In this document: piece after piece, positions 1 to 64,000 of the stretch
How the letters are laid out: every line of letters begins with the position of its first letter
How positions within the stretch are numbered: position 1 is the first letter of the stretch
Source of the DNA: Maribacter sp.
GTDB taxonomy: Bacteria > Bacteroidota > Bacteroidia > Flavobacteriales > Flavobacteriaceae
Length of the DNA stretch: 64,000 nt
Reading direction: 5' to 3'
Assembly: GCA_020629285.1 (NCBI GenBank)
Contig: JAHDDP010000019.1
Coordinates: 1 to 64,000, forward strand
Notes under the pieces: generated by a model
The model's database searches: none
What the model saw: only the letters and a program-made list of their open reading frames with translations
Told to the model about the DNA's origin: nothing
Made by a program: the position numbers and the translations under genes

Positions 1-27
1 TGGTTGATTTTATAGTTTAAGTTTTAA

Positions 28-58
28 AACCTCGGCAATACCTGCCGAGGTTTTTATT
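28..58 (+). terminator. Intrinsic terminator of an upstream gene
   Basis: A 10-base GC-rich stem (arms 28-37 and 43-52) with a short loop is followed by a T-rich run. It would end transcription of a plus-strand gene lying left of the window. Because the left arm is preceded by A residues it may also work for the minus-strand lipoprotein gene ending at 68. Confidence 0.85.
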
Positions 59-67
59 TTTTACAAC

Positions 68-733
68 TTAGTGTTCAAATGCCTTTACCCCTACTTTAAT
101 TTCAGTATCTAAATTATTTACGGCAGGTACCAGAGGACAACTGAACTTTTTATTATAGGCACAATACGGGTTGTATGCTTTATTAAAATCAAGAATAATT
201 GTATTACCATCAGGAATTCTTAAATCTAAATATCTACCACCACCATAAGTTTCCTTACCATTCGTATTATCTGTAAAAGGCAAAAACAGGTAATCCTCAT
301 ATTCTTCTTGAGTAATTAAATCTGGAGATTGGTAAATTTCCAATTCATGGGCTTTTCCATTAATAGAGAACTTAGCGATAGCATATACAACCTCTGTGGA
401 CTCCCTATCTGTAGTAGTAGGCATTGAAAATGGCAACGCTTCAGGAGTTCTTATAAATTCTGCCTCAATAACATAACTGGTATCTGGCTCAAAGAAATCC
501 AAGCTTTCAAAATCAATACGAAAGCGATCCGCTAATGGAGAAGTTTCAGGGTCTTTAAATTCAGCATTTAATTCTTTCTGAAAAATTAAAATATCCGCCA
601 ATTTGTCTGATGTTGCAGTAGCAACTACTTCATCTTTTACATCGTGATATTTCTTTTCTTGTCCGCATGAAACAAACATTCCTAAAACCAAAACTGCAAT
701 ACATAATCTCATATCTCTAACTTTACATTTCAA
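68..733 (-). CDS. DUF1684 family lipoprotein
   Basis: The protein has 221 residues, with a hydrophobic signal segment ending in a lipobox (VSC, Cys23), so it is probably an outer-membrane or periplasmic lipoprotein. The C-terminal third (about residues 164-219) carries the DUF1684 pattern: YGGGRYLDL, then NKAYNPYCAYN, then FSCPLVPAVNNL. The biochemical role of this family is not established. The start may be the second Met (position 712, MRLCIAV), which gives a more usual signal peptide. The gene is divergent from the DJ-1-like gene at 802. The family call rests on the C-terminal motif and is fairly sure; function is unknown. Confidence 0.8.
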   Translation of the reverse strand: MKCKVRDMRLCIAVLVLGMFVSCGQEKKYHDVKDEVVATATSDKLADILIFQKELNAEFKDPETSPLADRFRIDFESLDFFEPDTSYVIEAEFIRTPEALPFSMPTTTDRESTEVVYAIAKFSINGKAHELEIYQSPDLITQEEYEDYLFLPFTDNTNGKETYGGGRYLDLRIPDGNTIILDFNKAYNPYCAYNKKFSCPLVPAVNNLDTEIKVGVKAFEH

Positions 734-801
734 AAATACAATTTATTCATTGTACCTTTTTTTACATATAATCGTACTTTAGAACCTTATACTTTTTCCA
801 T

Positions 802-1545
802 ATGAAATTTAAACATGTTTTGCCGTTTTTACTTTTAACTATATTTAGCTGTCAAGAAAATAAGATAACACAAGAGAAAGAGGTTGAAATAGAAAAGACA
901 AGAGTAATGCCAGAGCTAAATCCTGAAAACTACAATGTTGCTTTTTTAATTATGGACGGTACTTTTAACACTGAATTTACTGCACCATTCGATATTTTTC
1001 AACACACAAAATACAGAGAGAATATAAAGGCAATGAACACTTTTATAGTTGCCAACACTTTAGAACCGATTACCACTTTTGAGGGTGTTCGTATACTGCC
1101 AGATTATGATTATACAAAAGACGAGCTCCCCAAAATAGATATTTTAGTAGTTCCTAGCGCAGAACATTCAATGGACAGTGATTTGGAAGACACGGTAATG
1201 TTAGATTTTATTAAAGAAGTTGATAAAACGGCACTTTACATGACAAGCCATTGCGATGGAGCCTTCCCTTTGGCAAAAACAGGAATTTTAGATTCAGTTG
1301 CTTCAACCACCTTCCCTAGTGATGTGGAAAATTATAGAAAGATGTTTCCTGATTTGAATATAAAAGACAATGTTCTATTCGTTCACGATGGAAAATACAT
1401 TACTTCTGCAGGCGGAGCAAAAAGTTTTGAAGCAGCCTTATATCTTTGTGAAGTACTTTATGGAAAAAAAATTACCAAATCTCTTGCAAAGGGTTTGGTC
1501 ATAGATTGGGATTTAGAAAAGGTGCCGCACCTTACTGTTCAATAA
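802..1545 (+). CDS. DJ-1/PfpI family lipoprotein
   Basis: The protein has 247 residues, with a signal peptide and lipobox (FSC, Cys17), then a class I glutamine-amidotransferase-like fold of the DJ-1/PfpI type. The strand after residue 45 (YNVAFLIMDG) starts the domain. The nucleophile elbow is TSHCDGAF with Cys151, and the following AKTGILDS and TSAGGAKSF segments are typical of the AraC-associated branch of this superfamily. Unlike most relatives it is exported and has no HTH domain. Substrate and reaction are unknown. Its last 14 bases overlap the end of the convergent gene at 1532-2947, so there is no terminator between them. Confidence 0.8.
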   Translation: MKFKHVLPFLLLTIFSCQENKITQEKEVEIEKTRVMPELNPENYNVAFLIMDGTFNTEFTAPFDIFQHTKYRENIKAMNTFIVANTLEPITTFEGVRILPDYDYTKDELPKIDILVVPSAEHSMDSDLEDTVMLDFIKEVDKTALYMTSHCDGAFPLAKTGILDSVASTTFPSDVENYRKMFPDLNIKDNVLFVHDGKYITSAGGAKSFEAALYLCEVLYGKKITKSLAKGLVIDWDLEKVPHLTVQ

Positions 1546-2947
1546 CATCATATCTAGCATCTTTTAGATATTTTTCAATCATCTCATTAAACTCAGGCAT
1601 AATTTTAAATAGTGATGCATGTTCTATTGAATATAGCTTTTCTTTATCAGAGTACCCTGTTTTCAAAAGCTCTTCTAAATAAAAAAGCGCCGTACCATAA
1701 TCTTCCATCTTAGAACTAGCGGATATCACATTCAAATACCCTTCATGTTCCGTTGGTGCCGTTATAGTTTTTATCATGTTCAATAAATTTAAAGCTTCCC
1801 AATCAACCTTTTCATCCGCAGCTATAAAATCGATATTATCAGAAACCAAAGCATTGATATATCCCCTTAATCTAGAAGACATTTGGCGCTCAAACAGATT
1901 GGTACTCTTATCCAATTTATTCAATTCATCCATCTGATAGTTCCACCAACCCAAATTAGCATAATTATAAGAAATGATATCTTCTTCTAAATAATAACCA
2001 TAATCCTCTTTGGTAAAAGATTCTTTTAAAAAGTAACTATTCTGACTTCTATTAGCTTGTCTGTAAGCAGTACTTCTTCTCAATACCTTTTGCGAAGCTT
2101 TTAAAGAATCCAATTCCATTAAAGGACGGAAAACTTTCTCCATATCTAACATTTGATAGGTTGCCAATAATGGTTTCTGCTTAGAAACATTAGCATTAAC
2201 ATCTATTAAAAACTCATTATAAGATGCATGGATCAAACTGTCGTTTCGCTGTAAATATCCTTTTGCCATACCGGTCAATGTCAACATTCTAAACGCTTTT
2301 GCAATTGTTTCTTTTTCCGGCAAATTTCTATCCCCATCAAACACTAATAATTCATTAGGAAATTTTAATTTATTAAGGTGAAATTTAGACTCATACATTG
2401 ATGAAAAATTAAAATCTGCTCTATTGACTATACCTATAAACTGAAATGGTTTTTTAGGATTTAAAACTTCAAAACTACCAATTTCAGCTCCTATAGAAAT
2501 CACCCCTTTTAATTCACTTATAAAAGCCGGTAAAATAGATGCAAACATAGCTCCCTCATCAAAACCGATAGTATATATACGATATTTTGCCGTCGGTATG
2601 GTATTAAAAACAGAGTTTAGCACTCTATTGGCTATAAGTACATTTTCAGAAATAGCTAAGGAATCATTTAGATTGTTTGGACTAGCCAATACATAACCTT
2701 CTTGTTCTGCAGTACTGATCAGTAAAGATAAAGCTGCATCACCCCTACCCTTCAAATCAGTTACAAAAGCCACTGGCCAAGCGCTGTCAACATCAAAATT
2801 AGATGGTAAATAAAGTGAGTATGTTTCATTGATGGTATCATTTACAATCAAATTTTTAGTAATGGACCCTTTTAAAAGCCTAAGCTCTTGAGAATAGGAT
2901 ACCAAAGAAATCAAAACAAATGCTAGGAGTAGTATTTTTTTCATCAA
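1532..2947 (-). CDS. Exported alpha/beta-hydrolase-like protein with degenerate nucleophile
   Basis: The protein has 471 residues and a signal peptide ending at VSYSQ (about residue 20). Residues 35-200 resemble an esterase/peptidase alpha/beta-hydrolase core: YSLYLPSNF, a strand ending VAFVTD, and a nucleophile-elbow position reading GFDEGA (residues 128-133), where a GxSxG serine would be expected. The serine is replaced by Asp, so either the enzyme is inactive or the reading is wrong. The C-terminal half (about 260-471) is helical and looks TPR-like. Initiation may be at either of the first two Met codons. It overlaps the convergent DJ-1-like gene by 14 bases. Function is not recognised. 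Confidence 0.6.
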   Translation of the reverse strand: MMKKILLLAFVLISLVSYSQELRLLKGSITKNLIVNDTINETYSLYLPSNFDVDSAWPVAFVTDLKGRGDAALSLLISTAEQEGYVLASPNNLNDSLAISENVLIANRVLNSVFNTIPTAKYRIYTIGFDEGAMFASILPAFISELKGVISIGAEIGSFEVLNPKKPFQFIGIVNRADFNFSSMYESKFHLNKLKFPNELLVFDGDRNLPEKETIAKAFRMLTLTGMAKGYLQRNDSLIHASYNEFLIDVNANVSKQKPLLATYQMLDMEKVFRPLMELDSLKASQKVLRRSTAYRQANRSQNSYFLKESFTKEDYGYYLEEDIISYNYANLGWWNYQMDELNKLDKSTNLFERQMSSRLRGYINALVSDNIDFIAADEKVDWEALNLLNMIKTITAPTEHEGYLNVISASSKMEDYGTALFYLEELLKTGYSDKEKLYSIEHASLFKIMPEFNEMIEKYLKDARYDVIEQ

Positions 2948-3049
2948 TTATTTTATATCAAAAATCTAGCCAAAATAATTTTCAACCAAGAGTCTTTTAA
3001 ATTCGTTTTCCAAACAATACTTAAAGCTAATTAAAACAATTATAAATTT

Positions 3050-3499
3050 CTACTTAATCTTATGCATAGGTGCATTTGAAATCACTTGCGATAAAACAAT
3101 ATGTGTTCTAGTTTCGCCATATTGAATTAGTTGATCAATAAACTTCTCTAAATGAAATTGATCCTTCAATACGACCTCCATAACAATATTTTCATTGCCG
3201 GTAATTCTATAACAATTTATGACCTCTTGTAATGTAGGAACTACTGCTAAAAAGGGCTTTAACTTTCCCATAAAAGCTCTCAACGTTATAATTGCTTTTA
3301 ATTGGTGACCTGTCAATGCATGAGACACGGTAGCCTTGTAACCATGTATAATACCGAGATCCTCCATTTTCTTAACACGTTCAGCAACTGCGGGGGCTGT
3401 GAGCCCAACAGTACGTCCAATATTCGCGAAAGATTCCCTCGCATTATCTTGCAATTGCTTCAGTATTTTCCAATTCAGCTCGTCTATCTTTGGATTCAA
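3050..3499 (-). CDS. Lrp/AsnC family transcriptional regulator
   Basis: The protein has 149 residues, the usual size of the family. Residues 5-60 form the winged helix-turn-helix (DELNWKILKQLQDNAR, then LTAPAVAERVKKMEDLGII), followed by the Lrp/AsnC effector and oligomerisation domain (about 65-145) with the conserved TGNENIVMEVV segment. Such proteins sense amino acids and regulate amino-acid metabolism. The effector cannot be read from the sequence. It is transcribed away from the small gene at 3618, so the roughly 120-base spacer should contain two divergent promoters and probably an autoregulatory site. Confidence 0.9.
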   Translation of the reverse strand: MNPKIDELNWKILKQLQDNARESFANIGRTVGLTAPAVAERVKKMEDLGIIHGYKATVSHALTGHQLKAIITLRAFMGKLKPFLAVVPTLQEVINCYRITGNENIVMEVVLKDQFHLEKFIDQLIQYGETRTHIVLSQVISNAPMHKIK

Positions 3500-3617
3500 A
3501 AGTTTTTCCGTTTAATTATTTATTATCAAAGGTAAAAATACAAATTACGTTTCTATTCAATAGAAAATTTACAAATAACTAACGTAATTTTATAATACGC
3601 TAATTACATCCCACATA

Positions 3618-4007
3618 ATGGCATACCGAAGTTTAAAACATTTACCTATTTACAGAAAAGCATTGGAACTCTGCACAATGAGTAGAGAGATTGCCTCATA
3701 TGTATCTTTCAACAAAGATTTAATGCGCCTTTGCGAGTCTACTAGTCTTAGAGATATTATGGCTAATTCTATTTTAACTGATTCCATTTTAATTCCTCAA
3801 AAAATTGCCCAAGTAGAATATTCTAATTGTAGCAATGAGCGCTTAGAAACTATTTCTTACATCAACATTATCATAAGAAATATCAACTCATATTGCATGG
3901 GTCTTGAGAAACATGGTGTAAAAGAAACCGAGTATATTAACTTACTTAGAAAAGAGATAAAAAGCTTTAGAAAATCTTATAAGGCTTGGAAATCCGAGCA
4001 CTCATAA
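3618..4007 (+). CDS. Small helical protein, four-helix-bundle-like
   Basis: The protein has 129 residues, no signal peptide and is predicted all-helical. The opening SLKHLPIYRKALEL and the later MSREIASYVS resemble the start of the small four-helix-bundle proteins related to the 23S rRNA intervening-sequence protein, but the match is loose. It sits alone between the Lrp-type regulator (divergent) and purU (same strand, 87 bases downstream). Codon use matches the neighbours. Real gene likely; function unknown. Confidence 0.6.
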   Translation: MAYRSLKHLPIYRKALELCTMSREIASYVSFNKDLMRLCESTSLRDIMANSILTDSILIPQKIAQVEYSNCSNERLETISYINIIIRNINSYCMGLEKHGVKETEYINLLRKEIKSFRKSYKAWKSEHS

Positions 4008-4094
4008 ATTACCCCAAATATCTGGCATTATAACGGTTAATGAATATCAATTCAAGATTTATGGACTATTTTTGAAATTAAAAATACCATACAA

Positions 4095-4946
4095 TTGAAA
4101 ACAACAATTCTAATCCACTGTCCAGATCAAGCAGGTATCATTTGTACCGTAACCGGGTTCATTAGCAAAAACAAAGGGAACATTGTTTACCTTGACCAGC
4201 ATGTAGATAAACCGGCCAACGTATTTTTTATGCGCACTGTGGTAGAATTCGAAGAAGACTTCTCAGATTTGGACCATTTTAAATCTCTATTTCAAAAAGA
4301 ATTAGCGATTAATTATAATATGGAGTGGAGTTTACATACAGATGACAAATTGCCAAAAATGGCCATTTTCGTTTCGAAATATAAACATTGTCTTTATGAT
4401 CTATTAAGCAGGTACCGCTCAGGAGAATTACCAGTTGAGATACCTTTTATACTAAGTAACCACAATGACCTTAAAGAAATAGCGGATCAATTCAATATTC
4501 CTTTCTACCATATACCCTTTACTAAAGAGAATAGAATTGAAGCGGAAAAAGAACAACTGGCATTATTAGAAAAATATAATATCGACTTCATTGTTTTAGC
4601 TAGATATATGCAAATAGTTAGCGGAACTTTAATCAATAAATTCCCTAATAGAATCATTAATATTCATCATTCATTCTTACCTGCGTTTGCCGGGGCAAAA
4701 CCTTATCATGCAGCTTTTAAGAGAGGGGTGAAAATCATAGGTGCAACTAGCCATTATGTAACAGAAGAATTAGATGCAGGACCAATTATCGAGCAAGATG
4801 TAACCACGGTAACCCACTCCCACTCCATCAAAGATTTTATAGCAAAAGGTAGAGATTTGGAAAAAATAGTGCTTGCCAGGGGTGTAAAGCTACATATTGC
4901 GCGTAAAACAATGGTGTACAACAATAAAACCGTAATATTCTCGTAA
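4095..4946 (+). CDS. purU: Formyltetrahydrofolate deformylase
   Basis: PurU hydrolyses 10-formyltetrahydrofolate to formate and tetrahydrofolate in the cytosol, balancing one-carbon pools and feeding formate to purine synthesis. The 283 residues match the family length: an N-terminal ACT domain (residues 1-80, LIHCPDQAGIICTVTGF) and a formyltransferase-like catalytic domain with NIHHSFLPAFAGAKPYHAAF and the following ATSHYVTEELDAGPIIEQD signature. The start codon is TTG at 4095; no ATG fits the ACT domain start. It is followed 31 bases later by the DUF4197 lipoprotein gene. Confidence 0.95.
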   Translation: MKTTILIHCPDQAGIICTVTGFISKNKGNIVYLDQHVDKPANVFFMRTVVEFEEDFSDLDHFKSLFQKELAINYNMEWSLHTDDKLPKMAIFVSKYKHCLYDLLSRYRSGELPVEIPFILSNHNDLKEIADQFNIPFYHIPFTKENRIEAEKEQLALLEKYNIDFIVLARYMQIVSGTLINKFPNRIINIHHSFLPAFAGAKPYHAAFKRGVKIIGATSHYVTEELDAGPIIEQDVTTVTHSHSIKDFIAKGRDLEKIVLARGVKLHIARKTMVYNNKTVIFS

Positions 4947-4977
4947 GTACATTAGGCTCTAAATAAATTTTAAAAAG

Positions 4978-5694
4978 ATGATAAAAAAAATAAGCTTAGC
5001 CATCTGCGTACTATTTATAGTTTCATGTGCAGAACTACAACAAGTAGTAAATCAATTACCAACTTCTACAGAAGGTGTTTTAAATAACGAAACAATCGCA
5101 AACGGACTTAAAGAAGCCCTAGATCAAGGTATAGAGAAACAGGTAAGTAAATTAACAGCAACAGATGGTTTTTATAGAAATGAATTAGTAAAAATACTTT
5201 TACCCGAAGATTTACAAAAAGTAGATAAGACATTAAGAGATATTGGTTTAGGTAATTTAGCAGACGAGGGATTAAAAGTTCTAAATCGTGCGGCCGAAGA
5301 TGCGGTTGCCGAAGCAACACCAATTTTCGTAAATGCTGTCAAAGAAATGTCTTTCGCAGACGCCAAAAACATATTACTAGGCAGTAATGATGCAGCAACT
5401 ACTTATTTAGAAACTAAAACCAATACTGAGTTGTACTCAAAGTTTAACCCTGTAATAAGTGAGTCATTCAAAAAAGTAGGTGCCGATAAAATATGGAGTT
5501 CTATTATTACAAAGTATAATTCTATACCACTTACAAATAATGTTAATCCTGATTTAACAGACTATGTTACTGAAGAAGCATTATCGGGAGTTTATAAAAT
5601 GATAGCTGTGGAAGAAGAAGAAATTAGAACAAAATATTCTTCTAGAACAACAGATGTACTTAAAAAAGTATTTGCTCTTCAAGATAAAAAGTAG
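4978..5694 (+). CDS. DUF4197 family lipoprotein
   Basis: The protein has 238 residues, with a signal peptide and lipobox (IVSC, Cys17), and is then largely alpha-helical. Segments such as NGLKEALDQGIEKQV, LPEDLQKVDKTLRDIGLG and a central FADAKNILLGSNDAATTYL are characteristic of DUF4197, a periplasmic family of unknown function common in Bacteroidota and Proteobacteria. It probably shares a transcript with purU and ends at the terminator near 5813. Confidence 0.85.
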   Translation: MIKKISLAICVLFIVSCAELQQVVNQLPTSTEGVLNNETIANGLKEALDQGIEKQVSKLTATDGFYRNELVKILLPEDLQKVDKTLRDIGLGNLADEGLKVLNRAAEDAVAEATPIFVNAVKEMSFADAKNILLGSNDAATTYLETKTNTELYSKFNPVISESFKKVGADKIWSSIITKYNSIPLTNNVNPDLTDYVTEEALSGVYKMIAVEEEEIRTKYSSRTTDVLKKVFALQDKK

Positions 5695-5812
5695 ATTTTC
5701 TAGAGCTCTTACAATAACTTAAAAAGTTATGCGTTAAAATTAAACAGAACAATATTAAAGCATTCATTTTCAATTTTTTGAGTTAGTTATTTTTTGAGTT
5801 AGTTAGTTAGTT

Positions 5813-5842
5813 AAAACCGGTGGGAGCACCGGTTTTTTTTTG
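5813..5842 (+). terminator. Intrinsic terminator after DUF4197 gene
   Basis: A 10-base stem with arms 5813-5822 and 5827-5836 (AAAACCGGTG and its complement), a 4-base loop and a nine-T run. Just upstream lie short direct repeats of GAGTTAGTT. Confidence 0.92.
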
Positions 5843-5966
5843 TTATATTCTCACAAAAAATCAATAATTTTACATTTAATATAACTTTTTAGAGGTTACG
5901 GTTAAACCTTTTAAATTTGAGATTGTCTTAATTATTAAGAGTTATTTATATCCTTAAAATACTTTT

Positions 5967-7427
5967 GTGCTTTCAAACTACTTTTCCTTAACACTTGTAT
6001 TATTATTATCGTTTTTCAACTATCTAATTCCACAACCGATTGCAGGAAATTTGATAGATTGTGAACGTGCATCTGTTACTATTTCTACCAAACAGATCGA
6101 TGAATATAGCGCCGAAGATTTTTACATTTTAGGGGTATGTGAATACGAAAACAACAACTTTAACAAAGCGTACAATTATTTTATTTCAGCAAAATCTCTA
6201 GGTTTTGCAGATGAGCAAACCCTACAAAACTATCTAAACGATTCTAGAAACGAGTTGACTAAATTAGAAGTGAAAGATGAATTAAATTTAGAGAAAGGAG
6301 ATGAAGTTGCCATCAATAACTACAAACATAAAGTACAAGTTTATCTACTAAATATAATATTCGTTCTAATAGCGTTCATAGGACTCATTACAGCTTTTAC
6401 CTTAATCTATAAATACAGAAATGTAGTCAACAATATATATTTAGGCATTTTTCTTTTTGCCATATCCTTGGCATTGATAGAGCTAGTACTATATTGGCAA
6501 GATTTTTTCTCTTACTCCCCTACTGTTTCAATTTACAGGATCTTATTTTTCTTATGGGCCCCTTCTTTGTATTTATATGTAAAAACCAAATATTCAGATA
6601 CACATATTAGCAGAAAAGAAATTGCGCTACACTACCTACCATTTTTTCTTGTTTTGGTTTCTTTACTGATTTTTGGAAATTTTTATGACACCGTAAATGC
6701 TGAAAATAATATTTTTTTGAACGCGTTAGATTTTGTCATGAACGATAATTGGATCAAAACCATTCACTTATCCGCCTATTTAATGTTGATTATTTTAGAC
6801 TTTGAATTAAAAAGAAAAGAGTTAGACCAAGGGTTTAAAAAATGGATGCTAACACTAATTGGTTTCATAATCATATTGATATTATTTATTATTGCAAGAG
6901 CCGCTTTTGAACACATTTACGTATTTGACTATATTTCAAAGTATTTTATAGCAGTATATCTTATACTGTTCATCTCTGTGCTGGAAGTTTTATTGATTAT
7001 TCAACCAAATATTATTTTAGGTACTATAAACCTTGAAGAGAAGAATAAATTAAACAATAAGTACAAGAACTCAAGTTTGACAGAGAATATGAGTTTGCGT
7101 GTTAAAGACCAGTTATTAGATTCACTGAATATTGACAAAGTATATTTGGATAACACTTTAACACTGTCCAAACTTGCCAAAAAAATCAATGTAGACCGTT
7201 ACAGCTTATCACAGGTAATAAATCAAGAATTAAATAAAAATTTCTACGAATTAATTAATGATTTTAGAATAGCGGAAGCCGTTAAAATAATTGAAACAGA
7301 TAACAACAAACAGGTTATAGATTTAATTTACGAATGTGGTTTCAATAATAAAGTTTCATTCTACAAGGCATTTAAACAAAGAATGCATATGACCCCAAAA
7401 GACTTTATAGAAAATAGGAAGAAATAA
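5967..7427 (+). CDS. Membrane-anchored AraC family transcriptional regulator
   Basis: The protein has 486 residues. After a signal-like segment, residues 40-110 read like a TPR or other helical-repeat sensor facing outside (ILGVCEYENNNFNKAYNYF). Residues about 122-360 hold several transmembrane helices. The C-terminal 110 residues form an AraC-type double HTH (LTLSKLAKKINVDRYSLSQVINQ, then DLIYECGFNNKVSFYKAFKQ and MTPKDFIENRKK). The start is GTG at 5967: an in-frame stop lies just upstream and there is no early ATG. It stands directly upstream of a SusC/SusD pair in the same orientation and is its likely regulator, which is inference from position. Confidence 0.85.
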   Translation: MLSNYFSLTLVLLLSFFNYLIPQPIAGNLIDCERASVTISTKQIDEYSAEDFYILGVCEYENNNFNKAYNYFISAKSLGFADEQTLQNYLNDSRNELTKLEVKDELNLEKGDEVAINNYKHKVQVYLLNIIFVLIAFIGLITAFTLIYKYRNVVNNIYLGIFLFAISLALIELVLYWQDFFSYSPTVSIYRILFFLWAPSLYLYVKTKYSDTHISRKEIALHYLPFFLVLVSLLIFGNFYDTVNAENNIFLNALDFVMNDNWIKTIHLSAYLMLIILDFELKRKELDQGFKKWMLTLIGFIIILILFIIARAAFEHIYVFDYISKYFIAVYLILFISVLEVLLIIQPNIILGTINLEEKNKLNNKYKNSSLTENMSLRVKDQLLDSLNIDKVYLDNTLTLSKLAKKINVDRYSLSQVINQELNKNFYELINDFRIAEAVKIIETDNNKQVIDLIYECGFNNKVSFYKAFKQRMHMTPKDFIENRKK

Positions 7428-7742
7428 TAAGTAATCGTAATATTTACTTAATTCTACTAAAATTTTCACAATTACACCTCACATATTACAACACCTTAAT
7501 TAACAATTAATTACCGTTTTAGTAAAGGTAAATTTAAGTCAGATCTGCATTAACTTAGGTCGGAATCTACCTATTGATCAGCCAACTCCTTCTATTTTCG
7601 CTACCGGTATAAGGAGTCGGTTCGCATCAAAAAAATTATTGTTTTTTGGTCTCATTTTTAAGAATTAGCTATCTAAAAAATCGACCGACTCTTCTACACC
7701 ATATTTACTAACCTTTTTCTAACTAACACTCAAATTAAATTT
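7428..7742 (+). promoter_or_regulatory. Leader/intergenic region upstream of first susC
   Basis: This 315-base spacer separates the AraC regulator from SusC. It contains three segments that can pair in two exclusive ways: A (7582-7591), B (7611-7624) and C (7682-7693). A-B forms a hairpin around a 19-base loop, while B-C forms a long-range helix with two single-base bulges. A-B could simply be the terminator of the regulator gene, but it lacks a U-run directly after the stem. No AGGAT box like those in the downstream PUL is present. Confidence 0.35.
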
Positions 7743-10700
7743 ATGAGAACAAACGCGAGAAATTTTCTTACTCTGTTACTTTCTTTTGTGGCGTACATTG
7801 GTTTCGCCCAAGATAAAAGTATAACGGGTACAGTAACAGATCAAACTGGTTTACCCCTGCCGGGTGTAAACATTCTTATCGGAGGAACTACAAGTGGAAC
7901 ACAAACAGATTTTGATGGAAATTACTCCATTAGCGCAAGTACGGGCGACGTACTGGTATTTACCTATATAGGGTTAAAAGAAACATCTAAAACGGTGGGC
8001 GGTTCAAACACCATTAATGTTCAGATGGAAGAAGACGCACAAGCATTAGATGAAGTTGTCGTTACGGCACTTGGTATTTCAAGAGAGAAAAAATCATTGG
8101 GTTATGCCACCCAAGAAGTACAAGGCGATCAGGTGAATACCGCTAAAGACCAGAACTTTGTAAACTCTTTATCTGGTAAAGTAGCAGGTTTGGACATTAA
8201 AAAGAGTTCAACATTAGGTGGGTCTGCCAACGTGGTAATTAGAGGATACTCGTCGATTACCGGAAACAACCAAGCTTTGTTTGTAGTAGATGGTGTGCCA
8301 TTGAACAATGATACCAACAACTCTACATCACAATCAGAAGGCGGCGATGGCTATGATTATGGTAATGCAGCTAGTGACATTAATCCTGATGATATTGAAA
8401 GCATCAATGTATTAAAAGGATCGGCAGCGACGGCATTATATGGATCACGTGCAGCGAACGGTGTTATTATCATTAACACAAAAAAGGGTAAAAAAGGAGA
8501 AGGCTTAGGCGTATCTATTACAAGTTCTGTAAACATTGGTAAATATGACAAAGATACCTTTCCGATTTTTCAACAAGAATATGGACAAGGGTATGGTCCA
8601 TTCTACGGTGCAGGTTATTTAGATTCTATAGATGTTGATGGTGACGGTATTGAAGACCTTACGCCGGCAACTGGAGAAGACGGTTCTTTTGGTCAAAGAT
8701 ATGATCCAAATTTATTACTGTACCAATGGGATTCGTACTTTCCTCAACTTGACACTTACCTGCAAAAAAGTCCATGGGTAGCACCAGAAAACGGTCCTGA
8801 ATATATTTTTCAGAATAGCGTAACAAGCTCTCAGAACATTGCAATTAGTCAAGGTTTTGAAACAGGAAGTTTAAGAATGAGTTACACCAGATTAGATCAA
8901 ACAGGTATTTTACCAAACAGTGAGATTGGTAGACATAATGTTGATTTAGTAGGCGTTATGGACCTGAACGATAAAATAACGGTAACCGGTAAGGCTACGT
9001 ATACAAAAAGTTCTGGTCTAGGTAGATATGGAACAGGTTATGATGCAGAAAACATTATGACGAATTTTAGACAATGGTGGGCAACAAGCACAGATTTAAA
9101 AGATCAACGCGATGCATATTTTTCTACCGGTCAGAATATATCTTGGAATCCGTCAGGACCATCTAGCTTAGCCCCAAAATATTGGGATAACCCATACTTT
9201 ACAAGGTATGAAAACTTCAATACCGATGAAAGAAATAGATTGTTCGGGTATGGTAGTATTTCTTATGATGTTTTACCATGGTTAGAAATTTTTGGTAGAG
9301 CAACAGTTGACACCTATGCTGAACTAAGAGAAGAAAGAAATAATATTGGAAGTATTGATACACCAGAATATTCTAGAAAAAACATTAATTTTTCTGAGTA
9401 CAACTATGATTTCTTTTTGAATTTTAACGGAGACATCTCTGATAAATTCGGTGTATCGGGTGTTTTAGGTACTACGTACAGACAAACAAAAAACAATTAT
9501 GTTACTGCAACTACTGATGGCGGACTAAAACTAGCCGGTATTTACGCATTATCTAACTCGGTTAACCCGATTGTTTTTGATGCAAGTTCTGAATATGATG
9601 CAGATGTACGTGTATTCGGTGCTTTTGCAAATGCCAGTATTGATTATGACAATATGTTATTCTTAGAAGGTTCTATTAGAAACGATACCTTCTCTACACT
9701 GCCCGATGGATCAAATTCATTCTACTACCCAGCAATATCTGCGAGTTTTGTTTTTTCTAATTTATTTGAAAGTAATATGGTTTCCTTTGGAAAGCTTAGA
9801 GCTGGTTATGCAGAAGTAGGTAACGGTGCAACCTCTTACCAATTATTAAATACCTTTAACCCTATTGCCGGGTTTGGAGGAGCAACGCTTTACTCTAACC
9901 CAGGAACATCGAATAACCCTAATCTTAAAGAAGAAAGAACTGAGAGTAAGGAATTAGGTTTAGAAATGAATTTCTGGAACAGACGAATTGGTTTTGATGT
10001 TTCTCTTTATGAGCAAATTACTAGCGATGCAATCATACCAGTAGAAATAACTCCTGCAACTGGTTTTACCAATACTGTAGTAAATTCTGCAGAAGTATCT
10101 AACAAAGGTGTGGAAGCACAACTATACTTTACCACTATTAAAACTCCAGATTTTTCTTGGAGAACCGACGTAAACTTTTCAGCTTACAAAAGTGAAGTAT
10201 TAGATCTTTTTGAAGACTCTCAGAACATTCTAGTCAATAGTTTCTTTGGTGTTAGTTTAAATGCTGCAAAAGGTGAAGCTTACGGTACTTTAAAAGGTAC
10301 GGATTATGTGTATATAGATGGAGAAAGAGTTGTTGGTGAAGACGGACTTTACCTAAAAACAGAATCTTCTCAAGAAGTACTTGGAGACATCAACCCAGAT
10401 TGGAAAATGGGTCTTTCGAATACATTTAAATATAAAGATATCAGCTTAAGCTTTTTAATAGATATTCAAGAAGGCGGATCTGTATTTAGTGGAGATACTT
10501 ATTTTGGTATGGCTACTGGTGTTTATGATGTTACAGCCGGTGTAAATGACTTAGGTAATCCTTTAAGAGACCCGGTAACAGACGACAATACCTCTGGTGG
10601 TGTAATTTTACCTGGTGTTCAAGAAGATGGTTCAGCGAATACGGTAAGAGCAGACTTTACAACGTATGAAAACCCTTATGGTAGATACGGTAATGCACCA

Positions 10701-10964
10701 GATGCACAGTTTGTTTATGACGCATCATATGTAAAATTAAGAGAGGTTACATTAGGCTACTCTTTACCTAAAAAATTCACAGATAAATTACCGTTCAACG
10801 CTGTTACATTCACTGCAGTAGGTAGAAATTTATGGATAATCAGTAAAGATCTTCCTTACGCCGATCCAGAGCAAAGTTTTGGAGCTGGTAATTTACAAGG
10901 TTTCCAGATTGGGGCATATCCTTCTGTTAAGGAATATGGCTTTAATATTAAATTACAATTTTAA
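7743..10964 (+). CDS. SusC/RagA family TonB-dependent receptor (first pair)
   Basis: SusC-type outer-membrane transporter that, with its SusD lid, imports oligosaccharides or peptides using TonB energy. The 1073 residues fit the family: signal peptide (1-22, ending GFAQ), a carboxypeptidase-regulatory-like domain (about 25-100, VTDQTGLPLPGVNILIGG), a TonB box/plug start at LDEVVVTALG, a plug with VVIRGYSSITGNNQALFVVDGVP, and a 22-strand barrel ending in a C-terminal Phe. The susD-like gene follows after 10 bases. No CAZyme is next to it, so the substrate cannot be read. Regulation is probably by the AraC protein upstream. Confidence 0.93.
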   Translation: MRTNARNFLTLLLSFVAYIGFAQDKSITGTVTDQTGLPLPGVNILIGGTTSGTQTDFDGNYSISASTGDVLVFTYIGLKETSKTVGGSNTINVQMEEDAQALDEVVVTALGISREKKSLGYATQEVQGDQVNTAKDQNFVNSLSGKVAGLDIKKSSTLGGSANVVIRGYSSITGNNQALFVVDGVPLNNDTNNSTSQSEGGDGYDYGNAASDINPDDIESINVLKGSAATALYGSRAANGVIIINTKKGKKGEGLGVSITSSVNIGKYDKDTFPIFQQEYGQGYGPFYGAGYLDSIDVDGDGIEDLTPATGEDGSFGQRYDPNLLLYQWDSYFPQLDTYLQKSPWVAPENGPEYIFQNSVTSSQNIAISQGFETGSLRMSYTRLDQTGILPNSEIGRHNVDLVGVMDLNDKITVTGKATYTKSSGLGRYGTGYDAENIMTNFRQWWATSTDLKDQRDAYFSTGQNISWNPSGPSSLAPKYWDNPYFTRYENFNTDERNRLFGYGSISYDVLPWLEIFGRATVDTYAELREERNNIGSIDTPEYSRKNINFSEYNYDFFLNFNGDISDKFGVSGVLGTTYRQTKNNYVTATTDGGLKLAGIYALSNSVNPIVFDASSEYDADVRVFGAFANASIDYDNMLFLEGSIRNDTFSTLPDGSNSFYYPAISASFVFSNLFESNMVSFGKLRAGYAEVGNGATSYQLLNTFNPIAGFGGATLYSNPGTSNNPNLKEERTESKELGLEMNFWNRRIGFDVSLYEQITSDAIIPVEITPATGFTNTVVNSAEVSNKGVEAQLYFTTIKTPDFSWRTDVNFSAYKSEVLDLFEDSQNILVNSFFGVSLNAAKGEAYGTLKGTDYVYIDGERVVGEDGLYLKTESSQEVLGDINPDWKMGLSNTFKYKDISLSFLIDIQEGGSVFSGDTYFGMATGVYDVTAGVNDLGNPLRDPVTDDNTSGGVILPGVQEDGSANTVRADFTTYENPYGRYGNAPDAQFVYDASYVKLREVTLGYSLPKKFTDKLPFNAVTFTAVGRNLWIISKDLPYADPEQSFGAGNLQGFQIGAYPSVKEYGFNIKLQF

Positions 10965-10974
10965 AAATAAAACA

Positions 10975-12405
10975 ATGAGGAAAATATATATAATATTAGC
11001 TTCGGCAGGCATGCTACTGTCTAGTTGCACAGAAGATATAACGGATTATAACAATGATCCAAAATTACCAACTGCAGTTCCACCAGAGACTCTTGTTGCC
11101 AATGCTGAAAAGAATTTAGCAGATAGAATTACCACTATTAGCGGCAGTAATGTTTTTCGCTTATGGTCTCAGCACTGGGCACAAGCTACTTACGTAGATG
11201 AATCGAATTATTTAATTATTGGTAGAGATCCGTCACAAACGTATTGGACAACTTATTACAATAACGTAATCAACGATTTAAATTCTGCTGTAGCATTAAT
11301 AGAGGCCGACGAAATTTTAGACGCCACTACTAAAGCGAATCAATTGGCAGTCATTGAGACGATTAAAGTATATACGTATCAACATTTAGTAGATTTAAAT
11401 GGTAATATACCTTATAGCGAATCAGCGGATATTAATAACCTATTTCCGGTTTATGATGATGCAGAAACTATATACTTAGATTTAATAAGTAGAATTTCTT
11501 CGGCTCAGGCTGCGTTAGCAAATGGAGGTGAGTCATTTGGTTCAAATGATATTTTCTACGGTGGTGACGTTGTTCAATGGAGAAAATTAGCAAATTCAGT
11601 AAAGCTTAGGTTAGGTATGCGATTGGCAGACTTTAATTCTGCACTAGCCAGTACAACTGTTTCAGAAGCTGTAAATGCCGGTGTATTTACATCAAATGAT
11701 GATAATACGATCATTTATTATGAATCTTCACCAACTACAAATGTCAACCCTATTTATAGCTTATTTGAAGTTGATAACAGAAGAGAAGATTACATAGCTG
11801 GTGAAACTTCGTTGAATACATTGGTTGATTTAAACGACCCTCGTTTAGACAACTATTTCGCAGATAACAAAGATCCTTACATAGGCGGTCCTATCGGTGG
11901 AAACAATTCATACGCAAATTTCACCCATCTTAATTTTGATATTGTAGGCGATCCAACATACCCAGGTTCAATAATGGATTATGCAGAAGTTGCATTCTTT
12001 CAAGCTGAAGCTGTAGAAAGAGGATACATTGCCGGCGATGCAGAAGAGTTCTATAACGCCGCAATAACCGCTTCAATTCTGTATTATGGTGGTACACAAG
12101 ATGAAGTTGACGCATATTTAGCGCAACCATCTGTTGCCTATTCGACGGCAACTGGAGATTACAAGCAAAAAATCGGAACTCAAAAGTGGATCTCTTTATT
12201 TAACAGAGGCTTTGAAGCTTGGACAGAGTATAGAAGATTAGACTGGCCAGAGTTGGCGCTATCTACTCAAACTCAACAAGAAGTTCCATTAAGAATGATA
12301 TATCCTGTAAAAGAATCTGCTGTAAATGGTGCAAACTATGATGCCGCTTCTAGTGCAATAGGAGGAGATAATTTAACTACACCTCTATTTTGGGATGTAA
12401 ACTAA
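10975..12405 (+). CDS. SusD-like lipoprotein (SusD/RagB, SusD-like_2 type)
   Basis: Surface lipoprotein that caps the SusC channel and binds the ligand. 476 residues with lipobox LSSC near residue 17. An early TDYNNDPKLPTAVPPETLVANAEKN segment and an ending LDWPELA..EVPLRMIYP mark the SusD-like_2/SusD-superfamily branch. The start is the ATG at 10975: a longer reading from 10879 lies inside susC and lacks a signal peptide. The pair ends at the terminator near 12434. Only the ligand is unknown. Confidence 0.9.
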   Translation: MRKIYIILASAGMLLSSCTEDITDYNNDPKLPTAVPPETLVANAEKNLADRITTISGSNVFRLWSQHWAQATYVDESNYLIIGRDPSQTYWTTYYNNVINDLNSAVALIEADEILDATTKANQLAVIETIKVYTYQHLVDLNGNIPYSESADINNLFPVYDDAETIYLDLISRISSAQAALANGGESFGSNDIFYGGDVVQWRKLANSVKLRLGMRLADFNSALASTTVSEAVNAGVFTSNDDNTIIYYESSPTTNVNPIYSLFEVDNRREDYIAGETSLNTLVDLNDPRLDNYFADNKDPYIGGPIGGNNSYANFTHLNFDIVGDPTYPGSIMDYAEVAFFQAEAVERGYIAGDAEEFYNAAITASILYYGGTQDEVDAYLAQPSVAYSTATGDYKQKIGTQKWISLFNRGFEAWTEYRRLDWPELALSTQTQQEVPLRMIYPVKESAVNGANYDAASSAIGGDNLTTPLFWDVN

Positions 12406-12433
12406 GATTTAGTTATAGTTCAGTTTGATGTCT

Positions 12434-12464
12434 AAAGACCGGTGTGAGAACATCGGTCTTTTTC
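12434..12464 (+). terminator. Intrinsic terminator after first susCD
   Basis: An 11-base stem (arms 12434-12444 and 12451-12461, one G-T pair) with a 6-base loop is followed by a T-run. Confidence 0.9.
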
Positions 12465-12523
12465 TTTATAATACTCAAGGCAAAAATTAGTCTCTTTTAT
12501 ATTAAGCTAATATATAATGTTTG

Positions 12524-13303
12524 TTACTGACCTAACAAATAAGCCACCACCTTCTCGTTAAAAAAATTAGGCTGTTCAACATTTACCACGTGACCACAGT
12601 CTTCAACTACGATCAATTGCGAATGTTGGTGAGATTTTGCTATTTTACGTATGCTTGGCAGAAACAAATAATCTTCCTCTCCCATAACATAAAGTGTAGG
12701 TATTTTTATATCGGCAGATCTAAAAAACTGCAGTAATGGATTTATCTCTGACGTTAGCTTAAACCATCTAATAAATTCTTTTTGATACAATTTCTTTGCT
12801 TCACGAACAAAGAGCAACCTAGACTCTCTATGGTTCTTATTCGGCATTATTATAAACGCAAAGAATTTATATAACCATAAATAGGGTATTACGCTTTTAA
12901 AGATGATTCCAAGCTTTATCAATATTTGAGAACGCAGGTTCAATTTCATGATAGCACCACCCATTACCATACTTTCTACCCGTTCAGGATGGTTTTCCGC
13001 TAGATTTCTAATGAGTATTGTTCCTAAGGAAATACCGACAAAATGCGATTTCTCAATCTTTTCATGATCAATTACCTCTACAATATCATTTGTAATGACA
13101 TCAAACGTGTATTTCTCATCAAAAACATTCTTGAGACTAGGTTTTGAATTACCGTGACCTCTTAAATCTAAAAGTAAAACGTTGAAATGTTTTTTAAACT
13201 CTCGTATCTGTTTAAACCAAATAGAAGAACTACCACCTGCACCATGTACAAATGTAACCCACGTAGTAGCTGTTTTATGTTGATACGTTATATAATGAAG
13301 CAA
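12524..13303 (-). CDS. Alpha/beta-fold hydrolase
   Basis: 259 residues with the complete hydrolase signature: oxyanion-hole HGAGG (residues 20-24), the DLRGHGNS turn, nucleophile elbow GISLGT (Ser92), acid MGEEDYLF and the C-terminal histidine in EDCGHVVNVEQP. There is no signal peptide, so it is cytosolic. Relatives include esterases, haloperoxidase-like and C-C bond hydrolases, so the substrate cannot be named. The gene is convergent with the susCD pair and divergent from the small gene at 13456. Confidence 0.88.
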   Translation of the reverse strand: MLHYITYQHKTATTWVTFVHGAGGSSSIWFKQIREFKKHFNVLLLDLRGHGNSKPSLKNVFDEKYTFDVITNDIVEVIDHEKIEKSHFVGISLGTILIRNLAENHPERVESMVMGGAIMKLNLRSQILIKLGIIFKSVIPYLWLYKFFAFIIMPNKNHRESRLLFVREAKKLYQKEFIRWFKLTSEINPLLQFFRSADIKIPTLYVMGEEDYLFLPSIRKIAKSHQHSQLIVVEDCGHVVNVEQPNFFNEKVVAYLLGQ

Positions 13304-13455
13304 ATGAAATTTTTATTTAAGACACGGTTAATTTACAATGTATTAATTCTTTTTCATATAACATTTAGGATAATGAAATTTCGCTCAAAATCATCGACCT
13401 TTTAAGTTTTTATTTACATATATGTTAAAAAAAAGACATATTACCTATTAATTAG

Positions 13456-13719
13456 ATGTACAGCCCAACATACCCACGTCCAAAACTTGATTCTGAACGT
13501 ATATTTGTAAGAACAAAATATAGTATAATGAACAAGCAGTATTGCAAGGTAGGATCGGTAACACCAATGGAGGCTAATAATGATATTATTAGTCTATTAG
13601 AGTATCAATATCAGACATTCGTCGAAAAAGCTTCGAACATTCAGTCAAACACTCAATTGGGAGAGTTTTTCGAATTGAAAGCTCAAAGAATTAAAAAAAC
13701 TTTAGAAGATTTAGTTTAA
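13456..13719 (+). CDS. Small hypothetical protein
   Basis: 87 residues if the first ATG is used. An internal start at 13528 ([19 protein letters not shown]) would give 63 residues. The second half is helical and acidic/basic ([21 protein letters not shown]), with no signal peptide and no recognised domain. Its 3' end overlaps the convergent pyrF by 9 bases. The frame stays open with neighbour-like codon use, so it is probably real, but no function can be assigned. Confidence 0.5.
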
Positions 13720-14532
13720 TTTTTCTAGTTCAGTTTTCATTGCCTGCTGTAACTCTTTTGCCTTGGCTTTAGCAGCATCTGCAAAGTTCTCTTGATCAGA
13801 TGCATAAATTATTCCACGGGAAGAATTTATAAGTAGTCCCACATTTTTAGACATTCCGTACTTACAAACCTCTTCAAGACTCCCCCCTTGTGCCCCTACT
13901 CCAGGTACTAACAAGAAGCTATTTGGTACAATTTCACGTATTTCAGTAAGATATTCAGCTTTAGTAGCACCAACCACATACATAAGGTTCTCCGCTCCCT
14001 CATATGTTGTAGAAACCGATAATACTTCTTTATACAGTTCTTTACCCTCTATCTTTTTAGTTTGCAAATCAAAAGCACCTTGATTAGAAGTTAACGCAAG
14101 TAAAATAGTGTGCTTGTCCTTAAATGCTAAAAAAGGTTCAACAGAGTCTCTGCCCATATACGGAGCTATAGTAATAGAATCAAAATTTAAATCTTCAAAA
14201 AATGCCTTGGCATACCTGGTAGAAGTGTTCCCTATATCTCCTCTTTTTGCATCTGCAATGGTAAATATTTCAGGATAGTTTTCATTTAGGTATTTGATAG
14301 TCTTGCGTAATGCCGACCAGCCTTGAACTCCGTATGCTTCATAAAAAGCAATATTAGGCTTATAAGCTACGCACAAATCATGAGTTGAATCTATTATGGC
14401 TTTGTTGAAAGCAAAAATAGGATCTTCCTCTTCCAATAAATAAGAAGGAATCTTTTCTAGATCAGTGTCTAAACCAATACACAAAAAAGATTGTTTTTTA
14501 TGTATTTGGGCAACTAACTCTTGAGTGGTCAT
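13711..14532 (-). CDS. pyrF: Orotidine 5'-phosphate decarboxylase
   Basis: Last step of UMP synthesis: decarboxylation of OMP to UMP in the cytosol. The 273 residues correspond to the longer type-2 PyrF. Visible are [12 protein letters not shown] near the start, the catalytic [13 protein letters not shown] (Asp-x-Lys-x-x-Asp), and the phosphate-binding [19 protein letters not shown] region. It starts 3 bases after prfA ends, so prfA-pyrF form one operon. Confidence 0.96.
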
Positions 14533-14535
14533 AAC

Positions 14536-15612
14536 TTAAAATATCTCAGAGGCTTCCCTCAATTTCTCTGTATTCTCTACAAAACTTAATTCGTCTATTA
14601 TTTTCTGAATATCTCCATCTATAATATTAGACAAATCGTATAGCGTAAGGCCAATACGGTGATCGGTAACCCTACCCTGAGGGTAGTTATACGTTCTAAT
14701 CTTTGCAGAACGGTCACCACTACTAACTTGAGAGTTTCGTTTAGCAGCATCTTCTTCTTGCTTCTTAGCCAATTCTAAATCGTACAATCTAGAACGAAGT
14801 ACCCTAAATGCCTTATCCTTATTCTTGTGCTGTGATTTTTGATCTTGGCATTGCGCAATCAACCCAGTTGGTATGTGCGTTAAACGAACAGCAGAATATG
14901 TTGTGTTTACAGACTGACCACCAGGACCAGAAGAACAAAAGAAATCTATTCTAACATCTTTTGGATCTATTTGCACATCAAAATCTTCAGCTTCAGGCAG
15001 AACCATTACCGTGGCGGCACTTGTGTGTACTCTACCTTGTGTTTCTGTTTGTGGAACACGTTGCACACGGTGAACACCCGCTTCAAACTTTAACGTTCCA
15101 TAAACGTTAGCTCCAGAAACTTCAAATTGTATTTCTTTATAACCACCGCTAGTACCTTCACTAAGGTCGATTACATTGGTTTTCCATCCTTTGCCTTCAC
15201 AATACTTGGTATACATTCTAAAAAGATCGCCCGCAAATATACTTGCTTCATCACCACCCGTTCCTGCTCGTATTTCAACAACTACATCTTTTGCATCTTC
15301 AGGATCTTTCGGGATCAACATCAGTTTAATATCCTCTTCAAGCTTTGGCAATCCTTCTTTAGCTTCTTCCATTTGCATTTTTGCCATTTCTAGCATTTCC
15401 GCATCACTTCCGTCAGCAATAATTTCCTCCGCTTCGGCGATATTATTGGTAAGCTCAAGATATTCTTCTCGCTTATCCATTAAATCTTTAAGATCCTTGT
15501 ATTCTTTTGTGAGCTTTACATATTTACTCTGATCGGATATGATATCCGGCTGAATTATAAGGTCTGAAACCTCATCAAAACGTTGTTTTACTATGTTTAA
15601 CTTGTCTATCAT
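14536..15612 (-). CDS. prfA: Peptide chain release factor 1
   Basis: RF1 recognises UAA and UAG in the ribosomal A site and triggers peptide release. The 358 residues match the family. The coiled N-terminal domain (1-100) is followed by the codon-recognition domain with [20 protein letters not shown] and the catalytic [10 protein letters not shown] loop (GGQ). The C-terminal [19 protein letters not shown] is diagnostic. The RF1-versus-RF2 choice rests on overall pattern and length. First gene of the prfA-pyrF operon. Confidence 0.96.
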
Positions 15613-15698
15613 ATGCTTACTTCACTTGTATGGCAAATTTACAATAAAATAATAGACACCCTAAGGGGATTATTGCGGTAAGAACTAAAATTTAAAAT

Positions 15699-16685
15699 CT
15701 AGTTAAGTAAAACCCCGTTACTTTTGTGCATTTTATTGGTACTATCAACTATGATCACCTCAGTATCGCCCAATTGATTAATCAAAGCGAGACCTGCATC
15801 GAGCCCCATGACAAATATAGAAGTAGCTAAGGCATCTGATGTTTCTGCACTTTTTGCAAAAACCGACACACTATTAATACCCGTAGCGGGGTACCCTGTT
15901 CTAGGGTCTATAATGTGAGTGTATTTATTATTGCCGGACATTATAAAATTACCATCGCCACCAGTGGTTGCTACAGAAGACTCTAAAATGGGAATCCATG
16001 AAGATATACCACCCTTTTGATCTGGGTTTACTACACCAATGAGCCATTTGTCTCCGGTTACTTTTGTACCCCAGGTAGTAATATCACCATCGATATTTAT
16101 AATACCCGCCTTAACATCGTTAGAAACCAACAACGCCTTTGCCTTATCAGCAGCAAAACCTTTACCGATGCCACCAAAGCTAATTCGCATTCCCTTTTTA
16201 TTCAAGAAAACGGTTCGATCTTTACTATTTAATGTAATGTTCTTATAACCGACCTTATTCTTTACCTCTCTAACTTCTGTTGAGTTAGGCACAGCTATCA
16301 TAGTACCGTCAAGATTCCAAATCTCATTTAACGGTGTATAAGTAATATCAAAAGCACCATTGGTTATTTCTGACAATAAAATAGAACGCTCTATTAGCTT
16401 GTACAACTCCCAACTAACAGAAACAGGTTTTATACCCGCGTTCTTATTGATTAAACTTGTTTCAGAGTCCGCATCCCAAGAAGAAATAAGCTTTTCTATT
16501 CTTTGCACCTCTGCCAATGCCTCTAGTATATAAATGTACCCTAATTCTTCATCTTCAGAAATAACGGTAATATCAAATTCACCGCCCATTACCTCATAAG
16601 ATTTTTTGACCGTTACATACTTTTTCTCTTGACCGTACATATAGCAGGTCATAAGGCATAATAAAAAGGCAAAAATCTTTTTCAC
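15699..16685 (-). CDS. apbE: FAD:protein FMN transferase (ApbE)
   Basis: ApbE attaches FMN covalently to threonine residues of exported flavoproteins such as the Na+-NQR and RNF subunits. 328 residues with an N-terminal export signal. Key segments: ISSWDADSETSLINKNAG, ISFGGIGKGFAADKA (flavin site), TTGGDGNFIM, and THIIDPRTGYPATG followed by SDALATSIFVMG, with the metal-binding Asp/Thr residues. The gene is followed downstream by prfA on the same strand; a Rieske-type lipoprotein gene precedes it, suggesting a small redox cluster. Confidence 0.93.
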   Translation of the reverse strand: MKKIFAFLLCLMTCYMYGQEKKYVTVKKSYEVMGGEFDITVISEDEELGYIYILEALAEVQRIEKLISSWDADSETSLINKNAGIKPVSVSWELYKLIERSILLSEITNGAFDITYTPLNEIWNLDGTMIAVPNSTEVREVKNKVGYKNITLNSKDRTVFLNKKGMRISFGGIGKGFAADKAKALLVSNDVKAGIINIDGDITTWGTKVTGDKWLIGVVNPDQKGGISSWIPILESSVATTGGDGNFIMSGNNKYTHIIDPRTGYPATGINSVSVFAKSAETSDALATSIFVMGLDAGLALINQLGDTEVIIVDSTNKMHKSNGVLLN

Positions 16686-16767
16686 TTACTTCTCTAGTTG
16701 GGGGTAATTATGGTCATAAAGAATAATAAATTAGGTTGGTGTAGTTTTATTGGTCTGTACGCATTAA

Positions 16768-17211
16768 TTATTCAAATACTCGCAAAATAGAACCCTCTAA
16801 CGATGTATTGTAAATTTTTAATGCTTTTGAAGTACTGTTGGGAATCTCATTTAAAGGTGTACCGGTCTGTGAAAATTTAGACCCGTGAACATCACAATAA
16901 AAGATACCTCCATCTTGATTTACGAAACGTACTTGATCATATTGCTCATGGCTACAAATTTGTGTAGCAGCCACAAATTCGCCCTCTAAATTTTTAACGA
17001 CGACAACAAGGTTTTTAAGAATGAATCCGCCATTTTCAGCGAGATTGGAAGCTTCGTCAGAAGTAAGGTCTATCGTAAAATCAATATTTGTTGGCTGAGC
17101 AACGATATCGCCTTCTACTTCACTATCTTTTGAGCAACTTCCAAGACAAGGAAATGTTATTGCAAAGGCAGCACCTGCACCTAGTGTTCGTAAAAATTTT
17201 TTTCTTTCCAT
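16768..17211 (-). CDS. Rieske-type [2Fe-2S] lipoprotein
   Basis: 147 residues. The N-terminus looks like an export signal with a lipobox (LGSC, about Cys26). The Rieske ligands are both present: ICSHEQYD (Cys-x-His) and FYCDVHGSKF (Cys-x-x-His). The protein is therefore a small membrane-attached electron-transfer protein outside the cytoplasm. The partner is unknown; proximity to apbE suggests a role with an exported flavoprotein, which is inference. A longer helical anchor, as in bc1 Rieske proteins, is absent. Confidence 0.85.
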   Translation of the reverse strand: MERKKFLRTLGAGAAFAITFPCLGSCSKDSEVEGDIVAQPTNIDFTIDLTSDEASNLAENGGFILKNLVVVVKNLEGEFVAATQICSHEQYDQVRFVNQDGGIFYCDVHGSKFSQTGTPLNEIPNSTSKALKIYNTSLEGSILRVFE

Positions 17212-17263
17212 AGCAAGATAGGTTTATACAAAAAGAACGATTTTTTTACGCTATTCGTATGTG

Positions 17264-18442
17264 CTAATACACAAAGGTGCCGTAGTTACTTGAAATTGTA
17301 AGTTTTTTTGAATTTGAAGCCTCCACTCTACCTATAATCTGAGCATTTACACCAAAACTTTTAGAAATTTCAATAATATCATATGCTACATCTTCAGGAA
17401 GATAAAACTCTAATCGATGTCCACAATTAAAGACCTTATACATCTCTTTCCAATCGGTACCCGACTGCTCTTGAATCAGTTGAAAGAGCGGCGGAACATC
17501 AAATAAATTATCTTTTACCACATGCAATTCGTCAATAAAATGAAGAATTTTGGTTTGTGCCCCTCCACTACAATGAATCATTCCGTGGATGTCTTCTGAA
17601 CTATATTTAGAAAGTATTTTTTTAACTATAGGCGCATATGTACGTGTTGGGGACAATATCAATTTACCTGCATCTAAAGGAGAATTCTCAACGGTATCCG
17701 TCAATTTTACATTACCAGAATAAACAAGATCCTTAGGCACTTCAGCATCAAAACTCTCAGGAAATTTTTCTGCCAAATAATTTGAAAAAACATCATGTCT
17801 AGCAGAAGTTAGTCCGTTACTTCCCATTCCGCCATTATATTCTTTCTCATAATTAGCCTGACCAAATGATTCTAGACCAACAATGACATCACCAGCCTTA
17901 ATATTGGCATTGTCGATAACATCACTTCTTTTTAACCTAGCCGTTACCGTAGAATCTACAATAATAGTTCTAACCAAATCTCCTACATCTGCTGTTTCAC
18001 CACCAGTGGAATGAATGGTAATACCAAACTCACCCAAGTCATTTATCAATTCTTCGGTGCCGTTGATAATAGCCGAGAGTACTTCACCCGGAATCTTATT
18101 TTTATTTCTACCAATAGTGGAAGAAAGCATAATATTATCAGTTGCCCCAACACAAATTAAATCATCTATGTTCATGATCAAAGCATCTTGCGCGATACCT
18201 TTCCAAACAGAAATATCTCCCGTTTCTTTCCAGTACATATAAGCTAAAGAAGATTTAGTACCTGCACCATCTGCATGCATTACCAAACAATATTCCTCAT
18301 CTCCCGTCAAGTAATCAGGAACTATTTTACAAAAAGCCTTTGGAAAAAGACCCTTGTCAATATTTTTAATAGCATTGTGTACATCTTCCTTTGATGCAGA
18401 CACACCGCGTTGCTGATATCTTTCACTGCTTGATGTGGACAT
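17264..18442 (-). CDS. purM: PurM-like phosphoribosylformylglycinamidine cyclo-ligase
   Basis: AIR synthetase closes the imidazole ring in purine synthesis (FGAM + ATP to AIR). 392 residues, longer than the usual roughly 345 of E. coli PurM but like the flavobacterial branch. Visible: the N-terminal RYQQRGVSASKEDVHNAIKN, nucleotide-binding MHADGAGTKSSLAY, NIDDLICVGA, TGGETADVGDLVRT, and GMIHCSGGAQTKILHF. The gene is a single unit, with a spacer to the minus-strand glutamine synthetase III gene upstream. The family is certain; the exact pathway role is very likely. Confidence 0.85.
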   Translation of the reverse strand: MSTSSSERYQQRGVSASKEDVHNAIKNIDKGLFPKAFCKIVPDYLTGDEEYCLVMHADGAGTKSSLAYMYWKETGDISVWKGIAQDALIMNIDDLICVGATDNIMLSSTIGRNKNKIPGEVLSAIINGTEELINDLGEFGITIHSTGGETADVGDLVRTIIVDSTVTARLKRSDVIDNANIKAGDVIVGLESFGQANYEKEYNGGMGSNGLTSARHDVFSNYLAEKFPESFDAEVPKDLVYSGNVKLTDTVENSPLDAGKLILSPTRTYAPIVKKILSKYSSEDIHGMIHCSGGAQTKILHFIDELHVVKDNLFDVPPLFQLIQEQSGTDWKEMYKVFNCGHRLEFYLPEDVAYDIIEISKSFGVNAQIIGRVEASNSKKLTISSNYGTFVY

Positions 18443-18535
18443 AATTTAAATTTGTGGCAAAAATAAGGGAATCATTAAAACTGTAACCGCTGAACAGCTT
18501 AATATTCCCTTAATTTCTTTAATTATTAAAAAAGA

Positions 18536-20722
18536 CTACTCAATAAATAGCAATTCTCTATACTTGGTCAATGGCCATAACCTGTTGTCCATTAGTTTTT
18601 CTAACTTATCGCTATGAGTTCTAATTTCTAAAAAATATGGTTTTACATTGTGGCAATATGCATCTGCCTTCTTTTTGGTATCCTTTAAGGCATTAGCTTT
18701 TTTACGAGCATCTGCCATGGCGTCTACCATCTTTTTAATACTGACTACATGCTCGGCAATATCTTCTATCATAGTCAACTGTCCCTCTGAGAATTTTTTA
18801 TGAGCTGCACCATAAATCTCTTTTAGTCCAGATACATTTTTAATCAGTTTGTTTTGATATTCTAAAGCAGCTGGTATAATATAGCCATAGACCAATTCAT
18901 TATATACCCTACCTTCTATCTGCAGGTGCATGATATAATTCTCTAAATCTACTTCTTGGCGTGCACTAACCTCTACTTGGCTCATTACATTCATTGACTC
19001 GAACAACGCAATGCTATCTTTAGACGTCAAAACTTCTAATGCCTCTGGTGTATTTTTATTATTACTTAATTTTCTTCTTTTGGCTTCATTTTCCCATTCC
19101 GTGCTGTACCCATCACCATCAAAACGAATACGTTTAGAAGTTTTTATATACTCGCGCAAGACATTAAAAACGGCTTCATCTTTCTTTAAGCTTTTCTTAT
19201 CGATGAGAACATCAACTTCTTTTTTAAAATCCTTTAATTGTTTAGCAACAATGGTATTTAAAATGGTCATTGGTTTAGAACAATTCATTTTTGCACCAAC
19301 GCCACGCATTTCAAATTTATTACCGGTAAAAGCAAAAGGTGATGTTCTATTACGATCGGTATTGTCCATCAAAATTTCAGGAATCTTACCTACTACGTTC
19401 AGTTTTAGCTCCGTTTTTTCTTCAGGAGATAATTTTCCTTTGGAAACACCTTCAAGTTCATCTAGAACGTTACTTAATTGCGAACCAATAAAAATTGAAA
19501 AAATAGCTGGCGGAGCTTCATTTGCACCCAAACGATGATCATTACCTGCAGATGCTATTGAAGAACGCAAAAGCTCTTCGTACGTATCTACCGCTTTAAT
19601 GGTATTGATAAAGAAGGTTAAAAACTGAAGGTTTTTCATTGGCGTAGAACCCGGACTCAACAAATTAACTCCTGTATCGGTTGCCAATGACCAATTGTTA
19701 TGTTTACCAGAACCGTTTATACCTGCAAATGGTTTTTCGTGAAAAAGCACTTTAAAATGATGCTTGTCGGCAATCTTATCCATCACATCCATCAACAATA
19801 GATTATGATCAATGGCAAGATTGGCCTCTTCGAAAACAGGAGCCAATTCGAACTGATTAGGAGCTACTTCATTATGTCTCGTTTTAACAGGAATTCCCAA
19901 TTTGGTACATTCCTTTTCTAAATCGCTCATAAAGCTTAATACACGACTAGGTATAACTCCAAAATAATGATCGTCTAACTGCTGGCCTTTAGCTGGAGTT
20001 TCGCCCACCAAAGTACGACCTGTCATCATAATATCTGGTCTAGAATGCGCCAATGCTTTATCGATTAAAAAATACTCTTGCTCCCAGCCTAAAGTAGCGT
20101 TGACTTTGGTTACCGTTTTATCAAAATACTTTGCAACGGCAGTAGCCGCTTCATCAACAGCACCTAAGGCTCTTAACAAAGGAGCTTTATTATCTAATGC
20201 TTCACCGGTATATGAAACAAAAATTGTAGGAATGCATAAGGTAGTACCATAGATAAAAGCTGGTGATGAAGGATCCCATGCCGTATATCCCCTAGCTTCA
20301 AACGTATTTCTAATTCCGCCACTAGGAAAACTGGAAGCATCAGGTTCTTGTTGTACCAACTGTCCTCCACCAAATTTTTCTAACGCAGTACCATCTGGCA
20401 AAAGATCAAAAAATGCATCGTGCTTTTCTGCAGTTGAACCAGTTAATGGTTGAAACCAGTGCGTGTAATGCGTAGCGCCCATAGTAATAGCCCAACCCTT
20501 TATAGCCTCAGCTACCTGATCCGCAATTTTACGGTCGATTTTAGACCCCGACTCCATTGCACCTTTTAAACCTTCAAAAGCGTCTTTCGTCAAGTATTGC
20601 AACATCTTTTTTTCATTGAACACGTTGATTCCAAACAAATCGGAACGTCTTCCATTCTCCTCTACAGCAATACTATTTCTTTTCTGACTTTCATTAATAG
20701 CAGCAAAACGTGATGACTTCAT
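18536..20722 (-). CDS. glnN: Glutamine synthetase type III
   Basis: ATP-dependent ligation of ammonia to glutamate, dodecameric GSIII class. About 728 residues, the typical size, with RRSDLFGINVFNEKKMLQYL at the N-terminus, the substrate segments FKVLFHEKPFAGINGSGKHNNWSL and NRTSPFAFTGNKFEMRGVGA, and a long helical C-terminus. The start at 20722 (MKSSRFAAINES) matches the family better than the ATG four codons upstream. It is divergent from the GSII gene at 20909; the 186-base spacer must hold both promoters. Confidence 0.95.
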   Translation of the reverse strand: MKSSRFAAINESQKRNSIAVEENGRRSDLFGINVFNEKKMLQYLTKDAFEGLKGAMESGSKIDRKIADQVAEAIKGWAITMGATHYTHWFQPLTGSTAEKHDAFFDLLPDGTALEKFGGGQLVQQEPDASSFPSGGIRNTFEARGYTAWDPSSPAFIYGTTLCIPTIFVSYTGEALDNKAPLLRALGAVDEAATAVAKYFDKTVTKVNATLGWEQEYFLIDKALAHSRPDIMMTGRTLVGETPAKGQQLDDHYFGVIPSRVLSFMSDLEKECTKLGIPVKTRHNEVAPNQFELAPVFEEANLAIDHNLLLMDVMDKIADKHHFKVLFHEKPFAGINGSGKHNNWSLATDTGVNLLSPGSTPMKNLQFLTFFINTIKAVDTYEELLRSSIASAGNDHRLGANEAPPAIFSIFIGSQLSNVLDELEGVSKGKLSPEEKTELKLNVVGKIPEILMDNTDRNRTSPFAFTGNKFEMRGVGAKMNCSKPMTILNTIVAKQLKDFKKEVDVLIDKKSLKKDEAVFNVLREYIKTSKRIRFDGDGYSTEWENEAKRRKLSNNKNTPEALEVLTSKDSIALFESMNVMSQVEVSARQEVDLENYIMHLQIEGRVYNELVYGYIIPAALEYQNKLIKNVSGLKEIYGAAHKKFSEGQLTMIEDIAEHVVSIKKMVDAMADARKKANALKDTKKKADAYCHNVKPYFLEIRTHSDKLEKLMDNRLWPLTKYRELLFIE

Positions 20723-20868
20723 ATATAAATACATTGTTAATTTGACAAAATTACGATCAATAAATATAAATATGACAAAATACCCGATAAAAAATAGGGG
20801 TAGATAACAAAAAATTTAATTTTTACACATTAACACCCTCAAAAATTCATACAGATTGATAAAAAACA

Positions 20869-20876
20869 TATTTTTG
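20869..20876 (+). promoter_or_regulatory. Candidate -7 element of glnA
   Basis: TATTTTTG fits the Bacteroidota TAnnTTTG consensus and lies 32 bases upstream of the GSII start. No good -33 TTTG is seen at the usual 19-base distance. Confidence 0.4.
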
Positions 20877-20908
20877 TTTGTCTTTTATTAAAAAATAACG
20901 AACATATT

Positions 20909-21931
20909 ATGGCCAAAATTAAATTAGAATACATCTGGTTAGATGGATACTTTCCAACTCAGAACATGAGAAGTAAAACGAAAGTTGAAGAACATGAAAA
21001 TTTTCAAGGTACTATTGAAGAACTAGGTATGTGGTCTTTTGATGGATCATCTACAAGACAAGCTTCTGGAGGTTCTTCTGACTGCTTGTTAAAACCAGTT
21101 GCAATCTATCCAGATCCTGCAAGAATCAACGGTTATTTAGTAATGACAGAGGTTTTGAATGCAGATGGTACTCCACATGTTTCTAACGGAAGAGCTACAA
21201 TTGAAGATGAAGATAATGATTTCTGGTTCGGTTTTGAGCAAGAGTACTTTATCATGGACACTAAAACGCAATTACCTTTAGGTTTCCCAATTGGCGGATA
21301 TCCTGCACCACAAGGTATGTACTACTGTTCTGTTGGTGGAAAAAACACTCACGGTAGACTTTTAGTTGAAAAACATGCCGATTTATGTATAGAGGCTGGT
21401 TTAAACTTTGAAGGTATCAACCAAGAAGTTGCATCTGGACAGTGGGAATTTCAATTGTTCGCTAAAGGAGCTAAAAAAGCTGGTGATGAAATTTGGATCG
21501 CTCGTTATTTATTAGACAGATTATCTGAACAATATGGTTACTATATAGACTACCACCCAAAACCATTAGGTAAAGATATGGATTGGAATGGTTCTGGTAT
21601 GCACGCAAACTTCTCTAACACAACTTTGAGAACTTGTGGTTCTAAAGAAATTTACGAGAAAATATGTGAAGCATTTAGACCTGTTGTTAAAGAACATATT
21701 GCTGTTTATGGTGAGTTCAACGACCAACGTTTAACTGGTGACCACGAAACTGCATCTATTAACGATTTCTCTTACGGAGTATCTGATAGAGGTGCTTCAA
21801 TTAGAATACCGATCATCACCGTAGAAAAAGGATGGAAAGGTTGGTTAGAAGACAGAAGACCTGCTTCTAATGGAGATCCATACAAAATTGCCGGTAGAAT
21901 TATTAAAACGGTAAAAACTGCAAAAGTTTAA
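20909..21931 (+). CDS. glnA: Glutamine synthetase type II (eukaryote-like)
   Basis: 340 residues, the short GSII class otherwise typical of eukaryotes and some bacteria. Segments: IWLDGYFPTQNMRSKTKV, SFDGSSTRQA, WFGFEQEYFIMD (metal-binding Glu), WEFQLF, MDWNGSGMHANFSNTTLR and the SDRGASIRIP arginine loop. The adenylylation site of GSI is absent, so control must be transcriptional or allosteric. It is divergent from the GSIII gene and ends at a strong terminator. Confidence 0.95.
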   Translation: MAKIKLEYIWLDGYFPTQNMRSKTKVEEHENFQGTIEELGMWSFDGSSTRQASGGSSDCLLKPVAIYPDPARINGYLVMTEVLNADGTPHVSNGRATIEDEDNDFWFGFEQEYFIMDTKTQLPLGFPIGGYPAPQGMYYCSVGGKNTHGRLLVEKHADLCIEAGLNFEGINQEVASGQWEFQLFAKGAKKAGDEIWIARYLLDRLSEQYGYYIDYHPKPLGKDMDWNGSGMHANFSNTTLRTCGSKEIYEKICEAFRPVVKEHIAVYGEFNDQRLTGDHETASINDFSYGVSDRGASIRIPIITVEKGWKGWLEDRRPASNGDPYKIAGRIIKTVKTAKV

Positions 21932-21956
21932 TATCAAATTAATTGTTGATTATACT

Positions 21957-21991
21957 GAAAACGCCTTGAACTAGTTCAAGGCGTTTTTTTT
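21957..21991 (+). terminator. Intrinsic terminator after glnA
   Basis: Near-perfect palindrome, with arms of about 12 bases around a CTAG loop (AAACGCCTTGAA and its complement), followed by eight T. Confidence 0.93.
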
Positions 21992-22017
21992 GTCAATATC
22001 ATTATAAACGAATGCAA

Positions 22018-22956
22018 CTATCCGATAGTTACATATATAAAGGCTAAATATAGACTTATCAATATTAAGCCATCTCTCCAACCCAATCGCAATCCTCTGG
22101 GTATAAAAACCAAGGGAAGAATAAGAAAAGAAATACCCAACATCCAGAAGATATCATTTGTCAAAAGACCCTCGTCCATAACCGATATTGGTGTAATTAT
22201 AGATGTAATTCCTAAAACGGCAAGAAGGTTAAAAATGTTAGAACCTATAAGGTTACCTAAAGAGATTGCTTTTTCTTTCTGAACTACTGCAATTATCGAG
22301 GCCGCCAATTCTGGAATACTTGTACCTACAGAAACAATAGTTATGGCAATTAAACGCTCACTAACACCAAATATAGTCGCCATACCAACAGCTCCACTGA
22401 TCAAAAGTTCAGAGCCTCCCCAAAGTGCACCTCCACCTAACCCTAAAAATAAGGCTGTTTTGTAGGTAGGCATCATAACATCTGGCTCATCTTCTTCGTC
22501 TATAACCGCAGGTTTTTGAAAACGCAAAAGATATATCAAGAATAGAAAAAGAAAAACTACCATGATTATACCTTCATATTGCACAAGCACTCCATCAAAA
22601 TATATAAAAAAGAAAAAGAGTAAAGAAGCCACCATCATTACAGGCCAATCTGTAGTATAGAAACTTTTACTAACATTAATAGGACTAAGTAAAATAGTTA
22701 TGGCAAGCACCAAACCTATATTTGCGATATTAGACCCTACTACGTTACCGAAAGCCAAATCTGGAAATCCGTCTAAAGCAGCATTTATACTCACTATTAG
22801 CTCTGGTGCCGATGTAGCAAAAGATACAACGGTCATTCCAATTACGATTTTAGGAATTTTTAGTTTCAACGATAAATCTACCGCAGCTTTTAAAAGCCAG
22901 TTTCCACCTGCGATAAGCAGTACCAACCCGCCAACAATAAATAAGAAATCTTGCAT
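22018..22956 (-). CDS. Calcium/sodium antiporter (CaCA family)
   Basis: An inner-membrane cation exchanger of the CaCA superfamily, YrbG-like. With the start at 22956 (MQDFLFIVGG) it has 312 residues, the usual size. The longer reading from 23007 adds a poor N-terminus. The two inverted alpha repeats are clear: SFATSAPELIVSINAA plus GNVVGSNIANIGLVL, and SVGTSIPELAASIIAV plus GNLIGSNIFNLLAVLG. The two Glu of the PEL motifs are the ion-binding residues. About ten membrane helices. Confidence 0.92.
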   Translation of the reverse strand: MQDFLFIVGGLVLLIAGGNWLLKAAVDLSLKLKIPKIVIGMTVVSFATSAPELIVSINAALDGFPDLAFGNVVGSNIANIGLVLAITILLSPINVSKSFYTTDWPVMMVASLLFFFFIYFDGVLVQYEGIIMVVFLFLFLIYLLRFQKPAVIDEEDEPDVMMPTYKTALFLGLGGGALWGGSELLISGAVGMATIFGVSERLIAITIVSVGTSIPELAASIIAVVQKEKAISLGNLIGSNIFNLLAVLGITSIITPISVMDEGLLTNDIFWMLGISFLILPLVFIPRGLRLGWRDGLILISLYLAFIYVTIG

Positions 22957-23382
22957 GTAAAGAATTTTGACAAATATAATTAGAAGATATGTGACTACAC
23001 ATGACAAATGATGTCATCTACAAACTAAAATCTTTACCAAGTAATCATTAAATCTATATGCTAATAATGCATAGCTTATTTACTCAAAAAAGAACGGAAA
23101 GGCACTTTCCATGTAATAACTTTAAATTTTAGCTCTACGTTTTCTAAACATCATTAAAAAACAACCTTCAATTATTACAATTTAATACACATACGAATAA
23201 TACTATTATATATTAAAACTCAATCGTAGATTAAAAGTTACTAATTATAACCTATTTAATTTCTACTCTTACATATTAGTATTCAAACTCATTATTTTAA
23301 CGATTTTCACTTGTGGGAACACTACTACAATCATATCTTTCGAGAACAATCTAAAAATAATCAACCACTAAAACCTTAAAAT
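22957..23382. other. AT-rich intergenic spacer
   Basis: About 430 bases rich in A and T. No coding frame, RNA gene or clear terminator is visible apart from weak promoter-like A/T stretches. Confidence 0.5.
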
Positions 23383-23451
23383 ATGATTACCGTTATAAAA
23401 GTTCTTGTTGTCTTCATCTTAAGTGTAATCGTAACCTTAATATATCACTAA
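23383..23451 (+). CDS. Possible 22-residue membrane peptide
   Basis: An ATG-started frame encodes MITVIKVLVVFILSVIVTLI plus YH, a single hydrophobic helix after one Lys. A purine-rich AAAATAT precedes the start. Such mini-membrane proteins exist, but so short a frame in AT-rich DNA can be chance. Confidence 0.3.
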   Translation: MITVIKVLVVFILSVIVTLIYH

Positions 23452-23510
23452 ATACTTTATAAAAATATATGCATATCCACTTAACAACTTGATCAAGCGT
23501 TGAGTAATTT

Positions 23511-23687
23511 ATGTATTTTTATAAAAATTTTAATTTGAAAAAGAAGCTCTACAAATTAATAGCCAAGCTAAACAAAGCTATCTTACCTTCTTACAGCAAG
23601 CAGCAATTAGATTTATCTAAAGCTAACAAGCTACAAATGGCCCTAATTGGCTGGCGTTATTTTATAACCAAAAAAGCGTTAGACTAG
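23511..23687 (+). CDS. Short conserved-looking basic protein (58 aa)
   Basis: A 58-residue frame begins MYFYKNFNLKKKLYKLIAKL, contains NKAILPSYSKQQLDLSKANK, and ends with MALIGWRYFITKKALD. It is strongly basic and helical, with balanced codon use and aromatic residues at regular places. It resembles short hypothetical proteins I recall from other flavobacteria (recognition, not a search). It overlaps the 3' end of the convergent apt by 4 bases. Function unknown. Confidence 0.65.
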   Translation: MYFYKNFNLKKKLYKLIAKLNKAILPSYSKQQLDLSKANKLQMALIGWRYFITKKALD

Positions 23688-24196
23688 TATTTTACCAAAG
23701 ATTTTATGTCATAGTCATCTATTTTAGATCCACCTTCTAAAAAAGTGAGTTCTATTAGAAAATTACATTGCACTATTTCCCCTCCCAATCTTTCAATTAA
23801 ATTGCACGTGGCTTTAGCGGTACCACCAGTTGCTAATACATCATCATGTACTAAGACCTTATCCCCTTTCTCAATACCATCCATATGAATTTCCAGGGTA
23901 TCTGATCCATACTCTAAATCGTAAGTCTCGCTCAACGTGCTAGACGGTAGCTTACCAGTTTTACGAACAGGTACAAAGCCAGCATTTAACATATGAGCTA
24001 ACATAGGACCAAAAATAAATCCTCTGCTTTCCATGCCAACTACCTTGTCAATCTTTTGACCATTTAACAAATCAAACAAAGCATTAGCTGTTTTATCGAG
24101 TGCTTTAGGGTTTTGAAGTAACAATGTTATGTCTTTAAATACTACTCCTTCTTTAGGAAAATCGGGCACATCTCTAATTAAGCTTTTAAAATCCAT
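23684..24196 (-). CDS. apt: Adenine phosphoribosyltransferase
   Basis: Salvages adenine with PRPP to AMP. 170 residues, the usual length. It begins with the APT-typical IRDVPDFPKEGVVFKDITLL, then MESRGFIFGPMLA, PVRKTGKLPSSTLSETYDLEYG, and the PRPP loop VLVHDDVLATGGTAKA. Cytosolic. A single gene, divergent from the tRNA-Arg gene. Confidence 0.96.
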   Translation of the reverse strand: MDFKSLIRDVPDFPKEGVVFKDITLLLQNPKALDKTANALFDLLNGQKIDKVVGMESRGFIFGPMLAHMLNAGFVPVRKTGKLPSSTLSETYDLEYGSDTLEIHMDGIEKGDKVLVHDDVLATGGTAKATCNLIERLGGEIVQCNFLIELTFLEGGSKIDDYDIKSLVKY

Positions 24197-24215
24197 TTAA
24201 TATTGTGTTCTTTAT

Positions 24216-24246
24216 TTTGTGGTAAATGTAAAAAGAAATATATTTG
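24216..24246 (+). promoter_or_regulatory. Consensus Bacteroidota promoter of tRNA-Arg
   Basis: A perfect -33 TTTG (24216-24219), 19 bases, and -7 TATATTTG (24239-24246), matching TAnnTTTG. The tRNA starts 27 bases downstream. This supports assignment to the Bacteroidota. Confidence 0.85.
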
Positions 24247-24272
24247 CACCCCGCTAAGGGAAAATTAAAAAT

Positions 24273-24346
24273 GGCCTCGTGGCGCAACTGAATAGCGCAC
24301 TTGATTACGGCTCAAGAGGTTACAGGTTTGAATCCTGTCGAGGTCA
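24273..24346 (+). tRNA. tRNA-Arg(ACG)
   Basis: A 74-base cloverleaf. The acceptor stem pairs GGCCTCG with CGAGGTC (one G-T). The D arm is TGGCGCAACTGAATAGCGCA. The anticodon stem CTTGA/TCAAG holds loop TTACGGC with anticodon ACG. The T arm is ACAGGTTTGAATCCTGT. CCA is not encoded. The A34 would be edited to inosine by TadA. Confidence 0.97.
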
Positions 24347-24353
24347 CAATAAA

Positions 24354-24395
24354 AAGAACCCTGCAAATATTAAATTTTGCAGGGTTTCTTGATTT
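24354..24395 (+). terminator. Terminator of tRNA-Arg
   Basis: A hairpin with arms AAGAACCCTGCAAA and TTTTGCAGGGTTTCTT (one bulge) directly after the tRNA, followed by a T-rich stretch. Confidence 0.85.
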
Positions 24396-24514
24396 TATTT
24401 TGTAATTTTTCAACTAATGAACAATAAAGTCCTCACTTATAAAATAAATTAATCCAGTTTTTTAAATACGTGTAACACAAATTAATTAAATTACTAGCCG
24501 TAAGTTTAAAAAAG

Positions 24515-25867
24515 ATGGGATACTTAAAGAAGTGGAATAGTAAATACTTAAAATTTAAATTAAAACATTCTCCGCAACAAAACTTATTTTACGGTTTTCT
24601 AACATATATAGTAGTAGGGTTTATTTTACTTTCGCTACCTATTTTTCAAAAAACATCAGCACCACTATTAGACCATCTATTTACAGCAACATCTGCAGTT
24701 TCTACAACCGGCCTAGTTACCATTAGTATCTTTGACAGTTATAATTTTGGTGGTCAATTTATAATTATGCTGTTATTTCAATTAGGGGGCATAGGCTACC
24801 TCACCTTTACTACTTTTATGTTACTTTCAACTACCAAGAGAATTACAAGATGGCACAAGGCTATTCTAAATTCAGAATTTACACTACCCGTCACCATAAA
24901 AATCAAAGACTTTTTAAAATCGGTAATTATTTTTACCGTAATTATGGAAGTCATAGGAGCCATATTATTTTTCATTGCATTTAAAATGGATGGCATGGAC
25001 AATTTACACGCCATATGGAATGCTATTTTTCATAGCATTAGTGCCTTTTGCACCGCCGGTTTTAGTTTGTTCAATTCTGGTTTTACCAATTATATAGGCA
25101 ATGGTTTCGTAAACTTTATAATCTCTTTCTTGGCCATTGGCGGCTCACTTGGCTTTATTGTAGTGACCGACTTTGTACTTTGGTTTAAACACAGGTCGCA
25201 CAAACTTAGCTTCACCACTAAAATAATTTTAATAGGTCTTTCAATTTTATTAAGTATTGCGTTCTTATTCTTTTATTTTTACGAACCATCAATCACTAAC
25301 TTAGATGGTTCAACAAGGGCTTATGCTGCCTTTTTTCAAGCGATGTCCGCTATGACTACCGTCGGCTTTAATACCTTAGATTTTGGAACATTTACCACTC
25401 CTATTTTAATAGCTACAGTCTTTTTAATGTATATAGGAGCATCTCCATCTGGTACAGCGGGCGGACTTAAAATAACTACTTTAACAGCGGTATTTTCAAT
25501 AATAAAAAGTCGTCTAAGAGGTAGGCAACAAATAACATTTTTTGGTAGAGTTATCCCATTAGAACGTTTGTACATTGCAACCTCTTCTTTCATATTTTAC
25601 ACTTCACTAATTTTTTTAGGAATTTTTATTCTCACATTTTCAGAAGATTTCGATTTAGAAAAAATAATTTTCGAAGTAGCCTCGGCTCTTGGCACAGTAG
25701 GTATAAGCATGGGTATAACAGGCGATTTAAGCGCAGTTGGTAAGATTACAATTATTCTCTTAATGTTTATTGGGCGATTGGGTGTTCTCACATTTGGTCT
25801 TGCAATTTGGTCGAAATCAATTGTCGAAAAAGAACATACAACCATAGAAGACGACATAGCTGTGTAA
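24515..25867 (+). CDS. TrkH/KtrB family potassium transporter
   Basis: Membrane subunit of a K+ uptake system. 450 residues, the KtrB-like size. The four pore loops with the selectivity Gly are visible: ATSAVSTTGLVT, ISAFCTAGFSLF, MSAMTTVGFNT and ASALGTVGISMG, each between hydrophobic helices. The cytosolic NAD/ATP-binding partner (TrkA/KtrA) is not adjacent. It marks the left border of the PUL. Confidence 0.93.
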   Translation: MGYLKKWNSKYLKFKLKHSPQQNLFYGFLTYIVVGFILLSLPIFQKTSAPLLDHLFTATSAVSTTGLVTISIFDSYNFGGQFIIMLLFQLGGIGYLTFTTFMLLSTTKRITRWHKAILNSEFTLPVTIKIKDFLKSVIIFTVIMEVIGAILFFIAFKMDGMDNLHAIWNAIFHSISAFCTAGFSLFNSGFTNYIGNGFVNFIISFLAIGGSLGFIVVTDFVLWFKHRSHKLSFTTKIILIGLSILLSIAFLFFYFYEPSITNLDGSTRAYAAFFQAMSAMTTVGFNTLDFGTFTTPILIATVFLMYIGASPSGTAGGLKITTLTAVFSIIKSRLRGRQQITFFGRVIPLERLYIATSSFIFYTSLIFLGIFILTFSEDFDLEKIIFEVASALGTVGISMGITGDLSAVGKITIILLMFIGRLGVLTFGLAIWSKSIVEKEHTTIEDDIAV

Positions 25868-26227
25868 AGGTATTAGTTGTTGTCTTTAAAATTATTTTCT
25901 ATGCTCATAATCGAAAGTACAATTATTAATTCCCTCATCAAGAAAATACATTAAAGATCTTCTTTTATACTTTCCTCTAAAATTCTAGACCACAAAATCT
26001 CTAGTTCTCCAGAGTGTCTTTTTGAAGTATATAATTCATGCACAACAATCCTTTTCTTATTCTTTTGTAAAGAAATATTTCAGAAATCGATGATCATGTT
26101 TAGTAAAAAACAACATTTTTTCATCTCAGTACAGTACAGGATGCTTATTCGGTTAAACTCTTATATACTTGTGATAGGCCATAATTGTTTTTTTAGGGCA
26201 TCATCATAATTCTATAACATATTTCGA
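25868..26227. other. Left PUL border: possible gene remnant and promoter region
   Basis: A 360-base spacer. On the minus strand about 26082-25951 stays open without a start and reads NISLQKNKKRIVVHELYTSK, RHSGELEILWSRILEESIKE, then DL and stop. It has a coding-like composition, perhaps the tail of a lost gene. The right part holds the AGGAT-box promoter of the first PUL operon. Confidence 0.4.
26127..26171 (+). promoter_or_regulatory. AGGAT-box promoter of PUL operon a
   Basis: The box CAGTACAGTACAGGATG (26127-26143) consists of tandem pentamers AGTAC-AGTAC-AGGAT. After 20 bases comes a -7-like TATACTTG (26164-26171), and the start codon at 26228 follows 56 bases later. The same 17 bases occur exactly upstream of the second susC. 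Confidence 0.7.
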
Positions 26228-28150
26228 ATGAAAAGAAAAGAATTCATTGAACTCTCTGCATTTGGCAGCTTAGGGTTAACAATCCCTCTATCTAGCTTAC
26301 TAAATTCCTGTAACAATAAAGTTACCACAGAACCGCATTCACCAGAATTCAAAAAATTAACATTCGATTTATTAAAAGATTGGTGCGATGGCCTAATACA
26401 AACTCAGATATTGGATTCAAAAGATCCAGCTATACAGGGTATGTTTATTTGCCCGGCCTGTAACAAAGTTCATGGTAGAATGATGGATGCTGTCTACCCA
26501 CTTCTTGCAATGGCAAAATACACAGGCGACAAAAAATATCTTCAATCAGGTATTGCTGTAATGGAGTGGGCAAAAAATGTAACATTACCAAGTGGTGGGT
26601 GGTCTAATGATTTGAATCCAAAATCATGGAACGGAATCACGGTTTTTGGAGCCATTTCTCTTGCAGAAGCCTTACATTATCATGGTGATTTATTAGATGA
26701 TAATCGAAGAAAACAATGGACAGATAGATTGGAAAAAGCAACGGATTTCGTATACAAAAAGTTCCCTTCAATCGATGCCACCAATGTAAATTATGGAGCA
26801 ACTACAATTTATGCATTGAACCTAATTGGCAAGATGCTCAATAAACAAGAATACATTACCAGAAGCAAAGAACTTGCGCATGCAATAAAACCCTATTTCA
26901 CAAACCCTAACCACTTTCTATATGGAGAAATAAAGCCAAGTGCCCACAAATTGAGTGCTAAAAAATTACCGGGTATTGATTTAGGCTATAACGTAGAAGA
27001 ATCTTTAAACAATATTGTATTATATGCAGTTCACGAAGACGATCAAGAACTTTTAGAACTTTTAGAAAAATCATTAAGCACGCATTTAGAATTTATGTTA
27101 CCTGACGGTGGATGGGATAATGGCTGGGGAACCCGTATGTTTAAATGGACGTATTGGGGAAGCCGAACTTGTGACGGTAGCCAACCTGCTTTGGTCTTAA
27201 TGGCCGATAGAAACCCTGCATTAGGTACGGCAGCGGTTAAATATACCGAGTTACTAAAAAGATGTACAAATAACGGTTTGTTACATGGTGGCATACACTA
27301 TGTTTCACACGGTATTAAACCTTGTATACACCACACATTTGCTCACACAAAGCCATTGGCCCATTTATTGGATAATTGGGATGAACTCCCAAAGATAGAT
27401 ACTTCAATCCCGTTACCTAGAAGTATAGCCGATGGTGTAAAGCACTATAAAGAAATAGACACCAGTTTGTTTGCTCGTGGAGATTGGAGAGGTACCGTAA
27501 CCGCATATGACGCAATATACAAAGACGGTCATTACCGCCAAGCTACAGGTGGGGCAATGTCCCTATTATACCATAATAAAGTTGGTCTATTATTAGCTGC
27601 AAGTATGGCAGAATACAAACTGGTAGAATCGTTAAATCAACAACCTAACCCAGGTGAAGATTTTCCCTTCACTTCAAGAGTAGAAACCATAGCAAATGGT
27701 CAATTATATTCAAACATTTTTGACCGTTCGGCAATTATTTCTTCTGATGACGCTGATGGAGAAATACGAATAGATGCTCAATGTAAATTAAAGGACCACA
27801 ACAATATTTCTGTAGAAAAAACTGCTTCAGAATTTGATGTCTTATATAAAGTTTCGAAAAACGAGATACGTATTATTGCGAAGACCAATCAAAAAATTAC
27901 TATAGATACGGCTTTCGTTTTACCAATAATATCACCTTCTAATGAAGTTGTCACGCAAGTAAGCAACAATCAAATTACAGTGCGCAAACCAGAGGGTCTT
28001 GTAACTATAACTTCTAGTGTACCTCTTAAAATAAAAAAGACTTCGAAAAAACGAATGTTCAATATGGTCCCAGGGGCAGAAGCAATTCCAATAATGGCAT
28101 ATTTTGATGTAAACTCCAATGAACTAAACATCTCTATACAGATATCATAG
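26228..28150 (+). CDS. Exported (alpha/alpha)-toroid enzyme, probable polysaccharide lyase or hydrolase
   Basis: 640 residues. The N-terminus MKRKEFIELSAFGSLG has a Tat-like KRKEF motif and a later lipobox LNSC, so it is exported. Residues 60-400 contain helical hairpins rich in aromatic and Gly residues (YPLLAMAKYTGDKKYLQSG, LPSGGWSNDL, LPDGGWDNGWGTRMFKWTYW), typical of alpha/alpha toroids of lyases and GH88/105-like enzymes. A Cys pair (FICPACNKVHGRM) may bind metal. The C-terminal part (about 440-640) looks beta-rich, as in toroid-plus-sandwich lyases. As first gene of the operon with two GH78 it probably acts on the rhamnose-containing backbone. I do not recognise the exact family. Confidence 0.6.
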   Translation: MKRKEFIELSAFGSLGLTIPLSSLLNSCNNKVTTEPHSPEFKKLTFDLLKDWCDGLIQTQILDSKDPAIQGMFICPACNKVHGRMMDAVYPLLAMAKYTGDKKYLQSGIAVMEWAKNVTLPSGGWSNDLNPKSWNGITVFGAISLAEALHYHGDLLDDNRRKQWTDRLEKATDFVYKKFPSIDATNVNYGATTIYALNLIGKMLNKQEYITRSKELAHAIKPYFTNPNHFLYGEIKPSAHKLSAKKLPGIDLGYNVEESLNNIVLYAVHEDDQELLELLEKSLSTHLEFMLPDGGWDNGWGTRMFKWTYWGSRTCDGSQPALVLMADRNPALGTAAVKYTELLKRCTNNGLLHGGIHYVSHGIKPCIHHTFAHTKPLAHLLDNWDELPKIDTSIPLPRSIADGVKHYKEIDTSLFARGDWRGTVTAYDAIYKDGHYRQATGGAMSLLYHNKVGLLLAASMAEYKLVESLNQQPNPGEDFPFTSRVETIANGQLYSNIFDRSAIISSDDADGEIRIDAQCKLKDHNNISVEKTASEFDVLYKVSKNEIRIIAKTNQKITIDTAFVLPIISPSNEVVTQVSNNQITVRKPEGLVTITSSVPLKIKKTSKKRMFNMVPGAEAIPIMAYFDVNSNELNISIQIS

Positions 28151-28165
28151 CCGCTAATTCAACCA

Positions 28166-30958
28166 ATGAATACAATTTCACAAAAACTAATATTACCATT
28201 AAGCATATTATTATTTATTTATCTGCCGGTAATTTCCAATTCTCAAAAAGAAGTAAATTTAGTAGCAACAAACTTAACAGTTAGTGAAGGATTTAAAAAT
28301 CCTGTAGGGTTTTATGATGCGTCTCCAACTTTTTCTTGGAAGCTTCCCCCAGAGGTAAAATCACAAACGGCATATTCAATTATTGCGGCAAGTTCACCAA
28401 AGCTGCTCCCTGATAATCCTGATATATGGAAAAGCGAGAAAATCAATTCGGACAAATCTACTTTCGTAGACTATAAAGGTCCTAAATTGGTATCGAGGCA
28501 AAAAGTATATTGGCAAATAAAGTTTTGGGATGAAAAAAACCAACCTTCTAAATGGAGTCTAACGGCAAATTTCGAATTAGGTCTTCTAAAGAATAGTGAT
28601 TGGAAAGCAAAATGGACAGGATTAGATACTGCAAAAGACAGCATTAAAGGAGTACGGAATTTTTTAATGCACAGACCCCAATATTTAAGAAAAAACTTTG
28701 AGCTATCAACAGTTGTTAAATCTGCACGCCTATATATAACGGCCAAAGGTGTTTTTGATGTCTATTTAAATGGAAAAAATGTTAGTAATGATGTGCTTTC
28801 TCCAGGTTGGACACCATACAATAAACGCATAGAAACACTTACTTATGATGTGACCGAACTAGTAACAGCTGGCAAAAACATTCTTGCTGTAGAGTTGGCA
28901 TCTGGATGGCATTCAGGAAGAATTAGCAGAGGCAAGTCAGTATATAATAACTTTGCCTCGCCTAAAATCTTATGTCAGTTAGAAATAACACTAAAAGATG
29001 GTTCTAAAAAAATAATAGTTTCCGATGAATCTTGGAAAGGTACCACAAACGGTCCTAGAAGATTTGCAAGTCTTTATGATGGAGAAGTATATGATGCTAA
29101 TTTAGAAATTAAAGGTTGGACAAAAGCTACTTTTGATGCTTCAACTTGGGAAACTACCCGAAATGCAGCTATTTCAGATAGTGTTAATCTACGACCAAAA
29201 CGTCATGAAACAGTTAAAACAACTGAGGTTTTAGAAGATGTAGAAATTGTATCAACTACAAAATCTTCGGTTGTATTTAATATGAAACAGAATATGCTGG
29301 GCGTTCCAAAAGTAAAAGTACCTATGAAAAAAGGTGATACGCTAACCATACGATTTTCTGAAATGTTGTTATCAGACGGTACATTTTATACAGAAAATTA
29401 CCGTTCTGCCAAATCTACCGACTATTATATCGCGGCAAAAAATGGCGTAATAGAATGGTCTCCAAAATTTACGTTTCATGGATTTCAATTTGTTGAATTA
29501 TCAGGATATGATAAATCTGTAGAACCAACTACAAATTGGATAAAAGGCATGGTACAACATTCAAATATTCAAAAAATTGGTTCATTTACATCTTCACATG
29601 AAAAATTAAACCAACTTCAAAGTAATATTACCTGGGGCTTACGTGATAACCTTTTAGATGTACCTACAGACTGTCCGCAACGTGATGAGCGCTTGGGGTG
29701 GACGGGAGATGCACAGGTAATTTCACCAACTGCTATGTTTAATTTTGACACTCATGCATTTTGGACGGCTTGGTTGCGAAGCATGCGCGAAACACAATCT
29801 GAACATAGTGATGGGTTAGTCCCATTTATTATTCCAGATGTGTTACAAAATAATAAAGCTAGTTCAGGTTGGGGCGATGCAGCTGTTATTATTCCTTGGG
29901 ATATTTATAACATTACAGGCGACAAAAAAGTACTTGAAGAGAATTATGAAATGGCAAAAAAATGGGTAGGGTATTACGAATCTAAATCTCAAAATTTTAT
30001 CCCGACCATACATTCTTTTGCCGACTGGTTACAGCCTTACCCCGAAAAAACAGGAAAAATAGGTAATAGAGGCGATACACCAAGGCTTTTTGTAAACACG
30101 GCATATTTTGCACATTCGTCACATTTAGTTTCTAAAATAGCTAGTGTATTGGGTAAAACTGATGATGAAAAAAAATACAAAGATTTATATAAAAACATTG
30201 CTTCTGCTTTTGAAAATAATTTTTTTGATATCAACGGAAAATTTAAAAATAAAAAGCAAACTCAAACTAGTTATTTACTCGCTATCTATTTTGATTTATT
30301 AAAACCCGAAACGAAAATAAAAGCGCAACAGCATTTATTGCAAGAAATCAAAAAAGCAGACTACCATTTAGGTACCGGTTTTTTAGGTACTCCTATTTTA
30401 CCCAAAGTTTTAGATAATATGGGCGAAATAGATTTAATGTATAAAATCCTTTTCAAGGAAACGTATCCGTCTTGGTTATATTCTATAAATCAAGGAGCAA
30501 CAACTATGTGGGAACGTTGGAATAGTTTTAGCAAAGAAGATGGTTATAATCCGCAAAGTATGAATAGTCTTAACCATTATGCATACGGGGCTGTTGGGCA
30601 ATGGATGTATGAACGAATTGCCGGTCTTTCATCTTTAGAACCTGGCTATAAAAAAATAAAAATTGCACCAATACCCAATACCCAGTTTATAAATATGGCT
30701 TCTGCCAGTTTAGATACGCCTTATGGCAAAGCCTCTTCTTCATGGAAGATAGTAAATAACAATTTCTATCTTAATACAGTTATACCTGCAAATACAACGG
30801 CAGAGATACATATTCCATATAATACTATAGATAGTCTATTAGAAAACGGAAATACGTTCAAAGAAAATTCAAACTTGAAAATAATAAACATAGAAAAGAA
30901 TGCTATTAAGATTATGGCTCAGCCAGGCAGCTATAATTTTCATACCAAAACTCAATAA
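28166..30958 (+). CDS. GH78 alpha-L-rhamnosidase (copy 1, soluble periplasmic)
   Basis: Releases alpha-linked L-rhamnose from the non-reducing end by inversion. 930 residues with a classical signal peptide without lipobox Cys. Domains: Fn3/rhamnosidase N-terminal (40-150), a beta domain (170-330), a concanavalin-like part (350-470), and an (alpha/alpha)6 catalytic barrel. The catalytic motif TDCPQRDERLGWTGDAQ lies at about 497-513, with the acid and accessory Asp residues. The general base is in MWERWNSF (about 781). A C-terminal beta domain ends the protein. It is followed after 1 base by a close paralogue. Confidence 0.95.
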   Translation: MNTISQKLILPLSILLFIYLPVISNSQKEVNLVATNLTVSEGFKNPVGFYDASPTFSWKLPPEVKSQTAYSIIAASSPKLLPDNPDIWKSEKINSDKSTFVDYKGPKLVSRQKVYWQIKFWDEKNQPSKWSLTANFELGLLKNSDWKAKWTGLDTAKDSIKGVRNFLMHRPQYLRKNFELSTVVKSARLYITAKGVFDVYLNGKNVSNDVLSPGWTPYNKRIETLTYDVTELVTAGKNILAVELASGWHSGRISRGKSVYNNFASPKILCQLEITLKDGSKKIIVSDESWKGTTNGPRRFASLYDGEVYDANLEIKGWTKATFDASTWETTRNAAISDSVNLRPKRHETVKTTEVLEDVEIVSTTKSSVVFNMKQNMLGVPKVKVPMKKGDTLTIRFSEMLLSDGTFYTENYRSAKSTDYYIAAKNGVIEWSPKFTFHGFQFVELSGYDKSVEPTTNWIKGMVQHSNIQKIGSFTSSHEKLNQLQSNITWGLRDNLLDVPTDCPQRDERLGWTGDAQVISPTAMFNFDTHAFWTAWLRSMRETQSEHSDGLVPFIIPDVLQNNKASSGWGDAAVIIPWDIYNITGDKKVLEENYEMAKKWVGYYESKSQNFIPTIHSFADWLQPYPEKTGKIGNRGDTPRLFVNTAYFAHSSHLVSKIASVLGKTDDEKKYKDLYKNIASAFENNFFDINGKFKNKKQTQTSYLLAIYFDLLKPETKIKAQQHLLQEIKKADYHLGTGFLGTPILPKVLDNMGEIDLMYKILFKETYPSWLYSINQGATTMWERWNSFSKEDGYNPQSMNSLNHYAYGAVGQWMYERIAGLSSLEPGYKKIKIAPIPNTQFINMASASLDTPYGKASSSWKIVNNNFYLNTVIPANTTAEIHIPYNTIDSLLENGNTFKENSNLKIINIEKNAIKIMAQPGSYNFHTKTQ

Positions 30959-30959
30959 A

Positions 30960-33746
30960 ATGATGCCAAAAACAACAAATTTTTTACTGAGAACAATAAT
31001 TGGCATCACTATTCTAAGCCAATTATCTTGTAATCATAAAAAAACATTAGCAGCCGCTAAGGAATTAAATGTTTCTGAAGGGTTTAAGAATCCAATTGGA
31101 TTTTATGATCACGAACCAACTTTTTCTTGGAAACTCCCCATTAAATCAACTGTCACTGCCCAATCCGCTTATCAAATAGTTGTTGCAACCAATCAAGATT
31201 TATTGCCGGACCAACCTGATTTATGGGACTCAAAAAAGCAAAACACAGACCAATCTACTTGGGTAAAATACAAAGGGTCTACATTAAAATCCCGCCAAAA
31301 AGTATACTGGCAAATAAGATATTGGGATCAGAATGGCGAAGCTTCAGAATGGAGTACTTTACAAAACTTCGAATTAGGATTACTTAAAAACAGTGATTGG
31401 AAAGCAAAATGGGTAGGTCTTAACACTGCAAAAGACAGTATTCGTGGTCGCAGTAACATACTTATTCATAAACCACAATATCTAAGAAAAGAATTTAAGC
31501 TGTCCAAAACAATTTCTTCTGCCAGGCTATACATTACAGCTAAAGGTGTGTTTGATGTTTCTATAAACGGCAAAAACGTAAGCAATGATGTAATGTCGCC
31601 AGGGTTTACTTCCTATGATAAAAGAATTGAAACTTTAACCTATGACGTTACCGATTTAATCAAATCTGATCAAAATACTATTGGTGTTGAATTAGCATCT
31701 GGCTGGTATTCCGGAAGGTTACTTTGGGGAAAAACACCATGGGACAATACTATTTCACCAAAAATATTATGCCAATTAGAAATACACATGAAAGATGGCT
31801 CTAAAGAAATTATTACTTCAGATGATAGTTGGAAAGGAACTACCAACGGACCCATCCAATTTTCCGAAATTTATGATGGTGAAATTTACAATGCCGCTTT
31901 AGAAATGCCCAAATGGTCTACCACTGAATTTGATGATCATAAATGGCATAATGTAGAAACCACCAATCTCGACGATCACATTGCTTTAACACCAAAAAGG
32001 CACACAACGGTAAAAGCAAAAATAGAGCTGAACCCGAAACAAATAACAAAAATTGATAATACCGTAATCTTCGATCTAAAGCAGAATATGGTAGGGGTAC
32101 CTAAAGTTAAAGTCCCGATGAAGAAGGGAGATACCTTAAAAATTAGGTTCGCAGAGATGTTATCACCAGACGGGTCTTTTTATACCAAAAATTACCGATC
32201 GGCGAAATCTACCGATTATTATATTGCCGCTAAAGATGGTAATATAGTATATACGCCAAAATTTACATTCCACGGTTTCAGATATATTGAATTAAGCGGT
32301 TTCGATACTACTAAAGAGCCTACAAATGATTGGGTAACTGGTATTGTACAGTATTCAGATTTTAATAACAACGGTACGTTTACATCTTCAAATGACAAAT
32401 TGAACCAACTACAAAGTAATATTGTCTGGGGCTTAAGAGGAAATTTCTTTGATATACCCACAGATTGCCCACAGCGTGATGAACGTTTAGGGTGGACAGG
32501 TGATGCACAGGTTTTTGGACCAACATCTATGTTCAATGCAGATGTGTATAAATTTTGGGCAAGTTGGTTACAAAGTGTCAAAGAAGCTCAATTTGAAAAT
32601 GGAGGTATTCCATGGACGGTGCCAGATGCACGTGGCAACAAAATAGGCAGTTCTGGTTGGGGCGATGTTTGTACCATCATTCCTTGGAAAATTTATTTGC
32701 GCACAGGTGACAAGAGTATATTGGAAGATAATTTTGAAATGATGCAAGAATGGGTAACATATCATAAACTGAAATCGAAAGACAATATTTCCAATATGAT
32801 GTCTTTTTCAGATTGGTTACAGCCCTACCCAGAAAATGGAGACAATAGAGGAGACACTTCACTTCATCTTATTGGCACTGCATTTTATGCCCATTCGGCA
32901 AAACTTACTTCGCAAAGTGCTGCCGTATTGGGGAGAGTTGAAGAACAAAAAAAATATGAAGAGATATTTAAAACAGTATCCAAATCTTTTGAAGATACCT
33001 TTTTTGACGAAAGCGGCAAAATTAAGGGCGTATCGTCTACACAAACTTCTTATTTGTTGGCCTTGGCTTTTGATTTGCTATCCGAAAACAAAAAAATAAA
33101 TGCCAAAAAGCATTTAATGGAAGAAATCTCTAAAGCTGATGACCATTTACGCACAGGATTTCTAGGCACCCCATTATTATCTGAAGTTTTAGATAAAACC
33201 GGCGAAACAGATAAGATGTATAAATTGTTGTTCAATGAAACATATCCGTCATGGTTTTACTCTATTAATCAAGGTGCTACCACTATTTGGGAACGTTGGA
33301 ACAGCTATAGCAAAGAAGAAGGTTTCAACCCACAGAATATGAACAGTTTAAACCACTACGCGTACGGCGCCATTGGTGAATGGATGTATGAAAGAATCGC
33401 TGGCATATCACCATTGAAAGCTGGTTATAAAGTCATTAAAATAGCACCTGTACCTAATACTCATTACCTAACAAATGCTTCCGCTTCTTTACAAACTCCA
33501 TTTGGTACGGTATCAAATTCGTGGAAAATTTCCAATGATCAATTTAAAATGGAAACACAAATACCACCAAACACTACAGCTAAAATTATCATTCCTAAAA
33601 TAGGCACTGAAGAACTAATAGTAAATGAACAAGAACTAACAGCAATTAAAGAAATCAAATTATTGAGCACTAGTGATGATTTTATAGAAATAATGGTTCA
33701 ACCCGGCACATACAACTTTGTAACACCTTATAATCATGACAAATGA
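30960..33746 (+). CDS. GH78 alpha-L-rhamnosidase (copy 2, lipoprotein)
   Basis: 928 residues and clearly similar to the preceding gene along its whole length (shared LYITAKGVFDV, VSNDV, FYT.NYRSAKSTDYYIAAK and GATT.WERWNS), hence a tandem duplicate. The start is ATG 30960, because a reading from 30900 lies inside the first gene. Here the signal peptide ends in a lipobox (QLSC), so this copy is membrane-anchored. The catalytic motif TDCPQRDERLGWTGDAQ is at about 497 and IWERWNSY at about 776. The next gene overlaps by 4 bases. Confidence 0.95.
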   Translation: MMPKTTNFLLRTIIGITILSQLSCNHKKTLAAAKELNVSEGFKNPIGFYDHEPTFSWKLPIKSTVTAQSAYQIVVATNQDLLPDQPDLWDSKKQNTDQSTWVKYKGSTLKSRQKVYWQIRYWDQNGEASEWSTLQNFELGLLKNSDWKAKWVGLNTAKDSIRGRSNILIHKPQYLRKEFKLSKTISSARLYITAKGVFDVSINGKNVSNDVMSPGFTSYDKRIETLTYDVTDLIKSDQNTIGVELASGWYSGRLLWGKTPWDNTISPKILCQLEIHMKDGSKEIITSDDSWKGTTNGPIQFSEIYDGEIYNAALEMPKWSTTEFDDHKWHNVETTNLDDHIALTPKRHTTVKAKIELNPKQITKIDNTVIFDLKQNMVGVPKVKVPMKKGDTLKIRFAEMLSPDGSFYTKNYRSAKSTDYYIAAKDGNIVYTPKFTFHGFRYIELSGFDTTKEPTNDWVTGIVQYSDFNNNGTFTSSNDKLNQLQSNIVWGLRGNFFDIPTDCPQRDERLGWTGDAQVFGPTSMFNADVYKFWASWLQSVKEAQFENGGIPWTVPDARGNKIGSSGWGDVCTIIPWKIYLRTGDKSILEDNFEMMQEWVTYHKLKSKDNISNMMSFSDWLQPYPENGDNRGDTSLHLIGTAFYAHSAKLTSQSAAVLGRVEEQKKYEEIFKTVSKSFEDTFFDESGKIKGVSSTQTSYLLALAFDLLSENKKINAKKHLMEEISKADDHLRTGFLGTPLLSEVLDKTGETDKMYKLLFNETYPSWFYSINQGATTIWERWNSYSKEEGFNPQNMNSLNHYAYGAIGEWMYERIAGISPLKAGYKVIKIAPVPNTHYLTNASASLQTPFGTVSNSWKISNDQFKMETQIPPNTTAKIIIPKIGTEELIVNEQELTAIKEIKLLSTSDDFIEIMVQPGTYNFVTPYNHDK

Positions 33747-35263
33747 AATATAATAAGCTTATCTTTTTAGTAGTTGCTCTTTCACTGATCAGTTCCTGTA
33801 AAGAGAAAGAAAAACCTATTGAAAAAAATGAACAGAATAAACCGAATGTTCTCTTTATAGCCGTAGATGACCTCAATACAATGATAGGTAGTTTTGATGG
33901 CCCTGCCAAAACTCCAAATATTGATAGACTAGCATCTATGGGTGTTTCTTTTACAGATGCTCATTGTCAAGCACCATTATGCGGTCCATCAAGAGCATCA
34001 TTAATGACGGGGTTAAGACCTTCTACCACAGGAATTTACGGAATGACACCGGATAATGAAATTCGACGAGAAGGAAATTCTACCACAAAAGATATTACAT
34101 TTCTACAAGAGTACTTTGAAAACCACGGGTACCACACAATGGGGATTGGTAAGTTATTTCACATACATGCTCCAGACAGTACTTTTAATGAATCTGGAGG
34201 TCGTGTAAAAGGCTTTGGACCCTATCCAGAAGAAAGATTTGTTTGGGATGGATTTGGTACGGCAGACAGAAAAAAATATGGTAGAACTAGCACAGATTGG
34301 GGCGCCTTTCCTGAGAATGACACACTAATGCCAGACCACAAATCCGTTGATTGGGTTATTGATAGGTTACATAAGAAATATGAAAAACCATTTTTTATGG
34401 GTCTAGGATTTTTGAGAGTACATGTACCTTTATATGTGCCACAAAAATGGTTTGATCTATATCCTTTAGAAAATATTAAGACACCGCCATATAAAGTAGA
34501 CGATTTAGAAGACATACCACCTATAGGACTTCAAATAAACGATTTACCTATGATGCCTACTACAGAATGGGCAAAAGAAAGTGGAGAGTGGAAAAAAATA
34601 GTCAAAGCATATTTAGCCTGTATTAGTTATGTAGACAATGAATTAGGTCGTGTTCTAGATGCCTTGGAGAATAGTGAATATGGCAACAATACGATAATTG
34701 TATTGTGGTCTGATCACGGATATCGCCTAGGAGAAAAAGGAACATTTGCTAAACACGCATTATGGGAAACTGCCACTAAGGCGCCTTTAATATTTTCGGC
34801 ACCGAATTTACCTAAAGGAAAGAAAATTGATGCTCCTGTGGAAATGCTTTCAATTTATCCCACACTTTTAGAATTAAGTGGACTACCTAAATATTCAAAA
34901 AACGAAGGGCTTAGCTTAGTGAATATGATGAAAAATAATGAAGGATTAGAAGATGCACACGCCATTACTACTTTTGGCATGAACAACCATACAATTAAAA
35001 CAAACGGATATAGATATATTCGATATGAAGATGGCACTGAAGAGTTTTATGACCATAGTACAGATCCCAATGAATGGACAAACCAAGCAAAAAATTCGAA
35101 GTACAAATCTCAAATCGCTTCAATGAAAGAAAAATTGCCTAAAATAAATTCCAATTGGGATGAAAGTTCGTCTTACAGTTTTCAGCCGTATTATGTAGAG
35201 CAGAAACAAAGAACTAGTAGTACAAATTATAACCCTCCGAAAATAATTGGTGCAGATCGGTAA
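33743..35263 (+). CDS. S1 family sulfatase, iduronate-2-sulfatase-like lipoprotein
   Basis: Formylglycine-dependent hydrolysis of a sulfate ester on the glycan. 506 residues with lipobox SSC (Cys19) and the metal site VDDLN. The sulfatase signature is C80-G-P-S-R followed by ASLMTGLRP, with Cys80 to be converted to formylglycine. Also visible are GIGKLFHI, a GLGFLRVHVPL segment and the second metal site LWSDHGYRLGEKGTFAKH. The order resembles iduronate-2-sulfatase-like S1_7 proteins. Translationally coupled to GH78 copy 2 (ATGA overlap). Last gene of operon a. Confidence 0.93.
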   Translation: MKYNKLIFLVVALSLISSCKEKEKPIEKNEQNKPNVLFIAVDDLNTMIGSFDGPAKTPNIDRLASMGVSFTDAHCQAPLCGPSRASLMTGLRPSTTGIYGMTPDNEIRREGNSTTKDITFLQEYFENHGYHTMGIGKLFHIHAPDSTFNESGGRVKGFGPYPEERFVWDGFGTADRKKYGRTSTDWGAFPENDTLMPDHKSVDWVIDRLHKKYEKPFFMGLGFLRVHVPLYVPQKWFDLYPLENIKTPPYKVDDLEDIPPIGLQINDLPMMPTTEWAKESGEWKKIVKAYLACISYVDNELGRVLDALENSEYGNNTIIVLWSDHGYRLGEKGTFAKHALWETATKAPLIFSAPNLPKGKKIDAPVEMLSIYPTLLELSGLPKYSKNEGLSLVNMMKNNEGLEDAHAITTFGMNNHTIKTNGYRYIRYEDGTEEFYDHSTDPNEWTNQAKNSKYKSQIASMKEKLPKINSNWDESSSYSFQPYYVEQKQRTSSTNYNPPKIIGADR

Positions 35264-35286
35264 TCAGTTTTTACAAAAGTTATTCA

Positions 35287-35320
35287 AGACCCCTTTAATT
35301 TTTAAAGGGGTTTTATTTTT
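35287..35320 (+). terminator. Intrinsic terminator of operon a
   Basis: Arms ACCCCTTTAA (35289-35298) and its complement at 35302-35311, then a T-rich run. The remaining spacer to susC (378 bases in all) contains only the AGGAT-box promoter. Confidence 0.85.
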
Positions 35321-35556
35321 CCCATTAATTTCAATAGTCTAGAATGCTTAATGTTTTATCTGAATCTGTAAACCAATCAAGCTCATTTTTTCCACTATCC
35401 GCATACAGCAAGAATTATCATTTTTAAATTCTAAAGCCCATTTAATAATCAATTTAAAAATTAAAATGACATATTTTATGAATTTAATTTTTTATTAAGA
35501 AAACCCGTAAACATTCTATAAATCCGCTATTTCACTATAAAAATAGTTCACCACTA

Positions 35557-35600
35557 CAGTACAGTACAGGATGATTAAAAAAAACCTTAACGATAGTTTA
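35557..35600 (+). promoter_or_regulatory. AGGAT-box promoter of second susC
   Basis: Exact second copy of CAGTACAGTACAGGATG (35557-35573). After 19 bases there is a -7-like TAGTTTAA (35593-35600), then 41 bases to the ATG. Confidence 0.7.
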
Positions 35601-35641
35601 ACATAATCAAAATGAAATTTTCAACTTTATGAGACAATTCT

Positions 35642-38600
35642 ATGAAAACTAAACTAACACTATTTAAAATTAAAACTAAGGTATTTACTGTACTGTTTGC
35701 CTTAGTTACATTATCATCATGGTCTCAACAAACCGTGAGTGGTAACGTATCGGACGAAGAAGGACCTTTACCTGGAGCATCGGTAATTGTTCAAGGAACA
35801 ACTAGAGGTACTACTACCGATTTTGATGGTAATTTTACCATTGAAGCAAACACTGAAGACGCACTACAGGTTTCTTACATTGGTTATGAACCACAAAGTG
35901 TTGTCATTGGCGACCAAACTCAATTAAATATAATTCTTAAAGCAGGCAATAAGCTTGACGAAGTTGTTGTAATTGGTTATGGTACTACTAAAAAATCAGA
36001 TTTAACGGGTTCTGTAGCGTCTGTGAGTTCTGAAGAAATCACACAAGTACCCTCAGCAAGGGTAGATCAGGTTTTACAAGGTAGGGCTGCAGGAGTTCAA
36101 GTAACACAAACAAGTGGGGCACCTGGTGCTGGAACCGCTATTCGTGTAAGAGGTGGTAACTCTATTACCGGTAGTAATGAACCATTATGGGTAATTGACG
36201 GCATTGTTGTTGGTACAAATTTCAACCTGAATAATATTAACGCAAGCGATATTAAATCTATTGAAATTCTTAAAGATGCTTCATCTATTGCCATATATGG
36301 CTCTAGGGGTGCCAACGGGGTAGTTCTGGTAACAACTAAAAATGGTTTAGGCGTAGGTACTGGAAAACCTGAAATTAGCGTAAATGTTTTTACAAGTATG
36401 CAAATGCTACCTGAATTACCAGACTTACTAAGTCAAGAAGAACAAATTGCATTTACAAACGAAAGTGCCGATTTTAGAAACGTATCTGCACCTTTTCCAA
36501 ATGATCCATCTACCTACCCAAATAATGATTGGATAGATTTAACAACAGGTCCTGCACCAATTTATAATGCAGATATAAGCCTATCAGGTTCTTCTGAAAA
36601 TGTAAACTATTATAATTCAATCAATTACTTTAATCAAGAAGGTATCGTAAAAAGCACCGGTATCGAAAAATTCATATTTAGGTCAAATTTAGATTTAAAA
36701 TTAAGTGATAAAGTAAAGGCAGGCTTTCGTATCAATTATTCTAGAATTAAAAATGAAAATGGCCTAACCTCCTTTGGCGGTAATGCTTTTGGAACCTTAC
36801 GCACACAACCTGTATTTAATGATGACGGCACATTTAATGGTTTTGACGATGTCATAGGGGCACCATTTAACAATCCGCTGGCAAATTTTGCACTGAACAC
36901 TAATGAAACGTTTACCAATAATCTATTGGCAACTGCTTATTTAGAGTATCGTCCAGCTCCTGGTTGGTTTATACGTTCTACATTCAGTCCAGAATTCAAC
37001 AATACTAAACGAAACCGTTTTAATTCAAGTCAATCTCCAGGTAACCTTGCTATAGGGGTGCAAGATGGTGGTACCGCTAGTGTACGTACTCTAGCAAGTA
37101 CAGGTTGGAACAACGAAAATACGGTACAGTATACTACAGATTTTGGCGAAAACCATAGTTTAACAGTACTAGGCGGTGCATCATTTCAAAAAGTAGAAAC
37201 TGAAATAACAGAATCCGAGGCAGCAGGTATCACTAGTGATGCAACAGGTTTTAATAATTTAGGAAACTCTGACCCTATCAGAGCTATTGTAAGCAGTGAT
37301 TATAATGGGTTTCAAATTGCTTCATTTTTTGGAAGGATAAATTATGACTATAAAGACAAATATCTCTTAACATTGGTAGGTAGATCAGATGGTAGTTCTG
37401 TATTTGCCCCGGGTAACAAGTATGAATTTTATCCTTCAATAGCCGGTGCCTGGAAAATCAGTGAAGAAGAATTCATGCAAGACCAGACTTTGTTCAAAGA
37501 TTTAAAATTCAGAGCTAGTTGGGGTCGTTCAGGTAATCAGGCGATTGGTCCATATAGAACATTGGGTGTACTTACTGAGGCTAACACAACCTTGAATGGA
37601 TCAGAGGTTCCTGGCTTAACATTAGGAAGACCTGCAAATCCAAATCTACAATGGGAAACCACAACTTCTTTAGATATCGCTCTAGAAGCATCAATGTTCA
37701 ATGGTAGACTTTTTGCGGAGTTTAACTACTACCAAAAAGAAACTAATGATTTACTTTTAGATGTTACCATACCAAGACAAACAGGTTTCACAAGTCAACT
37801 ACAAAATGTAGGTTCACTTTCAAACAAGGGTTGGGAACTTTTATTAACATCTACCAACATATCCAAAACAGATTTTAGCTGGAATTCTTCAGTAGCCTTA
37901 TCTTCTAACGACAACGAGATTTTAGATTTAGGGGGACAAGAGTTTATAGATGTTGTCGTAGATCCTATTATTGGTTCTGGAAACACAAGACTTATCGTAG
38001 GTGAGTCGGTTCCAGTATACACAGGTCTAAACTACTTAGGTACTTGGAAGAGCCAAGAAGAAATTGATGCATCTGGCAGAACCGACCCACAAGTTGTTGG
38101 TGGATCACACTTTGAGGATATTAATGGTGATGGCATTGCATCTACAGAGGACAATGTTATCTTAGGTAGCCCAATTCCCGATTTAATTTTTGGTATTGAA
38201 AACTCTATTTCTTATAAGAATTTAGACTTTTCATTTTTCTTTCAAGGCACTATAGGTAATGAGGTGTATAACCTAAGAATGCGTAATCATTATTTCAACA
38301 GAGGTGAGACAGTAAAATTTGGCGACTTACGAGACCGTTGGACCGTAAACAACCCAACCTCAGATATTCCCAGAGCAGGAGCCGATACGGTGACCAATAC
38401 ACCGAGTAATTCCCAATATGTAGAAGATGGTTCTCACCTGCGTTTGAAGACAGTAAGATTGGCATATAATTTCCCTACTGATAAAATAGGACTTGACGGC
38501 CTTAAAAAAGCTACCATTTATTTATCGGGAGCTAACTTATTGTTGTTCTCTAAAACTAGACTGATCGAACCAGAGGCCAGTAATTTTGGTAGAACTGGCT

Positions 38601-38683
38601 TGGGTAATATTGCACAAGGATATTTAAATGCCAATTATCCTAACCCACGTGTTATAACGCTTGGTGTAAACGTAACTTTTTAA
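35642..38683 (+). CDS. SusC/RagA family TonB-dependent receptor (PUL)
   Basis: Imports oligosaccharides made by the surface enzymes of this PUL into the periplasm. 1013 residues. Signal peptide ends SSWSQ (about 29). A carboxypeptidase-regulatory-like domain (30-105, GPLPGASVIVQGTTRGTTTD) is followed by plug elements LDEVVVIGYGTTKKSDLTG and AIRVRGGNSITGSNEPLWVI, then the beta-barrel ending in Phe. The susD partner follows after 10 bases. A TonB-energised transporter; ligand inferred only from neighbours. Confidence 0.95.
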   Translation: MKTKLTLFKIKTKVFTVLFALVTLSSWSQQTVSGNVSDEEGPLPGASVIVQGTTRGTTTDFDGNFTIEANTEDALQVSYIGYEPQSVVIGDQTQLNIILKAGNKLDEVVVIGYGTTKKSDLTGSVASVSSEEITQVPSARVDQVLQGRAAGVQVTQTSGAPGAGTAIRVRGGNSITGSNEPLWVIDGIVVGTNFNLNNINASDIKSIEILKDASSIAIYGSRGANGVVLVTTKNGLGVGTGKPEISVNVFTSMQMLPELPDLLSQEEQIAFTNESADFRNVSAPFPNDPSTYPNNDWIDLTTGPAPIYNADISLSGSSENVNYYNSINYFNQEGIVKSTGIEKFIFRSNLDLKLSDKVKAGFRINYSRIKNENGLTSFGGNAFGTLRTQPVFNDDGTFNGFDDVIGAPFNNPLANFALNTNETFTNNLLATAYLEYRPAPGWFIRSTFSPEFNNTKRNRFNSSQSPGNLAIGVQDGGTASVRTLASTGWNNENTVQYTTDFGENHSLTVLGGASFQKVETEITESEAAGITSDATGFNNLGNSDPIRAIVSSDYNGFQIASFFGRINYDYKDKYLLTLVGRSDGSSVFAPGNKYEFYPSIAGAWKISEEEFMQDQTLFKDLKFRASWGRSGNQAIGPYRTLGVLTEANTTLNGSEVPGLTLGRPANPNLQWETTTSLDIALEASMFNGRLFAEFNYYQKETNDLLLDVTIPRQTGFTSQLQNVGSLSNKGWELLLTSTNISKTDFSWNSSVALSSNDNEILDLGGQEFIDVVVDPIIGSGNTRLIVGESVPVYTGLNYLGTWKSQEEIDASGRTDPQVVGGSHFEDINGDGIASTEDNVILGSPIPDLIFGIENSISYKNLDFSFFFQGTIGNEVYNLRMRNHYFNRGETVKFGDLRDRWTVNNPTSDIPRAGADTVTNTPSNSQYVEDGSHLRLKTVRLAYNFPTDKIGLDGLKKATIYLSGANLLLFSKTRLIEPEASNFGRTGLGNIAQGYLNANYPNPRVITLGVNVTF

Positions 38684-38693
38684 AAAAACAACT

Positions 38694-40262
38694 ATGAAAA
38701 CAAAGAACATTTTTTTATACATCTTCATTATATTCTCCGCCATTGGATGTGAGAAGTTTTTAGAAGAAGATCCAAGAGCCATTGTGGCTCCCGAAACCTT
38801 TTTTGCATCTGAAAGTGATGCAAGACAAGCTATTAATGGAACCTATGCCATATTAAAAAACAATTCTATCTATGGTCAAGTAGGCCTAGATCATTTTTAT
38901 GATAATGGTGCTGATATTATCGAACCTAATCGTGCTGCAAATTTTGTAGAACCGATTGGTAATTATTCAATGAACGAGGCTCTTGCAGATGTATCGGTCC
39001 AAAAAATGAGTGTTTCAGATACATGGAAAGACCTTTATAAAGTTATATTCAATACAAACATAATTATAGATAGGGTACAAGACAATGAGGGTATTTTAGA
39101 AGGCTCACGAACAGAAATTATCGCAGAGGCCCGTTTTTTAAGAGCACTATGCTATTGGCACATTACCAATCTTTGGGGAGATGCCCCATATTACAATGAA
39201 GTACTTACATTAGAAGAAGTAAGTTCATTACCAAGAACAGATGAGTCCACTATTATCGCTGGAGTAATAGATGATTTACAATTTGCCCAGTCTATTTTAC
39301 CTTCTACGTACCCAGATGATCAAAGAGGCCGTGCCACGAAATGGGTAGCTGCCATTATTGAGGCTAAAATTTATATGAAGCAACAAGAGTGGACAGTTGG
39401 TTTAGGTAAATGTCTGGAAATTATAGATGAATCTCCACATGCACTATTACCAACCTATAATGAGGTTTTTGATCCAGCTAATGAATATAACCCAGAAATT
39501 ATTTGGTCTTTAGATTTCGCTAGGGATATCGAAGGAATTTTCGACCCTGCCTTTCCGGGTAGATCATTTGCCGGTAACAACAGCTGGAGACCAAGCATGT
39601 TCAACCCTCGCTTAAGAGATGAGCCTAAAAATGCAGATGAAAGATCTGCTTTAAGAGATGCCCTTTCAGAAAGAGGCGAAGCATTTAATGGTACAGGCTT
39701 ACAAGTTGCTTCTAAAGATTTTGCTGAAAAATTTCCATTAAATGATTTAAGAAGAGAATTGAACATTGTAGATAATTATTTAGGTTTCGAATTAAATTTC
39801 CCATACATGGCTAAATTCTGGAATTTAGATTTAGAAAGCTCTCCTCGTTTCAATCACTCGGACAATAGAATGGTTTTTCGTTTAGCAGATGTCTATTTAA
39901 TGGCGGCAGAATGTGAAAACGAGGCTAATGGTCCTGGTAATGCTTATCAATATATTGAGCCAATTAGAAAGCGTGCTTTTGAAACTGAAGAAGAATGGAA
40001 ACTAGAAGGTCTTACCCAACAAGGCTTTAGAGAGGCTATCTATGATGAACGAAAGTGGGAGCTTGCAGGCGAAGCACATAGAAGATATGACCTAATACGT
40101 TGGGGTATCTTAATAGATGTTGTTACAAACTTAGAATATCGTTTTTGGGAACCGAATTTAAATATTAGACCATGGCATGTTAAACTTCCTATTCCGCTAC
40201 AAGAACTGGAACAAAATCCTGTCTTATTAGAATCTGACCCTACAAATAATGGGTATAGATAA
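38694..40262 (+). CDS. SusD/RagB family glycan-binding lipoprotein (PUL)
   Basis: 522 residues with lipobox AIGC (about Cys18), then KFLEEDPRAIVAPETFFAS, the classical SusD start. An RFLRALCYWHITNLWGDAPY segment and the C-terminal ERKWELAGEAHRRYDLIRWG are RagB/SusD hallmarks. It forms the lid of the SusC transporter and binds the polysaccharide at the cell surface. It is followed by a strong hairpin before the GH5-like gene. Confidence 0.95.
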   Translation: MKTKNIFLYIFIIFSAIGCEKFLEEDPRAIVAPETFFASESDARQAINGTYAILKNNSIYGQVGLDHFYDNGADIIEPNRAANFVEPIGNYSMNEALADVSVQKMSVSDTWKDLYKVIFNTNIIIDRVQDNEGILEGSRTEIIAEARFLRALCYWHITNLWGDAPYYNEVLTLEEVSSLPRTDESTIIAGVIDDLQFAQSILPSTYPDDQRGRATKWVAAIIEAKIYMKQQEWTVGLGKCLEIIDESPHALLPTYNEVFDPANEYNPEIIWSLDFARDIEGIFDPAFPGRSFAGNNSWRPSMFNPRLRDEPKNADERSALRDALSERGEAFNGTGLQVASKDFAEKFPLNDLRRELNIVDNYLGFELNFPYMAKFWNLDLESSPRFNHSDNRMVFRLADVYLMAAECENEANGPGNAYQYIEPIRKRAFETEEEWKLEGLTQQGFREAIYDERKWELAGEAHRRYDLIRWGILIDVVTNLEYRFWEPNLNIRPWHVKLPIPLQELEQNPVLLESDPTNNGYR

Positions 40263-40330
40263 AAATTGATATTATTATAAAATAGTTACCAGAATTGGTA
40301 ATTCATATTAGTTGTTTGAAGTTAGTTGGT

Positions 40331-40367
40331 AGAGTGGGACAAAACATGTTTTTGTCCCACTCTCTTT
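40331..40367 (+). terminator. Strong hairpin after susD (terminator or attenuator)
   Basis: Perfect 15-base stem (arms 40331-40345 and 40349-40363, AGAGTGGGACAAAAA-like) with a tiny loop and a short T-run. It separates susD from the GH5-like gene, which has no AGGAT box of its own. Partial read-through would set a lower level of the enzyme than of SusCD. Confidence 0.85.
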
Positions 40368-40434
40368 TTACCATGTATCATTAAATACAGAAACTCAAAC
40401 AATGTGTCACTTCCAACTTTTAAAAAATTATATC

Positions 40435-41844
40435 ATGAAAAAAACATTCTTAATTTTCCTTTTAGTTTTTGCCGGTAATATAACCTGTTCAGCTCAAATT
40501 AAACATGGTCTACGAGATAGCCAAGGAAGACACGTTATACCAAGAGGTTTCGTAATAAACACAAATGATCACAAAGGCGAAGTCTACTTTAATTCTGATG
40601 ACTATACCCGTATGGTTCGCATGGGTAGTAATACACAGGTAATAAGATTAGAGCTGGGCAAGCTTAGTAGTTTTCCTGGCGGAAAATTAGACGACAACTA
40701 TTTAATAAAATTAGATTCTTTGGTTGAACTAGGTAGACATGCCGGGTTCAAAACCATATTTAAAATGACCGTCTATGGTATAGATAGTTTTATTTGGGAA
40801 GATTTTTGGTTAAATAAAAATAATGAATACAATACCTATATAGAAGCTTGGCAAGTAATATGGAAAAGATATGCCAAAGAATCTTCGGTTTTAGGCTATG
40901 ACATTGTCAACGAACCTAGAAAGCTTACAATGGATATCACGTATAATGAACTTACTAGAAAATACTTAATTCCGTTATATCAAAAAATTATAGATGCCAG
41001 CAATTTAATAAACCCGGATAAAAAGATACTGTTACAGTCCATTTTCATGAATAAAGGTGAAGCTATTGATAATAACCAATATGCCGAAATAACCACAAAT
41101 GTGAATAGAAAAAATATAGTGTTTGCACCTCACATTTATCAAAATAAAATAGAATACATTAAACCGGTTATGAATCGCTTTGATAAAGAATCTACCTTTT
41201 TGAACGCACCAATTCTAATTGGTGAATGGGGTTTTCCTACATTTACAACAACAGACACTTTGGTTTCGGGTAAACTAGGTCAATTAGAATATCGAGAGCT
41301 TTACATTAAAACCGCAGAAGTTTTTGACAAAATGGGAGTTGGCAGTATAAAAGCATGGTTTTTGGGTAATCGAAGTATGCAGAATTTTTTACCCGGTGGT
41401 CCGTCAACATGGGCAATATTCAGTGATAAAAAAGCTGCAGGTACTGTAGAAAGAAAATACATTACAGATATCATTTCCAGACCTTATCCACAAACCATTG
41501 CCGGTGACATTAAATCATTTTTGTTCAACCATGCCACACGCACTCTAGACTTAACGATAAAACCAGATAGTAAAAAAGGATCTTCAGAAATCTTCATTGG
41601 TGCCAACAGACATTATCCAGATGGGTTCTCAATTCTTATAGACGATGATTTTATCATGTACCACGACCCGATTAAAAATAAAGGTCTAGAGGTATTTAAA
41701 TGCCCAAAAAGCATGCAACCAAAAAATTTTATCTGGAATTCCTTCACCCAAAAACTTACCATATTACAATGGCCTGACAATAAAACTGAACTTCAAATTA
41801 AAATAGTACCCGGTATTAGAAATTATATTGAAGGGTCAAATTAG
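40435..41844 (+). CDS. GH5-like glycoside hydrolase
   Basis: 469 residues from the ATG at 40435 (a start 11 codons earlier spoils the signal peptide); the signal ends at CSAQ. A (beta/alpha)8 cellulase-fold enzyme: opening LRDSQGRHVIPRGFVIN, acid/base Glu160 in VNEPRKL, and nucleophile Glu264 in LIGEWGFP, at the expected spacing for clan GH-A. Residues about 370-469 form a beta domain (FLFNHATRTLDLTIKPDS), as in endoglycoceramidase-like GH5. Substrate is unknown; a beta-linked sugar such as glucuronide, xyloside or glucoside of the target glycan is plausible. Confidence 0.8.
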   Translation: MKKTFLIFLLVFAGNITCSAQIKHGLRDSQGRHVIPRGFVINTNDHKGEVYFNSDDYTRMVRMGSNTQVIRLELGKLSSFPGGKLDDNYLIKLDSLVELGRHAGFKTIFKMTVYGIDSFIWEDFWLNKNNEYNTYIEAWQVIWKRYAKESSVLGYDIVNEPRKLTMDITYNELTRKYLIPLYQKIIDASNLINPDKKILLQSIFMNKGEAIDNNQYAEITTNVNRKNIVFAPHIYQNKIEYIKPVMNRFDKESTFLNAPILIGEWGFPTFTTTDTLVSGKLGQLEYRELYIKTAEVFDKMGVGSIKAWFLGNRSMQNFLPGGPSTWAIFSDKKAAGTVERKYITDIISRPYPQTIAGDIKSFLFNHATRTLDLTIKPDSKKGSSEIFIGANRHYPDGFSILIDDDFIMYHDPIKNKGLEVFKCPKSMQPKNFIWNSFTQKLTILQWPDNKTELQIKIVPGIRNYIEGSN

Positions 41845-41863
41845 AAACAAGTATAATGTACTC

Positions 41864-41905
41864 TCAATTCAAAAATCATAATATTATCTATAATCTTTGA
41901 ATTGA
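41864..41905. terminator. Inverted repeat between convergent genes
   Basis: Arms TCAATTCAAA (41864-41873) and the complement at 41896-41905, separated by 22 AT-rich bases. It lies between the GH5-like gene and the convergent sulfatase, without a clean T-run, so termination is only likely. Confidence 0.4.
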
Positions 41906-41933
41906 AGGCACTACGAAAATATCAAATAATAAA

Positions 41934-43682
41934 TTATTTATTGACTTTTACAATGTCACTTGGTTTAAAACCAATTCTGTGGGCTTGTACTTTAAGAGTA
42001 CTATTATCCTGCAATTCAAAAGGACCGGTATAAACCTGCCACTCCGCCGGTTCCTTTTTATTGTTCATAGTTACTTTATAACCAATAGAAGCACCTTCTG
42101 TATTACAAGCAATAGATACTGAAGACTTATTAATATCAACACTAGGCTGTAAGGTAACGGGCTGTACTTTTTCCCCTTTCCATAATTGCTTTAACAGCTC
42201 ACCTTCAGGTAAGTTTGGTTGATCACCAATTTTTGCTATCCAATTATCCAACTCGCTACTCAATTCCTCTAAAGTGTCGGCATAATCCGGGTTTTCTGCC
42301 AAGTTATTTATTTCGTGAGGATCAATTTCACAATCATAAAGTTCATGTACGGGCTTTGTAGTACCGAACCATAAAGCTTGTACTGAATCTAATTTACCTG
42401 CATCTCTTAAGCGCAATAACTCTTGCATGGTCGGTATATTTTCTCTGTAATCTATTGGTAAATAATAACCTTGTTCCGGTCTATAATTTCTAATATATTT
42501 AAAACGATTGTTTCTTACTGCTCTAATGGCATCAGTAAACCCATCAAAGCGATCAGCGGCAGCATAGATATATTCTCTCTCATTTTTAGCTTTAAATTCG
42601 CCTAAAAAAGCTTGTCCTTGCATATATTTTCTTGGTTCGGTATTAATTAATGAAAGTAATGTTGGTGCAAAATCCACAAAACTAATTAAGCGATCATCTT
42701 TAGAACCTGCATTTGCTTTATGTGGGAATCTAACTATCATAGGGGTGTTCAAGCCCGAGTCGTAAATTAATCGTTTTTGTCTAGGCATTGTTCCACCGTG
42801 ATCTCCGTAAAAAAAGATAATTGTATTTTCTAATAACCCATCATCTTCCAATTGCTTTAGAACCGCACCCAGCTGGCTATCCATTTCTGCGATATTATTA
42901 TACATTTTCCACATATCTCTCTGCACAATTTCAGTATCGGGCAGATAAGGAGGTATATTAAACTTTATGTCTTTAGAAATATGCTCTGGTGTTTCTTCTT
43001 CGGGCATTCTACCTTCTTTCCACTTAAAACTTTTATCCCCAAGCTTATAATGTCTTTGCTCTATATACCGATGTCCGTAAGGTTCAAATAATCCAGATTC
43101 ATGTGTTTCGGTAAAATTAACGACTGAAAAAAAAGGCTGATCCTCACCTCTATTACGCCAATGCGCGTAAGGACCACTTTCATTCCAAGCCGTTTTAGGT
43201 GCCTTGAACTGATAATCTGTTTTATAATTGTTGGTACAATAATACCCTTCTTTACGCAGCAATTCACTGATCATTTTAACTTCTGGTGGAGGTACCGCGC
43301 CATATGCCGGTAAACCGGTTACCTCTGTATAAGATGTAGTTCTCATATGATTGGCTCCTATACTTGATGGATACATACCCGTTGTAATAGCCGCCCTACT
43401 AGGAGCACAAACACCAGATGTAGAAAACAGATTTGGATAAATAACACCTTCTTTTGCCAACCTACTTAAATTGGGAGTCACAATTGTAGAGTTTCCAAAC
43501 GGAGGTAAATAAGCGCTCATATCTTCTGTAACCAACCATAGAATATTTGGCCGTTCTGATAGACTTACCTCAGTAGATATTTCAACAGCCTCCTTTTTTT
43601 TATTGTTATCATTACAGCTTATCATCAATAAAATAAGACAGAAGGTTACAACCCTTGAAAAGCTAGACGCTATATATTTCAT
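41934..43682 (-). CDS. S1 family sulfatase, heparan-N-sulfatase-like lipoprotein
   Basis: 582 residues with lipobox ISC (Cys23). Sulfatase core: VTEDMSAYL (metal site in the Glu-Asp form), formylglycine motif C92-A-P-S-R followed by AAITTGMYP, and FFYGDHGGTMPRQKR. The pattern resembles the S1_8 group (heparan-N-sulfatase-like), which also occurs in ulvan loci. The last about 75 residues (from about 505) are a small beta domain of the chitobiase C-terminal type (ASIGYKVTMNNKKEPAEWQV). Monocistronic, divergent from the fusion gene at 43936. Confidence 0.92.
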   Translation of the reverse strand: MKYIASSFSRVVTFCLILLMISCNDNNKKKEAVEISTEVSLSERPNILWLVTEDMSAYLPPFGNSTIVTPNLSRLAKEGVIYPNLFSTSGVCAPSRAAITTGMYPSSIGANHMRTTSYTEVTGLPAYGAVPPPEVKMISELLRKEGYYCTNNYKTDYQFKAPKTAWNESGPYAHWRNRGEDQPFFSVVNFTETHESGLFEPYGHRYIEQRHYKLGDKSFKWKEGRMPEEETPEHISKDIKFNIPPYLPDTEIVQRDMWKMYNNIAEMDSQLGAVLKQLEDDGLLENTIIFFYGDHGGTMPRQKRLIYDSGLNTPMIVRFPHKANAGSKDDRLISFVDFAPTLLSLINTEPRKYMQGQAFLGEFKAKNEREYIYAAADRFDGFTDAIRAVRNNRFKYIRNYRPEQGYYLPIDYRENIPTMQELLRLRDAGKLDSVQALWFGTTKPVHELYDCEIDPHEINNLAENPDYADTLEELSSELDNWIAKIGDQPNLPEGELLKQLWKGEKVQPVTLQPSVDINKSSVSIACNTEGASIGYKVTMNNKKEPAEWQVYTGPFELQDNSTLKVQAHRIGFKPSDIVKVNK

Positions 43683-43935
43683 AATTTAATGTTTGAGTAT
43701 ATGGTATAAGCTAAAATTAGTCTTCTCCAAAAGAATAACCATACTGGTGTGTAGGCTATAAAACCAATAAACATAATTCCATTATTTTTAAACAAACATT
43801 TAAATTACATTACCCTTAACATGTTCAGGACAGCACAGGATGGATACTATGACCTTGAAACTTAAGTTTGGTAATGCGGTCCAAAAAAAAGACCGAACAA
43901 CAAATCAACAAAAACAATAAAACTAAAATCAACGT
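43683..43935. promoter_or_regulatory. Divergent promoter region between two sulfatase genes
   Basis: A 253-base spacer, very AT-rich. One AGGAT box faces right (43826-43842). No matching box in the opposite orientation is seen, so the leftward sulfatase may be controlled by the same bound protein or separately. Confidence 0.5.
43826..43870 (+). promoter_or_regulatory. AGGAT-box promoter of the sulfatase-GH78 fusion
   Basis: CAGGACAGCACAGGATG (43826-43842), 15 of 17 bases as in the susC copy, with pentamers AGGAC-AGCAC-AGGAT. After 20 bases there is a perfect -7 TAAGTTTG (43863-43870), fitting TAnnTTTG. The ATG follows 65 bases later. Confidence 0.72.
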
Positions 43936-46900
43936 ATGCTTAAGATAATAAGACGTTTAGCTGTATTCTTATTTTGTTTAATAGGAAGCTTATCATATGG
44001 TCAAAACAAAGAACAAAAAAGCGCGAAACCTAATATCATATTCATTTTAACAGATGACCAGAGATTTGATGCTATAGGTTATGCTGGAAATAAATTTGTA
44101 GAAACTCCAGAAATGGATGCTTTGGCAAAAGCTGGTACTTATTTTAATAAAGCAATTGTTACCACGCCCATTTGTGCAGCTAGTAGAGCTAGTATTATAA
44201 CCGGTCTACATGAGAGAGCACATAATTTCAATTTTCAAACCGGTAATGTTCGCGAAGAGTATATGGAAAACTCCTATCCTACGCTATTAAAAAACAACGG
44301 TTATTACACAGGTTTTTACGGGAAGTACGGTGTTAGATACGATGATTTAGAGAAGCAATTCGACGAATTTGAATCTTATGATAGAAACAACCGATATAAA
44401 GATCGAAGAGGATATTATTACAAGACAATTGATAATGATACTGTTCATTTAACTAGATATACAGGGCAAAAAGCCTTAGATTTCATTGACAGTAACGCAT
44501 CTGGCAATGAGCCGTTTTGCCTATCCTTAAGCTTTAGCGCTCCTCATGCTCATGATCCCGCGGAGGATCAATACTTTTGGCAGAATAGTACAAATAGTTT
44601 ATTGACTAATATTACCATACCCGAACCTGCCCTATCAGATGATAAATATTTTAATGCGCAACCTGAAATAGTTAGACAAGGCTTTAATAGATTGCGCTGG
44701 ACATGGAGATATGACACCCCAGAAAAATATCAACATAGCTTAAAAGGCTATTACAGAATGATTTCCGGAATTGACTTAGAGATTAAGCAAATTAGAAAAA
44801 GACTGAAGGAGAAAGGCATTGAAGACAACACGGTCATAATAGTTATGGGCGATAATGGCTACTTTTTAGGTGAGCGCCAACTTGCCGGAAAATGGTTAAT
44901 GTATGATAATTCTATACGTGTACCATTGATAATTTTTGACCCACGAGTAAACAAACATCAAGATATTAATGACATGGTTCTAAATATAGATGTTACTTCT
45001 ACAATTGCAGATCTGGCTAATGTAGAAATACCTAACACATGGCAAGGAAAAAGTCTTATGCCACTTGTAAATCAAGAAAAAAAATCCATAGACAGAGATA
45101 CCGTTTTAATAGAACATATTTGGGATTTTGAAAGCATTGCCCCCAGTGAAGGTGTGCGTACCAACGAATGGAAATATTTTAGATACGTAAATGACAAAAC
45201 AATAGAAGAATTATACAACCTTAAAAAAGACCCTCTAGAAATCAACAACTTAATCGGTAAGAAAAAATATGTTGAAACGGCAAACAAGTTACGATCTAAA
45301 CTAGATGAACTTATAAAAAAGAATAGTAACGAATATAGAGCTGCCCCTACAGATTTAACGGTTGAATTGATCAGGGCACCAGAAACAGAGGTTGAAATTT
45401 TTGACCTACAACCAGAATTTGGTTGGACGGTACCTTCGGCATCCAAATTTCAATCGGCATATCAAATTTTAGTAGCTAGCGATAAGTCAACAATCGATGC
45501 CAATAATGGAAATGTTTGGGATAGCCAACGAGTAGCTTCTAATCTATCAACAAATGTAGAATATAAAGGTAAGCCCTTAGAAACAGGAAAAACGTATTAT
45601 TGGAAAGTAAGAATTTGGGATGAAGATAATCGCTTGGTAGATTATTCTGAAATGCAAAAATTTACTACAGGGCAAAGTGATAGTTATATTATCTCTACCG
45701 AAAACAAATTTGTGACAACAAAGGTAGATCCGGTTGTATTCGAAAAAAGAGGTGATGTGTATTTTATGGATTTTGGTAAAGCAGCCTTCGCAACTATCGA
45801 TTTTAACTATAATGCGAAGAAACCACACACCTTGACATTTAGAATTGGTGAAATGGTAGATGAAGAAGGCAATGTCAATAGAACCCCTCCAGCGAAAAGT
45901 AATATTCGCTATCAAGAGATTCAAGTTGATGTAAAACCAGGACAAAAAAAATATCAGATCGAAGTACAAAAAAATGAAAGAAATACTAGACCTAACCAAG
46001 CTGTAGCATTACCTAAAGGGTTCCCCCCACTTCTTCCATTTAGATATGCCGAGGTAGAAGGAGCTCAAGAAACAGTTTCTAAAGAAGACTTTCAGCAATT
46101 AGCATTTCATACCTATTGGGATGAAGAAGCAAGTAGTTTTGAGAGTGATGACGACATACTTAATCAAGTTTGGGATTTATGTAAGTACTCTATAAAAGCA
46201 ACCACATTTAATGGACTTTATGTGGATGGAGATAGAGAAAGAATACCTTATGAAGCAGATGCTTACCTGAATCAGCTAAGTCATTATACCACTGATCGTG
46301 AATTCGCTATGGCAAGACGTACTATAGAGTATTTCATGAAAAACCCAACATGGCCAACAGAATGGCAACAACATGTAGCTCTTTTAATTTATGCGGATTA
46401 TATGTATACCGGCAACACTGAGTTAATTGAGAGATATTATGATGCACTTAAACATAAATCATTATTTGAACTTTCTAATGAAGACGGTCTAATAACTTCA
46501 ACGAAAGTTGATAAAGAATTTATGCGAAAATTGGGCTTTCCTGACGGATATAAAAAACCATTAACGGATATTGTTGATTGGCCTCCTGCGAATTTCAATG
46601 GTAGTAAAACGGCCGGTGAACTTGACGGTTTTGAATTTATGCCATACAGTACCGTAATTAATTCGTTTTTTTATGAGAACATGAAGATTATGGCCGAGTT
46701 TGCAAAAATCCTCGGAAAAACCCAAGAAGTATTAGACTTTGAACTAAGAGCTGCAAAAGCCAAGAAAGCGGTTAACGAACAAATGTTCGATAAAGAGAGA
46801 GGAATTTATGTAGACGGTATTGGCTCAAAACATGCATCTTTACACGCTAATATGATGCCATTGGCATTTGGTTTGGTGCCAGAAGAGCACTACCAAACTG

Positions 46901-47466
46901 TTGTTGACTATGTTAAGTCTAGAGGTTTAGCATGTAGTGTTTATGGGGCGCAATTTTTAATGGACGGACTCTATAATGCCGGAGAACAAGATTATGCCTT
47001 AGACTTACTGACAGATACCAGTGATAGAAGTTGGTACAACATGATTAAAATTGGCTCTACAATCACATTAGAAGCATGGGATAATAAATATAAAAATAAC
47101 CTTGACTGGAATCATGCTTGGGGTGCAGTGCCTGCCAATGTAATACCAAGAGGACTTTGGGGCATTAAACCTAAAACACCTGGTTTTGGCATTGCCACTA
47201 TTAAACCTCAAATGAGCACATTGAAATCAAGCTCCATTGAAGTACCAACGGTAAGAGGTACTATTAAGGGGGAATATAAATACAATGGCCCTAGGCTTCA
47301 AACCTACGAAATAGAAATACCGGCAAATATGGTAGCCGAATTTAGCTTGAATAACTTAGATGGTAAAGATTTTATCCATAACGGCGAAAAGGTACCATCT
47401 GCATTTGAAAGTATTCGACTTTCACCTGGTAAACACACCATTCAATTAAAAATCAATTCTTTTTAA
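43936..47466 (+). CDS. Bifunctional sulfatase/GH78 alpha-L-rhamnosidase
   Basis: 1176 residues with an N-terminal signal peptide ending SYGQ. Residues 30-465: S1 sulfatase with [12 protein letters not shown], formylglycine motif C80-A-A-S-R and [14 protein letters not shown]. Residues about 470-1176: GH78 with an N-terminal Fn3-like part ([20 protein letters not shown]), a catalytic barrel with [19 protein letters not shown] (about 761) and the base in TLEAWDNKY (about 1046). This subgroup lacks the CPQ of the stand-alone copies. It would desulfate and release a sulfated rhamnose in one protein. A similar fusion is known from the ulvan PUL of Formosa agariphila (my recollection). Confidence 0.93.
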
Positions 47467-47520
47467 ACACTAAACATTAACTATAATTGACATCAAAAAT
47501 TACATTTTTTAAATTTTTAA

Positions 47521-47554
47521 TAATGAGGTTTTTTAAACTTAAAAAATCTCATTA
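47521..47554 (+). terminator. Terminator after the fusion gene
   Basis: A 14-base stem (arms 47521-47534 and 47541-47554, one G-T pair) around a 6-base loop, AT-rich and without a long T tail. Confidence 0.65.
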
Positions 47555-47580
47555 TTAGCTTGTTTACTAAAGTTTAATTT

Positions 47581-47743
47581 ATGAGTTCATTTCACCACGT
47601 ATTTAAGGTCAAAGACATTCAATCAACAAGAGAGTTCTATGTTAATTTTCTTAGCGCTAAAGAAGGTAGATCTACTGAAACGTGAATTAATTTTAATTTT
47701 TTTTGACAATCAATTGTCTGCCCACGTGATAATCTCAAGTTAA
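47581..47743 (+). pseudogene. VOC/glyoxalase family gene remnant
   Basis: An ATG frame reads MSSFHHVFKVKDIQSTREFY, then VNFLSAKEGRSTET, then a TGA where Trp is expected. INFNFF follows, and a run of eight T shifts the frame, after which [12 protein letters not shown] and a stop appear. FHHVFKVKDI..TREFY and EGRSTETWINFNFFDNQLSAHV are the typical first half of a VOC (glyoxalase/bleomycin-resistance) protein of about 140 residues. So this is a dead gene with a nonsense mutation, a frameshift and a lost 3' half. Confidence 0.75.
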
Positions 47744-47762
47744 CGCAAAAAAACTAGACTAT

Positions 47763-49244
47763 ATGAATTTACGAAACAACCCGTCATCTTTACATGCAAA
47801 AATCGGGTATGTACTACTTTGCTTTTTGCTCGGTTATTCCTGTAAACCGGTACAAAAACAAGAAACAGTAACGAAGGTTAAACAAAAACCCAATATCCTT
47901 TTTATTGCAGTGGATGATTTGCGACCAGAGCTGAATTTTTATGGTGCAGCACATATCAGTTCCCCAAATCTGGATGCATTGGCCGCGGAGAGTTTGGTCT
48001 TTGACAGAGCCTATTGCAGCGTTCCTACCTGCGGTGCCTCTAGGGCTAGTATTCTAACAGGAACACGCCCAACACGTTATAGATTTTTGACCCACGACGT
48101 AAAAGTGGACGAAGAAATTCCCGAAGCGGTTACCCTACCAGAACTGTTTAAGGCCAACGGATATACTACCATTTCCAACGGAAAAGTGCTGCATCATAAA
48201 AACGATAGAAAAAAAGCTTGGGACGAAATATGGCGACCTGAAAATGCAACTACTAAGTATTTAACCAAGGAAAATAAAAGCTTAATCGCAGTACCCAATC
48301 AAAGAGGAAACCCTTTTGAAAGTTCTACAACGAATGAAAGTGAATATTTAGACGGTCAGATTGCTACTAAGGGTATCGCCGACCTTAAAAAACTTAAAGC
48401 ATCTGGTAAACCCTTTTTCTTGGCTATGGGTTTTATGAAACCCCACCTACCCTTTAATGCACCACAGAAATATTGGGATACCTATCCTATCGAAAACATT
48501 CACCTACCCGAAAGCTATCAACAACCAAAAACGACACCCTCCAAAGCATTTCATGGTTTTGGAGAACTTCGTAGTTATCACGGAGTGCCAAAGAAAGGTC
48601 CGGTAACAGATGATATGGCCAAAAAGCTCATTCAAGGCTACTATGCCTGCGTGAGTTTTGTAGATGCCCAAATAGGTAAGGTATTGCAGGAACTGGAAGA
48701 CTCGGGATTGGCAGAAAATACCATTGTTGTACTTTGGGGAGATCATGGTTGGAATTTAGGCGAACACCAACTATGGTGCAAGCATTGTACGTTTGAGACC
48801 TCTTTACATAGTCCGTTGGTGATAAAAGTACCCGGTAAAACCAAAGGAAACCATGTTTCCAATATTACAGAGTTTATTGATGTCTATCCAAGTTTGGCAG
48901 AACTAGCTGGTTTAGAAGTTCCAGAAAACCAATTGGAAGGAGAAAGTTTTGTGTCGCTCATTAACAATACACCCGAAAAACGGCAAAAGAATTACGCGAT
49001 ATCTAAATTTAAGGATGCGGTTACCTTAATACAAGGGAACTATTTTTATACCGAATGGACCGACCACAAAGGAACCGCCTATGCCAGAATGCTATTTGAC
49101 CACAGTAGCGACCCCTTGGAACTGGATAATCTAGCTGAGAAAGCAACCCACCAAGATATCGTAAAGGAAATGGCAAAAGTACTTCGTGAAAAATGGGGTG
49201 CTAGTTTTCTTGTGAACACTATTGCAACTACTGAGGCAGAATAG
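47763..49244 (+). CDS. S1 family sulfatase, iduronate-2-sulfatase-like lipoprotein
   Basis: 493 residues with lipobox GYSC (Cys27). The metal site is VDDLRPEL and the formylglycine motif C90-G-A-S-R is followed by ASILTGTRP. Also [19 protein letters not shown], which is typical of iduronate-2-sulfatase-like S1_7, and [18 protein letters not shown]. Codons look more G/C-ending than in the neighbouring PUL genes, and no AGGAT box precedes it. Together with the gene remnant upstream this suggests later insertion. Ends at a bidirectional terminator. Confidence 0.92.
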
Positions 49245-49282
49245 CTAAACAACAAATTAATATAGTAAGGAATTGATCGAAT

Positions 49283-49322
49283 AAAAAAATCCCCGAGTTA
49301 AAAAACTCGGGGATTTTTTTTA
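49283..49322. terminator. Bidirectional intrinsic terminator
   Basis: Perfect 16-base arms AAAAAATCCCCGAGTT (49284-49299) and the complement (49304-49319), flanked by A-run and T-run. It serves both the sulfatase at left and the convergent oxidoreductase gene at right. Confidence 0.95.
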
Positions 49323-49327
49323 TTTCG

Positions 49328-50680
49328 TTACAACATAAACTTAGATTTCCAAGATTCCTCATAGGGTTTACCCCAATGTTGCATGGCTTCTCCATTGAAC
49401 ATGGTACCTTTTATACTATCAATATCAAAATTTTGATCTATACGCGATGCTACATTTGCGTAATGAACCATGGCCATTGAAACGTTTGCATCATCAATAG
49501 GCGCTTGTAAAGATTCATTTCCTCTAATAGCTTCAAAAAAGTTCATAACATGAATGGTAGACATATCACCACCTCCACCAAGAGCAACACCACCTTCTTG
49601 ACCACCGCTTGAAACTTCTTCTATGAGCTTTCCTTTTCTATCGAACAATTTATAATGACCGCGGTTTACAAAAACGGTACCTTCGGTTCCGTAGATGATA
49701 ACACCACGACCGCTACCGTAAGTATTATATGCGTTTCTACTTTTTCCGTCCCATTCGATCTGCTTATTCCCCTCAAATGTAAATTTAGCCATCATGGTAT
49801 CATACATTTCCCATCCATCATCTTTAAAGTGCCTTTTGGTAGCATCTACTTCTACTCTTTGTGGTAAATCAACATTTAAGGCCCAACGTGCCACATCTAA
49901 TTCATGGGTTGCGTTATTGCCCATTTCAGCAGTACCGTAATTCCATCCATACCAGTGCCAATTATAGTTCCAAGTTTCCGAGGTATATTCCCTGTGAACT
50001 GCTGGTCCTTGCCAATTGTTCCAGTTTAGACCTTCGGGAACAGCCGCTTGTTTCTGGTGTGGCACCTCGCCTCTCCCATTATTATAGAATGCCAAGGCCT
50101 TATAAGCTTCCCCAATTGCACCATCATGTATTTTCTTAATTACTTGCTGAGTATGCGCAGAAGAACGTTGCTGATTACCCATTTGCACTATTTTTCCATA
50201 TTTTTTAGTAGCTTCCACTAAAAGTTCATTTTCTTCCATGGTACAACTGCTAGGTTTTTCAACATAAACATGTTTACCATTTTTCATTGCCATAATTGCC
50301 CCAGGCGTATGCCAATGGTCTGGCATAGCATTAATAAGTACATCTACCTTATCGTCATCTAAAACTTTAAAAATATCTTGTTCAAGTTTGGGGCTATAAG
50401 TAATATGTTTTTCAAAATTAACAGCTGCCTTAGTCATTTGTGATTGCATTGCGTCACATAAGTATACCAATTTAACATTACTCTTTTTATGGGCAATTGG
50501 CTCGTAAAATGCTCCCAATCTACGACCTAAGCCTGCAACGGCAACGTGAAGGCGATCATTGGCTCCAACAATACTATTATAACTTTTTGCACTCATACTC
50601 ATTGAAGATGCACTTGCCAAACCTAGACCAGCTAATGTAGATTTTTTAACAAAACTTCTTCTACTATTGTTCTTACTCAT
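49328..50680 (-). CDS. Tat-exported Gfo/Idh/MocA family oxidoreductase
   Basis: NAD(P)-dependent sugar oxidoreductase. 450 residues from ATG 50680; a longer reading lies inside the upstream gene. The N-terminus NSRRSFVKKSTLAGLGLAS is a textbook twin-arginine signal, so the folded, cofactor-loaded enzyme is exported. Rossmann motif VAGLGRRLG, catalytic Lys in VEKPSSCT, and the helix NNATHELDVARW with the catalytic Asp/His are all intact. It overlaps the end of the DUF1080 gene by 8 bases, so the two are translationally coupled. Likely reaction: oxidation of a sugar hydroxyl, perhaps to the 3-keto form (inference). Confidence 0.92.
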   Translation of the reverse strand: MSKNNSRRSFVKKSTLAGLGLASASSMSMSAKSYNSIVGANDRLHVAVAGLGRRLGAFYEPIAHKKSNVKLVYLCDAMQSQMTKAAVNFEKHITYSPKLEQDIFKVLDDDKVDVLINAMPDHWHTPGAIMAMKNGKHVYVEKPSSCTMEENELLVEATKKYGKIVQMGNQQRSSAHTQQVIKKIHDGAIGEAYKALAFYNNGRGEVPHQKQAAVPEGLNWNNWQGPAVHREYTSETWNYNWHWYGWNYGTAEMGNNATHELDVARWALNVDLPQRVEVDATKRHFKDDGWEMYDTMMAKFTFEGNKQIEWDGKSRNAYNTYGSGRGVIIYGTEGTVFVNRGHYKLFDRKGKLIEEVSSGGQEGGVALGGGGDMSTIHVMNFFEAIRGNESLQAPIDDANVSMAMVHYANVASRIDQNFDIDSIKGTMFNGEAMQHWGKPYEESWKSKFML

Positions 50681-52037
50681 AAGTTTTAATTTTAATGTTT
50701 TTAAATGACACCAAATCACCATGGTCTTGTAACAGAATATTGCCTTTTTGCAATAGTCCAAAATTTGGCCAATCTTTATATTTACTTTCACTAACAAGTT
50801 TCAGAAACTCTTCGCTTCCGCGATTATATTCTAATACTTTGACACCATTGAGCCAATGTTCAACTTTATTGTTCTTTGAAACGATATGTGCAGTATTCCA
50901 CTCCCCTATTGGGGTCATATGTTTTGCCGTATCTGCTTCAATTAAATCATAAAGAGACCCAACTGTTCTGCTTCCCTCATGACTACCTAACTTAGCATCT
51001 GGGTGTCGTTGATCGTCTAAAATTTGAAACTCAAGACCAATTGATGACCCTTCACCTTTATTAAGCTCGGTATCAACGTAATATTTAATACCGCTATTTG
51101 CACCTTCTGTAATTTTGAAATCGGTTTTCATTTCAAAATCAGCATACATCTTTTCTGTTACAATATCGCCACCGGCAGTTGATTCACCGCCACCTGTTGC
51201 CAGTACACTAAGTTCACCGTTTTTAATTTCCCATCCTTTTTTAGGAAAAGAATCTAGCTTCGCACCGCGCCAGCCCTCGGTCGTTTTACCGTCCCAAAGC
51301 ATTTGCCAACCATCTTTTTTCTCTTGAAAAGTAAGTTGATTTTTAGTGATAATTGGTTCTAAGGGAGATGACTTACTATATTCCTCTAAGTTCTCAGTAA
51401 TAAGCTCCACATTTTTCCATTTGATTTCTACTCCTGGTTTCCCTTTTTTGCCAATACTATGTACTTGTAGGGCAATAAAACCCTCTTGTGTCATATCATC
51501 TATTAAATGAGCGGCAGGTATGTCATTGACCCATGTTTTTAGGGTATCGCCAATAGCTTCTATTCTAAAATGGTTCCATTCATTTGGTTTATAAGATTTT
51601 TGGGCAGCTTCATTACCTTCTAGTGGACTTAGCCATTTTCTTCTTTTTTCATCATAAATACCACCACTCCAAGATCTTCTTGAAGGATCAATCTCAATTT
51701 GGTAACCGTGAACAATACCATCTCTATACCAGGGAAAACTATTACTTCTAATTTGAACACCAGAATTTGAAACCGAATCTGTTTTAAAATCGAGTTCAAG
51801 TATAAAATCGGTATATGTTGAGTCTGTGGCCAAAAAAGTATTTGGTGTGTTTGCCACGGTTGTTCCAATTATTTCCCCGTTATCTACTCTGTAGGTAGCA
51901 TCACCCCCAATAATATGCCAACCTTTTAAATCGTTTCCGTTAAAAATAGGTGTTAAATGGTTTTTATTTTCAGCTGTACAACTTGACAAAAAGGCAAAAA
52001 ATAAGGCATAATAAATTCCTTTAAATTTTTTTTTCAT
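50673..52037 (-). CDS. Double-DUF1080 lipoprotein (3-keto-disaccharide hydrolase/lyase family)
   Basis: 454 residues with lipobox SSC (Cys19). Two DUF1080 beta-sandwich domains stand in tandem: about 28-215 (FNGNDLKGWHIIGGDATYRV, then NSGVQIRSN) and about 240-453 (MLWDGKTTEGWRG, then ITEGANSGIKYYVDTELN). DUF1080 proteins cleave 3-keto-glycosides in characterised cases. Most have one domain, so the duplication is notable. First gene of a two-gene operon with the exported oxidoreductase, driven from an AGGAT-box promoter. Confidence 0.92.
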   Translation of the reverse strand: MKKKFKGIYYALFFAFLSSCTAENKNHLTPIFNGNDLKGWHIIGGDATYRVDNGEIIGTTVANTPNTFLATDSTYTDFILELDFKTDSVSNSGVQIRSNSFPWYRDGIVHGYQIEIDPSRRSWSGGIYDEKRRKWLSPLEGNEAAQKSYKPNEWNHFRIEAIGDTLKTWVNDIPAAHLIDDMTQEGFIALQVHSIGKKGKPGVEIKWKNVELITENLEEYSKSSPLEPIITKNQLTFQEKKDGWQMLWDGKTTEGWRGAKLDSFPKKGWEIKNGELSVLATGGGESTAGGDIVTEKMYADFEMKTDFKITEGANSGIKYYVDTELNKGEGSSIGLEFQILDDQRHPDAKLGSHEGSRTVGSLYDLIEADTAKHMTPIGEWNTAHIVSKNNKVEHWLNGVKVLEYNRGSEEFLKLVSESKYKDWPNFGLLQKGNILLQDHGDLVSFKNIKIKTYE

Positions 52038-52073
52038 TCTAATTTAGGTTTAAAATATAATTTACTTAGTGCT

Positions 52074-52116
52074 TAAAGTTAGCTCAAATACGCTCAGAAC
52101 TATCCTGTGCTTACAT
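52074..52116 (-). promoter_or_regulatory. AGGAT-box promoter of the DUF1080-oxidoreductase operon
   Basis: On the minus strand the box reads ATGTA-AGCAC-AGGAT (52116-52102). After 20 bases (counting from the end of AGGAT) there is a -7-like TAACTTTA (52081-52074), and the ATG at 52037 follows. Divergent from the next promoter. Confidence 0.6.
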
Positions 52117-52174
52117 GCATATATCTACCCTATTATGATAGAATTCGCAATATCACTCCCTTAAAATTACAAGC

Positions 52175-52218
52175 CTAACACTACAGGATAGCATAAAGAT
52201 GTCAAAACCTTAAATTGC
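52175..52218 (+). promoter_or_regulatory. AGGAT-box promoter of the seven-gene operon
   Basis: Pentamers CTAAC-ACTAC-AGGAT (52175-52189), then a weak -7-like TAAATTGC (52211-52218) 21 bases after AGGAT, 20 bases before the ATG at 52239. The least conserved of the five boxes. Confidence 0.5.
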
Positions 52219-52238
52219 TATAATTCAAAAATTCATAA

Positions 52239-54254
52239 ATGAAAATTGCTGTTCAATATATTATAGTACCATTAATATTGATTTTTAGTTTTAATAATTA
52301 TTCAATTGCACAAGTTTCTAATTTAACAGCGCCAATTATAAATGAAAACAACTTCTTTCAAACACAAAACAACCATGTCGCTGTTGAAGCTGAATATTTT
52401 TATGAACAATCTAAAAGCGACTTACGACAGTGGTACAGATTCACCAAACATAAAAGCGCAAATACAACAGACGACATAATTGAGAACCATAGTATTGGTG
52501 CAGGCAACAGTAGTTACATACAAATTTTACCAGACACTAGAATTACCCATACTGATGAACTTTTACCAGGTGAGAACTTCTCTAACAAACCAGGTGAACT
52601 TGCTATTTTAAATTATAAAATTAAAATAAACGAACCAGGTCGTTATTATGTTTGGGTTAGAGCATATAGTTCCGGTAGTGAAGATAATAGTATACATATT
52701 GGTTTAAATGGACAATGGCCAGAACATGGTCAACGTATGCAATGGTGCGATGGTAAAAATGAATGGTCGTGGTCAAATAAACAAAGAACGAAAGAAGAAC
52801 ATTGCGGAGTTCCTCATGAAATTTATCTAGATATCAAAAAAAGTGGTATTCATGACATTCAATTTAGCATGCGTGAAGATGGCTTTAAATTCGATAAATT
52901 CATTTTAACAAAGGACAAGAATTACCAACCGGAAAGCAAAGATAGACCGGCAATAATTAAATGGCCGGAGCCTACGTATTATCAGTTAATTTCTTTATCG
53001 GATATAGATAACAAAACCTTACCTGTAGCAGATTTCCCAATGGAGAATACTGGTTATTATAAAGATGCCGGTGGCCAATGGTTTGCCATAAACCCAAATA
53101 AGAATAGGAAAGCAAGCACTACCACGAATTTTAATTTTAAAGATGGAGCTTATGACATTGTATTTGTTGGTGTCGGCGAAAATGATGGACAATCTAAGTT
53201 TACAGTTTTAATAAATAATAAAGAATTAGGGTCGTTCACACCATCCTTAACCTCTAAAATGTTTGATGAAGGGGAAGATTTTAATGGCTTGTGGCAAAAT
53301 GTCTCCCTTAAAAAAGGAGACAAAATTACGGTCCAATCTACCATAGGAAGTGCCGACGGTAAAGAATGGGCCAGAGCAAGATGGTCCGGTCTAATTTTTA
53401 CACCAGTTGGTAAAGGCGAAAAAGTAAAAAAAGCCGATGGCACACTACAAAACACAGCTGTTAATAGCATTCCAAAGGTGAAACCACCAAAGGGTCGTAT
53501 TGCCATTATAGCCGATGGAAATTCTCCTGACCCCGATGATCTTGGAGGTACTGCAGTTTCATTGGCCCTTTTAAAGGCGACAGGGTTTGAAAATAAACTT
53601 GTGCATTACTCCCATAGCTGTGATCTAATCCGAGTAAAACGAATATCTGAACGAGCAGAAAAAGAAAGACACGCCATGATGCAAACTGTTTGTGATGTAA
53701 CGGCAAGGCGTTGGGGAGGCTTTGATGATATTACCTTTTTTGATGCCAAATGGCAACAAGAGCAAACTATTAATGATTTAAAAAACGCCATAAACGCATC
53801 ATCGACTAATGATCCTTTATGGATTGTAGAAGCAGGCGAACCAGATATTATTGGATATGCTTTACAGGCGTCAAAAAAATCTAAACACAAGTATGTTAAA
53901 GTAATAACCCACCACCCGGCCAACGATGATGCGGGAGATTTCTTTTCATGGCAAGATATTTTGGATTTTGGTGTAGACGAAATAAGAATACCTGATCAAA
54001 ATACACATTTAAAAGTTGCCTTACCTGAGTGGGATTGGGCAAAAAATCATACCGACCCTAGAATGCAATGGGTTTGGCTTCAAGGTAAAATTGCCGAAGT
54101 AGATGATGTAGTAAAATTTCAAAAAGGAAAATGGGACTGCTCTGATGCGGGTATGGTACTTTATTGGCTAACTGGTGCTACAAACGGCGGTTTACAACTA
54201 GGTACCGTAGAAGATGTAAAAAATATATTGTTGAGTTTTATCGAAAAGAAATAA
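52239..54254 (+). CDS. Exported DUF1593 (nucleoside-hydrolase-like) protein with CBM-like modules
   Basis: 671 residues with a signal peptide ending SIAQ. Residues 45-225 form a carbohydrate-binding-like beta-sandwich (VAVEAEYFYEQ, then RYYVWVRAYSSGSEDNSIHI, a CBM6/35-like layout). A second beta module (about 245-390) follows. The C-terminal part (about 425-671) has the DUF1593/nucleoside-hydrolase-like fold: IAIIADGNSPDPDDLGGTAV (Asp cluster for Ca2+), WIVEAGEPDIIGYAL and ITHHPANDDAGDFFSW. Probably acts on or binds the glycan rather than nucleosides. First gene of operon g. Confidence 0.82.
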   Translation: MKIAVQYIIVPLILIFSFNNYSIAQVSNLTAPIINENNFFQTQNNHVAVEAEYFYEQSKSDLRQWYRFTKHKSANTTDDIIENHSIGAGNSSYIQILPDTRITHTDELLPGENFSNKPGELAILNYKIKINEPGRYYVWVRAYSSGSEDNSIHIGLNGQWPEHGQRMQWCDGKNEWSWSNKQRTKEEHCGVPHEIYLDIKKSGIHDIQFSMREDGFKFDKFILTKDKNYQPESKDRPAIIKWPEPTYYQLISLSDIDNKTLPVADFPMENTGYYKDAGGQWFAINPNKNRKASTTTNFNFKDGAYDIVFVGVGENDGQSKFTVLINNKELGSFTPSLTSKMFDEGEDFNGLWQNVSLKKGDKITVQSTIGSADGKEWARARWSGLIFTPVGKGEKVKKADGTLQNTAVNSIPKVKPPKGRIAIIADGNSPDPDDLGGTAVSLALLKATGFENKLVHYSHSCDLIRVKRISERAEKERHAMMQTVCDVTARRWGGFDDITFFDAKWQQEQTINDLKNAINASSTNDPLWIVEAGEPDIIGYALQASKKSKHKYVKVITHHPANDDAGDFFSWQDILDFGVDEIRIPDQNTHLKVALPEWDWAKNHTDPRMQWVWLQGKIAEVDDVVKFQKGKWDCSDAGMVLYWLTGATNGGLQLGTVEDVKNILLSFIEKK

Positions 54255-54287
54255 ACAAGACACAGTCAACCATAAATATTAAAGGTT

Positions 54288-55247
54288 ATGAAAAATATTA
54301 TTATTGGTATGCTATTGGCAATGAGTGTAGTTTGTACGGCACAGGAAAAAATCAAAGTACTTATCGTCGATGGTCAAAACAACCATCAAATTTGGCCCAA
54401 ATCGACCATAATGATGAAACAGTATTTAGAAGAAACTGGCTTGTTCAATGTAGATATATCACGTACTCAATATATATGGAAAGCTGAACGAGAACAACAA
54501 TATTTAAAGCTTGCGACCGATCAAAAACAGCAACAAGTAGAACAACCTATAACCGACCCAAATTTTAGACCCAAGTTCCATAATTATGATGTAGTCATAT
54601 CTAACTTTGGATGGAAGGCCGCACCATGGCCAAAAAAAACACAGAAATCTTTTGAAAGATTTATTAAAAAAGGTGGTGGCTTTGTAAGCATACATGCCGC
54701 AGACAATTCTTTTCCACAATGGGATGCCTATAATCAAATGATTGGATTAGGCGGCTGGGGAGACCGATCAGAAAAAGATGGACCGTACATGTATTACGAT
54801 AATACCAACAAATTGGTTATTGATTCATCAAAAGGACCAGCTGGCTTTCATGGGGAAAGACACAGGTTTCCTATTACCGTAAGAAATACAGAACACCCTA
54901 TAATCAAGGGAATGCCCAAAATGTGGCTAACAGGTATTGATGAGTGTTATGCCAAATTACGTGGTCCTGCAAAGAACATGACCATATTGGCAACAGGCAA
55001 AGACCAGAGTGCAAAAGCCCCAACTGATCGTCATGAACCCATGCTAATGGCAATTAACTATGGTAAGGGAAGGATTTTTCATAATACACTTGGTCATGAT
55101 TTAGATGCTTTTGAAAACGTAGGTTTTATTGTTTCCATTTTACGAGGTACGGAATGGGCTGCAACAGGAAAAGTTACACAGCCCATACCAGATAATTTTC
55201 CAACAGAATCAAAAGCTACTAGACGTCCCTTTCAACTAAATAAATAA
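54288..55247 (+). CDS. ThuA-like domain protein, exported
   Basis: 319 residues with a signal peptide (ends CTAQ). The fold is a class I glutamine-amidotransferase-like ThuA domain: IKVLIVDGQNNHQIWPKSTI, YDVVISNFGWKAAPWP, GGGFVSIHAADNSFPQW (where the nucleophile Cys is absent), HPIIKGMPKMW and GKGRIFHNTLGHD. ThuA-like proteins often accompany DUF1080 and Gfo/Idh/MocA genes and are suspected to act on oxidised sugars. The catalytic function is not established. 33 bases after the DUF1593 gene. Confidence 0.88.
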   Translation: MKNIIIGMLLAMSVVCTAQEKIKVLIVDGQNNHQIWPKSTIMMKQYLEETGLFNVDISRTQYIWKAEREQQYLKLATDQKQQQVEQPITDPNFRPKFHNYDVVISNFGWKAAPWPKKTQKSFERFIKKGGGFVSIHAADNSFPQWDAYNQMIGLGGWGDRSEKDGPYMYYDNTNKLVIDSSKGPAGFHGERHRFPITVRNTEHPIIKGMPKMWLTGIDECYAKLRGPAKNMTILATGKDQSAKAPTDRHEPMLMAINYGKGRIFHNTLGHDLDAFENVGFIVSILRGTEWAATGKVTQPIPDNFPTESKATRRPFQLNK

Positions 55248-55299
55248 TGATAAAATTAAATGCTGCTTTAGTTGCAAAAATTAACAGGTATATCCATTT

Positions 55300-57792
55300 A
55301 TGAATTCAAAAAAAAATCAACATATAACTAATTATATCTCCTTTATCTGTTTTCTGATTATTATTGGCTTTACAAATGCACAATCTTTAGAGCACCCGGT
55401 AATAATGACCACCAAAGGTGAAAAAATAAAAATACTAGATAATATTGAAAAATACAGATGGGCAAAAAGCTTGGTAAATCAATTACACAGTCAAGTTGAT
55501 AGTACCCTAACAGAACATCTTAGCAACCCTGAACTTCTACTAAATAGAATACCAAAATTTGCGACAAGTGATCATCAAAACAAAGAGAAAAAAGCCGGAC
55601 CGGTTGCAGCTGCCCATAATAAAGTTCTAAAAATGGCCGCAAATGCCGGGATGTTGTTTTACCTAACGGAGGAGGAAAAATATGCACAACTTTCAGCAGA
55701 CATTCTTAATGTTTATTTTGACCATATTTCGCAGCTCACCCCAGAGACCACTACAATTTGTGGTTACGCTTTTTTTGACCCTAGAACAACATATGACCAA
55801 ATTGCAATTGCTTACGACTTTATATATGACTATCTAAAAAAGCCAAATGCTAAAGTATATAATCTAAAAAAAGGGATATCTACCGCCTTTGACAACAATA
55901 AAGCACAAAAAGCCTTAAAGAATATAGTGGGCAATGTGCTACAAGAATATGGTAAACCTGATAGGCATGGTCAAGTTATATCAAATCACCCAATTCTTAC
56001 GGCTCCAGGAGCTTTGTTCGGTATTTTATGTATAGAAGATGATGCTGAACGTGAACGTCTGTTCCATATATTTTGGGAAACTGGTACGGCTCATCAAAAC
56101 TCATTCACTAAAACCATATTACCCATGTTCTCTGGTCAAGGAATATGGCCAGAATCTTTAAGCTACAGTTTCATGCCCATAATCACTATGGTATTAAATA
56201 TAGTAGATAGGGTAAAACCAGAAATGAACGTAACAGAAAATAATCAACATATTTTTGAAGGAAATTTTCTTTTCGATTATTTAAGGAATCCTGATCGTAC
56301 TTTTGTGCGGTACGGCGATTCTAAACGATACAATGACTTTACTGCACCGCTATATCGATATACCTTAAGTATTGCAGATCGCCGAGGGTATACTTCCTTA
56401 AAGCAAAAAGCAGAAGTTGCGCTACAACTGTCGTACCAGTCGCAAGGCGGCTACCACCCTAATATTGGCCAAGACAATATTTTCAACAATTACAATGCGT
56501 TACAATTGTTCTGGGGAATACCATTATCAGATACTATAGATGAAAATATAGACCTCAACAAACCGACCGTTATAGTTGACCATGCAGGTATAGCGTTACA
56601 ACGAAACTTTGTTAAAACAGATAACGAATTATATGGGCTATGCGGCATAATTGGTGGCGCACACTATGTTCACTCTCACCTCACCGGTATTGGTATGGAG
56701 TTATATGGAGCAGGTTATATTATGGGGCCAAATGCCGGACTACCACCAACAGTCTCTGAGCGTCAAATACCATTACACGAACATTATTTTAGACTTTATG
56801 CAGGTAATAACACGGTAATAGTAAACGGTACATCGCATGGTCTAGATGAGGGTTCATGGAAAAGAAAAGCAAACGTTTGGCAGAACACCACAATAAATAT
56901 TGCGGCAGAACCAAAACATTTAGAAGACCCTATTTCAAAAGAATTTAGTTTCGCAACCCAGTTTTTAAATGATACCGTTAATGATGCACAACAAGAGCGG
57001 ACTTTAAGTACTATTCGCACAAGTGCTACCACTGGTTATTATTTTGATATGTTCCGATCAAAAGCAAATAATACCAACAATTTTCATGATTATATCTATC
57101 ATAATATTGGCGACCGAACATTACTGACTAACGTTAAGGATAAGGAGCTAAACCTACAACCAACCGACCGTTACCAAAATGATATTGGCGATGTGGTAAA
57201 GTCGCCCGGATGGCGATATTTTGAAAATACCGAAACAACGAAAAACATTAACGATGGTATTCAGGTAAGGTTTGATATAGATTTTAACAAAAGCTATATG
57301 CACATGATAATACCTAAAGAAACGAAACGTGCATTTACTACTGCATTGGCACCACCTACGCGTGAAGCAAAAAACGGCTACGTAGATAAAAAAACCCAAG
57401 TTTTGGTAATTCGGCAAGATGGTGAAGCTTGGAAAAATCCTTTCATTTCAATATTTGAACCTTCAACAAACAAAAAATCTAGTGTTCAACAAGTAAAAAC
57501 TTTAAAAGAAAAGGATAAAACCGTTGGGGCTGTTGTCATTTCAAAAATCGGAAACACCTTAATTACCGATTATATAATTTGCCAAGATAATAACGATGCT
57601 TTCTATGAGAACAAAAAATTGAAACTTGGTTTTCATGGTCGTTTCGCCATAGTACGAACTACTAAAATTGATGACAAGACAGACATTACCCTGTATATAG
57701 GTGATGGTAAAAAACTAAAATTTGACGATAAAGTATTAGAGCCAAGGCATAAAACATATGATGTAATACACTTTAATTCGCAAGCTCTATGA
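55300..57792 (+). CDS. Heparinase II/III-like polysaccharide lyase
   Basis: 830 residues with a signal peptide (ends TNAQ). Residues about 60-410 form the alpha/alpha toroid with GKPDRHGQVISNHPILTAPG (Asn-His pair) and GQGIWPESLSYSFMP. The following beta-sheet domain has GGAHYVHSHLTGIGMELYGA, matching the HxHxD-like catalytic strand motif of Hepar_II_III. It would cleave uronic-acid-containing chains by beta-elimination, consistent with ulvan-type substrates. It recalls the lyase type (PL40) of ulvan loci, but the subfamily is not certain. Overlaps the next gene by 4 bases. Confidence 0.85.
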   Translation: MNSKKNQHITNYISFICFLIIIGFTNAQSLEHPVIMTTKGEKIKILDNIEKYRWAKSLVNQLHSQVDSTLTEHLSNPELLLNRIPKFATSDHQNKEKKAGPVAAAHNKVLKMAANAGMLFYLTEEEKYAQLSADILNVYFDHISQLTPETTTICGYAFFDPRTTYDQIAIAYDFIYDYLKKPNAKVYNLKKGISTAFDNNKAQKALKNIVGNVLQEYGKPDRHGQVISNHPILTAPGALFGILCIEDDAERERLFHIFWETGTAHQNSFTKTILPMFSGQGIWPESLSYSFMPIITMVLNIVDRVKPEMNVTENNQHIFEGNFLFDYLRNPDRTFVRYGDSKRYNDFTAPLYRYTLSIADRRGYTSLKQKAEVALQLSYQSQGGYHPNIGQDNIFNNYNALQLFWGIPLSDTIDENIDLNKPTVIVDHAGIALQRNFVKTDNELYGLCGIIGGAHYVHSHLTGIGMELYGAGYIMGPNAGLPPTVSERQIPLHEHYFRLYAGNNTVIVNGTSHGLDEGSWKRKANVWQNTTINIAAEPKHLEDPISKEFSFATQFLNDTVNDAQQERTLSTIRTSATTGYYFDMFRSKANNTNNFHDYIYHNIGDRTLLTNVKDKELNLQPTDRYQNDIGDVVKSPGWRYFENTETTKNINDGIQVRFDIDFNKSYMHMIIPKETKRAFTTALAPPTREAKNGYVDKKTQVLVIRQDGEAWKNPFISIFEPSTNKKSSVQQVKTLKEKDKTVGAVVISKIGNTLITDYIICQDNNDAFYENKKLKLGFHGRFAIVRTTKIDDKTDITLYIGDGKKLKFDDKVLEPRHKTYDVIHFNSQAL

Positions 57793-59360
57793 AGTTACAT
57801 TATAAGTTAACCATTTTAATAGCTTCAATTCTTCTTTTTGGATGTAAAACAGCAGCTCAAAAGAAAAATATCCTCTTCATACTAGTAGACGATTTTGGAT
57901 ATAACGACATGAGTTTTAGAAACAGTAGTTTCTATGAGACTCCGAATATTGACCAACTAGCGAAAGAAAGTACCGTTTTTAATGAAGGTTATGCAAATTC
58001 TAGGGTATGTAGTCCTTCTAGAGCTAGTATCATGACAGGTAAATTTACGGCTAGACATGGTATTACAGATTGGATAGGTGCACCTGTAAAAGAAGAGTGG
58101 CGAAAAAAAAAAAGATTCAATAAACTATTACCACCTGAATACATTGAGAATTTACCTGCAGAAAATATCACTTTAGCAGAAGCTTTGCAACAAAATGGGT
58201 ACAACACATTCTTTGCTGGCAAATGGCATTTGGGAGAAAAAGGATCTTGGCCAGAAGACCATGGTTTTGATATTAATATTGCCGGTAATGGTGCAGGAAG
58301 CCCTAGGGGAGGCTATTTTTCTCCATTTAACAATCCTAAATTAAAAAACAACCTAAAGGGTGAAAACCTTAGTATGCGATTAGCCGATGAAACTGCAAAA
58401 TTTATAAAGAACAATAAAGAGAAACCTTTTTTTGCTTTCCTATCTTTTTATGCGGTACACGGACCAATAGAAACTACACAAGAAAAATGGCAAAAGTACA
58501 GAGAGAAAGCTAAGTTTAACGGTATTGAAAACAGTGGTTATACCATGGGGCACTTTTTACCGATACGTCAAGTACAAGACAATCCTATTTATGGTGGATT
58601 AGTTGAAAATATGGACGATGCCGTTGGTCATATTTTAGGCTCATTAAAAGAAATGGGGCTAGATAAAAATACTCTGGTAGTTTTTACATCAGACAATGGT
58701 GGCGTTGCATCGGGAGATAATTATTCCACATCAAATTTGCCATTACGTGGCGGTAAAGGATATCAGTTTGAAGGTGGTATCAAAGAGCCCTATTTTATAA
58801 AAGCTCCTTGGATCAAAAATACTATCAAAGAAACCAACATCCCTGTAACTGCAGCCGACCTCTACCCTACTATTTTAGATTTAGTCGATGCTAATTTACT
58901 ACCTGAACAGCATGCTGATGGTTTAAGTTTGAAATCAGTATTGAAAGGTACAAACTTGCCAGAGAGACCCCTAATATGGCATTATCCTCATTACGGTAAC
59001 CAAGGCGGTGAACCTTCATCAATTATAAGAAAAGGCAAATGGAAATTGATTCACTATTACGAAGACAAAAGAAACGAGCTATATAATTTGGAAAACGACG
59101 AAGCTGAACGAAATGATATTTCTTTAGAACATAATTCCTTAACTAAATCTATGTTGAGTGAGCTATTGAATTATTTAGATGGTGTTGGCGCTAAATATCC
59201 AGTAAAAGACCCCAGCTACGATAAAAATTTAGAACAAAATTATCTCAACAGAATCAGTACCGAAAAATTAAGGAATTTAGAAAGTGAAAGGTTAAAGATA
59301 TTAGACCCAGATTTTAAACCTAATGCTGATTGGTGGGGAAGTAAATTAACAAAAGAGTAA
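57789..59360 (+). CDS. S1 family sulfatase, arylsulfatase-A-like lipoprotein
   Basis: 523 residues with lipobox FGC (Cys19). The metal site is LVDDFGYNDMSF and the formylglycine motif C74-S-P-S-R is followed by ASIMTGKFTARHG. Other motifs: AGKWHLGEKGSWPEDHGFD, FLSFYAVHGPIE and VFTSDNGGVAS. This order is typical of arylsulfatase-A/S1_16-like exo-sulfatases. Starts inside the stop of the lyase gene (ATGA) and is followed after 1 base by the GH106-like gene. Confidence 0.93.
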   Translation: MKLHYKLTILIASILLFGCKTAAQKKNILFILVDDFGYNDMSFRNSSFYETPNIDQLAKESTVFNEGYANSRVCSPSRASIMTGKFTARHGITDWIGAPVKEEWRKKKRFNKLLPPEYIENLPAENITLAEALQQNGYNTFFAGKWHLGEKGSWPEDHGFDINIAGNGAGSPRGGYFSPFNNPKLKNNLKGENLSMRLADETAKFIKNNKEKPFFAFLSFYAVHGPIETTQEKWQKYREKAKFNGIENSGYTMGHFLPIRQVQDNPIYGGLVENMDDAVGHILGSLKEMGLDKNTLVVFTSDNGGVASGDNYSTSNLPLRGGKGYQFEGGIKEPYFIKAPWIKNTIKETNIPVTAADLYPTILDLVDANLLPEQHADGLSLKSVLKGTNLPERPLIWHYPHYGNQGGEPSSIIRKGKWKLIHYYEDKRNELYNLENDEAERNDISLEHNSLTKSMLSELLNYLDGVGAKYPVKDPSYDKNLEQNYLNRISTEKLRNLESERLKILDPDFKPNADWWGSKLTKE

Positions 59361-59361
59361 T

Positions 59362-61641
59362 ATGTATTTAAAATTTAAAAATTATAAAATTTCGACTTTA
59401 CTAATGATTGCATTACTGATCACCGGTATTTCATGTAAAAAAGAGAAGGAAAAACTGTCAGAAAAATTAGTACAAAATTTTAAGAATCCGCCAAACGAAT
59501 TCAAGCCAATGCCTTTTTGGCATATAAATGGTGAGGTAACAACTGCTGGCATAAAAAAACAAATGACCGATGCCAAAGAACAAGCAGGTTTCAGTGGTAT
59601 TAGCGTATTACCGCTAGCTCCTAAAAAAAATGGAAGACCTGGTACAACACCAAAATTTCTTTCGAAAAAATACCTAGAACGTTATCAAGACGTCTTAAAT
59701 ACAGCTGAAGACTTAGACATGCAGGTAATTCTATATGACGACAATGATTTTCCTAGCGGAATGGCCGGCGGAAAAATAGGTGAACTTTTTCCTCAGCATA
59801 CCATGAAACGTTTAGATAAGGTAGAAAAGTTTATTAAAGGCCCTCAAAAAATTGCACAGAAAGTTCCAGAAGGCAAACTAATTTCGGTTGTAGCAATGAA
59901 TGCAACAACATTACAACGTATAGAGCTAAGTGGGTATATTGAAAATGGAAGTTTACAATGGCAGGTACCCCAAGGATCATGGAAAATAATGTTCTTTATT
60001 ATGGTCACAGATAGTTACCACAAAGCATTTCCGGTGGTAGATTATATGGACACTACTGCGGTAAGGGAAATGATACGTTTAACCTATGATGTTTACAAAG
60101 AAAATTTTGAACCGTACTTTGGGAATACCATAAAAATGACATTTTTTGACGATGTTGGTTTTTTTAAACATCCACGAACCTGGACCGGTCTTTTCAATGA
60201 AAAATTTACAGAGCTTAATGGTTTTGACCCTAAACCTTGGTATCCGGCTTTGTGGTATGATATCGGTCCTGAAACCGAAGCCGTTAGGCATGCATTTTTC
60301 AATACCCGAGCAGAACTTCTTGCAGAAGGTTTTCCAAAACTAGTTGGGCAATGGACCAAAGAAAACGGACTTAAAGACACAGGGCATCCACCAGGTAATT
60401 ACGACCCTACTCCTATAGATATGAACGGAGATATCTTTAAGTTTTTCCGTCATACAGAAATTCCGCTAACCGATGCCATAATCGAATATCAATTTGGTCA
60501 AAACGGTCATAAACTTATAAGTTCAGCGGCAGATTATTACGACAAACCTATCGTATCTACTGAAATTTACGGTGCCTATAAGGAACAAGCTTTCGATTCG
60601 TTAATGCTTTACCGTTCTGCAATGGATCTTTTTTCTCGCGGTGTAAATTTGGTTGTTCCCCATGGTATGTGGTATAATCCAGATCAGGTATACATTTCAC
60701 CCTTGGTCTCTTCTGATAGTGAAAAATTAGCACCCACCCTACCCCGTTATTCAAACTTTGTTGGTAGGTCGTGTATGTTATTGCAAGGAGGTAAAAGAGT
60801 AGCCAATATTGCAGTGTTGTATCCGTTCGAAGAATTGGCTGGTTGGTATCATTTTGAGGCGCCAGACAATCCTCGACAGGGTTTCTACGTATCGCCAGAA
60901 ACCAACTACCAAAAAATTAGTGGCCTATTGACAAATGATATTCGACAAGACTTTACATTTATTCATCCAGAATATTTCTTAGATAACAAATATAAAATAG
61001 AGCAAGGATCAGTACTATTGAACAATGTTACTAACAAACAAAAATACGACGCACTTATAATTACTGGATGTAAAATTATTTCATTAAAAACATTACAAAA
61101 AGTAAAGAGCTATTTTGACCAAGGTGGTTTGGTAATTTCTACCGGGCAACTACCATTTAAATCTTCAGAATTGGGCCAAGATGAAAAAATTAAGAAATTA
61201 ATAATTGAAATTTTCAATATAAACCCTGAAGACACCCAAGTTTCTGAAATTAAAATTAATGGTAATTCTAATGGTGGAAAAGCTATTTATATCTCAGAAC
61301 CAAATGAACATACCCTATCTGGAGCTATCACAGAAAATGTGGTAACAGATGTTGCATTCAACCCAACTCCAAAACTGTCTACCAACAAGGGCAAATTCAA
61401 TTATATTCATAAAATAAAAGATGGAAAGAATATCTATTTCTTTTCTAATTCTAGCGACGAAACCATTACTACTGAGGTAACGCTACAAGGTAAACATTAC
61501 CTATTTAATGCAAACCCGCATAATGGAGACATTCAAGAAATAAAAAACCTTACTCATTCAAAATTCAACAATCAAGAGTTTACAAAAGCTACACTAATGT
61601 TAAAACCAGTAAGCTCAACATTTTGGTTATCAAATCAATAG
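59362..61641 (+). CDS. GH106-like glycoside hydrolase (putative rhamnosidase), lipoprotein
   Basis: 759 residues with lipobox ISC (about Cys25). The opening FKPMPFWHINGEVTTAGIKK and ILYDDNDFPSGMAGGKIG, then MTFFDDVGFFKHPRTWT and IVSTEIYGAYKEQAFDS, match the glycosidase family grouped with GH106 alpha-L-rhamnosidases. Characterised GH106 proteins are about 1100 residues; this one lacks the extra C-terminal domains, so it may represent a shorter family. Candidate catalytic Glu is in STEIYGAYKE. Within operon g, between two sulfatases. Confidence 0.7.
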   Translation: MYLKFKNYKISTLLMIALLITGISCKKEKEKLSEKLVQNFKNPPNEFKPMPFWHINGEVTTAGIKKQMTDAKEQAGFSGISVLPLAPKKNGRPGTTPKFLSKKYLERYQDVLNTAEDLDMQVILYDDNDFPSGMAGGKIGELFPQHTMKRLDKVEKFIKGPQKIAQKVPEGKLISVVAMNATTLQRIELSGYIENGSLQWQVPQGSWKIMFFIMVTDSYHKAFPVVDYMDTTAVREMIRLTYDVYKENFEPYFGNTIKMTFFDDVGFFKHPRTWTGLFNEKFTELNGFDPKPWYPALWYDIGPETEAVRHAFFNTRAELLAEGFPKLVGQWTKENGLKDTGHPPGNYDPTPIDMNGDIFKFFRHTEIPLTDAIIEYQFGQNGHKLISSAADYYDKPIVSTEIYGAYKEQAFDSLMLYRSAMDLFSRGVNLVVPHGMWYNPDQVYISPLVSSDSEKLAPTLPRYSNFVGRSCMLLQGGKRVANIAVLYPFEELAGWYHFEAPDNPRQGFYVSPETNYQKISGLLTNDIRQDFTFIHPEYFLDNKYKIEQGSVLLNNVTNKQKYDALIITGCKIISLKTLQKVKSYFDQGGLVISTGQLPFKSSELGQDEKIKKLIIEIFNINPEDTQVSEIKINGNSNGGKAIYISEPNEHTLSGAITENVVTDVAFNPTPKLSTNKGKFNYIHKIKDGKNIYFFSNSSDETITTEVTLQGKHYLFNANPHNGDIQEIKNLTHSKFNNQEFTKATLMLKPVSSTFWLSNQ

Positions 61642-61645
61642 AAAT

Positions 61646-63130
61646 ATGAAAACAATAAATCAAGCCCTTATTCTAACCTTCTTTTATGCAGCTTTTGTAA
61701 GTTGTAATAATGAAGTAAAGACAAAAGCTGTTGAACAGCATAAAAAACCAAACATTGTATATATTTTAACCGATCAGTGGCGCGGAGATGCTTTAGGCTA
61801 TGCTGGTGATCCTAACGTAAGAACACCAAATCTCGATGCCTTCTCGCAAGAATCTGTAAACTTCACCAATGCCGTATCCGTAACCCCGGTTTGTACCCCT
61901 CATCGCGCAGCACTTTTAACAGGTAAATTTCCAACTACTACAGGCATGGTCTTAAACGACATTTATTTACCAGAAGAGGAATTGACAATGGCCAAAATTT
62001 TCAAAGCAGAAGGTTATAAAACGGGGTACGTGGGTAAGTGGCACTTAGATGGCCACGGCCGTTCAACCTATATTCCTGAAGAAAGAAGACAAGGTTTTGA
62101 GTATTGGAAAGCGCTAGAATGTTCTCATAACTATACAAAAATGCCCTACTATGATAATAATGATACCATTCTAAAGCATTGGCCTGAATATTCACCTTTT
62201 GCCATTACACAAGATGCAAATGAATATATTACCAGACATGCCAAAGAAGAAGAACCCTTTTTATTGGTTTTATCCATAGGCACGCCACACTACCCACATG
62301 GCAGTGCTCCAAAAAAATATATGGACATGTACGCGCCAGAAAAATTAGAATTAGCTCCTAATATATCTAGTGAATTTGAAGAAAGAGCTAGAAAAGAACT
62401 ACAAGGCTATTATGCGCATGCAACAGCTACAGATGAGGCCATAGGTACCGTAATAAATAAAATTAAAGAATTAAAACTTTTAGAGAATACTATAGTAGTA
62501 TTCTCATCTGATCATGGAGAAATGATGGGTGCCCATGGTGTAAAACCATTTGTAAAACAATTGGCCTGGGATGAATCTTTAAGAGTGCCATTTTTAATTA
62601 GATACCCTTCAATTGATAATAATAAGGGTAGTATTATTAATGCCCCTATAACAACTCCTGATATTTTACCTTCTCTATTAGGCTTGTCAAAAATAAAAAT
62701 CCCTGAAGGTATTGAAGGAGAAGATTTGTCTAAATTAATAAAAAATCCAGACCCAAATATAGACCGGGCAGCTTTGGTAATGAATGCTACACCTTTTGGG
62801 TCTAATTATAACGACGAACCATATAGAGCCATTAAAACTAAGCGATATACCTATGTGAAAACACCAAACGGAGCAAGTAATCTATATGATAACTTAAAAG
62901 ATCCGCACCAAATGAATAATTTATTGAATTCTGAAGAATTTGAAGAAGTGCAACAAGAGCTGGACCAAAAACTTGTAGTGTCTTTAAATGCTATTGGAGA
63001 CGAATTTAAAGATAGAGATTACTACATGAAGAAGTGGAATTATAAATTCTCTATGGACAGAAAGGCAATTCCATTTTGGAAATTTGATGAAGGTATAGGC
63101 GAAGTTCAATCTCCAAAACCTATTAAATAA
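61646..63130 (+). CDS. S1 family sulfatase, choline-sulfatase-like layout, lipoprotein
   Basis: 494 residues with lipobox VSC (Cys20). The metal site is LTDQWRGDALGY (Asp-Gln variant) and the formylglycine motif C83-T-P-H-R is followed by AALLTGKFP; His replaces the more usual Ser. Also VGKWHLDGHGRS, VFSSDHGEMMGAHG and SLRVPFLIRYP. This layout occurs in several S1 groups (for example S1_27-like) found in algal polysaccharide loci. 4 bases after the GH106-like gene and 3 bases before the next one. Confidence 0.92.
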   Translation: MKTINQALILTFFYAAFVSCNNEVKTKAVEQHKKPNIVYILTDQWRGDALGYAGDPNVRTPNLDAFSQESVNFTNAVSVTPVCTPHRAALLTGKFPTTTGMVLNDIYLPEEELTMAKIFKAEGYKTGYVGKWHLDGHGRSTYIPEERRQGFEYWKALECSHNYTKMPYYDNNDTILKHWPEYSPFAITQDANEYITRHAKEEEPFLLVLSIGTPHYPHGSAPKKYMDMYAPEKLELAPNISSEFEERARKELQGYYAHATATDEAIGTVINKIKELKLLENTIVVFSSDHGEMMGAHGVKPFVKQLAWDESLRVPFLIRYPSIDNNKGSIINAPITTPDILPSLLGLSKIKIPEGIEGEDLSKLIKNPDPNIDRAALVMNATPFGSNYNDEPYRAIKTKRYTYVKTPNGASNLYDNLKDPHQMNNLLNSEEFEEVQQELDQKLVVSLNAIGDEFKDRDYYMKKWNYKFSMDRKAIPFWKFDEGIGEVQSPKPIK

Positions 63131-63133
63131 CAG

Positions 63134-64000
63134 ATGAAAAATCAACGAAGAAATTTTGTGAAAAACATTTCACTTTTTGGTTTTGCAAGTACTACCTACC
63201 CCCTAATAACATCTTTTCTTGACCATAAATCCAACACCCTTAAAAGTGAAAAAATTACAAAAATTGAGTTGTATAGATACGATATAAATATCCCAAGGTA
63301 TTTTTCGTTTGGCACATGGTACAACCGCCAACATTTGTTTATGAAGGTTTCTGCCGGAGACTACTATGGTTGGTCAGAAATACCGGCTTCTCGCAATACT
63401 CCAAACCTAAACCCAATTACTTGGGTAAATTATGTAAAACAATTTAAAGGGCTAACTATAGAGAGCGCTCAAAAGTTATTGATATCTCAACAAATATCAG
63501 AAAGCGACACAAGCTTAAAAGAGATGGAGTTTATGGACATAGCCTTGTTGGATATCATAGGGAAAATACAAAAAAAACCCGCGATTGAGTTACTAAACCT
63601 ACCCCACAGAGCAGAAGTACCCCGTCTTTATTGTATACTTTACAAAGATGTAGAAGAAGTTAGAAAAGAAGCCGAAAAAAGTATAGAACAAAATTTGGCT
63701 CACCATCTAAAATTTAAAATGTATGGCGATAAAAAGCTAGATTTAAATCTGCTAAAAACCATACGAACGGTACTAGGCGATGAGGCACAAGTCATTTCTG
63801 ATGTTAATGGTGGCTATAAAAACTGGAACACTATAGAAGAGTTGGCAGTCACATTGAAAATCTTTAAATCTAATGGATTAAATGCAATTGAAGACCCTGC
63901 CGAGCTATCGAATAAACAGTGGACAGAACTTCAAAATTTGGTTGGTAATCTATCGTTAATACCAGACAAGCCATTAAGACCTTCTTGGAATGGCATCAAG
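63134..64000 (+). CDS. Tat-exported enolase-superfamily enzyme (mandelate racemase/muconate lactonizing type), partial
   Basis: 289 codons to the window end; no stop, so the 3' part is missing. NQRRNFVKNISLFGFAS is a twin-arginine-like signal, odd for a family that is normally cytosolic. The two-domain pattern is clear: an N-terminal capping domain (ITKIELYRYDINIPRYFSFG), then the barrel with Lys-x-Lys (HHLKFKMYG), metal ligands Asp in VISDVNGGY and Glu in AIEDPAE, and the third near LIPDKPL. Members dehydrate or epimerise sugar acids. Here it may act on an oxidised or uronic sugar in the periplasm (inference). Last visible gene of operon g. Confidence 0.85.
   Translation, partial: MKNQRRNFVKNISLFGFASTTYPLITSFLDHKSNTLKSEKITKIELYRYDINIPRYFSFGTWYNRQHLFMKVSAGDYYGWSEIPASRNTPNLNPITWVNYVKQFKGLTIESAQKLLISQQISESDTSLKEMEFMDIALLDIIGKIQKKPAIELLNLPHRAEVPRLYCILYKDVEEVRKEAEKSIEQNLAHHLKFKMYGDKKLDLNLLKTIRTVLGDEAQVISDVNGGYKNWNTIEELAVTLKIFKSNGLNAIEDPAELSNKQWTELQNLVGNLSLIPDKPLRPSWNGIK

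Follow-up and report, generated by a model that had tools for sequence, protein, structure and literature searches.

Five units of a PUL in a 64,000-nucleotide stretch of DNA (the window) from a marine, seaweed-degrading Maribacter share one promoter element, and we propose, with a probability of about 70%, that this element mediates rhamnose-responsive activation of the class II type by a GntR regulator encoded on contig C108. Under this proposal the element would be the operator of the GntR regulator, whose gene lies in this genome's own L-rhamnose locus. Two of its subunits would sit head to tail on a direct repeat of hexamers with a 10-bp period, centred at -41.5, where the -33 box is missing; given rhamnose or a rhamnose-derived signal, the bound protein would bring RNA polymerase to a -7 box of the form TAnnTTTG. 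This would jointly switch on rhamnose catabolism, genes of uronate catabolism (uxuB-like, uxuA, kduI and neighbours), a SusCD pair and, on a different contig, six ulvan PUL units. Sequence comparison supports the sites and their constant geometry, as well as the link with the GntR and the covariation of regulator with operator; that the subunits bind head to tail, we infer.

One element ahead of five PUL units

The predicted gene content of the PUL makes it very probable that it serves ulvan, a green-algal polysaccharide: a lyase stands alongside sulfatases and rhamnosidases (GH78 and GH106), as judged by sequence matches. The PL40-like ulvan lyase that marks it as such (55300..57792, plus strand) has a sole PDB sequence match at E <= 0.01, Uly1040 (9vtk, E 7e-91). 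Pfam assigns two GH78 alpha-L-rhamnosidases in unit 1 (28166..33746, plus strand) and a fusion of sulfatase and GH78 alpha-L-rhamnosidase (43936..47466, plus strand), the latter likened, by layout alone, to the ulvan enzyme P36 of Formosa agariphila, which has the same domain layout (PMC8511951). No regulator domain was found in the 18 PUL proteins scanned (26228-63130) or in two scanned genes beyond the window, and the histidine kinase and AraC DNA-binding domain of the hybrid two-component type were absent from those PUL proteins.

The operator CAGTACAGTACAGGATG occurs in its exact consensus form, as the first-pass annotation had said, at 26127..26143 and 35557..35573 (both plus strand). The first copy precedes unit 1 (first gene at 26228, then two GH78 genes and a sulfatase gene), with its -7 box, TATACTTG, at 26164..26171 (plus); the second precedes unit 2 (susC at 35642, susD at 38694, a GH5-like gene at 40402), with a degenerate box, TAGTTTAA, at 35594..35601 (plus). 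Unit 3, the sulfatase-GH78 fusion gene, follows CAGGACAGCACAGGATG at 43826..43842 (plus; two mismatches to CAGTACAGTACAGGATG) and the box TAAGTTTG at 43863..43870 (plus). On the minus strand, CATGTAAGCACAGGAT (52102..52117) and a -7-like box, TAACTTTA (52081-52074), one base closer to the operator than in the other units, precede unit 4 (3-keto-disaccharide hydrolase and Gfo/Idh/MocA genes, 52037 down to 49328). On the plus strand, CCTAACACTACAGGATA (52174..52190) and a degenerate box, TAAATTGC (52211..52218), precede unit 5, which encodes a GH115_C-domain protein, ThuA, the PL40-like lyase, sulfatases and GH106 (52239-63130, plus). A sixth unit has its site at C64:64456, 456 bp beyond the end of the window and ahead of a GH106 gene. 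The layout of operator, spacer and TAnnTTTG-like box described in the first-pass annotation stands, although the boxes at 35557 and 52174 are degenerate; its spacing of 19-20 bases does not, since the GGAT end lies 21 bp from the -7 box at 26127, 35557, 43826 and 52174.

A weight matrix of 18 operator columns and eight -7-box columns at fixed spacing, trained on 98 sites from other organisms only, gave its five highest scores in the window at 43826 (36.1), 26127 (34.7), 35557 (30.7), 52174 (21.3) and, weakest, 52117 on the minus strand (16.3). These are exactly the five units to which the element had been ascribed, all five sites exceed 14.5, the highest value that 60 first-order Markov shuffles of the window produced, and the observation of a shared element is thereby confirmed. 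The sixth-ranked place, 35552 (14.1), is the 35557 site in a register shifted by 5 bp, and no position near the susC gene at 7743 or the sulfatase gene at 47763, both said earlier to lack the element, scores 7 or more. Matches with at most three mismatches number three in the window where 0.12 are expected, and 0 of 100 shuffles reached three; CAGGATG by itself shows no enrichment, with 4 copies against an expected 3.98.

That the element is a chance likeness or a general feature of promoters is already refuted for the strong sites, and we give this reading next to no weight: the independent matrix outscores every shuffle, and in 80 GntR loci, with all named loci kept for this count and the next, matches at 14 or more of 16 positions number 76 against 0 for the reversed control. 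In favour of chance, sequence near GntR genes yields 11 matches at 13 of 16 positions for the reversed control as well, compared with 56 for the motif, and across the genome the bare composite pattern with at most three mismatches is as common (27) as its reversed control (28), so that only the stronger sites stand out genome-wide. Around the three-mismatch matches at C97:52064, C107 and C109, matrix scores stayed below 9. The generic pattern CAnnnCAnnnCAGGAT has eight matches in the genome, four on C64 and one on C108, against one for its reversed control; ACAGGAT-N18-22-TAnnTTTG has two, one of which falls within the GH78 gene at 28166 and was taken as chance.

A candidate regulator in the L-rhamnose locus

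A master regulator encoded elsewhere had been implied by the first-pass annotation, and this fits a candidate on C108, a GntR/Peripla_BP_3 protein (GntR/LacI-type chimera; 31907-32953, minus strand) in the L-rhamnose locus. Its N-terminus is a GntR winged helix (PF00392, E 6.9e-13, 48.5 bits against a cut-off of 27) and its C-terminus a LacI/periplasmic-binding-type sugar sensor (PF13377, 27.0 bits against a cut-off of 26.5). An AlphaFold2 model from 30 sequences (mean pLDDT 90.8, pTM 0.73) appears to resemble LacI-family and ribose-binding proteins, to judge by the titles of all 50 Foldseek matches listed, and the DNA-binding domain of the arabinose repressor (4egy) is among the PDB matches of the protein. 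Pfam found no aminotransferase-like domain, the mark of MocR regulators, in this protein, and the sensor is LacI-like.

Exact copies of the operator number three genome-wide, two in the PUL and one ahead of the susC gene of the rhamnose locus, and the sole copy with one mismatch stands ahead of rhaEW. The two copies on C108 flank the GntR gene, one on each side, and it is the only ORF found between them. Among the gene assignments, rhaEW (TIGR02632), kduI, uxuA and a mannonate-oxidoreductase model lie above NCBIfam cut-offs; the isomerase, kinase and LldD lie below theirs and are named by best match, and the 470-aa gene after lldD has no family match. Two more GntR paralogues, on C91 (33% identical) and C39 (31% identical), adjoin TonB-receptor/SusC-like genes; no comparable operator was accepted for them, L262 offering one weak, unrelated match. 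The viral contigs yielded no relative of the GntR. Contig C108 also has a gene that is LacI-like by appearance (6499-7521), about 24 kb from the GntR gene, and contig C64 ends at 71,567, past which a regulator gene may lie.

In a set of 249 genomes from the family, only those that encode this GntR have the motif above background: the 54 genomes with it hold 144 sites with at most two mismatches (reversed control 10), and the 195 without it hold 32 (reversed control 33). At least three sites were found in 25 of the 54 and in 0 of the 195, and 7 of the 54 are without any such site. The motif tracks the GntR rather than the isomerase: five of the eight genomes with rhaI but without this GntR have no site and three have one or two, while the two genomes that have the GntR and lack rhaI hold 2 and 5 sites. 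The operator is also present in loci named Lewinella, Pseudochryseolinea or Flammeovirgaceae.

We compiled 105 sites, counting identical 90-base windows once, some of which are overlapping registers of one another. The first gene downstream is rhaEW at 38, susC at 18, a sulfatase gene at 6 and another reference gene at 7; at 28 it lies outside the reference set, and 8 sites have no ORF within 350 bp. Six look-alikes are among those 28, and the two examined both proved to be RhaT, the rhamnose symporter, which scores above the Pfam cut-off (PF06379) after two sites, in two relatives. The motif is thus not equally common in non-promoter DNA or ahead of unrelated genes, with only 3 of the 105 sites inside ORFs of at least 120 aa, and by their placement the sites would be suited to control rhamnose catabolic genes. 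The inducing signal is likely to be of the rhamnose type.

Another activator, of the AraC, hybrid two-component or SusR-like type, might read the motif and merely be co-inherited with the GntR. Such proteins are the usual regulators of Bacteroides PULs, the Bacteroides RhaR being of the AraC type (PMC3878776), and the motifs of AraC-type rhamnose regulators are direct repeats (PMC3870299). The isolation of the GntR gene between the two C108 sites and an operator whose letters follow the GntR recognition helix in three classes (see below) argue against such an activator, to which we allow only a slim chance. On these comparisons the C108 GntR is almost certainly the protein that binds the element.

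Promoter geometry and the sign of regulation

At 82 of the 105 sites a TAnnTTTG box matching at least five of six positions lies exactly 21 bp past GGAT, and none of the other operator-box offsets from 10 to 44 occurs at more than 4 of the 105. The flavobacterial -7 box is taken here as -12 to -5 (PMC9723704). With the 21-bp spacing, the 16-mer would then span -49 to -34 with its centre at -41.5, which would leave no room for a -33 box; the usual -33 place is occupied by CAGGAT[AG][CG], whose columns 17-18 played no part in the choice of sites. The earlier suggestion of an activator-type element at -33 agrees with this fixed distance to the -7 box and with the want of room for a TTG-type -33 box. 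Class II activators have a site centred near -41.5 that overlaps the -35 region, and the predicted centre, reckoned from the -7 box, matches that position. We rejected an RNA element, since transcription is predicted to start only downstream of the repeat.

We also ran a motif-agnostic grid of periods and offsets for each regulator class. Period 10 stood out in the galactose class, whose 30 loci included 19 at offset 22 and 16 at 21, and in the rhamnose class, where 24 of 80 loci fell at 21 and at 22 but 22 of 80 at 14, many of these 80 being closely related Flavobacterium. The V58 class had 2 of 8 loci at 21, with no peak there, and the TAEKGY class 4 of 6 at 21 and also 4 of 6 at 30. As the grid does not peak at 21 in all classes, that offset rests on the class-specific alignments.

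The same GntR on the same operator could instead be a repressor that blocks RNA polymerase from -49 to -34 until rhamnose releases it, a reading we consider unlikely. Inverted repeats are the usual targets of GntR proteins, many of which act as repressors; this counts against our main explanation, and part of this background is given in PMC5320631. The overlap of the operator with the -33 region would fit a repressor, as would the galactose-locus GntR paralogue, whose layout is similar and whose spacing is looser (20-22 bp). A repressor, however, would have no need of a fixed 21-bp spacing, and after its departure no TTG-type -33 box would be there to work. We judge that the GntR probably acts as an activator. 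ECF sigma factors are common near SusCD genes, which would suit an ECF promoter, a reading that we find hardly credible. The downstream box is the TAnnTTTG of the primary sigma factor, and presumed ECF promoters in a flavobacterium have a CGT box (PMC9723704).

Operator letters, recognition helices and related regulators

In a covariation scan that left operator positions 14-16 free, GntR loci with glutamate at residue 58 had G at position 14 in 73 of 74 matches (90 loci, 16 without a match), and loci with valine at residue 58 had A there in 7 of 7 (8 loci, 1 without). No match was found near the gene in 12 of 86 loci with an [VI]EKAY helix and in all 4 glutamate-58 loci with other helices. 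A type-2 search across the class matched 16 of 395 genomes. Of the four type-2 loci with the V58 helix, L209, L210 and L213 have CRGAAY operators, and the flank examined of L208 held none; of the six with the DTAEKGY helix, L212, L216, L220 and L221 have CATRAY repeats, and no operator was found at L214 and L219. L212 has both a CATGAT repeat and a GGAT-type match, and at six type-2 loci with other helices no operator was accepted. Among the seven operator-bearing loci, rhaEW lies in the examined flank of five (L210, L212, L213, L216, L220) and not of L209 or L221. Across three classes, a different GntR recognition helix goes with different operator letters; since the V58 regulators possibly form a single clade, few independent events may underlie this covariation.

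Read as a direct repeat of 10-bp period, the three class consensi agree at 4, 6 and 5 of 6 columns, and in the V58 and TAEKGY classes both operator halves change in the same sense; the choice of sites by pattern leans toward both results. For the class of the window by itself, 5 of 6 pairs would suit an inverted repeat. Taking all regulators together, hexamers in direct repeat at a 10-bp period describe the element best, and we set aside the three tandem pentamers of the first-pass annotation.

Like the C108 GntR, AraR of Bacillus subtilis is a two-domain chimera of a GntR DNA-binding domain and a LacI-type sensor; it represses at palindromic operators, whereas the Maribacter element would be a direct repeat beside a -7 box. 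AusR, reportedly a GntR repressor of alginate genes in Zobellia, is alike, by description only, in being a GntR protein over algal-glycan genes in a flavobacterium. The MocR regulators GabR, TauR and PdxR share the GntR winged helix, direct-repeat operators, activation and a position often divergent from their targets (PMC5320631), but have an aminotransferase-type sensor, in contrast to the LacI/periplasmic-binding-type sensor and 10-bp period in Maribacter. ManR (BT2103) of Bacteroides thetaiotaomicron is a predicted GntR regulator of mannose catabolism and of an alpha-mannosidase/SusCD operon (PMC3878776), likewise joining cytoplasmic monosaccharide catabolism to a SusCD operon; the sugar differs, and the likeness is drawn from its description. 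Bacteroides RhaR and other rhamnose regulators also govern rhamnose catabolism from direct repeats, but belong to the AraC family with a 21-bp periodicity, and a text search of that source returned 0 matches for GntR (PMC3870299). Our searches of one open-access library turned up no described motif of this form, in keeping with the earlier annotation.

PUL regulation is known mostly from hybrid two-component, SusR-like and ECF systems that adjoin the PUL. In Maribacter, an entire ulvan PUL appears to answer to a monosaccharide sensor from a distant catabolic locus, so that the end product would signal for the polysaccharide. The operator, probably of unusual symmetry for a GntR protein, also offers a testable case of how Bacteroidota may activate promoters that lack a -33 element. 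As the operator can be recognised by sequence in many Flavobacteriaceae genomes, the rhamnose/ulvan regulon should be predictable from genomes. We further suggest, at even odds, that a whole Bacteroidota subfamily of GntR/LacI chimeras, those for rhamnose and galactose among them, act as class II-type activators in place of the -33 element, on head-to-tail hexamer repeats of 10-bp period about 21 bp before the unusual -7 box of the phylum, with helix residues 57-60 setting the hexamer (CAG[TG]A/CAGGA, CAGAA, CATRA or CTRGTA). If true, this would provide a readable code between regulator and operator for assigning sugars to PULs.

Operator sites in the PUL

The first-pass annotation had proposed that one composite element heads five units of the PUL, and all five sites are present, at 26127, 35557, 43826, 52117 (minus strand) and 52174. 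The sequence CAGTACAGTACAGGATG is exact at 26127 and 35557 and differs by two bases at 43826; allowing up to three mismatches, it matches three times in the window against 0.12 expected, and the CAGGATG core by itself shows no enrichment in window counts. An independent weight matrix, built from 98 training sites of other organisms with 18 operator columns and an 8-base -7 box (TAnnTTTG) at a fixed distance, places these five as the best distinct positions of the window (36.1, 34.7, 30.7, 21.3 and 16.3), all above the best score in 60 shuffled windows (14.5). The weakest is 52117, whose -7-like box lies one base nearer than elsewhere, and the matrix also detects a site for a sixth unit, just past the window end at position 64456 of the contig and in front of a GH106 gene.

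Pfam searches place two GH78 rhamnosidases and a sulfatase downstream of 26127, susC/susD and a GH5-like gene downstream of 35557, a sulfatase-GH78 fusion downstream of 43826, and a long gene run including sulfatases and GH106 downstream of 52174. The protein encoded at 55300-57792 has a single PDB match (E 7e-91), the ulvan lyase Uly1040 of family PL40 (PMC12915356). Because of this content, the PL40 match and the fusion, an established ulvan enzyme of Formosa agariphila (PMC8511951), the locus is very probably an ulvan PUL. The first unit opens with a gene (26228-28150) whose 640-aa product matches neither a Pfam family nor any PDB sequence and is possibly a new ulvan-acting enzyme.

A candidate GntR-type regulator in a rhamnose locus

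A master regulator encoded elsewhere had been predicted, and we find a candidate on contig C108 of the same genome (31907-32953, minus strand), where a GntR-type gene lies between two strong motif copies; genome-wide, one of these is the third exact copy and the other the sole copy with one mismatch. Its product joins a GntR winged helix to Peripla_BP_3, and its structure model (mean pLDDT 90.8) matches LacI-family and ribose-binding proteins. Downstream of one flanking site lie susC/susD. The other stands before rhaEW, which exceeds its curated cut-off and is followed by a rhamnose-isomerase-like gene and an FGGY kinase (both named by best matches below the curated cut-off), then by an FMN-dependent dehydrogenase and by a gene that matches no family. 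Two more C108 sites precede a GMC oxidoreductase and a run comprising a mannonate-oxidoreductase-like gene, uxuA, kduI and a gluconate-5-dehydrogenase-like gene, which fits with uronates set free from ulvan.

The nearest predicted precedent is ManR of Bacteroides, a GntR monosaccharide regulator predicted to control a SusCD operon (PMC3878776). Bacteroides RhaR is AraC-type. The main text of a rhamnose regulon survey makes no mention of GntR (PMC3870299). The MocR subfamily includes GntR-domain activators that use direct repeats, and its sensor is of another kind (PMC5320631). We found no prior description of the operator in the one open-access library searched, which does not extend to supplements or regulon databases.

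Regulator and motif co-occur across 249 family genomes, 54 of which are GntR-positive (match better than 1e-90, a threshold chosen after a gap from 4e-121 to 6e-87 was seen in the per-genome best matches). Sites with at most two mismatches number 144 in these 54 genomes and 32 in the 195 others, against 10 and 33 for the reversed pattern, so that sites in genomes lacking GntR do not exceed the control. At least three sites occur in 25/54 genomes with GntR versus 0/195 without; seven of the 54 have no site at this stringency. Eight genomes carry rhamnose isomerase and lack this GntR: no site occurs in five of them, and the remaining three have one or two. Two genomes show the opposite content, this GntR and no isomerase, and sites are present in both. 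Around GntR relatives, 65 of 80 named loci hold a site with at least 13/16 matches, and these loci yield 76 matches at 14/16 or better (reversed control, 0) and 56 at exactly 13/16 (reversed control, 11).

Several further arrangements were observed. A Maribacter huludaoensis contig encodes an identical GntR protein, the DNA around it being 78-88% identical, and the window's organism is accordingly probably a Maribacter. Between this contig and C108, a sharp island of 96-100% identity (about 9500-11400 of locus L086) against a background of about 80-91% takes in the GntR gene together with the operators on its two sides, a pattern that resembles a recent exchange of regulator and operators as one unit. 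Two closely related GntR genes adjoin each other in genomes G044, G070, G132, G153 and G163, possibly reflecting heterodimers or divided sugar specificity. The window's genome also has two divergent GntR-type paralogues adjoining TonB-receptor/SusC-like genes (C91:22868-23830 and C39:72278-73216), whose operators were searched for at these loci (L262, L263) and not found. Two Zobellia-like rhamnose loci (L202, L203) retain rhaEW, kinase, LldD and GntR; rhamnose isomerase was not found in their genomes at E <= 1e-80, and another enzyme may perform the first rhamnose step.

Covariation and symmetry of the operator

In a covariation scan that left the last three operator positions free, loci with glutamate 58 in the recognition helix have G at operator position 14 in 73/74 hits (90 loci, four of which carry other helices and have no operator hit), and V58 loci have A there in 7/7 hits (8 loci). 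The helix T[VI]V[RK]AY in place of TVEKAY accompanies CAGAAY-like hexamers in both operator halves, and four relatives with a TAEKGY helix have CATRAY in both. Because both helix/operator kinds are found near rhaEW or rhaI inside one bacterial family, operator letters appear to track the regulator, not lineage.

Since both halves vary in the same sense at a 10-bp period in the V58 and TAEKGY classes, the comparison favours a direct repeat. If only the class found in the window is considered, 5/6 pairs also fit an inverted arrangement about position 7, so the symmetry claim depends on the remaining classes, few in number and partly picked by pattern. Arrays of extra repeats in 10-bp phase at L094, L098, L111 (13123-13158, for example), L150 and L162 suggest that several subunits may bind cooperatively.

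Promoter geometry and the proposed mechanism

Across 105 sites, in whose selection the -7 box played no part, a TAnnTTTG box (at least 5/6) lies exactly 21 bp past GGAT in 82, and any other offset from 10 to 44 accounts for at most 4. Three sites fall inside ORFs. The first downstream gene is rhaEW in 38, susC in 18 and a sulfatase in 6; it lies outside the reference set in 28, and 8 sites have no ORF within 350 bp. Six of the 28 outside-set genes are look-alikes by their first residues, and the two tested are both RhaT (rhamnose symporter).

A paralogue of about 38% identity adjoins galactose genes (L224-L261; at L224 these are galE, galT, galK and galM, all scoring above cut-off with one model or more). 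Its class has CTGGTAGGTACTGGTA-like direct repeats (CTRGTA-GGTA-CTRGTA, 10-bp) before a -7 box, found at 12/16 or better in 26/30 loci versus 3 for the reversed control; some of the operators are also readable as near-palindromes. Among 30 sites the box lies at 20, 21 and 22 bp in 5, 5 and 8, and each remaining offset between 12 and 33 accounts for at most 2. A motif-agnostic grid recovers period 10 in this class, and by itself does not establish offset 21 for small classes. Since this paralogue has its own repeat before a -7 box, the architecture seems general, with looser spacing in the galactose class.

The -7 box of flavobacteria spans -12 to -5 (PMC9723704). With the 21-bp spacing, the 16-mer is thus predicted to span -49 to -34 (centre -41.5), so that a TTG-type -33 box could not fit, in agreement with the proposal that the element occupies that place. 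A centre at -41.5 is the classical class II activator position. The main rival to activation is repression by the same GntR.

Sites, geometry, linkage to the regulator and covariation are shown by these comparisons, and we infer activation and the identity of the inducer. The best reading is that GntR activates rhamnose and ulvan genes: it would sense rhamnose or a close metabolite, bind the direct repeat adjacent to the -7 box and recruit RNA polymerase, and rhamnose catabolism would thereby be coupled to the ulvan PUL.
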